From: a virus
Strand: one strand, 5' to 3'
IMG/VR virus record: IMGVR_UViG_3300005466_000058
Location: 1 to 28,974 of that record
Length of the DNA stretch: 28,974 bases
Of the stretch, positions 1-28,974 are shown piece by piece. Each line of letters starts with the position of its first letter. The first letter of the stretch is position 1. Below the pieces are notes generated by a model. The model saw only the letters and a list, made by a program, of their open reading frames with translations. It was not told where the DNA came from and ran no database searches. The translations under genes and the position numbers were made by a program.

Positions 1-35
1 AGGAACGACTCTTGAAGGTGAGGATGGGCGCATGA
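1..35 (+). CDS. 3' end of an upstream gene (partial)
   Basis: A frame open from the window edge ends in TGA at 33-35, giving the C-terminal residues ERLLKVRMGA. Its stop overlaps the next ATG as ATGA, the same junction used by many gene pairs here, which is the main reason to believe it. Too little is present to say what it encodes. Confidence 0.4.
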   Translation, partial: ERLLKVRMGA

Positions 36-337
36 GGAAGCCAGGGCCAGAGCCTAAGGGCCTGCTACCACCAAAGAGAGAAAAACAATTAGGCCAGTTT
101 TGTGCAGAGGTGACCCGACTTCTAACCAAATGCTGCAAGAAGTACGACTTCGAAATATACTTTTCAGCCAATGGGCCGTGTATTGAAGTTTCCGACCCTA
201 CAGCGTCACTGCCGGAGGAATATGAATACGTTGCCACAATAAGCAACGTCACACGGCAGGACGATCCAGACCATGAAATCATCGAAGGCCATATATTTGT
301 GTGGAACTTAGCAGGTTTAATACCGGAGGACTTTTAA
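32..337 (+). CDS. Hypothetical protein, 101 aa
   Basis: Soluble, mixed-charge protein with no signal peptide or membrane segment. The N-terminus is basic and proline-rich (PGPEPKGLLPPKREK). It carries a Cys-Cys pair near residue 34 and an acidic C-terminal half. The start overlaps the preceding stop (ATGA), and a GAGG lies about 13 bases upstream. It is the first complete gene of a rightward operon ending at 2432. I do not recognise the family. Confidence 0.65.
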   Translation: MRKPGPEPKGLLPPKREKQLGQFCAEVTRLLTKCCKKYDFEIYFSANGPCIEVSDPTASLPEEYEYVATISNVTRQDDPDHEIIEGHIFVWNLAGLIPEDF

Positions 338-340
338 GCC

Positions 341-463
341 GTGAATCGTTGCCCTCAGTGTAATCAAAACTCCCTACCTCCACTTCGACCAGGGAGCCTC
401 GCAACTGCAAGAGCGTGTCAGAATCCGAAGTGTAAATACGTGGAAGAACTCAGGACCAAATGA
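341..463 (+). CDS. Zinc-ribbon miniprotein, 40 aa
   Basis: Short GTG-started gene missed by ordinary length cut-offs. It encodes CPQC near the N-terminus and CQNPKC near residue 29, a four-cysteine zinc-ribbon arrangement in a 40-residue protein. A good ribosome site (GGAGG) lies 12 bases upstream of GTG, and the TGA overlaps the next ATG as ATGA. Zinc binding is inferred from the cysteine spacing; the role is unknown, possibly nucleic-acid or protein binding. Confidence 0.65.
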   Translation: MNRCPQCNQNSLPPLRPGSLATARACQNPKCKYVEELRTK

Positions 464-738
464 AAATTACAATCGAAATTACGCACGATCAGGACACCCA
501 GCGCTTATACGCCTGCGTGGTGCAGGAGGGCGCGCGAGGCTCGAACCTGATCACGAAGCCCACGAAAAAGATCGAGACAGCGCAGCGAATGGCGTCAGAA
601 GCTATCACCAGACTGTTTCATCTGATCAATCCACCTGAAATCTCCTGGATTCTACCGCCCCACCTTCCGCCGCCCCCAGCCGGCCAACCCGACCGCTTGC
701 CCGACTCTCCCGGCAAGAAACTGGAGCGTGTCAAGTGA
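460..738 (+). CDS. Hypothetical protein with proline-rich tail, 92 aa
   Basis: The first 60 residues look like an alpha/beta domain (MKITIEITHD, then a helix around ETAQRMASEAITRLFHLI). A proline-rich tail (PPHLPPPPAGQP) and a basic end follow. It is translationally coupled on both sides: ATGA with the gene before and TGATG with the gene after. I do not recognise the family. The proline tail suggests a linker or interaction segment. Confidence 0.65.
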   Translation: MKITIEITHDQDTQRLYACVVQEGARGSNLITKPTKKIETAQRMASEAITRLFHLINPPEISWILPPHLPPPPAGQPDRLPDSPGKKLERVK

Positions 739-2432
739 TGGAATCCGGGTGCGAGTTCTGCGGGGCAACCGGATACGAAGACTATCCCAGTTGCCGTGTC
801 CCATGTCGGATCAATGGGCATCGAGAACAAGGGGATCGAGATGTAGCCGCCGCGCTATCGGCAATCGGGCGTCCCTGGAGTACCGCTAAAGGTCCATGCC
901 CATTTTGCAAGCAAGGGCCTTGCGAGCATTGGACGGGATACGGTTGGATTAACCCAAAATCCATCCGATCAAGCCGCCTGCACCCTGCCTGCCTCAAGCC
1001 GCTGGACAAGCAAGGAAACGCCAGGTGCGCCCTTCCCAATGCCCACCAAGGCGAATGCGGCCCCGCGCCAGAAGTAGCGTTACGGCCGCATGAATTCCAG
1101 ACTTCATCGAGATCATGTGAACACCCAGGGCAAGACACCTGCGTTCTGTGCCATTGCATCGCACAACACCCAGTACATGCAGTCGAAGAGAAACCCCGCG
1201 AGGGCGCCGCGATCCCTTCAGAGTGGACCGAGGGCGTAATTCCGCCGAGCGGCGAGCCGAGGTACCGAGGACCAAGGGAAGACGTATTAGAATACAAGCC
1301 TGAGAATATTTGCCGATATTGCGGGTGTACCCCAGGCCATGCGTACGAAGCTCACATGGGCATGTACTGCCAGCCATCGCCAAACGGAATACACGATTTC
1401 AGCCCAGGACCGCCCCACCCCAAAGTTAAGCCGTCGCCCAACGATGTGTTTCCAGCCGCGACCGGCGAACCATCCAGCGAGCAGCCGGAGAAACACTACG
1501 CGCCCGAAGAACCCTTTATCCCAATTGAGGATCGCCCTGTAGATATCCCCGCCGAGCTTGAACGTTTGGAACGATTGATAATTTACGCGGTAGACGATGC
1601 CCCGCAGCACCTCCGAGGCGCAGAGCCCCTACTTCACAAGGCCGCAGCACTGGCATGGATCTCACAAGCGGAAAGCCTGCGGAAGATTGCCGGTGAGATC
1701 GAAGAACTGTGTGACACAATGGCCCTGATCTCAGACGGCCCCGCAGATTCAAACCGTGGAGGGCCTTTGACGCGAATCGCTGAAGCCCTGGAACGGCAAG
1801 CGCCTGTCTCTTCGGGCATGGAGTCTCCTGCCGCTGGAAATGGCGATACTCGCCGTACGGGAGATTGGATTCAGACCTACACGGGCCGGCAGTTCTGGCC
1901 GCTGGACCCCAGGCCGGAAGATGTTCACATTAAAGACATAGCGCACGCCCTTTCGAATATCTGCCGATACACAGGACACGTGAGGGAGTTCTATTCCGTG
2001 GCCGAGCACTCCGTCAGGGTTAGCCGGATCGTACCGGAAGAACATGCGCTATGGGGCCTGATGCACGATGCGAGCGAAGCGTACATCTGTGACGTGGCGC
2101 GGCCCGTCAAGCGCTTTCCAGGATTTGGCGAACTCTACCGCCAAATCGAAGACAGATTGATGGAGTGTATTTGCGAGCGCTTCAGGATGGACCCCTCAAT
2201 GGACCCCAGCGTAAAAACGGCAGACAATATTCTGTTACACACCGAGCGCCGCGACCTGATGGCCCGCCTGCCCCAGCCGTGGCGCGATAGTGTAGCACCG
2301 CTGGATGAGTTCATTATCCCGTGGACTCCCAAGATGGCAGAAAGGGCGTTTCTCGAACGCTTCGAGGAGATAATGCTTAAAATCCCCACGCTGAAGCGGA
2401 AACCGGGCCAGAATCAATCGGAGACCCCTTAG
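738..2432 (+). CDS. Zinc-ribbon / HD-domain phosphohydrolase fusion, 564 aa
   Basis: The C-terminal part (about residues 375-500) is a phage-type HD hydrolase of the YfbR-like group. It has a WPLDPRPEDVHIKDIAHALS-type lead-in, then AEHSVRVSRI with the first metal His near 423 and MHDASEA with the HD pair near 443; a later Asp in the TADNILL segment would complete the site. Related enzymes remove phosphate from deoxynucleoside monophosphates and may adjust nucleotide pools during infection. The N-terminal 200 residues are unusual: several Cys clusters (CEFCG near 5, CPFCKQGPC near 54, CVLCHC near 135, CRYCGC near 192) suggest serial zinc-binding modules. A proline-rich linker and a helical stretch join the halves. 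ATG at 738 overlaps the preceding TGA; GTG at 735 is an alternative. The HD assignment is secure, the zinc modules are inferred. Confidence 0.85.
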   Translation: MESGCEFCGATGYEDYPSCRVPCRINGHREQGDRDVAAALSAIGRPWSTAKGPCPFCKQGPCEHWTGYGWINPKSIRSSRLHPACLKPLDKQGNARCALPNAHQGECGPAPEVALRPHEFQTSSRSCEHPGQDTCVLCHCIAQHPVHAVEEKPREGAAIPSEWTEGVIPPSGEPRYRGPREDVLEYKPENICRYCGCTPGHAYEAHMGMYCQPSPNGIHDFSPGPPHPKVKPSPNDVFPAATGEPSSEQPEKHYAPEEPFIPIEDRPVDIPAELERLERLIIYAVDDAPQHLRGAEPLLHKAAALAWISQAESLRKIAGEIEELCDTMALISDGPADSNRGGPLTRIAEALERQAPVSSGMESPAAGNGDTRRTGDWIQTYTGRQFWPLDPRPEDVHIKDIAHALSNICRYTGHVREFYSVAEHSVRVSRIVPEEHALWGLMHDASEAYICDVARPVKRFPGFGELYRQIEDRLMECICERFRMDPSMDPSVKTADNILLHTERRDLMARLPQPWRDSVAPLDEFIIPWTPKMAERAFLERFEEIMLKIPTLKRKPGQNQSETP

Positions 2433-2475
2433 GGGTTGTCTACTACCACCCAAACGCCAGGAAGCCGCCAAAAGC

Positions 2476-3672
2476 CTAAATCCCGGCCCAGTGAAACACC
2501 CTCAGAGCCGTGATGAAGTTATTTTCGGAGTCGCCGCCGATACCGGCCTGATTCGGTGCAGCCGTATGCACCGTCCGACCCGCAGAGTAGAACACCAGGA
2601 AGTGTTGCCCGTCGAAGGAATACTCGAACGAAAAATTAGTGCAATCGTCCACGACTCGATACCACAGCGGAAGCGTCTGAAAATTCTGCTCTTTCGGCGC
2701 CGATGAAAAGGTAGTGTTGTTCGTGTAATAGTCCACAGCCACCTGATATCCGCCATTGTACCCAGGCCCGAAAATGATGGTCTTGGCCGTCGCACTGTCC
2801 CGAATGAAGATTCCGTTATGCACGAAATTGGCGCCCTGCATGAAATTTTGTAACCCAACCGTGAAAGTCGAACCCCCAGGGCAGGCCGGAAGAGTCTTGA
2901 CCAGCGACCGCAAGGAAGGACTGCCGTTCGCCGGCACTTCCAGATAGATCCCGCCCAGCGTTTCATCTGTAGTTGCGCCGCCCTGATTTACCCAAGTCAA
3001 AGCGCTAACCGCTGGAGGAATCGTTACAGGCGTGGCCAAGTACGATGCAGACCAGGCCGCGCCCGTCCACGTGAAGCGATAACTGCTGTCATTTGTGATG
3101 TACTGATCCCCTGCCGTAGTTCCCGAGGCCGGCAGCGATGCGTAGGCCCCAATCGTAGTCGTATTGGCGAACCCAGAGTTGACGATCGCTACGTAAGCCG
3201 AGCCATTGTACACGCAAAGCACTTTTGTGGAGCCGCTGCCCGTTGTGCAATCCGATGAACTTGCGCCGTCTGTCACATAGGCCAGTTTTCCAGTAGCGCC
3301 AGATGGCAAAGTGGAGACCGTGTAGTTCCGGATCTTGTTGGACTCGATTATGCCAGTCCCGCTACTTGAGATGGACCCGCCCGTTCCCTCTACTAAAGCG
3401 TTGCCGTTTGTCCCCGCTGTGACTCCGCTAAAAGGAACCGCCGCCGCCGCCCCGCCGCAGGCCGCGTCCGTAATGTTTCCTGTCCCTGTCGCGTCATTAC
3501 AAAGCAAATTTCCCGACGTTCCAGAGTTCACGCCCGAGATGGCAAACTTAGTGCCGTTGCCTACCTTGAAAGCCGATGGGACGGCAGCGGGAATTACTGC
3601 GGGGATGATCCCCGACCCCCAGAGCGCCGCCGCCGTGATCACGATGTACCAGGATGCTTTGAGCCATTTCAT
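2476..3672 (-). CDS. Secreted virion-like protein with C-terminal ConA-like lectin fold, 398 aa
   Basis: Starts with a Sec-type signal or anchor (MKWLKASWYIVITAAALWG). A low-complexity Gly/Ser/Thr/Ala region follows (about 35-190), then a tail-fibre-like module around 190-220 (ITNDSSYRFTWTGAAW). The C-terminal domain (about 235-398) resembles a concanavalin A-like jelly roll: beta-strand-rich with FSFEYSFDGQHFLVFYSAGR, typical of LamG/DUF1349-like sugar-binding domains. This suits a spike or receptor-binding protein. I chose ATG 3672 rather than an upstream start at 3777 because it begins the signal sequence and sits just after a promoter-like sequence. Host surface glycan is the likely ligand, by inference. 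Confidence 0.7.
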   Translation of the reverse strand: MKWLKASWYIVITAAALWGSGIIPAVIPAAVPSAFKVGNGTKFAISGVNSGTSGNLLCNDATGTGNITDAACGGAAAAVPFSGVTAGTNGNALVEGTGGSISSSGTGIIESNKIRNYTVSTLPSGATGKLAYVTDGASSSDCTTGSGSTKVLCVYNGSAYVAIVNSGFANTTTIGAYASLPASGTTAGDQYITNDSSYRFTWTGAAWSASYLATPVTIPPAVSALTWVNQGGATTDETLGGIYLEVPANGSPSLRSLVKTLPACPGGSTFTVGLQNFMQGANFVHNGIFIRDSATAKTIIFGPGYNGGYQVAVDYYTNNTTFSSAPKEQNFQTLPLWYRVVDDCTNFSFEYSFDGQHFLVFYSAGRTVHTAAPNQAGIGGDSENNFITALRVFHWAGI

Positions 3673-3679
3673 GTAAAAC

Positions 3680-3707
3680 AGTATACGCCCGCACGTGATA
3701 GTATCAA
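3680..3707 (-). promoter_or_regulatory. Sigma70-like promoter with near-leaderless start
   Basis: On the minus strand TTGATA (3707-3702) and TATACT (3685-3680) are separated by 16 bases, each one base off the consensus hexamers. Only 7 bases lie between TATACT and the ATG at 3672, so the predicted transcript would start at or next to the start codon. No Shine-Dalgarno sequence is present. The promoter region also holds the palindromes GTATAC and CACGTG and lies between divergent genes. Confidence 0.5.
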
Positions 3708-3730
3708 CCGGAGAGGGGAACAAAGAAAAA

Positions 3731-3892
3731 ATGCTTTCAACGATCCTACTCGTATTCGCCTTCGTGCTGTTCTGCATCGCGGGATTCTATCAGCAGCCCG
3801 ACCCCGCGCCGTGGCGTTCGCGCCTGATCTGTTTCGGATTAGCGTGCTGGGTGTTGGCAGAACTTTTAAAGGCCGTCCCAATTCTCAGATAA
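3731..3892 (+). CDS. Small two-helix membrane protein, 53 aa
   Basis: Two hydrophobic segments, STILLVFAFVLFCIAGF near the N-terminus and LICFGLACWVLAELL near the C-terminus, are separated by a polar turn with QQPDPAPWRSR. It is therefore predicted to be a hairpin membrane protein. A purine-rich GGAGAGGGGA lies upstream of the ATG. It forms a rightward pair with the secreted protein at 3909, divergent from the lectin-like gene. The function is unknown; small phage membrane proteins of this kind can act in lysis or virion assembly. Confidence 0.6.
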   Translation: MLSTILLVFAFVLFCIAGFYQQPDPAPWRSRLICFGLACWVLAELLKAVPILR

Positions 3893-3908
3893 GGAGCGAA
3901 CCAAAACG

Positions 3909-4334
3909 ATGAACTTCAAGATAGCCGTACTGCTTCTCTGTGCCGCCGCATCTTCCGCGATGGCGCAAACCTGTTTGAACAACTGCGGAGCGTTCCAGGG
4001 CGAGTGCATGGGATGCCACGTCACGCAAGGGGGATGGAATGGAACTTGGAACGATCCGTATTACGGATATGAAAACTGTTTTGACTGCTGGTACTGCCAA
4101 GGTGTCACCGCCAAGCCGCCCGCCGCGCTTTCACTCCTGGATAAACTAGTAAAGACGGTGCTTCCAAAGATCCACGCGCCTTTGCCGTTGCCGTCAAACC
4201 ACGATGAACTGATGAAGCGGGCGAACCTGTTCAACCTTGGAAGGGCATTCCAACCAGACGCCGCCGCCCGAATCAAAATCAGCTTGGCTCGCAAGGTTGC
4301 CAGATCGAACGTGGACACGATTTCGATCCAGTAA
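3909..4334 (+). CDS. Secreted cysteine-rich protein, 141 aa
   Basis: Clear signal peptide MNFKIAVLLLCAAASSAMA with probable cleavage before QTC. The mature N-terminal 45 residues hold eight cysteines (patterns CLNNCG, CMGCH, CFDCWYC) plus many aromatic and Gly residues, suggesting disulfide bonding in the periplasm or outside the cell. The C-terminal half is helical and basic. The start has a good AAGGAG 11 bases upstream and follows the small membrane gene after 16 bases, so they are probably co-transcribed. No family recognised. The CxxC pairs raise the possibility of metal or heme binding, but no CxxCH heme signature occurs apart from CMGCH, which would fit a single c-type heme site and is worth testing. 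Confidence 0.65.
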   Translation: MNFKIAVLLLCAAASSAMAQTCLNNCGAFQGECMGCHVTQGGWNGTWNDPYYGYENCFDCWYCQGVTAKPPAALSLLDKLVKTVLPKIHAPLPLPSNHDELMKRANLFNLGRAFQPDAAARIKISLARKVARSNVDTISIQ

Positions 4335-4337
4335 TCC

Positions 4338-4369
4338 ATAACTTAACAAAAACACCTCGGTTAAGTTAT
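4338..4369. repeat. Perfect 10-bp inverted repeat between convergent genes
   Basis: ATAACTTAAC (4338-4347) and GTTAAGTTAT (4360-4369) are exact reverse complements around a 12-base loop. The stem is AT-rich and has no following T run, so it is a poor classical terminator. It lies 4 bases past the stop of the rightward gene and before the end of the leftward one. A bidirectional terminator or a protein-binding site are both possible. Confidence 0.6.
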
Positions 4370-4376
4370 AAGGGCC

Positions 4377-4399
4377 GGGACCGATCTTGCGTTGGTCCC
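4377..4399. terminator. Second hairpin between convergent genes
   Basis: GGGACC (4377-4382) pairs with GGTCCC (4394-4399) over an 11-base loop. It overlaps the stop codon of the leftward gene by one base. Stacked with the AT-rich inverted repeat alongside it, it may end transcription from both sides. No T run follows. Confidence 0.35.
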
Positions 4400-5406
4400 T
4401 ACCTCTGCGTGTAGAGAATATATCCCCCGCCCGTGCTGCTAGCTGAGACTACTACGCAGAGCGTCTTTGCCGCAGTTGTGACAAGGGGATTTGGAGGGGC
4501 AATGTCCACCCCGAAGAGGCCGGAGCCAGCCCCAGAGAACGCGCCCGTTTCGTCTGCTGGGCTAGTACAACTCGATCCCGTTCCAGTCACGAGTTTGAAC
4601 GTGCTCAACGTGTCGCCGCTCCAGAAGAACTCACACACGCGAATAGTCGTAGATCCCGAGACAGCCACGAGTTGATTACTTCCCGAGGTGAGACTTCCAA
4701 TCGCCGCTTTCGTGGTGCAGTATTCCGGGATGATGATACCCGAAGAATCTCGAAGCGCGGAAGGAACTGGATTGCCGGAGGGAGTTGCCCCGATCGCCGC
4801 CGCTCCGAAGACTTGAGCATTGAGCGCAGACGCGGTGCCTTGCGACACGGGAAGGTTCGATTGGTCTGAAGCAACGACTATCGGCACGCTTGCCGCCATT
4901 GCTTTCTGTCCAAGGCTTGTCGCCGTTCCGCCCCATTGCGCCACATTCACATTCGCAGACGGCCCCGAGCTTCCACCAGGCGATACCGCGCTAGCTCGCC
5001 ATCCATAGACCCGCACGTTCACTGCGGCGCCCGTTCCAGTGAGAGTCGTAACGTTGACCCGAATCCAAGGGTAGTAGTCACAGCACAGGTAGATTTGCCC
5101 GCCATTGGCGACCGTAGAAGGATTCGAGGAGCCTTGCGCCACACTCAAGGCAGTGTACGACCCTGGAACGCCTGCAACGTCCGGAGCGCCCTCTAACTTG
5201 ATTGATATTGTGCTGGACTTCCCCCAGTAGGTGAGAGCCCAGTAGACCGCAGGATTGCCGCCTGTCTGCGTGCTTCGATTGTCGATTGCTGTTCCCGCTC
5301 CCGTCGCGCTAAAGGCCGGCGTGGCAGTGTAGGAACGATCCGGAGGGGCATACCCTTGTCCAAAGCAGGAAACGGTGAGAAAGAGCGCTAGGAGAGTGGT
5401 TCGCAT
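4399..5406 (-). CDS. Secreted virion-associated-like protein, 335 aa
   Basis: N-terminal signal peptide (MRTTLLALFLTVSCFGQG); a Cys in it forms only a weak lipobox. The body is Gly/Ser/Thr-rich and beta-prone. It contains SVPIVVASDQSNLPVSQ near residue 175, matching a short module (PVVLASDQSAVPV-like) seen in many phage structural and fibre-like proteins. Two later Cys pairs (CCDYYPW near 107, CTTK and CEFF in the C-terminal third) may be disulfides. It is a monocistronic leftward gene facing the rightward secreted protein. A surface or fibre component of the virion is the best guess; the exact fold is unknown. Confidence 0.65.
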   Translation of the reverse strand: MRTTLLALFLTVSCFGQGYAPPDRSYTATPAFSATGAGTAIDNRSTQTGGNPAVYWALTYWGKSSTISIKLEGAPDVAGVPGSYTALSVAQGSSNPSTVANGGQIYLCCDYYPWIRVNVTTLTGTGAAVNVRVYGWRASAVSPGGSSGPSANVNVAQWGGTATSLGQKAMAASVPIVVASDQSNLPVSQGTASALNAQVFGAAAIGATPSGNPVPSALRDSSGIIIPEYCTTKAAIGSLTSGSNQLVAVSGSTTIRVCEFFWSGDTLSTFKLVTGTGSSCTSPADETGAFSGAGSGLFGVDIAPPNPLVTTAAKTLCVVVSASSTGGGYILYTQR

Positions 5407-5616
5407 GGGAACCAGTGTACTTCAAACTACAGGGCGGAAAAAGCGGGCCGCAAAGCGCTTCTTGCCCTGTCTCGGAGGTTAACAGAACATTTTCGCGGCC
5501 CGAGTCAAGGAGTGTGTTTCGATGCGAAGAATATCACGTTCTGATTTGGAAGTGAAGGGGCAATTTGTAAATCGGTATTAAGCGGAGTGGTGTACCGTAC
5601 CCCGCGCCCCAAAGGA
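5407..5616. other. 210-base intergenic stretch
   Basis: Separates the leftward gene starting at 5406 from the leftward gene ending at 5617. It contains an 8-bp complementary pair (CGGGCCGC near 5440 and GCGGCCCG near 5495) with a long loop, and one tiny rightward reading frame, listed separately. On the minus strand a TACACT sits 7 bases before the ATG at 5406, but no convincing -35 box accompanies it. Confidence 0.4.
5522..5581 (+). CDS. Possible 19-aa peptide
   Basis: ATG at 5522 follows AAGGAG with a 9-base gap, a stronger ribosome site than many clear genes here have. The 19-codon frame (MRRISRSDLEVKGQFVNRY) ends in TAA. Nothing else supports it: it is isolated and in the opposite direction to its neighbours. 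It could be a leader peptide or chance. Confidence 0.2.
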   Translation: MRRISRSDLEVKGQFVNRY

Positions 5617-6126
5617 TCAGTTGACCTTCAACCACCAGCCCTTGCCCATGAAAAAGCCGATCTTTTGAAAGACGGCATTTTCCGGCCAATCAGGGCCAGC
5701 GGGAAGGGGAGGCGTCTTGAATCCAGCAGGGCAAGTGTCATCCTGTCCAGCCGCCCAGTACGATCCGTCCAAGTGTTTGCCGATAGAGATGTGATTCGGC
5801 CCCATTTCGGCGTCCAGTTGCGCTTGCGTCTTAGAATGGTCCGCAGGAATCGCCGGCATTGTCGCCACAGATTTAGTCCCAGGCACAGGCCACGCGAAGC
5901 CGTTGTCATCCGTGAAGAGTTCGTACCCGGTGGGAGGTTGAGGAGGATTCGCGTTGCTGATCTTGCCCGCGTTCACTATTTCGGCCCAACTCGCAAAGCG
6001 GGAGAGGTACAGGCTTGCCCGCTGCTCGTTCAAGTGATCCACCATCGCCGTGGAACTGGCCAGCGTGTTCCGCCGTGCCGCTTCAATCGTAGTCTGATCT
6101 GCGCTGGGAGTCATGGCCGAAAGCAT
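5617..6126 (-). CDS. Hypothetical protein, 169 aa
   Basis: A helical N-terminal third (TIEAARRNTLASSTAMVDHL, SLYLSRFASWAEIV) is followed by a proline- and aromatic-rich region (NPPQPPTGYELFTDDNGFAW) and a compact C-terminal segment ending in GWWLKVN. No signal peptide or membrane segment. ATG 6126 lies one base after the preceding stop; ATG 6114 is an alternative. It is last in a four-gene leftward cluster that begins with the holin-like protein. Family not recognised. Confidence 0.65.
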   Translation of the reverse strand: MLSAMTPSADQTTIEAARRNTLASSTAMVDHLNEQRASLYLSRFASWAEIVNAGKISNANPPQPPTGYELFTDDNGFAWPVPGTKSVATMPAIPADHSKTQAQLDAEMGPNHISIGKHLDGSYWAAGQDDTCPAGFKTPPLPAGPDWPENAVFQKIGFFMGKGWWLKVN

Positions 6127-6127
6127 A

Positions 6128-6370
6128 TCAAACTTTGACGTGCCGCGCCTGGAGCTCGACTTTCAAACGCTCCCGAAAGTCCGGAGTAGCAAGGAACGTC
6201 AGAGTGGGATTCTCGCTGCTGCCCTTCCCATGTTTCACCGTGGTAAGCAACTTGCCGGCGAACTCTTTGATATCGTCAGTCGTGTAGATCACGTCCTGAT
6301 AGTTCGCAGTGTAGGCGATTGCCTCAACGACCGCCGCGAGAATCGTTTCAAAGTTGACCGCAGCAGGCAT
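6128..6370 (-). CDS. Hypothetical protein, 80 aa
   Basis: Small soluble protein, mostly helical (NFETILAAVVEAIAYTANYQ) with a Ser/Asn-containing middle and a basic C-terminus. The start lies 3 bases after the upstream stop, and its own stop is 1 base before the next gene, consistent with one leftward operon. Function unknown. Confidence 0.6.
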   Translation of the reverse strand: MPAAVNFETILAAVVEAIAYTANYQDVIYTTDDIKEFAGKLLTTVKHGKGSSENPTLTFLATPDFRERLKVELQARHVKV

Positions 6371-6373
6371 AGG

Positions 6374-6526
6374 CTACCGGCGTCCCGACCGGCGAAAGAG
6401 AGTCCCGACACCGAGCAAAATCGCAAGCCCGACCAAAACGACAAATTGGGTGTTCTCTTTTGCTTTTTGAATGATCGGATCTAACGGGTTTTCAATGTCC
6501 CCCACGCCCCGCTGTAGCTGGTACAT
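6374..6526 (-). CDS. Small tail-anchored membrane protein, 50 aa
   Basis: Missed by common length cut-offs. A soluble N-terminus (MYQLQRGVGDIENPLDPIIQ) is followed by one hydrophobic helix (FVVLVGLAILLGVGTLF) and a basic end (RRSGRR). It shares both the Met-Tyr start and the C-terminal single helix with the proteins encoded at 24948-28191. It sits 5 bases downstream of the holin-like gene. Probably a virion or host membrane component. Confidence 0.65.
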   Translation of the reverse strand: MYQLQRGVGDIENPLDPIIQKAKENTQFVVLVGLAILLGVGTLFRRSGRR

Positions 6527-6531
6527 CGCCC

Positions 6532-6729
6532 TTAGTTCCCGTCTCCGACCCGCCGAGCCATACTACCGGCCCCCGTTACGTCTTTATCTTTGCTGGATGA
6601 TCCCAGGCCCAGTGCTCCCGATGCGATAGTAATCTCAGAAACGGTAGGAAACCGCTTCTCTGAAATTGGGCCATACATCACCCCGATTGCTACGAAAAGC
6701 CCGCCAAGGAACGTTTTCCAGTTCTTCAT
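6532..6729 (-). CDS. Holin-like small membrane protein, 65 aa
   Basis: Begins MKNWKTFLGGLFVAIGVMYG and continues with a second apolar stretch around EITIASGALGLGSSSKDKD and then VTGAG. The pattern of two short helices followed by a Lys-Asp pair and VTG is common in small phage proteins annotated as putative holins. Such proteins permeabilise the inner membrane so a lytic enzyme can reach peptidoglycan. I chose ATG 6729 over an upstream in-frame start at 6831 because the upstream part lies inside the divergent gene and lacks similarity. The holin role is inferred from pattern and context. Confidence 0.55.
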   Translation of the reverse strand: MKNWKTFLGGLFVAIGVMYGPISEKRFPTVSEITIASGALGLGSSSKDKDVTGAGSMARRVGDGN

Positions 6730-6733
6730 GGGG

Positions 6734-6739
6734 TATACT
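6734..6739 (+). promoter_or_regulatory. Possible -10 element in a 21-base divergent gap
   Basis: TATACT lies 11 bases before the ATG at 6751, so the 5' leader would be only a few bases. No good -35 is seen. The palindrome GTATAC (6733-6738) also occurs in the divergent promoter region at 3681-3686. Weak call. Confidence 0.25.
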
Positions 6740-6750
6740 TTATCACGAAT

Positions 6751-7296
6751 ATGATCACGCTTCTGATTCGAATCTGGCAAGCAATTAAATCTATGGTGAC
6801 CAGTCTCGCCGACATCAAAGCGACCCTGCAAAAGGATGGTGCAATGCTGGAACGCTTGCTAGACTTAATCGAACCAGGCCCAGCCGTGAAGATTGTTTTC
6901 ACTGCCGACGTGGAAGGCCAAATTACGATAGGAGTCCAAATGCTCGAACTCAAAGACACGCAGCAAGTAACCCTGTCCATCCAACCCGTGGACAAAAAAG
7001 GAAACCCGGCCGCGATCGACGGCAAGCCGGAATGGGCGTCCAGCAATTCCGAAGTATTGAGCGTCGAACCCGCCGCCGATGGCATGAGCGCCGTTGCAAA
7101 AGCGGTAGGTCCGCTGGGAAGCGCAATCGTCAGTGTGAAGGTGGACGCCGACTTAGGCGAAGGCGTTTCGGAACTGTCCGGAGTCCTGGAAGTTCAGGTA
7201 TTCGGTAGTGGCGCCGTCTCGGTGGACATCACCGCAGGCACGCCCGAGGAGCAGGCCGACGAAGCGCCGACACTGAGCAAAAAGGCAAAGAAGTAA
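6751..7296 (+). CDS. Ig-like domain protein with coiled-coil N-terminus, 181 aa
   Basis: Residues 1-45 form an amphipathic helix or coiled coil (SLADIKATLQKDGAMLERLLDL). Residues 50-165 are beta-rich and resemble a bacterial Ig-like (Big_2/BACON-type) domain, including PEWASSNSEVLSVEPAADG and a later VSVKVDADLGEG strand pair. The tail is acidic then basic (SKKAKK). Phages often display Ig-like domains on virions. It is the only rightward gene between 4334 and the right end, divergent from the holin-like gene with a 21-base gap. A GC-rich hairpin follows it. Confidence 0.7.
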   Translation: MITLLIRIWQAIKSMVTSLADIKATLQKDGAMLERLLDLIEPGPAVKIVFTADVEGQITIGVQMLELKDTQQVTLSIQPVDKKGNPAAIDGKPEWASSNSEVLSVEPAADGMSAVAKAVGPLGSAIVSVKVDADLGEGVSELSGVLEVQVFGSGAVSVDITAGTPEEQADEAPTLSKKAKK

Positions 7297-7313
7297 GGCC
7301 CCCGCAAGCGAAA

Positions 7314-7340
7314 CGGGCCGGGGTTTCAAATCCCGGCCCG
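7314..7340 (+). terminator. GC-rich hairpin after the Ig-like gene
   Basis: CGGGCCGGG (7314-7322) and CCCGGCCCG (7332-7340) form a perfect 9-bp stem with a 9-base loop, 18 bases past the stop. No T run follows, so termination would be imperfect. The stem core GGGCCGG recurs in the hairpin after the capsid candidate at 18560-18586. Confidence 0.5.
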
Positions 7341-7385
7341 CTCGCACATTTACACGTGAAGTTCCCTAACATCGACTGCGATTGA

Positions 7386-7513
7386 TTAGCTGAAGAGTAC
7401 CACAAGCAGCGCCGCCCCGCCAAGCGCCATTGCAGCAATTGCCCCGTCTGAAAGTTCACTCCCGCCGATTACCGCTTGCGTCCCTTCGTCTGCGGGTGAC
7501 GAGGGACCAAACG
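7386..7513 (-). other. Out-of-frame C-terminal membrane anchor of the lytic enzyme (candidate -1 frameshift)
   Basis: A minus-strand frame open from 7598 to the TAA at 7388-7386 lies -1 to the muramidase gene. It reads a Ser/Pro linker (FGPSSPADEGTQAVIGG) then a hydrophobic helix (IAAMALGGAALLVVLFS). It has no ATG, GTG or TTG start before the helix. Slipping back one base at TTTT (7517-7514), just after AGGGGA, would fuse this anchor to the enzyme. A sequencing or assembly indel would give the same picture. The peptide closely resembles the tail anchors of other proteins in the window. Confidence 0.45.
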
Positions 7514-7903
7514 AAAATCCCCTGGAGGTCCCAAGCTGCTTAGGGGTGTATTGGGGTCTACGCCGAGCCAGGATGAAACGTTCGAGACGTACGCTTCTCT
7601 ATTGCCAGTTGCCCACGTGGAAAGCCTCTGGGACAGCGTAAGGCCCCTGGAAGCGTCCAGCGCCAGTTGCCGCTGAGTCGCCGCGATCCCATCGGCCAAT
7701 GTGTCGAAGACGGCGTAGGTTTGATTCTGGCCCATGCCGGGATCGAACATTACGGCCGGCCGCGCACCTGGTTGCCCCGCGTAGATCAGATTGCCGGGGT
7801 TGTTGTTCCGGTATCCCACGCTTGACGTGTTCCAGGTTCCGTCTGCGCGAAGTACGCCCTCTTGCCGAAAGATGGCGTTGGCGAGATCTGCCAGGGTAGG
7901 CAC
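7469..7903 (-). CDS. Phage lysozyme/lytic transglycosylase-like enzyme, 144 aa
   Basis: Predicted to cut the glycan strands of peptidoglycan. LADLANAIFRQEG at the N-terminus carries the likely catalytic Glu. The RNNNPGNL motif near 32-39 and a helical stretch ending in LGVDPNTPL match the lysozyme-like domain found in many phage lytic and virion-associated enzymes. GTG 7903 follows the methyltransferase stop by 13 bases and begins right at the domain; the longer ATG 7999 start would overlap the methyltransferase by 83 bases. In frame the protein ends with a short basic tail. A -1 shift would instead add a C-terminal transmembrane helix, as seen in the virion-membrane transglycosylase P7 of phage PRD1. 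Confidence 0.75.
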   Translation of the reverse strand: MPTLADLANAIFRQEGVLRADGTWNTSSVGYRNNNPGNLIYAGQPGARPAVMFDPGMGQNQTYAVFDTLADGIAATQRQLALDASRGLTLSQRLSTWATGNREAYVSNVSSWLGVDPNTPLSSLGPPGDFRLVPRHPQTKGRKR

Positions 7904-7916
7904 GAATGAAAGTGTA

Positions 7917-8693
7917 TCAGGGTTTGTAAACGGAAGCGATGTACCGGGCCAGTTCAAAGGGAATCTTCGCAATTTGAGCGCTAGCGGCTTTACGGGCATT
8001 CGAACGGGAAGACTTTGAGGCCGCGCCTTCGTTGAACCACTTCGGGCCTGAAAGTCCCTCCTGCTTTACGCCACCGTTGTTCTTTGTAAGTTCCACGTAG
8101 CGCCGCACGCTGACTTCATGGTCCGCGCCGTGCCAGGACGGAGACGGCATCCCGGTTTTTTCGAATACGTGAAAGTTGCTGCGACCCTTCAGCCGCGCCC
8201 CGGAGAACGGCATCAATGCTGGCACATCACCCCACAAGTAGAAAGACCCATAATGCCAGCGTGCCGAGCCCACCCAAGGTTGAGCGCCTTTCACGTTCTC
8301 CACTACCATCGGGATCTTGCGACCGGTGGCAATGCTTGCCTCTTGCTGAATGCGGAAGCACGAATCAAACAATGCGTTGAGCGTGAAGCCAGGGGAGAAC
8401 TTCGAGGTTTGCATCCAGCGTTGCCAGCGTATCTCCCGCTTCGCACGATCCCAAGGCATCGCCATGTACGAGTAGGCTTGACACGGAGGGCTTGCCACGA
8501 TAAGCGCCGCGTCTTTGAACTGTGAACCGTGGAGCGTCAGAACGTCTTGCAGCACGAGTTGAGCCGGGTATTTCTGATCGCCGTAGCAGTGCCGCTCGAT
8601 ATCGAATCCCACCACTTCGTACCCTTCGGCAAGAGCGCCTTCGGCCCATCCTCCGAGCCCGCAGAATAGATCAATGCAGAGGGGCAGACTCAC
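7917..8693 (-). CDS. DNA (cytosine-5) methyltransferase, 258 aa
   Basis: Transfers a methyl group from S-adenosylmethionine to C5 of cytosine. Motif I is DLFCGLGG at residues 8-15, motif IV SPPCQAYSY has the catalytic Cys near 71, motif VI is ENVKG near 132, and the C-terminal AQIAKIPFELARYIA is motif X. It is shorter than most C5 enzymes, so the target-recognition region is compact; phage enzymes are often like this. No restriction endonuclease lies beside it, so it is probably an orphan enzyme protecting viral DNA from host restriction. GTG 8693 was chosen because it overlaps the upstream stop as GTGA and begins directly before motif I. Confidence 0.92.
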   Translation of the reverse strand: MSLPLCIDLFCGLGGWAEGALAEGYEVVGFDIERHCYGDQKYPAQLVLQDVLTLHGSQFKDAALIVASPPCQAYSYMAMPWDRAKREIRWQRWMQTSKFSPGFTLNALFDSCFRIQQEASIATGRKIPMVVENVKGAQPWVGSARWHYGSFYLWGDVPALMPFSGARLKGRSNFHVFEKTGMPSPSWHGADHEVSVRRYVELTKNNGGVKQEGLSGPKWFNEGAASKSSRSNARKAASAQIAKIPFELARYIASVYKP

Positions 8694-8917
8694 GCGCTTT
8701 TGACCGCCCGCCACTTCCGCGTTTCGTTTCGATTGGTCCGTGGAATGACTTTATCTGTAGCTGAGAAGCGGGCATCCGATACGAAACCACGAGCGCATTC
8801 TGACCCCCATTCCGACATGGGCCAGATTCCCGTTTCAGGGTCTATGGTGTGCGGCTTATGCTCTGGCGTGCGATTCGAAGGCCAAGGAACCCAAACGCCG
8901 TCTTCGTCGCGCCTCAC
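8690..8917 (-). CDS. Hypothetical protein, 75 aa
   Basis: Starts at a GTG that overlaps the previous TGA (GTGA) with GAGG 10 bases upstream, and ends in another GTGA with the methyltransferase. It contains TIDPETGIWPMSEWGSECA and WVPWPSNRTPEH, with four Trp residues. No cysteine cluster or membrane segment. A longer frame to 9013 exists but would overlap the zinc protein by 100 bases. Function unknown; coupling suggests it is made with the methyltransferase. Confidence 0.6.
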   Translation of the reverse strand: MRRDEDGVWVPWPSNRTPEHKPHTIDPETGIWPMSEWGSECARGFVSDARFSATDKVIPRTNRNETRKWRAVKSA

Positions 8918-9132
8918 CGCCCGCGCCTCTTTCGTGACTTCATTCGCCGGGTGGGAGGGTTGCCGATCACGAGACACGTAACGCGGGTCTTTCCCAAGCG
9001 CCGCTTCCAGCACGCCTCAGTGCTGCGACACGCCCAATAGAGTTCCGATGAAATGGAGCCGCTATCGATCACGCGCCGCGCCGAAGCGCTGAGTTTCCCG
9101 CAGTAGTGGCAGCGATGGCGTTTTGGCTTCAC
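8914..9132 (-). CDS. Zinc-finger-like basic protein, 72 aa
   Basis: CHYCGK near residue 8 and a second pair (CRSTEAC) near 34 fit one treble-clef or zinc-ribbon site. The C-terminus is strongly basic (RRMKSRKRRGR), suggesting nucleic-acid binding. GTG start, with GTGA junctions on both sides. Part of the accessory operon with the recombinase and methyltransferase. Confidence 0.6.
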   Translation of the reverse strand: MKPKRHRCHYCGKLSASARRVIDSGSISSELYWACRSTEACWKRRLGKTRVTCLVIGNPPTRRMKSRKRRGR

Positions 9133-9365
9133 CGCCCGCGCCCCTTGCCTGATTCCATCAGCCGGACGAAAGGCTTACGCACGCTGTGGCATTCCGAGCA
9201 GCAATAGCACGTGGAAAGTTCGTATGGGTGGAACTGCGGAAACGGAGTATGTACCCGCTCTGACTCCGGCCCGGTGTGGCAGGCGCAATCCGGATTCAGG
9301 CAGCGCGGCAAGTCTTCGACCGGACGCGGGAAGTAGGGCGTACGCGAATCGTGAATGAACTTCAC
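9129..9365 (-). CDS. Cysteine-rich zinc-binding protein, 78 aa
   Basis: Two cysteine clusters, CLNPDCACH near 22 and CYCCSECHSV near 53, with intervening His residues (HTPFPQFHPYE) are consistent with one or two zinc sites. The C-terminus is basic (SGKGRGR). GTG start overlapping the recombinase stop (GTGA). Function unknown; DNA- or protein-binding accessory factor is a guess. Confidence 0.6.
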   Translation of the reverse strand: MKFIHDSRTPYFPRPVEDLPRCLNPDCACHTGPESERVHTPFPQFHPYELSTCYCCSECHSVRKPFVRLMESGKGRGR

Positions 9366-9910
9366 GCCGCCAACACCCGGTACAGAGTAGCCCTGCTTAC
9401 ATTGTAAAGTTTCGCCACGTCAGACACCTTCTCTCCCTTGTCGATCAGCGACTTTGCTCGCAAGATCTGCTGCGAGTTCAGTTTTTCTTTCGGCCCGAAC
9501 TTCACGCCCCGCCGCCGCGCTTCTTTTAATCCGGCCTGCGTGCGCTCCTGGATCATCGAACGTTCCAGTTCCGCGAATACCCCGATCAGTTGCCACATGG
9601 CGCGGCCCGCTGGCGTTCCGGTGTCGATAGACTCTGTAACGGAAAGGAACGAGACACCCCGCCCCTTTAAATCGTCCAAGATCGAAATCAGGTCCTTTAG
9701 ACTTCGGGCCAGTCTGTCCATTTTCCAAACGGTAAGCGTGTCGCCGGACGCGAGAGCCTTTAAGCAGCGCTTCAAACCGGGCCGGTGCATGTTCTTGCCG
9801 GAGAGCCCGTTATCACGAAAGATCGTCTGACACCCGGCGTTCTTCAGTGCTGTGAGTTGCAGGGCTGGGGATTGTTCGCCGGTGGAGACGCGGGCATAGC
9901 CGTAGATCAT
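9362..9910 (-). CDS. Small serine recombinase (resolvase/invertase family), 182 aa
   Basis: MIYGYARVST supplies the nucleophile Ser9 and the active-site Arg7; DRLARS near 65-70 provides further catalytic Arg residues. The long E-helix segment MWQLIGVFAELERSMIQERT and a C-terminal helix-turn-helix (QQILRAKSLIDKGEKVSDVA, then SRATLYRVL) complete the standard architecture and length. The enzyme makes staggered cuts at paired sites for resolution or inversion. It is encoded inside a tightly coupled operon, ATGA with the gene before and GTGA with the gene after. It might resolve genome multimers, switch a DNA segment, or be recruited from a mobile element. No crossover site was identified. Confidence 0.93.
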   Translation of the reverse strand: MIYGYARVSTGEQSPALQLTALKNAGCQTIFRDNGLSGKNMHRPGLKRCLKALASGDTLTVWKMDRLARSLKDLISILDDLKGRGVSFLSVTESIDTGTPAGRAMWQLIGVFAELERSMIQERTQAGLKEARRRGVKFGPKEKLNSQQILRAKSLIDKGEKVSDVAKLYNVSRATLYRVLAA

Positions 9911-10263
9911 GCCCGCCGCCGTTCCCGCTCGAATTCAGCCCGATCCTTTAGCCACTCTATGAACGAACCGCCCGTATCGGCATGCAGAAAGTCCCGGTAC
10001 CGTTGCTGCGACCGCGTAAGCACGGGTGCTTTCGGGCTTTCCGCTAGCATCGCCGCTTTCCCGGCATCCGTGACATGAAACAGCGGAGAACCCCCGGTCA
10101 GTTCGCTCGCGGGCCGCTCGATCATATAGCCCAACCCCACTAGCGAACGGCAGAGGGCGACATCGGCACCCCCAGCGCAGAAATGATTGCGATACTGCCG
10201 CCCTTGCCCGTACTGATCCACGCCAAGGGAGTGCTGAAGAACATGTAACTGCTCTGGAGTCAT
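9907..10263 (-). CDS. Conserved phage hypothetical protein, 118 aa
   Basis: Begins MTPEQLHVLQHSLGVDQYGQ, followed by YRNHFCAGG, a GYMIERPASELTGG segment, and VTDAGKAAM. The pattern is familiar from many phage genomes, where it is annotated only as hypothetical. The central part looks like a winged helix. The C-terminal third is charged and helical (QQRYRDFLHADTGGSFIEWL). ATGA junctions on both sides. Role unknown, possibly DNA-binding. Confidence 0.75.
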   Translation of the reverse strand: MTPEQLHVLQHSLGVDQYGQGRQYRNHFCAGGADVALCRSLVGLGYMIERPASELTGGSPLFHVTDAGKAAMLAESPKAPVLTRSQQRYRDFLHADTGGSFIEWLKDRAEFERERRRA

Positions 10264-10502
10264 GCCGCGTCCTTCGCTGGCCCGACCAGTTGAAACACGA
10301 TATCCGCCTCACGCAGAGCCGCCCGCAAGTCAATTTGGGCAGTGATGGCGTTAGAGCGAAGATCGGCCAGTTCCGAAGGCATCAGCATTTGAGGGTAAGC
10401 GCATCGCTGCGCCACGGCCAGCAATTTTATCTTTGCAGTTTCGGTATGCAGAAGCGCGAGAGCTACGCGCTGTTCAATCTGAGTGCCGTTCATGCCCTGC
10501 AT
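10260..10502 (-). CDS. Helical hypothetical protein, 80 aa
   Basis: Predominantly helical, Ala/Leu-rich and soluble. No motif recognised. ATG 10502 is preceded by a 7-bp inverted repeat and no Shine-Dalgarno sequence; ATG 10493 is a second possible start. Its stop overlaps the next start as ATGA. It heads the coupled run that leads through the recombinase to the methyltransferase. Confidence 0.6.
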   Translation of the reverse strand: MQGMNGTQIEQRVALALLHTETAKIKLLAVAQRCAYPQMLMPSELADLRSNAITAQIDLRAALREADIVFQLVGPAKDAA

Positions 10503-10504
10503 TA

Positions 10505-10555
10505 TGAGACGAACTTACAAGAATCCGCAAGGCCCACCAGTACCAGACCGTCTCA
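10505..10555. repeat. Inverted repeat at the head of the recombinase-methyltransferase run
   Basis: TGAGACG (10505-10511) and CGTCTCA (10549-10555) are exact complements with a 37-base loop, ending two bases before the ATG at 10502. It fills most of the 66-base leader between two leftward genes. It could be an operator half-site pair or an RNA hairpin that affects translation start. Confidence 0.4.
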
Positions 10556-10568
10556 CAGCGTTGGAATA

Positions 10569-10778
10569 TTACCCTTTATGAGACACGCGGAACGTGGAGT
10601 TGGACCGCGCCGCGAGTGTCCGAATGTCCATGCGACGTGCGGTCTTCAATATATCGTTGGCCGGATAGGTGAGACCGGCGAGCTCTGCCAGCATCGATAC
10701 GCCCGCGTGAAAGTCCGCATCGTCGGCCATTATCAACTTCAGCGCTTTGCGGATCGTCTCTCGTTCTGCCCGCGTCAT
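10569..10778 (-). CDS. Small helical hypothetical protein, 69 aa
   Basis: Charged helical protein (MTRAERETIRKALKLIMADD) with a basic end. No membrane segment or cysteine motif. The ATG overlaps the TGA of a tiny upstream frame (ATGA). Family not recognised; size and charge would fit a small DNA- or protein-binding factor. Confidence 0.55.
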   Translation of the reverse strand: MTRAERETIRKALKLIMADDADFHAGVSMLAELAGLTYPANDILKTARRMDIRTLAARSNSTFRVSHKG

Positions 10779-10846
10779 TTATCTGGATTGTACGTCAGTG
10801 CGCTGCGTCCGGCGAGTACTGCCAGTTCCAGCCGGATACCGCCCAC
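10775..10846 (-). CDS. Possible 23-aa peptide
   Basis: GTG at 10846 opens a 23-codon frame (MGGIRLELAVLAGRSALTYN...) whose TGA overlaps the next ATG as ATGA. That is the junction style of real gene pairs here. The frame stays open further upstream without a standard start, so it may be the remnant of a longer gene. Weak support otherwise. Confidence 0.25.
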   Translation of the reverse strand: MGGIRLELAVLAGRSALTYNPDK

Positions 10847-10860
10847 GCCCGAAGAAACCG

Positions 10861-11130
10861 TTACCGCCGATGGCGGAACAAACTCTGAATCAGTTCAGCA
10901 CTCATAGGTTCAGACTCCGGGTATTCATCCACACACCTTGGTCTAGGAGGTGCTGGAGGGCAGCATTGAGGCTCGATCATCCCGCCACCGCCAAGAGGCC
11001 GGAAAGGAATTGTTGCCGGGGGAGCCGGAGAGGGTATCAGGATCAGTTGCACTACAGATTGAGCAACGCGAGCGTTCGGATTGGTTGCCAGCAGGAGTTG
11101 TACGACGGATTGAGCTACCCGAGCCGCCAT
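10861..11130 (-). CDS. Hypothetical protein with internal duplication, 89 aa
   Basis: The N-terminal 30 residues hold a duplicated unit, ARVAQSVVQLLLA then ARVAQSVVQLILI, about 19 residues apart; the DNA of both copies is also similar. A proline-rich stretch (PSPAPPATIPF), a Cys-Cys proline segment and an acidic end follow. The start is a TAATG overlap with the preceding gene. The amphipathic repeat could insert in a membrane or form a helical hairpin. Family not recognised. Confidence 0.5.
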   Translation of the reverse strand: MAARVAQSVVQLLLATNPNARVAQSVVQLILIPSPAPPATIPFRPLGGGGMIEPQCCPPAPPRPRCVDEYPESEPMSAELIQSLFRHRR

Positions 11131-11396
11131 TAAAGCGCCCTTTCTTCGGGCAAGGGACGCCCGCCATTGTATCGGGCAGCATTCGCCGGGTGTTGGCAGC
11201 GCCGGAGAGTCGGCAGCGCCCTATAGCGCTTGTATCCGTCGCCGCAGGCCACTTCCACCCAGATTCCCTCCACTTCCCGCCCGTCTCGATCGAGGAAGCT
11301 GGGTGGTGCGAGGTGAACAGACCCGCCGAGGCCAAGCAAATGCCGTTGGATGGGAACCGAGTAGAGGCCAGGAGCAAAGGGAATTGCTGGAGCCAT
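11130..11396 (-). CDS. Hypothetical protein, 88 aa
   Basis: N-terminal Pro/Gly-rich part (MAPAIPFAPGLYSVPIQR), then GIWVEVACGDGYKRYRALP and two cysteines in the C-terminal half (ACGDG, RRCQHP) that might bind zinc together with His. ATG directly follows the previous TGA, and its own TAA overlaps the next ATG. Several other frames are open across this segment; this one is favoured by both junctions. Confidence 0.5.
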   Translation of the reverse strand: MAPAIPFAPGLYSVPIQRHLLGLGGSVHLAPPSFLDRDGREVEGIWVEVACGDGYKRYRALPTLRRCQHPANAARYNGGRPLPEERAL

Positions 11397-11675
11397 TCAA
11401 GACGCCCTTTCAAATAGTTCGTATGGCAAGGGGCGAAATAGCGCAGTCGGATTCCGGACGGACGCCGCATCGACTACACGAACGTTTCGGTGTTGGACCC
11501 CACAGCGCCCGCAGCGATAGAAGAACCCATCCCGCAGTGTTGAAAGGTTAATCAGATAGACCGTTCCTACTGCGATGTCATCGTGAAGAACGGGATACCC
11601 GCACGGGCAAATAGAAAGCCGCTGCAAGGCCCGCTTTGTGCGACCGGCGTTAGAGCGCTGAAGCGTGGAAGACAT
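11397..11675 (-). CDS. Zinc-ribbon protein, 92 aa
   Basis: CPCGYP near residue 23 and CGRCG near 55 make a classic zinc ribbon with a central strand segment (VGTVYLINLSTLRDGFFY). The N-terminus is basic. ATG 11675 is preferred, though a TTG at 11690 lies in frame nearer to the upstream stop. It follows the ConA-like gene directly. Probably an accessory nucleic-acid or protein-binding factor. Confidence 0.6.
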   Translation of the reverse strand: MSSTLQRSNAGRTKRALQRLSICPCGYPVLHDDIAVGTVYLINLSTLRDGFFYRCGRCGVQHRNVRVVDAASVRNPTALFRPLPYELFERAS

Positions 11676-11699
11676 TGGACGCGCGACCAAACCCGGTGT

Positions 11700-12734
11700 T
11701 TATGTTACCAGATCCGGCCCAAAGGGTGTAGTCGCCAAAGTTGCCAGGGAAGAAACCGGCCCCGGTGTTCTCGGTGTCACCCGGTAGGCATACGAAGTAG
11801 TGAGAGCTTCCGCCGCTCCTACATCCCCGTCCGCATCAGAAGCCAGCGTGTGCGCTCCCGGCCCGTCGAGTTCAGCCAGCAAGGAATGCAGACACCCGAG
11901 CACGGTAAAAGACGCCGGCAGCGCGGGAACTTGCTCAAGAACGGGAATAGCATGGGTGTATTGATCAATCGACCCCGCCGCGGCCGATGACACGTAATCC
12001 ACTGTGCTTTGCGGAATTTCATCCACCAGGTTGAAGTTAGTTCCGCCCGCGCTGGGAGTCCATGCGACCGATACGTCTGCGGTAGGCATTGCGCAATAGA
12101 TCAGCGGAGCGCCGGTGATATCGTCTGCGGCATCCGTCCAGTACCAAAGCGTCGAATCATCGTGATACTGGGTGGTAGTTGAAAGGCTCAAGAGTTGCCA
12201 CTTATCCACGCTTGCCGCCGACCCCGTAACGCGCGTCTTGACGTTCTGAAGATTCAACACCAGAACGCCGTTAACCCGGATTTGCACACTGCCCTGCGTG
12301 GCGTGAATGAACGCTTTGCAGGTGATGTAGTTGTAGCCGGAAGTGTCGATTACGCCCGCAGCGCTTTGCCCCAGCAGCAGCGGGAAGGGATCATTGCCGT
12401 TGTAGACCGATATCGAAAGATCGGGCTCGTAGCAGACTCGAATTTGCTGATCTGCCGTGGCCGCTGAAATCAGCCACATGATATTTGCTTTTGTGCCGGC
12501 CGGAACTCCCCCGTTGGGATTAAAGGCCGTGGTACACATCACCTGATCGCTTGCCGTGAAGACCTTCGAAGGGCCAAATGCCGCGCTTGTAATTTCTAGG
12601 CATCCTATGCCAGTGCGCGGGACTCCCAACGTGGTGTTTACCTTCGTGTCGGTCCCTACATTGTCCCAGTCGAAGGCGAGGCCCGCTGTATTGTGGAAGT
12701 CGAAGCCGCTGCAAAATATGAGTTCGAGGGACAT
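11700..12734 (-). CDS. ConA/LamG-like virion protein, 344 aa
   Basis: Begins MSLELIFCSGFDFHNTAGLA, the usual opening of phage proteins with a concanavalin A-like jelly roll. The lectin domain spans roughly residues 1-205: strands such as SVQIRVNGVLVLNLQNVKT, then DDSTLWYWTDAADDITGAPL. A second typical module follows (IYCAMPTADVSVAWTPSAGG, NFNLVDEIP, VDYVSS), common in phage structural proteins, and a beta-rich end. There is no signal peptide, so it should be assembled in the cytoplasm onto the virion. Glycan binding or a structural spike role is inferred. Confidence 0.75.
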   Translation of the reverse strand: MSLELIFCSGFDFHNTAGLAFDWDNVGTDTKVNTTLGVPRTGIGCLEITSAAFGPSKVFTASDQVMCTTAFNPNGGVPAGTKANIMWLISAATADQQIRVCYEPDLSISVYNGNDPFPLLLGQSAAGVIDTSGYNYITCKAFIHATQGSVQIRVNGVLVLNLQNVKTRVTGSAASVDKWQLLSLSTTTQYHDDSTLWYWTDAADDITGAPLIYCAMPTADVSVAWTPSAGGTNFNLVDEIPQSTVDYVSSAAAGSIDQYTHAIPVLEQVPALPASFTVLGCLHSLLAELDGPGAHTLASDADGDVGAAEALTTSYAYRVTPRTPGPVSSLATLATTPFGPDLVT

Positions 12735-12735
12735 G

Positions 12736-12876
12736 CTATTTTTCTTCGGGCTTGGGAGTCGGACGGCTTGAAGAAGCGGGACTCGCCGGGTGCAGCAGCG
12801 GCCCGCGTCCCGGTATCTGATCCTCAGGAGCCGGAGGTTTCGTATCGTGGTTGAAGTGCGATGTCTTGCGCTTCAT
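12736..12876 (-). CDS. Proline/serine-rich 46-aa protein
   Basis: Below common length cut-offs. Basic start (MKRKTSHFNHD), then a Pro/Ser/Ala-rich disordered body and a charged end (PTPKPEEK). It starts 3 bases after the preceding stop, and its TAG is one base before the next ATG, so it fits the operon exactly. Probably an unstructured virion or linker protein. Confidence 0.55.
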   Translation of the reverse strand: MKRKTSHFNHDTKPPAPEDQIPGRGPLLHPASPASSSRPTPKPEEK

Positions 12877-12879
12877 GAA

Positions 12880-13338
12880 CTAGGTACCGTAAAGCATATG
12901 CAGCAGACCGCACCCGCCAACTAGCGCCGTCCACCAGCCACAGCCGCACCCTTCGCTAGAAGGATCGGGCTCCGGTTCATCATCGGGAGTCGGACTGAAG
13001 GCCAGCGCCCCCAGGTTGACCGCTTGCACTTTGGCAGCGTTCGCCTCAATGTTCAGCTTCGGAAATCGACTATGGGCGTTCGGGTGCCGTTGCCGCCATT
13101 CCTGCCAGCGCTTCACTTCCGCGAGAAACGGGCAATTGGCTAATTCCTGTTCGACGGTAGCGGGACTCTGCGGAATCGGAGCAAAGGAACCCGCCGCCGA
13201 ATGCGAGTGTAGCGGACAGGAAACGTTGGACGCCTTGACGGAGACCGCAGCGACAGCCAGCCCAATCACGGTCATAAGAGAAAACAGCGCATAGCGTAGT
13301 TTCATGATTGGTACATTATGACACAATGCCGCTCTCAC
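12880..13338 (-). CDS. Secreted or membrane Cys-containing protein, 152 aa
   Basis: A hydrophobic N-terminal segment (MKLRYALFSLMTVIGLAVAAVSVKA) looks like a signal peptide or anchor. It is followed by a helical region (VEQELANCPFLAEVKRWQEW), an acidic Pro-rich stretch (PDDEPEPDPSS), and a C-terminal apolar end with GCGCGWW and LLHMLYGT. GTG 13338 overlaps the upstream TGA as GTGA and is used here; ATG 13305 would start directly at the signal sequence and is almost as likely. Unknown family; probably a virion-membrane or periplasmic protein. Confidence 0.6.
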   Translation of the reverse strand: MRAALCHNVPIMKLRYALFSLMTVIGLAVAAVSVKASNVSCPLHSHSAAGSFAPIPQSPATVEQELANCPFLAEVKRWQEWRQRHPNAHSRFPKLNIEANAAKVQAVNLGALAFSPTPDDEPEPDPSSEGCGCGWWTALVGGCGLLHMLYGT

Positions 13339-13550
13339 GGTAGCGTGAGTTCTTCCGCGTCACAGGGGGCCAGTATAGGAGTCACGCCGCAACGCGCTAA
13401 GATTCGCCGCGCTGAATGGGCAATCTGAAGACGGACGCCGTTTTCAGAACGACAAGGGCGACCAGGGCCAGAGCCGCAATGCGGACAGGAAACCTGAACT
13501 GGAGTTACCGGAAAATGTGTTTTAGGTGGCGCTATTTCCCGGTGGGCCAT
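13335..13550 (-). CDS. Zinc-finger protein of the CPxC-G-PC...H type, 71 aa
   Basis: CPHCGSGPGRPCRSENG followed by IAHSARR matches a small zinc motif seen in many phage proteins, where three Cys and one His bind zinc. ATG 13550 overlaps the previous gene by 19 bases and has a G-rich site upstream. Its TGA overlaps the next GTG as GTGA. Likely a small nucleic-acid-binding accessory protein. Confidence 0.65.
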   Translation of the reverse strand: MAHREIAPPKTHFPVTPVQVSCPHCGSGPGRPCRSENGVRLQIAHSARRILARCGVTPILAPCDAEELTLP

Positions 13551-14053
13551 ATCCACCCCATTAGAACAGAAATGAAGTAGTTTGGAGCGTCCGCGTCCAC
13601 ATTGACGTTTGACGCCCGCACGCGAATGATATCGTTCGGATCGAACACCAGATAGCCGTGAACTGGGAACGGCCCGCCCGTCAGAGAGCCCACGCCGTAA
13701 GGCTCTGCCGTCATGCCTTCGATTCCCCACCCTTGCGGGGTAGTCACGCCCGGTTTCCGGTTCACGTCTGTAGTCCACAGCGCATCACCCGAGCCGATTA
13801 CCATTGTGCCGGTGTAAACGTTGATCCGGCCGCGCAATGCGAACTGGAAGCCGTCAGGAACATGGTATTCCACCACGGTAACCGTGGACCCTTGCGCGGG
13901 GCTCGCTACGGCGCCGTGTTCGTAGACCGGTCGCGAGTCTTTGGGTGCCAAGTCCCAAGGAAATGGAACAGGCTGAGCAGGCGCCGGAGATCGACGCATG
14001 GAGCTCGCAGCGCGTACGGCTTGAGGGCCGGTGAGTAGGGCCGGCTGATTCAT
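13532..14053 (-). CDS. Putative jelly-roll virion protein, 173 aa
   Basis: A Pro-rich N-terminal arm (about residues 1-50) leads into a beta-rich domain. That domain includes VPDGFQFALRGRINVYTG and ends with GYLVFDPNDIIRVRASN, then APNYFISVLMGWIWP. The final pattern, proline then a strand, a turn with P-x-[DG] and two closing strands, resembles the C-terminal signature of the proteins at 14250, 15278 and 16765, here as a single barrel. No signal peptide. A minor capsid or vertex component is inferred from context. ATGA overlap with the preceding gene. Confidence 0.6.
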   Translation of the reverse strand: MNQPALLTGPQAVRAASSMRRSPAPAQPVPFPWDLAPKDSRPVYEHGAVASPAQGSTVTVVEYHVPDGFQFALRGRINVYTGTMVIGSGDALWTTDVNRKPGVTTPQGWGIEGMTAEPYGVGSLTGGPFPVHGYLVFDPNDIIRVRASNVNVDADAPNYFISVLMGWIWPTGK

Positions 14054-14253
14054 GCGACCGCCTTTCCGCCGAGAAGAACACTCGCCCGTTTCGGACGCGT
14101 CAAATCATCCCATTTTGCTTGGCACGCATCACAGCGCAGATTTCTCCCGCGTGGATCGATCCCAGCCGGAATCAGGACGCCGCCAGGGACAAGGTTCGTG
14201 AGCGCTCGCACCTGTGCGCCGCAATCGTGGCAGTAGTGCGTTGTGGTTGTCAC
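14050..14253 (-). CDS. Zinc-ribbon protein, 67 aa
   Basis: CHDCG near residue 8 and CDACQAKW near 41 form a zinc ribbon, with VPGGVLIPAGIDPRGR between them. The end is basic. GTG start overlapping the stop of the gene before (GTGA) and ATGA with the gene after. Function unknown. Confidence 0.65.
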   Translation of the reverse strand: MTTTTHYCHDCGAQVRALTNLVPGGVLIPAGIDPRGRNLRCDACQAKWDDLTRPKRASVLLGGKAVA

Positions 14254-14738
14254 GACTTCCGCCCCCCATAGAATCGCTTGACGCCCAGCAGCGTAACGGA
14301 ACTGGGAAGGATCACCGCCGCCGCTGCATTCGCGTTGAACCAGTTCGATTCCAGCACCGCGCCAGGTGGACAGACAATCTCTTCGTCCCAGGCGACCGCA
14401 AACCCGCCAAAGTTGGGAGTGAAGCCAGATCCTACCGCGTACAGGGAGGTGTTGATTGTCGCCTGATCCCCCACGGTGTTGGAAACGACGTCGGACATTA
14501 CATCACCCGCCGCGTTCTTCCACTGGACTTCCAGAGGCACAGAGACATCCTGCAAGCCAACCTTCACCCCGCGCCATCTGAATTCCGCGTCTTTGTCCAG
14601 CGCAAACAGGATCGAGTAGTAGTAGGCCAGCGCCGCGACGGAGACGCCCTGCATTACCGACGAATCGTAAAAATACTCGTACGGTTCATCGTGACACCCA
14701 GGAGGGGGAGCAGAATAAGGAAAGTGTGGGCGATACAT
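14250..14738 (-). CDS. Putative jelly-roll virion protein, 162 aa
   Basis: Starts MYRPHFPYSAPPPG, a proline-rich arm with the Met-Tyr start common here. The beta-rich body contains FRWRGVKVGLQDVSVPLEVQ and ends WDEEIVCPPGAVLESNWFN then VTLLGVKRFYGG (residues 117-158). The ending is very close to those of the proteins at 15278 and 16765 (PG followed by a strand, then a GV[KR]R strand). A single-barrel minor capsid protein is likely. GTG 14747 is an alternative start. Confidence 0.6.
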   Translation of the reverse strand: MYRPHFPYSAPPPGCHDEPYEYFYDSSVMQGVSVAALAYYYSILFALDKDAEFRWRGVKVGLQDVSVPLEVQWKNAAGDVMSDVVSNTVGDQATINTSLYAVGSGFTPNFGGFAVAWDEEIVCPPGAVLESNWFNANAAAAVILPSSVTLLGVKRFYGGRKS

Positions 14739-14759
14739 TAGGCCCACCCTTCAGCAAAG

Positions 14760-14900
14760 TTATAGCGGCAGGGGAACAATCGCGTGAAGACGCCGCCCCT
14801 CATTGCGAACAATCGCGCTCCGTCCCGATGGACTGGGTACCCGTGGAGCGCCGCGCAACCCGCCCGCTTCGCTGTTGTTGTGTATAGCTTCACGCTGCAT
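14760..14900 (-). CDS. Hypothetical 46-aa protein
   Basis: Short frame beginning MQREAIHNNSEAGGLRGAPR with a Pro/Arg-rich middle and an apolar end (HAIVPLPL). The ATG overlaps the end of the previous gene by 11 bases and the TAA lies 21 bases before the next gene. It fills what would otherwise be a gap in the operon. No known family. Confidence 0.4.
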   Translation of the reverse strand: MQREAIHNNSEAGGLRGAPRVPSPSGRSAIVRNEGRRLHAIVPLPL

Positions 14901-15066
14901 TCTCCAGCGTCAAAACTTGTTCAATCTGATCTCGCAGGAACTCCGCTACATCTTCGGCCCGCTCCTGCGTTTCAATCGGACCCGCCTTCACTGTTTCCCA
15001 GTGATCCCACTCCGCAACTACTTGCCACAGGCCATCCGATCGCTGTTCGGTGTAGATCCGAGGCAT
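14890..15066 (-). CDS. Hypothetical 58-aa protein
   Basis: Begins MPRIYTEQRSDGLWQVVAEW and continues with an acidic helix (QERAEDVAEFLRDQIEQVL). It looks like a small alpha/beta domain. The start is a TAATG overlap with the zinc protein gene before it. Family not recognised; compact and acidic. Confidence 0.55.
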   Translation of the reverse strand: MPRIYTEQRSDGLWQVVAEWDHWETVKAGPIETQERAEDVAEFLRDQIEQVLTLENAA

Positions 15067-15281
15067 TACAGATTATCCTCGTAGTCGAAGTCTTTAAGCA
15101 GTTGGCAACGGTCGCAAATCTCTGTGATGCCGGACCCGCCGCAACCCTCGCAAGGCTCAAGGTCAAAATCGGCCAACCCGTCAACTCGTACGTTGCCATT
15201 TCCGCCGCACTCGCCGCAGCGTACACAATGGCAAGGCTCAGCGTTGACCTTCGCGCGATCGGACTTGGTTGCTACGCTCAC
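15066..15281 (-). CDS. DnaJ-type CxxCxGxG zinc protein, 71 aa
   Basis: CGECGGNG near residue 22 and CEGCGGSG near 44 are the repeated CxxCxGxG motifs of the DnaJ central zinc domain. A CHC before and CDRC after complete two zinc sites. There is no J domain, so it stands alone as a mini zinc domain that may bind unfolded or assembling proteins. GTG start overlaps the capsid-like gene stop (GTGA). Confidence 0.7.
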   Translation of the reverse strand: MSVATKSDRAKVNAEPCHCVRCGECGGNGNVRVDGLADFDLEPCEGCGGSGITEICDRCQLLKDFDYEDNL

Positions 15282-16768
15282 GCGCCGATCCCCCGCCGCA
15301 CTCCCTCAAAGAAGTACTGGACCGTGATATTGCCCGCTCCGGATGAATCGACTATGTTCAAGTCAACAATGATATCGCGTCCTGGAGCCACGTACCACCA
15401 TTCCGGGTAGGTCTGTCCGTTCTGGGAGTCGAGATTCACATAATCATCGTGCAACCGGCGTCCGGAGCCTTCACGGACCCGAATGTAAGGCGTGCCCGAA
15501 GTGAGATCGTCAAAAGTGTAGACCGCCCAGAATCGCCGCATCCAGAAGTGAAAGCCGACTTCCGTTGGGACTTGAACTTTATTATTCGATCCGCCGCCCG
15601 CCGATGGGACTGCAAACACTGCTTCAGACGTGGTGTAGACAAAAGACTCCCCTTCCCCTGGAAAATCGGGAGTCATCCACCGAGGGGCCATGGGATTCTG
15701 GTTTCGCGTGTTCCAGATGCGCGGGAGTGTCGCCGTCCGCTCCGACTGAAACACCCGGCGTTCAAAGGCTCGATTCGGCTTGAGATAGAAGCGCTCCGAC
15801 CCTTCAAGGAGAACTGAGAAGGGTTGGTCTGTGCCGGGGTTGTTGATCGAGGTATCGCCGGTAATGGTGATTTTCTCGCCCGGTTCGATGGGTATTTCCG
15901 GATCGATCAACTGCCGATTGGAGCCCACGCCGCAGTTCTGTGTGAAAGGCCGCAAGGTCTGCTGCAACGTCCGACCATTCGGCATTTGAAACTGGACATA
16001 CACCAGCGAGGGCGCCGGGATGCCGGAGATTGCACGAAGGAAAAACGTTGTGTCCCCCGTGTTCTCCAAGGTCTGCTGCTGTGTCTCTTGATTCCCGACT
16101 ACCGTTTGATAGAAGAGGCCCTTATAGAGATCGACTGAAGCGAGGCCCGTAGGGGGAATCGGCCGGCCGCAACGCGACAGGCAGAGATCCGCGAGCCGGA
16201 TTGCCTGAAGTTCCGCGCTGGGATTGTCGCCGTACCCGGAAAGCCCGCGCCCGCAGTTCGCTTGCTCCGCTGCAAACCCAGCCTTTGGTTCCAGAACGAT
16301 GTATTGAAGCTGCGTCCGCAGTTCTTCGTCTGAGACGTTCCAGAATTCCACCATCAAGCGGCCGGGTACCACGATCGGATGGGGAACACACATCAGATTC
16401 GGCATCCCGAGCTTCATGTTTGACAGGAAGTACCAGGGTATCGGTTCGCTGAATAGCTTATGCTGCAATCCCACATCTTCAATCTGGATTTGCACCTGCG
16501 TGAAATCGTCTGACGTGGGCGAGGTCAGCGGAAAGACGAACCCGAGTAGGAGAGCGCCAGGCGTCAAGGAAAGGCCGTGGGCAACATACCCTGCGGAGGC
16601 AATTACCTCCTGCGTGATATCCGGCGACTTATAGACTTTGGGCTCATAGCACCCGTCCCGAATTGCCGGTTCGAGTTGCGCCATGATATAGGCGTCATAC
16701 TCGCTCCAGAGTTCACGGGTAAACTGCTGAAGGTAGAGCGGAGAGAGCGACGGAGCCTTGATGATCAT
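15278..16768 (-). CDS. Large putative virion protein with three jelly-roll-like repeats, 496 aa
   Basis: An N-terminal helical region (1-50) is followed by three beta-rich segments. Each ends with a similar signature: PHPIVVPGRLMVEFWN (129-144), PEIPIEPGEKITITGD then LLEGSERF (290-327), and PEWWYVAPGRDIIVDLN then FFEGVRRG (455-493). The common pattern is P-x(2-4)-[IV]-x-PG-x(2)-[IL]-x-[VI] and, after a loop, a strand with [EL]G[VS]xR. The linker between repeats one and two has a CGRG and a C-x(3)-C pair. It is coupled by ATGA to the gene before. It probably forms a major shell or vertex structure; repeats were judged by eye. Confidence 0.6.
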   Translation of the reverse strand: MIIKAPSLSPLYLQQFTRELWSEYDAYIMAQLEPAIRDGCYEPKVYKSPDITQEVIASAGYVAHGLSLTPGALLLGFVFPLTSPTSDDFTQVQIQIEDVGLQHKLFSEPIPWYFLSNMKLGMPNLMCVPHPIVVPGRLMVEFWNVSDEELRTQLQYIVLEPKAGFAAEQANCGRGLSGYGDNPSAELQAIRLADLCLSRCGRPIPPTGLASVDLYKGLFYQTVVGNQETQQQTLENTGDTTFFLRAISGIPAPSLVYVQFQMPNGRTLQQTLRPFTQNCGVGSNRQLIDPEIPIEPGEKITITGDTSINNPGTDQPFSVLLEGSERFYLKPNRAFERRVFQSERTATLPRIWNTRNQNPMAPRWMTPDFPGEGESFVYTTSEAVFAVPSAGGGSNNKVQVPTEVGFHFWMRRFWAVYTFDDLTSGTPYIRVREGSGRRLHDDYVNLDSQNGQTYPEWWYVAPGRDIIVDLNIVDSSGAGNITVQYFFEGVRRGIGA

Positions 16769-17718
16769 TGCGCAAACACCTTGATTCCGCCTAAAGCGAA
16801 ATCCATTCGTACCGCTCCCAATCCGGCCTGTCCGACATACGCCGAGTCATCCCGCAGCACATCCAGCGAGTACGCCTGATTCCGTTGAATGTAGATCTCT
16901 GGAAAGAGTAGACCGGGATGGAACGGGCCGAACTGCTGGGAGTTATCGAGGCCGCTTGCCGTGGCCATGGTCCCCTGTCCGCAGAGAATGTTGATGTCCA
17001 CTGGCGCATTGGCGAAAGGCTTGTCCTGATCGTCTCGCAGCAGCGCCCACACGTTGCGAGCCCGAAAGAAAGCGTCCGGAGCGTTCGGATTGTAGACCGA
17101 GCCCGCCTGCATATGGCGCAAGACGAAATCGGCGTCCGTAATCGGCTTGAGCGTGATTCGCTGAAGCGCCGTAGGGCCGGAGACGCCGATACCAGCCCAC
17201 TTCACAGAGCGCGTCCAGTTCAACACCCGCGAAATGTTGGAAGGGTACAAGCAAGGCCGCGGCGTCGCCCAGCGCTTGACGCCGCGGAAAACGAGTTGCA
17301 CGCCCGCCAAATCTTCCGCCCCGTTGTTCCAAAGGTCTACTTCGATCACGCCGCCTTGCGGATAGCCTTCGTGTGGCCAGATGATTCCCGGATTCCCGCC
17401 CTGTCCGTAGATCCGCGCAAATGCTTCGAAGGGTAGCCACTGATCCACAGGGCAGGTGTAGCGCGTGTTCGCCCGCTTCAGCCGAAAGTAGAGTTGCGAC
17501 AGGTCATTCTGTCCCGTCTCAAGATCCCACTGCATACGCGCTGCGATGCCCCGAAGAATGAAAGGAGCGTCAAGTTCCAGCGTGAGCGGAATGCCGGGGT
17601 ACTGCCGGCCTGCTACCAGCGTCCCCAGCGTGGCTTGTTGCTGCCAAGGCGTGTTCGCAAAGGAATTGCCCACGTCCATTACGTAATCGTGGTGGCGTTC
17701 GTAGAATGTATCTGGCAT
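16765..17718 (-). CDS. Putative double jelly-roll virion protein, 317 aa
   Basis: Two halves look alike. The first has LELDAPFILRGIAARMQW (47-64), a SQLYFRLKR strand, then PQGGVIEVDLWN and VQLVFRGVKRW (120-150). The second has ITDADFVLRHMQAG (193-206), a VWALLRDD strand, then PEIYIQRNQAYSLDVL and RMDFALGGIKVF (273-315). This suggests two beta-barrels in tandem, as in double jelly-roll capsid proteins, though each half is shorter than in PRD1 P3. The start is a TAATG overlap; 29 upstream in-frame residues were rejected because they lie inside the preceding gene. Second-best candidate for a capsid subunit. Confidence 0.6.
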   Translation of the reverse strand: MPDTFYERHHDYVMDVGNSFANTPWQQQATLGTLVAGRQYPGIPLTLELDAPFILRGIAARMQWDLETGQNDLSQLYFRLKRANTRYTCPVDQWLPFEAFARIYGQGGNPGIIWPHEGYPQGGVIEVDLWNNGAEDLAGVQLVFRGVKRWATPRPCLYPSNISRVLNWTRSVKWAGIGVSGPTALQRITLKPITDADFVLRHMQAGSVYNPNAPDAFFRARNVWALLRDDQDKPFANAPVDINILCGQGTMATASGLDNSQQFGPFHPGLLFPEIYIQRNQAYSLDVLRDDSAYVGQAGLGAVRMDFALGGIKVFAQ

Positions 17719-18254
17719 TACTTGCCGTCGCTCATGAGTGAATCTAACGCAATCCCACCTGCCACCACAAGGCCCACAAACAACCACGGGTTGCTGGAAA
17801 TCCAAGAAAGTACCGGATTGCAGACTTTAGGACCAGGAAACGAGATGCCCGAATTGCCCCATCCTGGAGCGCTGGAGACCGGAGGGCAGACGTTTGCATT
17901 CGAGTCCGACTGCGGGCAGGCTTTCGTCTGATACTCGTCTTTGTGGCCAATCTTCGGAGCCGCTGCAATCTCCTGCAAGAGATCGGCCGGCCCCATCCCA
18001 AGCGCTGCATTTGCCGAGTCGCCAAACGCCTGCAAGTTACCGGGCCGTCCGCCTTGCGCCACTTCCGCCGCTTGCCGTGGCGCGAGTTCCGCCCGTGCGA
18101 CCGCCGCGCCCCAGTTCGACAGGTACGAGTAGTTATCGGCCATTTCTTGCGGCGAGGGCGCATCCATCGAATTGCGCGGAGGGTTGGACGCCGCGTACTC
18201 CTGATCCGGCCCCATGCCGCCAGGTATCGGAGTTGGAAAGCCAGGGAGGTACAT
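17718..18254 (-). CDS. Tail-anchored virion-membrane-like protein, 178 aa
   Basis: Starts MYLPGFPTPIPGGMGPDQEY, a proline/glycine-rich arm. The middle is polar and Ala-rich, partly helical (AVARAELAPRQAAEVAQGG), with two Cys residues (KACPQ, NVCPP). A single hydrophobic helix near the C-terminus (PWLFVGLVVAGGIALDSL) ends in a short charged tail. This topology matches the proteins at 24948-28974. Junctions are TAATG on both sides. Likely anchored in a virion or host membrane. Confidence 0.65.
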   Translation of the reverse strand: MYLPGFPTPIPGGMGPDQEYAASNPPRNSMDAPSPQEMADNYSYLSNWGAAVARAELAPRQAAEVAQGGRPGNLQAFGDSANAALGMGPADLLQEIAAAPKIGHKDEYQTKACPQSDSNANVCPPVSSAPGWGNSGISFPGPKVCNPVLSWISSNPWLFVGLVVAGGIALDSLMSDGK

Positions 18255-18538
18255 TAGTCTCCGTTCTCCGAGTGCTGTTGTTTTGGGTGTTGAATCATTA
18301 AATAATCTGAGATCCGCTGCATTTGTTTTTGCATGTCGGCAACGGCAGCGGAAAGAAAGGAAACTTGAGTCGCGAGTGTCGCCATGGCAACATCCACTTT
18401 ACCGTTCTGAATCGTCTGAATCGCTCTTTCTGCGGAGTCCACACGCTGCAAATAGCGACCAAGAACCACGGCCAATCCGAGCAGCATGATTGTATTCGCG
18501 GATAGGAAAATGGCCATAATGTTATCAGGTTGAGGCAT
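18254..18538 (-). CDS. Membrane-anchored coiled-coil protein, 94 aa
   Basis: One N-terminal helix (FLSANTIMLLGLAVVLGRYL) is followed by a coiled coil with heptad-like spacing (SAERAIQTIQNGKVDVAMA, SAAVADMQKQMQRISDYL). It resembles small anchored coiled-coil proteins of phages. ATG 18538 (MPQPDN) or 18517 (MAIF) are both possible; neither has a good ribosome site. The gene follows the hairpin after the capsid candidate and heads the long operon to the left. Confidence 0.6.
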   Translation of the reverse strand: MPQPDNIMAIFLSANTIMLLGLAVVLGRYLQRVDSAERAIQTIQNGKVDVAMATLATQVSFLSAAVADMQKQMQRISDYLMIQHPKQQHSENGD

Positions 18539-18559
18539 GTAAAAGACATTTGCAAGTAG

Positions 18560-18586
18560 AGGGCCGGAGTTCGTTACCCCGGCCCT
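18560..18586 (-). terminator. Hairpin after the capsid candidate
   Basis: AGGGCCGG (18560-18567) pairs with CCGGCCCT (18579-18586) across an 11-base loop, 26 bases after the stop of the 255-aa gene. On the minus strand it is followed by CTACTTGCAAATGTCTTTT, which is only loosely T-rich. It could act as a leaky terminator that keeps capsid transcripts above those of the genes to the left. Confidence 0.5.
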
Positions 18587-18611
18587 GTCTTGTGAGCGAA
18601 AGCGCCGATTC

Positions 18612-19379
18612 CTATTGAACCGGACGATCCACCAGGCCATCGAGATAGACCTTCATCCAGACGCCCGAGCCGCCCTGTCCCTGAGTATTCAGGATCGGGA
18701 GCGCCGCCGCCGTCTGGCCGTTGGCAATCTGCGCGGCCGATAGGTTCGTAGTCGCGCCGGCAGCCGTGTTTGTCGCCGCTCCGACCGTCTCCGGGAAGTA
18801 AATCGTGACCGCGAAGTTCATCAGCGGAGCGATGTACCGGGAAAAATTGCCGAAGGAACGGGTGGCGTACGGATTGGGCGAGCCGTTGACCCAGGAAGAC
18901 TCATTCTGCTTCGTGGTCATGCCGGAGATGCCGGAGCCCGAGGGCCACCATTGCAGCGGTCCGCGGAAGAACGTCTTTTCCTGAATCGAGAGTTCCAGGT
19001 ACGAGAACTTGAAAATCTGCTCGATATCGTAAAGCGTCGAGTCCGCGAACACTTCCACACCGATGCGCTGCAACAACAGATCGTACGGAGGGTTGAACGA
19101 TCCGCCGTTGAGCATGTTCGTCTCAACGAAGGTCTTGGTCTGATTCCCGTTGTACTGATCCGGGGTGCCCTTCTGCTGCTGGAACAGCGTGTAGCTGCTT
19201 ACCACAGTCGCGCCAGGGGCCAGCTTCAGCGTGTCATACCACGCCCACGGCGTACGGTCCACCATGTTCGCGATAAGCGAGTTGACATCCAGCGCCCCCG
19301 TGTCGCGCCCTGCAACCTTGATCGTCGGGACGGGCCGATTCTTGTCACCCGCGATATAAAAGCCGTCGTACATTCCCAT
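18612..19379 (-). CDS. Major capsid protein candidate, 255 aa
   Basis: Begins MGMYDGFYIAGDKNRPVPTI. The body is beta-rich with aromatic patches: PWAWYDTLKLAPGATVVSS, then IFKFSYLELSIQEKTFFRG, LQWWPSGSG, and LMNFAVTIYFPETVG. It ends MKVYLDGLVDRP, similar to the closing strand of the other barrel proteins. A helical insertion near 215-230 (LSAAQIANGQTAAALPI) precedes the last strand. No signal peptide. It is the only large gene in this region flanked on both sides by hairpins, as expected for a highly expressed capsid gene. A jelly-roll fold is inferred, not shown. Confidence 0.5.
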   Translation of the reverse strand: MGMYDGFYIAGDKNRPVPTIKVAGRDTGALDVNSLIANMVDRTPWAWYDTLKLAPGATVVSSYTLFQQQKGTPDQYNGNQTKTFVETNMLNGGSFNPPYDLLLQRIGVEVFADSTLYDIEQIFKFSYLELSIQEKTFFRGPLQWWPSGSGISGMTTKQNESSWVNGSPNPYATRSFGNFSRYIAPLMNFAVTIYFPETVGAATNTAAGATTNLSAAQIANGQTAAALPILNTQGQGGSGVWMKVYLDGLVDRPVQ

Positions 19380-19445
19380 TGTCGTTAATTTCCCCGCGAG
19401 CCTTGCGCCTTCTTTGCGATGCCCGCTTGCCAGAGTTGAAGTGTT

Positions 19446-19471
19446 GGGCGCGGCTTACGAGATCCGCGCCC
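19446..19471 (-). terminator. GC-rich hairpin upstream of the capsid candidate
   Basis: GGGCGCGG (19446-19453) and CCGCGCCC (19464-19471) form a perfect 8-bp stem with a 10-base loop. No T run on either side. It lies midway in the 135-base gap between the basic membrane protein gene and the capsid candidate and may be a terminator, processing site or mRNA-stabilising element. Confidence 0.4.
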
Positions 19472-19487
19472 GGAATGTTGTCAACAA

Positions 19488-19515
19488 ACCGGCAAAATAT
19501 TGCCGGTATTTTGCC
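19488..19515 (-). promoter_or_regulatory. Two mutually exclusive hairpins
   Basis: Stem A pairs 19491-19499 (GGCAAAATA) with 19507-19515 (TATTTTGCC) over a 7-base loop. Stem B pairs 19488-19495 (ACCGGCAA) with 19500-19507 (TTGCCGGT) over a 4-base loop. They share bases, so only one can form at a time. Stem A begins inside the stop codon of the basic membrane protein gene. The arrangement resembles an attenuator or a terminator with an alternative fold before the capsid gene. Confidence 0.4.
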
Positions 19516-20375
19516 TACCCGTACAACGGAGGGCCGTAGCATCCCATACCGCCCGCCGCGCCAGCCGGAGCCGCGATCATGGCCGGAGCGCCCCAGCCGC
19601 CGCCAGGGATTTCCACCATGGCCGAATTGAGCCCGTCCACCATGCGTTGCGGGGTGACCCAGTTCGACACCATGTAATCGCCCATGCCAAGCTGCTGCCC
19701 GAAGCTACCCAGGATTGAGTAGTCCGTGATTGCTCGCTTGATCACCGAGCCGATGCCGCCCGCGATAATACCCATCGAGAACGTGTGCCCCGTCTTGCCC
19801 TTGCTGAAGCGGTTTACGCCCCAGGCGAGAACAAACGTTGCCGCCAGGTTCGCCAGATACCCGATCGCTCCCGAGTTCTTGGCGCCTAGAATGGCTTGCG
19901 TTGCGACCGTGGGAAGCGTACCGCCGACTACGGCGCCACCGCCCAGTGCAACCAGGTCTGTGACGTTGAGGCCCACGCCGGCCGGATTGCTCCGGCGACG
20001 ATGCCCGCGCCTCCCTGGATTGGTCCGTTTCTTCATGCGGGGTCCAGCGCTCGCGTGTCGCCGCCCCGTGGCTTTCTTTTTGCGTTTCGTACTTGCCACT
20101 GACTTTCTCCTTTTCGCTGGATTCCCGAGAGTCAACGAGATGATCTCGCCGGGGTTGCTGCGCTTCGGTGTGCGTTTCCGATGCGCAGAATTCGATTTAG
20201 AACGACTCGCCGCCTTGCGATGGGCCTTCTTGCCCGCGCTGCTGCGCTTCGCCTTGAGCGCGGCTTTCTGGCGTTTCGTTCCGAAAAACTTGATCTGTTT
20301 GGCTGTCATGTTTCCCTTTCGCGCCTTTCGCCGCGCTGGATTTGCAATGATTACTTCTCGCTCCGTGAAGGCCAT
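19515..20375 (-). CDS. Hyperbasic NP-motif protein with membrane C-terminus, 286 aa
   Basis: Residues 1-135 are extremely rich in Lys, Arg, Ala and Ser (for example KKAHRKAASRSKS and KRKKKATGRRH), like a DNA-condensing protein. They carry five N-P motifs (ANPARR 11, SNPGE 73, GNPAKR 84, TNPGRR 118, SNPAG 129). Residues 140-215 hold hydrophobic segments (LVALGGGAVVGGTLP, LANLAATFVLAWGVN, GIIAGGIGSVI). The Gly/Ala-rich end closes with GGMGCYGPPLYG. Ribosome site GGAGG lies 7 bases upstream of ATG. It suits a protein that ties the viral genome to a membrane inside the particle; that role is inferred. Similar basic-plus-membrane proteins occur in uncultured phage genomes. Confidence 0.65.
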   Translation of the reverse strand: MAFTEREVIIANPARRKARKGNMTAKQIKFFGTKRQKAALKAKRSSAGKKAHRKAASRSKSNSAHRKRTPKRSNPGEIISLTLGNPAKRRKSVASTKRKKKATGRRHASAGPRMKKRTNPGRRGHRRRSNPAGVGLNVTDLVALGGGAVVGGTLPTVATQAILGAKNSGAIGYLANLAATFVLAWGVNRFSKGKTGHTFSMGIIAGGIGSVIKRAITDYSILGSFGQQLGMGDYMVSNWVTPQRMVDGLNSAMVEIPGGGWGAPAMIAAPAGAAGGMGCYGPPLYG

Positions 20376-20388
20376 ACTTCAACCTCCG

Positions 20389-20967
20389 TTAGAGCCCGAT
20401 GCTATGCGGCTTGCGAACAGTAAACAGCAGCGTGCCGCCCGTTCCGGCAATCGATCCCTTTGCGAACACCAGTTGATTCCCGGTGGAACTCGCATAATCG
20501 ATCTGGATGTTTGCCACCACAGTTCCGGAGTTCAGAATCGACGTGATGATCACCTCCGGGAAGAACGATGCCAAGGAAGGCTGAAGGCCCGCCGCGCCCG
20601 CTCCAGTTGCCAACCCGAAGTTATGCGTAAACAGGCCGGTGGTATCCGACTCCGCAAACGTCACGATCCCGGTAACTGTCGGAACTTGGGACGCCTCAAT
20701 TGCAGTAGGTGGCGTAGTTCCCGACACAGGATATTTGTAAGTGACGGTGACTGTACCTGCGACGAACGCAAGCCCCAGTGCCCACCCCATAAGACCACCC
20801 GTGCCAGGTTCGCGGAACGGAATTGCGCCCCCGTGAGACGATTGCCGGAGTTCTGGAGACGAATTACCGGAATATTGAGACGTGACGGCCAGCGCGGGCA
20901 ATGCGATCAGAGCCAGCGCTACCAGCGCCACGCCGAGAAACTTAACTGCTGATCTCGATGTGTTCAT
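20389..20967 (-). CDS. Secreted beta-rich protein, 192 aa
   Basis: Signal peptide MNTSRSAVKFLGVALVALAL ending near ALA before VTSQYSG. A second apolar segment follows (MGWALGLAFVAGTVTV), so it may also be an anchor. The remaining 120 residues are beta-prone and Gly/Thr-rich (PTVTGIVTFAESDTTG, VIITSILNSGTVVANIQIDY). The start has an AGAGGAG site 8 bases upstream and follows a strong terminator, so it begins a new transcription unit with the basic membrane protein. Family not recognised; a virion surface component is plausible. Confidence 0.65.
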   Translation of the reverse strand: MNTSRSAVKFLGVALVALALIALPALAVTSQYSGNSSPELRQSSHGGAIPFREPGTGGLMGWALGLAFVAGTVTVTYKYPVSGTTPPTAIEASQVPTVTGIVTFAESDTTGLFTHNFGLATGAGAAGLQPSLASFFPEVIITSILNSGTVVANIQIDYASSTGNQLVFAKGSIAGTGGTLLFTVRKPHSIGL

Positions 20968-21016
20968 TTCTTTCTTTCTCCTCTGGCCCGCAGGCCGATT
21001 AAAATTCGGACCCCCG

Positions 21017-21079
21017 AAAAGCAAAAGGGCCTGTCAACACGAGTCGGGAATTTCTCCCCTGTAGTGTTGGCAGGCCCTT
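21017..21079 (-). terminator. Rho-independent terminator of the right-hand operon
   Basis: AAGGGCCTGTCAACAC (21025-21040) pairs with GTGTTGGCAGGCCCTT (21064-21079), 16 bp with one G-T wobble and a 23-base loop. On the minus strand the stem is followed by TTTTGCTTTT. It lies 75 bases after the glycosyltransferase stop and ends the leftward operon that enters from the right edge. It is the strongest terminator in the window. Confidence 0.8.
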
Positions 21080-21154
21080 CGAAGCCTTGCCTTTCGAGTT
21101 TGCTACAACGCCTGCTGAACTGGCCGGGACAACAGACGAACCTTCACAATCTTG

Positions 21155-22678
21155 TTACACGCCGGTATACTCCCGCACGCGACGGAGCGCACGCTTGACC
21201 CTATTTTCTGATTGGCCAACGTAGAACCGACCGATGATACTACCTAAATCCTCTGCGACTTCGGGCTCGTCTTGCCGCGCAGCTATCGGCGTCTCATTCG
21301 CCGGTGGAGGCATCACGGCCCGCAACTTCAGGTGAGGCACGTAGGCGCCGGAGTCCACGTAGATTCTCCCGCCCGCGTCCTTCACGTTCACGCAAAAACT
21401 AATATCTTCCCCCGTGAATCCCCACGGAGAGGTGGAAGGAATCGGAGCAAAGGGATTTGCAACGCCGGTGCGAGCTTTGGCACTCGCCGCCGCTTTCCTG
21501 ATCGTTTCGTGGCGCATCAGCACCACTGGAAAGCCCGTCCACTCTACTTCAATCGGGTGACCGTCTTTCGCAATTCGATCCATTTCGGCAAGTGGAATCG
21601 AGACGACCGCCGTATTATCCGGCGTGTACTTGCCGGCCGATATCGTAGTGATGCCCGTTTCTTCGTGCTGGATGTAGGTCCAGCCTGCAATCATATCCAC
21701 CGCTGGGAACGTGTCGAGGAAGTTCACCAGGCGAGCCACAACACCCGGCATAACGATCTGATCGCTATCCATCCACAGAACATACTGGTGATAGTCGGGG
21801 AGCCCGAGCGCCGCATCCGACATCGATTGCCGCGTGACATACACCAGGGAGGTATGCCCGAAAATCGGCGTGACGATCCAGCCTTGCTTGATCAGATAGC
21901 CGAGGGTTTGACCCCACGCGCACACGAAATCTTTAGGGAACGATGAACCAGGGAGACAGACCGCAATGCGCCGCTTGGGTGATGCGAGGCCCGCTCCGTT
22001 CGCCATGGGCTCTTTGATAAAAGGGTGCGAGCCGTGCCGCTGTTCGAAAATCTTCAGCCCGACCTGATACGCTTCAGGCCGATTCTGCCAAGCGTACACT
22101 TCGTCCATTGCGGCCGTCCCGTGCGCCGGGTGAAGATGCTCGAACAAAGGAAGCGTCTTGCGGCAGTCGATTATCACGCCGTCTTTGATCGCTTGCGCCG
22201 TGAAATCGTCATCCCCAAACATCCCCAGGTATTCGGGATAGAAAATATAGCCGTAGCGTTCGTAGTACTTCCGCGTGAGCATCGAGAACGCCATTAGATC
22301 GCGCTGTTCGCCGGAGTTGACCCAAACTACCGCCTCTTCGTCAATGCGATCCCCGAGCACTTCGAGTAGCCGCGTATCCCAGTGTGGAATAGGCTTCAGA
22401 TCGTCTGAAACTGTGATCAGGAATTGTCCGGTGCTTGCCGCCGCCGCCGCGTTCCAGCCGTCCACTGCGCAGCGCCGCCCCTCGTTGAACACTAGAAACG
22501 TCCTAAACCTCCAGACGCCTTCAATCGTCACCTTGTCAGCGTCCACGCCATCCACGCACAGAATGTATTCAACGGCCTGCGGATTATCCGCCGCTTCGAT
22601 CCATTCACGCGCTGCTTTCTCCCATCCCGGTATTCTCCGGGTGGTATGGCAAAGGCTGAAGATGGGACGTTGAGCCAC
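21155..22678 (-). CDS. Tandem GT-A glycosyltransferase, 507 aa
   Basis: Two nucleotide-sugar transferase domains in one chain. The N-terminal domain (1-215) is GT2-like: YILCVDGVDADKV, then ITVSDDLKP with an acidic metal site at 91-93, and GDDDFT at 155-160. The C-terminal domain (235-455) has VLWMDSDQIVMPG with a DxD motif at 304-306, GFTGEDISFC at 420-429 and a late His in YVPHLK. No membrane segment, so it acts in the cytoplasm. It could glycosylate virion proteins, host surface or modified DNA bases; nothing here decides which. GTG 22678 follows the previous TAA directly and has AGGGG upstream. Last gene before the terminator. Confidence 0.85.
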   Translation of the reverse strand: MAQRPIFSLCHTTRRIPGWEKAAREWIEAADNPQAVEYILCVDGVDADKVTIEGVWRFRTFLVFNEGRRCAVDGWNAAAAASTGQFLITVSDDLKPIPHWDTRLLEVLGDRIDEEAVVWVNSGEQRDLMAFSMLTRKYYERYGYIFYPEYLGMFGDDDFTAQAIKDGVIIDCRKTLPLFEHLHPAHGTAAMDEVYAWQNRPEAYQVGLKIFEQRHGSHPFIKEPMANGAGLASPKRRIAVCLPGSSFPKDFVCAWGQTLGYLIKQGWIVTPIFGHTSLVYVTRQSMSDAALGLPDYHQYVLWMDSDQIVMPGVVARLVNFLDTFPAVDMIAGWTYIQHEETGITTISAGKYTPDNTAVVSIPLAEMDRIAKDGHPIEVEWTGFPVVLMRHETIRKAAASAKARTGVANPFAPIPSTSPWGFTGEDISFCVNVKDAGGRIYVDSGAYVPHLKLRAVMPPPANETPIAARQDEPEVAEDLGSIIGRFYVGQSENRVKRALRRVREYTGV

Positions 22679-22963
22679 TTACCGTTTCCCCTTCTTTGCG
22701 CCGCGCTTGCCCTTGCCTACAACACTTACTGTCTTGTCCGGATTGACTCGTATTGTGCCGCTGAAGTTGCGGAGACGGACTGACTTCGCGGGGTTACCAC
22801 GCTTCGATGGGACGACCGAGGCCGCTACGCCTTGAACGTGGCCCGCCGCACCGACTTTGTGAATATCAACGGATCGACCGTACGCGTTGGCAATCGCTTT
22901 GGCTTTCTTCCGCGCCGCTGCGATACTCTTAAATGGCCCAAACACTCCAACCTGATAGGGCAT
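22679..22963 (-). CDS. Basic protein with NP motifs, 94 aa
   Basis: An N-terminal alpha/beta unit (MPYQVGVFGPFKSIAAARK, ANAYGRSVDIHKVG) looks like a small SPOR-like or dsRNA-binding-like fold; this is uncertain. It is followed by a basic C-terminal half with RGNPAKSVR and RVNPDKTV, ending in KGKRGAKKGKR. The N-P motifs match those in the proteins on both sides. TAATG overlap with the gene before. Probably a nucleic-acid-binding virion or accessory protein. Confidence 0.65.
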   Translation of the reverse strand: MPYQVGVFGPFKSIAAARKKAKAIANAYGRSVDIHKVGAAGHVQGVAASVVPSKRGNPAKSVRLRNFSGTIRVNPDKTVSVVGKGKRGAKKGKR

Positions 22964-24951
22964 TATTGATTGATCCCCTCTGCTAGAATTTCGTACGATC
23001 CGCCCGAGAATTCCAACTGCTTATCCAGTACCCGGTAGATCAGATCGGGATACCGCGCGACTCGCACTGTGACGTGCTGGCCGTCCTGATTCACCATGCG
23101 GAATTTATGTGTGTAGACCGCCGTTCCGCCTTCACTTCCAAGATGCGTCTTGGTGGTGAAGTAGTCGATTTTTTCGACCTTCCCTAGCGTCTCCAGTTCG
23201 TGAGGCTTGGAGATTCCGAAGTCTTTCAAGTTAACGGCCTGATCCCCGCCTTCAACAAATAACTGATTTCGCTTTTCGTTGAACGCGAGCAGCGTCTTTT
23301 GCTTCACATCCGACCCGGAATAGAATCGGATCGTCACGCGAGCTTTCCCGTCCACTGTTTTAACTACCAGTTTCCGCAGAGTCCCAGCGCCGGCCAAATG
23401 CCGGTGTACGTGTACTTGCCGCTTGACGGTCACGAACTCCTGAGGGGGTGCGCCGTGGAAGTCTTCGTAGGCTTGCGCCGCCGCGCTTGCAGGATTGCGC
23501 CGAAACTCTGCCGTTGCTTTCCGCGTAATAGCGTCCCGTTTTTTGATCAACGCGAGCAACTTTGCCGGAGACTTCGTGCGAGACATTGCCGCCGTGATCG
23601 CATCCACCTGTTCATCGTAGTTGGGACGTTGACGACCAATGCGAGCGCCGCCGATCACGGGCCGAGGATTGGATTGCAGCGCCTTCAATTTCCGCTCTAC
23701 CACAGGCCGCACCATTTTGAGCGCGTCACACTTCGACACGTACCCGGAGACCGTATACCAGTCCGTGAATTCCGGCGTGGTGACATGAATGCTAGTCTTA
23801 TTCGAGCCGCGATCGTACGTCACATCGCCAATCGCAATGCGAGCCCGAGAATTGCCCCGCGTTGCCGCCTTCACTAACTTACTGCCGTACTTTGCTCCGG
23901 CCCCTACCGCCGCTCCTGTAGCGGCATACCCCAGGTAGTCATTGACTGCGCCGATGGCAGCAGCGGGAATTGGATTGCGCTTCGATGGCCGTAAATCATC
24001 AAGCGTGGTCCACGTCTCAAATCCTGCGTCCCACTTTACCCGTGCCTCTCCAGTCTCTTTATTGACCTCAACGACTTTGCCGGAGTACTCGCCCATTCTT
24101 GAACCAGGCGTGCCCTGAGTTACCCTCTGACCCACCTTCGCAGGATTGCCGCGCCGCTGGGACTTCCGCGATGCAATCTCCCGCGCGAAAGACGAACGCT
24201 TTGCCGGGGGAGTCGCCCGAATCATTGCCACCGCTTCAGGAACGCTCATTTCGTTACCGGCAAGCGGGAACAAGGAACCCTGTCCCCTGTCTTTGTGCGG
24301 GGTAACTACCGATACCGCCGTGAGCCACTGCGCGAGCGTCTTTGCTCCGCCTGAAGTCGGATTGTACTGATTCGTTTTGGTGCCCATGCGAGCTTTCCGC
24401 ATCACGTTGGCCTTCACGACGTTACAGGAACGGCAGGCGTACATCAGATTTTCGGGAGCCGCGTCTACTTCGCGCCCGTTGATGTGTTCAACATCGAGAC
24501 GCCCACGCCGAGCGCCACAGTACCCGCAGAGTTTTGGACCTTCCGGCATATTCCGGTGCGCCCGATACCGATTGCCCCTGTCTGTGATCTTGCCGCCGTT
24601 GGTCCGCAAGAGATCCCCGAAGATCCCTTGTACCGCGTCAGGTTTGAGTGACTTCTTTGCAAGCCGCTCTGTTTTCGCGATTTCTTTTGCCCGCCTCAGG
24701 CCTTGCTTGATGTTATCCGTTGCTTCACGGTCATCCATCCCGAGCCGGTAAGCATCCCCGAGACGATCCAACACGCCTTGCGATCGATCCGTGAGCCGTT
24801 TGGATTCCAGCCATTCGCGGAAGTCTTTACCCCGATACCCTGCTTCACGCGCCTGCTTCGAAGCGCTGGAAATTGTAAGCGAACTCCTGCGAGTTCGCGA
24901 GGGCGCCGCCGCCTTCGAACCGAACCCGAAGATATTCGCTTGCCGCTTCAT
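22963..24951 (-). CDS. HNH-nuclease multidomain protein with NP-motif linkers, 662 aa
   Basis: Residues 1-130 are basic and helical. The HNH domain follows: CGYCG at 142-146, LDVEHINGR with the catalytic His at 156, and CRSC at 173-176, four Cys holding one zinc. Then, separated by N-P motifs at 269, 326, 428 and 486, come an SH3- or KOW-like beta unit (SGKVVEVNKETGEARVKWD), a Gly/Ala-rich apolar unit (LGYAATGAAVGAGAKYG), a small alpha/beta unit, a helical unit, and a C-terminal domain starting AQAYEDFHG and containing FVEGGDQAVNL. The last domain type recurs in uncultured phage proteins. It reads like a set of joined modules. ATG 24951 overlaps the preceding stop (ATGA); 40 upstream residues lie inside that gene. 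Confidence 0.8.
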   Translation of the reverse strand: MKRQANIFGFGSKAAAPSRTRRSSLTISSASKQAREAGYRGKDFREWLESKRLTDRSQGVLDRLGDAYRLGMDDREATDNIKQGLRRAKEIAKTERLAKKSLKPDAVQGIFGDLLRTNGGKITDRGNRYRAHRNMPEGPKLCGYCGARRGRLDVEHINGREVDAAPENLMYACRSCNVVKANVMRKARMGTKTNQYNPTSGGAKTLAQWLTAVSVVTPHKDRGQGSLFPLAGNEMSVPEAVAMIRATPPAKRSSFAREIASRKSQRRGNPAKVGQRVTQGTPGSRMGEYSGKVVEVNKETGEARVKWDAGFETWTTLDDLRPSKRNPIPAAAIGAVNDYLGYAATGAAVGAGAKYGSKLVKAATRGNSRARIAIGDVTYDRGSNKTSIHVTTPEFTDWYTVSGYVSKCDALKMVRPVVERKLKALQSNPRPVIGGARIGRQRPNYDEQVDAITAAMSRTKSPAKLLALIKKRDAITRKATAEFRRNPASAAAQAYEDFHGAPPQEFVTVKRQVHVHRHLAGAGTLRKLVVKTVDGKARVTIRFYSGSDVKQKTLLAFNEKRNQLFVEGGDQAVNLKDFGISKPHELETLGKVEKIDYFTTKTHLGSEGGTAVYTHKFRMVNQDGQHVTVRVARYPDLIYRVLDKQLEFSGGSYEILAEGINQ

Positions 24952-25169
24952 GCCCGAGCCGCCGCCCGCACTTTCCGACTCACCGCACGCCCCGCCCGCT
25001 TCGTAGTCGAAGTTACCGAGATCAAAACGTACAGGCCGATTCCAACCGCCAACCCTTCCGGCCAACCCCACTGCGTGAAATCGAGTCCGCTTTCAAAAAG
25101 TCCCAGGCCCTTCACTCCATACAAGCCGCAGGGAGGTGGCACGGATGGACTGCCGTTCGAGACGTACAT
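24948..25169 (-). CDS. Tail-anchored small membrane protein, 73 aa
   Basis: Starts MYVSNGSPSVPPPCGLYGVK at an ATG overlapping the preceding TGA (TGATG). A single hydrophobic stretch (WPEGLAVGIGLYVLISVTS) is followed by a strongly basic tail (KRAGRAVSRKVRAAARA), which would face the DNA side of a membrane. A longer frame to 25337 overlaps two genes and was rejected. Same design as its neighbours: Met-Tyr start, Pro/Gly arm, one helix. Confidence 0.6.
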   Translation of the reverse strand: MYVSNGSPSVPPPCGLYGVKGLGLFESGLDFTQWGWPEGLAVGIGLYVLISVTSTTKRAGRAVSRKVRAAARA

Positions 25170-25330
25170 CAGCGCACCCCTCGATACTTCGATGACTCCA
25201 GCCATTCCAGCGCGGCCAATGCAAACGCCGCCGCCGTCAGTCCAATAAAGCAAGCGCCGGAGTTCAAGACGACCATTCCCAGCAAGAGAATCAGGCAGAG
25301 ATAGAACAGCAGCAAGCGTAGGAGCCTCAC
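25169..25330 (-). CDS. Small two-helix membrane protein, 53 aa
   Basis: GTG start overlapping the previous stop (GTGA). Two hydrophobic segments, LLLFYLCLILLLGMVVL and GACFIGLTAAAFALAALEW, are joined by a very short turn (NS), and the end is charged. A longer frame to 25411 exists, but the junction favours the shorter form. Predicted to be a membrane hairpin; role unknown. Confidence 0.6.
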   Translation of the reverse strand: MRLLRLLLFYLCLILLLGMVVLNSGACFIGLTAAAFALAALEWLESSKYRGVR

Positions 25331-25623
25331 CGTCCATACCTCCGTGGACCGCTCGATGGGAAAATCATTACCGCGACCAACCCCACTACTCCCAAGCCAA
25401 TCCACAACCACGGAATATCACTTGGGAAGCCAGAACGATCATTCGGCAAGATTGGATCGACGCCAGCCGGCGCATCCGGATTTGATGGATCTACCGCCCG
25501 CGGGCGAACTGGGAGTGTAGAGCCGGGTTGCCAGCAGATTCCCTCGAATAAGTTAGACCACGCATCGCAGTCGATCACGTTGCCGCCCGATCCGAGTTTA
25601 GGCGTGTATCCCAGGCCGTACAT
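25327..25623 (-). CDS. Tail-anchored small membrane protein, 98 aa
   Basis: Starts MYGLGYTPKLGSGGNVIDCD. Two Cys (VIDCD, GICWQ) could form a disulfide. A Pro/Asp-rich spacer (AVDPSNPDAPAGVDP) leads to a helix (IPWLWIGLGVVGLVAVMIF) and a short basic end. The start is a TAATG overlap. Part of the run of similar proteins across this operon. Confidence 0.65.
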   Translation of the reverse strand: MYGLGYTPKLGSGGNVIDCDAWSNLFEGICWQPGSTLPVRPRAVDPSNPDAPAGVDPILPNDRSGFPSDIPWLWIGLGVVGLVAVMIFPSSGPRRYGR

Positions 25624-25889
25624 TAACCGGCCCTCCGTGAAGGAACTGGAACCGACAAGAGTTGCTGGACTAATTGCAATTCTTCCGGCGAGAGCGCGCG
25701 CCGCGACACGCCCAACTTACGAATCTGCTTTGCCGCCGCGTCTTTTACGTAAGGTTCTAACACGTCCCAAAGTTGAGGTGAGCGAGGCTGCACCAGCAGC
25801 TTTACAGACCGCTCCACAATCCCGGAGAGCAGGACATCAACCCGCCCCTTCGGATTGGGCATCACCGCGACTTTGGTACGCCGCTTCAT
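25623..25889 (-). CDS. Basic protein with an NP motif, 88 aa
   Basis: Begins MKRRTKVAVMPNPKGRVDVL, with the N-P motif following a basic start as in the larger NP proteins. The rest is helical and soluble (LWDVLEPYVKDAAAKQIRKL), with PEELQLVQQLLSVPVP near the end. ATGA with the zinc ribbon before it and TAATG with the gene after. Upstream in-frame residues to 26006 lie inside the zinc ribbon gene and were rejected. Function unknown. Confidence 0.6.
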   Translation of the reverse strand: MKRRTKVAVMPNPKGRVDVLLSGIVERSVKLLVQPRSPQLWDVLEPYVKDAAAKQIRKLGVSRRALSPEELQLVQQLLSVPVPSRRAG

Positions 25890-26011
25890 TTGATTTCTAC
25901 GTTCTTGCACTTCGGACACTGATACAAATCTTCCCGCCCATGCCCGGTATCGCTGCCTTCGCGGATATTGCCCTTTCGCTCCATTTGAGTCCCGCAGTCC
26001 GGACACTTCAT
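25886..26011 (-). CDS. Zinc-ribbon miniprotein, 41 aa
   Basis: Below usual length limits. MKCPDCGTQMERKGNIREG followed by YQCPKCKNVEIK gives two CPxC pairs about 28 residues apart, a textbook zinc ribbon. ATGA overlaps on both sides make it certain as part of the operon. Probably binds nucleic acid or a protein partner. Confidence 0.75.
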   Translation of the reverse strand: MKCPDCGTQMERKGNIREGSDTGHGREDLYQCPKCKNVEIK

Positions 26012-26253
26012 CGATTCGAAATTACCTTCAAGAGCAGGATGCCCGCCGCCGCCGCAAGGCCGATCTTGATCCAGTCCGTACGCTCCGAGTAAACTGATTT
26101 GCCCGTTGCCAAATCCGTGTAGACCGTTTCATCCGGCGTCACAGTTACCGACTCGCCGCAGTTCGGAATATTGATCGTCTCGCCCGTTGCCGGATTGACG
26201 ATCGAGCAGGCCCCCAGGCCGCGGCCCCTCACGCGCTTTGCAGGTCGATACAT
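26008..26253 (-). CDS. Tail-anchored small membrane protein, 81 aa
   Basis: MYRPAKRVRGRGLGACSIVN starts with the Met-Tyr and basic arm. A beta-prone middle (NPATGETINIPNCGESVTV, TPDETVYTDL) follows, then one C-terminal helix (DWIKIGLAAAAGILLLKVI) and SNR. Two Cys may pair. The ATG is directly after the preceding TAA, and the TGA overlaps the zinc ribbon start. Confidence 0.65.
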   Translation of the reverse strand: MYRPAKRVRGRGLGACSIVNPATGETINIPNCGESVTVTPDETVYTDLATGKSVYSERTDWIKIGLAAAAGILLLKVISNR

Positions 26254-26706
26254 TTACCCGCGCCTCCGGATTCCATAAAGCCCGCCGCGCATCGCGCCAT
26301 ACAGTTCCCCGTAGCACCCGAGCCCCGACAGGCCCAGATTCGACTTCAGATACGGAGCCATCGCGCCCCAGTAGTTCGCGAGCGTCATAGGCACGGAACG
26401 ATCCCAACCCGCCGCCGTGAACACGTCCGTGGGCGAGGGGGGAGTTTTGCCCGCTGGAAGTTGCCCCGCTAGGTAGAAGTTAAATTGATCTGCCGTGTAG
26501 GGCGTGCTGCCGACTGCCGCCGCCAAACGCTGATAAATCGCATCGAGCGAGTTGAACGCGACACCCGGCGTCGATCCCCCGGTAGTCGTTGACCCCTGTG
26601 TGCCCGTCGTAGTCGCCGTTGCCGGTGTCATCCCGCTGATGTATTTCCACGCGAGATATCCCACCCCTGCAAAGATTCCGACTTTCAGAAGTCCGCTATC
26701 GGCCAC
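26254..26706 (-). CDS. Membrane-anchored protein with C-terminal Gly/Tyr tail, 150 aa
   Basis: An N-terminal helix (LLKVGIFAGVGYLAWKYIS) is followed by a Thr/Gly-rich linker (PATATTTGTQGSTTTGG) and a helical domain (LDAIYQRLAAAVGSTPYTA, then WDRSVPMTLANYWGAM). The C-terminus is LGCYGELYGAMRGGLYGIRR. The GTG at 26706 overlaps the previous stop by 11 bases and has a G-rich site; an ATG at 26790 would give 178 aa but overlaps by 95 bases. The GCYG and LYG motifs recall the end of the protein at 19515. Confidence 0.6.
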   Translation of the reverse strand: MADSGLLKVGIFAGVGYLAWKYISGMTPATATTTGTQGSTTTGGSTPGVAFNSLDAIYQRLAAAVGSTPYTADQFNFYLAGQLPAGKTPPSPTDVFTAAGWDRSVPMTLANYWGAMAPYLKSNLGLSGLGCYGELYGAMRGGLYGIRRRG

Positions 26707-27478
26707 GGCCACCCCCAAAGAGAAAGATTGCTCCGGCCCCGCCTGCGAGCCAACCCCACCAAGGAATCGCGGAGAGGTCGAATCCGCCAAACGACAACGC
26801 GGCCGGCGGATCAGTCTGTAACTGTGGCGGAGGTGTAGTCTGATTCGCCGGTGGAGGGGTGGTAGTTTGCGCCGGAGCCGGTTGGACTACAAACGAAAAC
26901 CCGCCCGCAGAAATTCCGCCCACAGACCATTGCTCACCCCAGGAGCCTACATCACCAGCGTTGATTGTCCCCGACAGAGAAAAGTTGCCGCTCGAATCCG
27001 AGACGCCCATCCGATTGGTATCGGAACCGCCGTTCTTTCCACCCATCACATAGACCGTTGAGTTCGGACGCCCGCCCGTGATTTGAATTGCCCAAGTGTC
27101 GCCGGGATACAGGACGTTTCCGCCGCGTGAGTTCGTGAACGTCACGCGCGGCGAATAATTCACCAAGTTAAGATCCTGCGTGGGAGCCTGAGACGTGTAG
27201 GTTTGTTGCCGTGCAACATAATCCGGAACTACCACGCTTGTTCCTAGATAATCCGCTCCATGCCCCGTATCGATCCAACCCGTACTTGTCGGAGTGCAGT
27301 AGCGCCCCGTAATGGGATCTTGTTTCGCTTCGTTCCGCTGGACACACGCCCACTGTTCCGAAACGCTGGAAGCCGCGCCGCAGTTTTCAGGCTCGCACCC
27401 GGCGAGTCCAATCCGACCGAGGCCGCGCAGTCCAAGCCCGACGTAACGAGGCCGTAATCGCTTTCGAGTTGTGATCAC
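26696..27478 (-). CDS. Ig-like-domain tail-anchored protein, 260 aa
   Basis: A basic Gly-rich start (RKRLRPRYVGLGLRGLGRIG) is followed by a Cys-containing region (CEPENCG, WACVQR, YCTPTS). A beta-sandwich follows (about 107-195): VTFTNSRGGNVLYPGDTWAI, STVYVMGGKNGG, SGNFSLSGTINAG, and FSFVV. A Pro/Thr/Gln linker leads to a single C-terminal helix (WWGWLAGGAGAIFLFGG). The extracellular-type domain on a stalk suggests surface display or a spike. GTG start overlapping the previous stop (GTGA). Confidence 0.65.
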   Translation of the reverse strand: MITTRKRLRPRYVGLGLRGLGRIGLAGCEPENCGAASSVSEQWACVQRNEAKQDPITGRYCTPTSTGWIDTGHGADYLGTSVVVPDYVARQQTYTSQAPTQDLNLVNYSPRVTFTNSRGGNVLYPGDTWAIQITGGRPNSTVYVMGGKNGGSDTNRMGVSDSSGNFSLSGTINAGDVGSWGEQWSVGGISAGGFSFVVQPAPAQTTTPPPANQTTPPPQLQTDPPAALSFGGFDLSAIPWWGWLAGGAGAIFLFGGGRGR

Positions 27479-28191
27479 GTGAGCCCCCAGATAACCAGGC
27501 CAGCGCCCGCCAGTAAGAGCAGCGCCATAGTCGGAGATTTCTGCGCAGCGGAAACAACCGAACTCACCGCGTCAGAGGCTTGCGCCGAAATCGAATCGTC
27601 AACTACGTTCGCATCGTTTGCAATCGGATCGTAGTAGCCAAGGAACCAATTCCAGCATTGCCCCGAGGCATCGCGCCACTTACACGCGCCCCGCTCCCGA
27701 TCCGAAATACAGCGCTTGCCGGCGTCCCCCGTTGCAGGATCACTACACATTTGCTCCAGCCGAGCCCAGATCACATTGAAGTTCGAGAGCGCCGTATTGT
27801 TAGCCGATCGAGGCCGCGGAGTCGGAAGCGCCATGTAAGCATCGAGATTCTGCTTTAGCAGTTGCTCCGCTTGATTCGCCCACTGGGAAGTGACCACGCA
27901 TGTTTGCCCGCATCCCGAGTTGCGAATCAGGTAGGTGATTGCTATTGTGGCCCCGACCAGCGCCGCGCCGATGATCGGAACGGCCAGGCTTGCAGACATC
28001 CCAAGGATTGAGGCCGGTGCTCCAGTCGCCGCCGCTACAGTTGCCGCGTGAGACGCGAGCGCTCCCGTTAGAATCGGAGTACCCAAACCGGAGACCGCGC
28101 CTACCGTTTGCGCCGCATCCCCCATGCCGCGAGGATAGAACCCGCCCCACGTCACAGCGTCCGGAGGTGTTTGAGCAACGGGCATGTACAT
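27475..28191 (-). CDS. Membrane protein with a conserved Cys-rich domain, 238 aa
   Basis: MYMPVAQTPPDAVTWGGFYP is the Met-Tyr arm. An apolar region (LAVPIIGAALVGATIAITYL) precedes a six-Cys helical domain (GCGQTCVVTSQWANQAEQLL, FNVIWARLEQMC, CISDRERGACKWR, QCWNWFLGYYDPIA). A C-terminal helix (MALLLLAGAGLVIWGL) ends the chain. The WNWFLGYYDPIA-type end of this domain is familiar from uncultured phage proteins of unknown function. Disulfides suggest exposure to the periplasm or outside. TGATG overlap with the gene before. Confidence 0.65.
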   Translation of the reverse strand: MYMPVAQTPPDAVTWGGFYPRGMGDAAQTVGAVSGLGTPILTGALASHAATVAAATGAPASILGMSASLAVPIIGAALVGATIAITYLIRNSGCGQTCVVTSQWANQAEQLLKQNLDAYMALPTPRPRSANNTALSNFNVIWARLEQMCSDPATGDAGKRCISDRERGACKWRDASGQCWNWFLGYYDPIANDANVVDDSISAQASDAVSSVVSAAQKSPTMALLLLAGAGLVIWGLT

Positions 28192-28427
28192 CAGCCGACT
28201 CCGACCTCACTTGCGTGAAACCGCTCAGAATGCCGCACATCTGACCGAATCTTCTCGAACCGAAGAATCTCTGCCCTTATTGCCGTAGCTAACTTAATCC
28301 GCTTCTGATCCGCGCATCCTGCGTCCACTGTTTCGGGGCCGGTGATTTGACAACCCTCCAAGGCGAGCGCTTCGCCAAGCCACCTTAGCAGACAGTCGGC
28401 TTCGGCTTGTGTAAGCGTGATTTTCAT
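28191..28427 (-). CDS. Small helical hypothetical protein, 78 aa
   Basis: MKITLTQAEADCLLRWLGEA is an amphipathic helix start, with further helices (KRIKLATAIRAEILRFEKIR) and a His-rich end. No membrane segment. Junctions ATGA and TGATG on either side. The only soluble protein among the membrane genes of this stretch apart from the zinc ribbon and the NP protein. Role unknown. Confidence 0.6.
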   Translation of the reverse strand: MKITLTQAEADCLLRWLGEALALEGCQITGPETVDAGCADQKRIKLATAIRAEILRFEKIRSDVRHSERFHASEVGVG

Positions 28428-28974
28428 TTCTTACCTCCGAACGCCTTCGCTACCAGAATCACGCCCAAACCGATACCGCCCCACAAGAGAAGATTGCCGC
28501 CGCCGCTTGCCGCGCTGAAGGCCGTTGTGAGCGAGGGCGCCGAGCCGGGAGTTTCGATGTACTGGCCATTCGGCCCGCGTACGTATGTGGTGGGCGCCAC
28601 TTTCCGCCCGAAGATATCCACCAGCTTGTTTGAGATCCCGGCGAAGAACTGGCCATAGTTGAAGCCGCCGCCGCTGGGTGTCGAAGTGGAGTAGGTTGGA
28701 GCGCCTTGCCCGTAGATCCCAAATGGATCCTGCAGCGTAGTCACGTTCGGATCGGACCCGCCGCCGAAAGTCGCCTCTTGTCCTGTTTCAGGATCGATGT
28801 ACCCAACCCCGCGCCGCCGCTTGCCCGCCACGTATCCATGGAGCCCGCTCCAGGGTTGAGCGTCCGCGATCGCATGCCCGCTTGCATCCCAGACTTGAGT
28901 ACGTGTGCGATGCTCTGCCGGAACTTGCCAGCCGGGATACTTCCCATGCGAAGCGTCCAAAGGAAGCCGGGTGC
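28424..28974 (-). CDS. Tail-anchored protein, 5' end outside the window
   Basis: The frame stays open to the right edge, so the start is not seen; a TTG at 28960 is unlikely to be real. Visible parts: a polar start (HGKYPGWQVPAEHRTRT), a basic GKRRRGVGYIDPETGQEA segment, a Gly/Thr-rich stretch (STSTPSGGGFNYGQFFAG) and TTYVRGPNGQYIETPG. It ends in a helix (NLLLWGGIGLGVILVAKAF) and GGKK. Same tail-anchor design as the genes to the left. Confidence 0.6.
   Translation of the reverse strand, partial: TRLPLDASHGKYPGWQVPAEHRTRTQVWDASGHAIADAQPWSGLHGYVAGKRRRGVGYIDPETGQEATFGGGSDPNVTTLQDPFGIYGQGAPTYSTSTPSGGGFNYGQFFAGISNKLVDIFGRKVAPTTYVRGPNGQYIETPGSAPSLTTAFSAASGGGNLLLWGGIGLGVILVAKAFGGKK

Follow-up and report, generated by a model that had tools for sequence, protein, structure and literature searches.

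Gene content of the window

The window, that is, the whole stretch of DNA analyzed here, covers positions 1-28,974 (28,974 b) of virus record IMGVR_UViG_3300005466_000058 (G000). Its features are listed below, with homologues given by genome number (TM, transmembrane segment; residues after it).

7469..7999, minus: muramidase/transglycosylase-type protein (PHROG E 2e-15; homologues G003, G010, G153, G521)
9875..10001, no strand: 127-bp stretch present at both G001 contig ends, marking the circular genome
11700..12734, minus: 344-aa fibre-type protein (phrog_2448 E 8e-8; tblastn; common to tailed phages, G009 and G129)
13532..14053, minus: 173-aa single jelly-roll-like protein, conserved throughout the 8 genomes (HHalign 27.8 vs null maximum 13.3, deeper set)
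14250..14747, minus: 165-aa single jelly-roll-like protein (HHalign 42.1 vs null maximum 14.0)
15278..16768, minus: 496-aa protein with three tandem jelly-roll-like domains
16765..17718, minus: 317-aa protein with two tandem jelly-roll-like domains (HHalign, AF2/Foldseek)
17718..18254, minus: 178-aa tail-anchored protein (TM 152-170)
18254..18640, minus: 128-aa membrane protein (TM 41-59)
18612..19379, minus: 255-aa protein, best main-coat candidate
19515..20375, minus: 286-aa hyperbasic NP-motif protein with glycine-rich hydrophobic part
20389..21024, minus: 211-aa late protein with N-terminal hydrophobic segment (TM 29-47; homologue G003)
21155..22678, minus: tandem glycosyltransferase-like protein (Pfam Glycos_transf_2 E 3e-9; homologues G004, G005, G009)
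22679..22963, minus: 94-aa basic NP-motif protein (net charge +19; homologue G003)
22963..25071, minus: 702-aa HNH-like / NP-motif basic protein (net charge +48)
25327..25623, minus: 98-aa tail-anchored protein (TM 70-88; homologue G009)
25623..26006, minus: 127-aa basic late protein (net charge +16; homologues G004, G005, G009, G153)
26008..26253, minus: 81-aa tail-anchored protein (C-terminal TM)
26254..26790, minus: 178-aa late membrane protein (homologues G003, G004, G005, G009, G010, G129, G153)
26696..27478, minus: 260-aa late protein (homologues G003, G010, G153)
27475..28191, minus: 238-aa membrane protein with two hydrophobic segments, TM (homologues as for 26254..26790)
28424..28974, minus: C-terminal half of a transglutaminase-like late protein with C-terminal hydrophobic anchor 328-346 (homologue in all 8 virus-like genomes and proviruses)

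Two gene readings were corrected. The start of the 16765 gene most likely lies at 17718, which gives the 317-aa product, and 15278-16768, with its three domains, unites what the relatives encode as two genes. The transglutaminase-like gene crosses the window end; in full (L006 18643-19704) it encodes 353 aa, and its match to Pfam Transglut_core (E 0.003) is below that family's cut-off. The C-terminal domain of the 702-aa protein (~183 aa) is a family marker found in all 8 genomes and the proviruses.

A segment with a Kyte-Doolittle mean of at least 1.6 is encoded by seven late-block genes and by the transglutaminase-like gene, and three more proteins have signal-peptide-like N-termini, so that the sequence-only reading was roughly right in counting about ten membrane proteins. 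From this content, a lipid membrane in the particle seems somewhat favored. The same reading described a hyperbasic protein fused to membrane segments. The protein has a net charge of +44 and is shared by the 8 virus-like genomes and by G153, G521, G010, G129, G726 and G841, but its hydrophobic segments fall below the TM cut-off. The muramidase domain is likewise real, and its suggested membrane anchor is found at the C-terminus of the G003 homologue but not in the window copy.

The window belongs to a complete circular genome

Record IMGVR_UViG_3300025936_000013 (G001, 38,253 b) is 100% identical to the window and a circular permutation of it. The ends of the G001 contig overlap by 127 bp, and therefore the genome is circular, with a length of 38,126 bp. 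The window is part of this complete circle, which carries the conserved late block; the missing portion amounts to 9.15 kb (L006 10002-19153).

Single, double, and triple copies of one jelly-roll-like domain

Homology was assessed by profile comparison (HHalign) against column-shuffled controls. The genes at 13532, 14250, 15278 and 16765 contain 1, 1, 3 and 2 copies, respectively, of one domain, the same domain that occurs as a single copy in simple relatives. The 16765..17718 protein scored 56.0 and 36.1 against the single-domain family (null maxima 16.7 and 18.1), and its two halves scored 35.6 against each other (null 20.4). Tandem copies of one domain thus make up the capsid-candidate genes by sequence comparison. 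The shared closing-strand signature proposed earlier for several beta-rich proteins reflects real homology in these four, whereas 18612 belongs to a separate family.

The AF2 model of the two-domain protein (pLDDT 59) was compared with known structures by Foldseek, which ranked double-jelly-roll (DJR) capsids high (phiCjT23, STIV, PRD1) at TM-scores of ~0.2, the phiCjT23 capsid being the second PDB match. The low-confidence model supports a protein of double-jelly-roll type. The 255-aa family at 18612, found in essentially every element at the same position, is the most plausible main coat protein, with a putative fold. Its model has a pLDDT of 45, and its non-significant Foldseek matches, mostly to picornavirus-type jelly rolls, were not used as evidence. 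Overall, a shell of jelly-roll type is likely.

The likeness to phiCjT23 raises the question of a single-stranded DNA virus that keeps the FLiP/phiCjT23 shell principle in combination with an enlarged circular genome. The circular genome and the missing ATPase, also absent from FLiP-type viruses, are in line with this. Known FLiP genomes, however, are only about 9 kb, the simple members of our group have single-domain proteins, PDB searches with capsid-candidate profiles gave chance-level matches only, with no sequence likeness to the FLiP/phiCjT23 capsid or any other PDB capsid, and Pfam and PHROGs revealed no rolling-circle Rep family among the scanned ORFs, the large ones and part of the small ones. 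We therefore regard such an origin as improbable.

No recognizable tail genes or packaging motor

The large ORFs of the window genome and 84 of the largest ORFs from five relatives were scanned with Pfam and PHROGs. Neither set yielded a report of terminase, portal, HK97-fold capsid, sheath, baseplate or other tail genes. The 9.15 kb outside the window add neither a terminase nor a portal nor a packaging ATPase, and none of the ORFs of the whole 38,126-bp circle encodes a credible Walker A protein, which leaves neither a terminase large subunit with P-loop, as in Caudoviricetes, nor the packaging ATPase of the FtsK/HerA type in Varidnaviria or that of Singelaviria (P23-77, SH1, SNJ1). The absence of tail and packaging genes, noted before for the window, thus extends to the complete genome, and a search of the genome and relatives for terminase, portal, tape measure or folds unrelated to jelly rolls found none of these.

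Several candidates were rejected. The sole full Walker A match, GQLPAGKT, sits in the small membrane protein at 26254-26790 and is a chance Walker-like sequence. The only 'tape measure' PHROG match corresponds to the muramidase domain. Among relatives, the P-loops in G003 (551 aa) and G007 (897 aa) look by eye like those of SF2 helicases, and that in G153 (886 aa) belongs to a Prim-Pol replication protein.

A member of Caudoviricetes could in principle escape detection if its terminase, portal and tail genes were too divergent and the beta-rich proteins were decoration, tail or fibre domains. The fibre-type protein and muramidase domain do resemble tailed-phage proteins, and 35-42 kb is a typical siphovirus genome size. 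Terminases, however, need a P-loop, which the complete circle lacks; no portal or capsid family was found in six genomes, the late block has no gene long enough for a tape measure, and the capsid-candidate domain is modeled, at low confidence, as double-jelly-roll type. A tailed phage is accordingly very improbable, and we consider the virus very likely tailless.

Several related elements are integrated in Acidobacteriota

IMG/VR scans with single proteins (496, 346, 255 and 702 aa) returned identical copies only, and a search of alignment A1 against genome contigs gave no match. The family was first reached via the transglutaminase-like gene and then via the C-terminal domain of the 702-aa protein. 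This led to 17 related elements whose late genes follow one order, in a common block consisting of the transglutaminase-like protein, membrane proteins, the hyperbasic NP-motif protein, a coat candidate of 200-255 aa and jelly-roll-like proteins. Simple relatives have one 200-aa coat candidate and single-domain jelly-roll-like proteins, with putative folds. Five further virus records close as circles of 35-42 kb.

Several relatives are integrated in Acidobacteriota chromosomes. The G153 provirus, which has an integrase and the Prim-Pol protein, is flanked by 45-bp attachment-site repeats of a tRNA-Gly end, and the chromosomal genes CinA and TruB lie beside elements G010 and G521. The coat-candidate gene is carried by 9/399 genomes of one class. 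These findings indicate a temperate group with Acidobacteriota as hosts, from which the host of the window virus itself is extrapolated.

Searches with tblastn of 50,697 phage records for capsid or membrane candidates, and of plasmids for the 702-aa marker domain, gave no matches; of the proteins tried, only the fibre-type protein had any. The capsid candidates have no tblastn, PHROG, Pfam or PDB-sequence match, and the earlier statement that the proteins are not recognizable as any known group holds. We found no earlier description of this group, which appears unrecognized and widespread.

It is very probable that the element is a virus. A non-viral mobile element whose genes build a surface structure, a vesicle or a pilus-like assembly would agree with the many membrane proteins and the glycosyltransferase, but is extremely unlikely given the complete circular contigs repeatedly recovered as virus records, the temperate organization with an integrase at a tRNA site, and the several paralogous jelly-roll-like proteins together with muramidase and fibre. 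A satellite or integrative plasmid that builds its own shell and takes the packaging motor (or more) from a helper virus or the host would account for the lack of an encoded motor, the integrase and resolvase, and the variable replication genes. We consider it unlikely: the conserved late structural-type gene set is full and includes a lysis-type muramidase and a fibre, seven circular or integrated members have full gene content, and a signature of helper dependence was not seen. Use of a host translocase fits a self-sufficient virus too.

Proposed particle and comparison with known viruses

We conclude that the window probably makes up most of the 38-kb circular genome of a DNA virus, temperate and tailless, that infects Acidobacteriota and represents a new group. 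The 255-aa family and the single, double and triple jelly-roll-like proteins would together build an icosahedral shell. Organizing an internal or associated membrane and condensing the genome might fall to the small membrane proteins together with the hyperbasic NP-motif protein; the transglutaminase-like protein may aid assembly or stability, fibre and glycosyltransferase could work at the surface, and the muramidase would open the cell wall. As no virus-encoded motor is present, proteins most likely condense the circular DNA and the shell is built around it, in the manner of polyoma/papillomaviruses or FLiP-like viruses; alternatively, a host translocase may be borrowed. We lean slightly toward packaging without a virus-encoded motor. 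At 35-42 kb, motor-free packaging would be unusually large, a point that counts against our explanation.

The sequence-only reading of a tailless, membrane-containing virus with jelly-roll proteins is supported. Its comparison with PRD1-like or P23-77-like viruses agrees with the DJR capsids among the best Foldseek matches, but the A32/FtsK-like ATPase expected in flanking sequence is absent, and the comparison is therefore a working analogy, not membership. Tectiviridae and other PRD1-like Varidnaviria share a double-jelly-roll-type protein, membrane proteins and a lytic transglycosylase-type protein; in contrast, our virus has a circular genome and neither an A32/FtsK-like ATPase, a protein-primed polymerase nor sequence similarity. 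An FtsK/HerA-type ATPase is present in most, not all, Varidnaviria. Simuloviridae and P23-77-like viruses (Singelaviria, with two single-jelly-roll capsid proteins) resemble it in their several single-jelly-roll-type and many membrane proteins, and Simuloviridae also in being temperate with a circular genome (PMC12642351), whereas they have a packaging ATPase (PMC12642351), 16-19 kb genomes, archaeal hosts and no detectable sequence similarity, and the domain here also occurs in two and three copies. The circular genome, the lack of a packaging ATPase and a double-jelly-roll-type protein are shared with Finnlakeviridae (FLiP) and phiCjT23, but the known representatives are small, infect Flavobacterium, have ssDNA and encode a Rep protein, which was not found in the present virus, 4 times larger. 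The metagenomic Odin group also has a double jelly roll without packaging ATPase (PMC5894146), yet comprises the smallest genomes of the DJR supergroup, was later associated with archaea, and differs in gene content. The single-jelly-roll shell of Portogloboviridae (SPV1) likewise goes without packaging ATPase (PMC8812541), but the host is archaeal, there is no sequence match, and the domain here is also doubled.

To our knowledge, very few tailless viruses have been described from soil bacteria. All five recently reported Acidobacteriota virus isolates are tailed (PMC11924767), and a widespread group unnamed by standard annotation would change the picture of soil viruses. Genomes of 35-42 kb without a motor challenge the view that doing without one is restricted to very small jelly-roll viruses (PMC5894146).

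The origin of DJR capsids is disputed between duplication in viruses and a cellular DUF2961 ancestor (PMC8812541). Single-, double- and triple-domain relatives within one lineage make this origin directly testable by structures. The domain tree sets a five-virus clade apart from all others; this is not a strict split between double and single domains, as the domains of G668 and G755 are doubled too. Tentatively, and with some doubt, we propose a separate lineage outside all known realms, temperate in Acidobacteriota, with circular genomes of up to 42 kb packaged motor-free, in which single jelly rolls were doubled (once tripled) virus-internally, with one doubling in the five-virus clade and an apparent second one in G668 and G755. 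If true, double jelly rolls would have a virus-internal origin, against the view that the duplication predates viruses.

A complete circular genome without recognisable tail or packaging genes

The window (28,974 b) is the entire IMG/VR record. It overlaps two further records, G001 (IMGVR_UViG_3300025936_000013, 38,253 b) and G002 (13,595 b), with 100% identity in both cases. G001 is circularly permuted relative to the window: bases 1 to 10,001 correspond to window 10001 to 1, and the final 19,100 to window 28974 to 9875. The same 127 bp stand at both of its ends but lie internally in the window, which makes the genome a complete circle of 38,126 bp. A resolvase/DNA-invertase gene (window 9362-9910) adjoins the 127 bp where the G001 contig was cut. 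The 9,152 bp of the circle outside the window (10002-19153 on G001) contain, besides small early genes, the part of a transglutaminase-like late gene that encodes its N-terminal half.

The sequence-only reading had proposed a tailless virus partly from the lack of a terminase, portal or tail signature, and this lack holds for the complete circle. No credible Walker A motif is present among ORFs of at least 50 codons, and when the large genes were scanned against Pfam and PHROGs, none matched a terminase, portal, capsid or tail family; the adjoining sequence, in which a terminase or portal would have spoken against the proposal, contains neither. The packaging ATPase suggested for the flanks is likewise absent from the remaining 9,152 bp, as is any other packaging gene. 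The sole full Walker A match, GQLPAGKT, was rejected as it sits in a small membrane protein. Families found in the large genes are a glycosyltransferase pair, HNH, C5-methyltransferase, resolvase, HD phosphohydrolase, a muramidase domain, DUF968 and a DnaA-C-like HTH. Three of the window genes are as follows.

735-2432: 565-aa protein with Cys-rich N-terminal segments and an HD-type deoxyribonucleoside 5'-monophosphate phosphatase (phrog_318, E 7e-72), possibly acting on the nucleotide pool or in DNA modification
2476-3777: 433-aa fibre-like protein (phrog_19068, E 2e-18) that also occurs in deposited phages, a second candidate for host recognition
7917-8714: C5 cytosine methyltransferase

Seven copies of a jelly-roll-like domain

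HHalign was used to compare a single-domain family from simple relatives (G153, G129, G010, G521, G006-G008) with the window families piece by piece, every comparison having 20 column-shuffled controls (null maxima in brackets).

13532-14053, reverse strand: 27.8 (13.3), with a deeper single-domain set
14250-14747, reverse strand: 42.1 (14.0)
15278-16768, reverse strand: N-terminal part 37.6 (13.5), or 78 with the deeper set; two C-terminal domains 39.4 and 51.6 (18.8 and 16.6)
16765-17718, reverse strand: first half 56.0 (16.7), second half 36.1 (18.1), halves against each other 35.6 (20.4)

As these scores exceed the controls, the four genes carry seven copies of one domain in the order 1-1-3-2. 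The shared closing-strand signature noticed earlier thus reflects real homology for these four genes, whereas the fifth gene named with them, 18612-19379, has no profile link to the set. In the related record G003, two genes take the place of 15278-16768, which makes the window gene a fusion; the fused form is identical across three assemblies. The domain is doubled in G668 as well and, with less clarity, in G755. In midpoint-rooted trees, the five viruses that have the long double proteins group together as a clade (support 99/100 for the coat candidate, 100/99 for the transglutaminase-like protein).

The 317-aa protein (16765-17718), modeled by AlphaFold with four sequences (pLDDT 59, pTM 0.52), shows two consecutive strand sets. 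The structure search proposed for this gene did place double-jelly-roll capsids among the best Foldseek matches, at TM-scores of only about 0.2: the phiCjT23 capsid ranked second in the PDB behind an unrelated glycanase. The next matches include capsids of STIV, PRD1 (P3), PBCV-1 and iridovirus, as well as two double-jelly-roll enzymes, GH172 and PHM; in BFVD the top match was the STIV coat protein. Because of these TM-scores, the low-confidence model supports the fold class and does not establish the structure. The 255-aa family (18612-19379) yielded no usable model (pLDDT 45); it is proposed as the main coat protein because of its conservation and its place in the genome.

A family of related elements

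G003 (42,358 b; 116-bp terminal overlap) was reached via the transglutaminase-like gene, and its late block is syntenic with that of the window virus. The C-terminal domain of the 702-aa protein (22963-25071), 61% identical, led to G004-G008 (IMG/VR) and G009, a contig of a Bryobacterales MAG. Terminal overlaps of 119-127 bp mark G004-G007 as complete circles of about 35-42 kb. Iterative profile searches found a core in all eight genomes, comprising the transglutaminase-like protein, a hyperbasic NP protein (19515-20375), the 702-aa C-terminal domain and a 173-aa jelly-roll-like protein. The 255-aa family, the remaining jelly-roll-like genes and a divergent 447-aa gene are found in five; in the other three, the families S1-S3 occupy the corresponding places, and intermediates from proviruses G521 and G153 join S1 to the 255-aa family.

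The 447-aa protein (17167-18510 on G001, outside the window) is encoded by the first gene of a divergent operon adjoining the transglutaminase-like gene. Homologues occur in most elements (G003-G006, G009, G153, G521, G010, G129, G726, G841), similar in the N-terminal ~110 aa and variable C-terminally. Distant coat-candidate relatives in G151 (6774-7766), G784 (43669-44562) and G755 (6548-7525) adjoin transglutaminase-like genes and have a long acidic mid-protein insertion, possibly marking a further subgroup.

A scan of 84 ORFs, drawn from the largest in five related genomes, likewise matched none of these families (terminase, portal, capsid, tail), either in Pfam or among the 25 of 45 PHROG families listed; it turned up replication genes (DnaB, primase, helicases, topoisomerase) and methyltransferases. 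The proviral spans scanned contain no packaging-type P-loop protein.

Proviruses in Acidobacteriota

Profile searches revealed integrated or chromosome-linked relatives in Acidobacteriota genomes (G153, G521, G010, G129, G726, G841, G668, G151, G784, G755), and within one class the coat-candidate gene is present in 9 of 399 genomes. The G153 element is bounded by 45-bp direct repeats (4838481, 4859048), and the left repeat coincides with the 3' part of a tRNA-Gly gene. A tyrosine integrase gene stands immediately inside the left repeat; after it come a Prim-Pol/DUF927 protein and then the late block in the same gene order. Cellular genes flank others (CinA in G010, TruB in G521), a tyrosine recombinase and an RsmE-type methyltransferase are found in G129, and the G841 element lies within a 497-kb contig. 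From these integrated relatives, the group is judged by sequence to be temperate and hosted by Acidobacteriota, and by extension the window virus probably shares this host. A second, related tyrosine integrase just outside the right repeat of G153 (4859224-4860339; 14224-15339 in the extracted locus L045) suggests that elements have inserted into this tRNA-Gly site in tandem or one after another.

Proposed life cycle and placement

The virus would integrate through an integrase (at a tRNA site in G153) or persist as a circular episome, and replicate with host enzymes and variable viral helicases/primases. Expression of the late block would supply membrane proteins, the hyperbasic NP-motif protein, the coat and the jelly-roll-like proteins, and the shell, with or without a membrane, would assemble around DNA condensed by basic proteins. 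As no motor is encoded, such motor-free assembly is the most economical model; a translocase supplied by the host might act instead. FLiP, the Odin group, SPV1 and polyoma/papillomaviruses all have genomes smaller than this one. They are precedents for jelly-roll viruses without a packaging ATPase (PMC5894146, PMC8812541).

The proteome contains 18 K/R-NP motifs, where shuffling of the proteins gives an expectation of 7.8 and a highest count of 16 in 200 shuffles; the motifs cluster in basic proteins. In every element the form [KR]-x(0,2)-N-P-[AG] recurs in the basic proteins of the late block (in the window, 19515-20375 and 22679-25071) and is a possible processing site or binding motif.

The capsid candidates have no relatives among 50,697 deposited phages or in Pfam, PHROGs and PDB sequences, and full-text searches within an open-access library brought up no account of viruses of this kind in Acidobacteriota. 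Varidnaviria and Singelaviria usually have a packaging ATPase, and Finnlakeviridae a Rep and detectable capsid similarity; as these features were sought here and not found, membership in none of the three is assigned. The element itself works like a tailless jelly-roll virus, and the group may be a lineage separate from the known ones.
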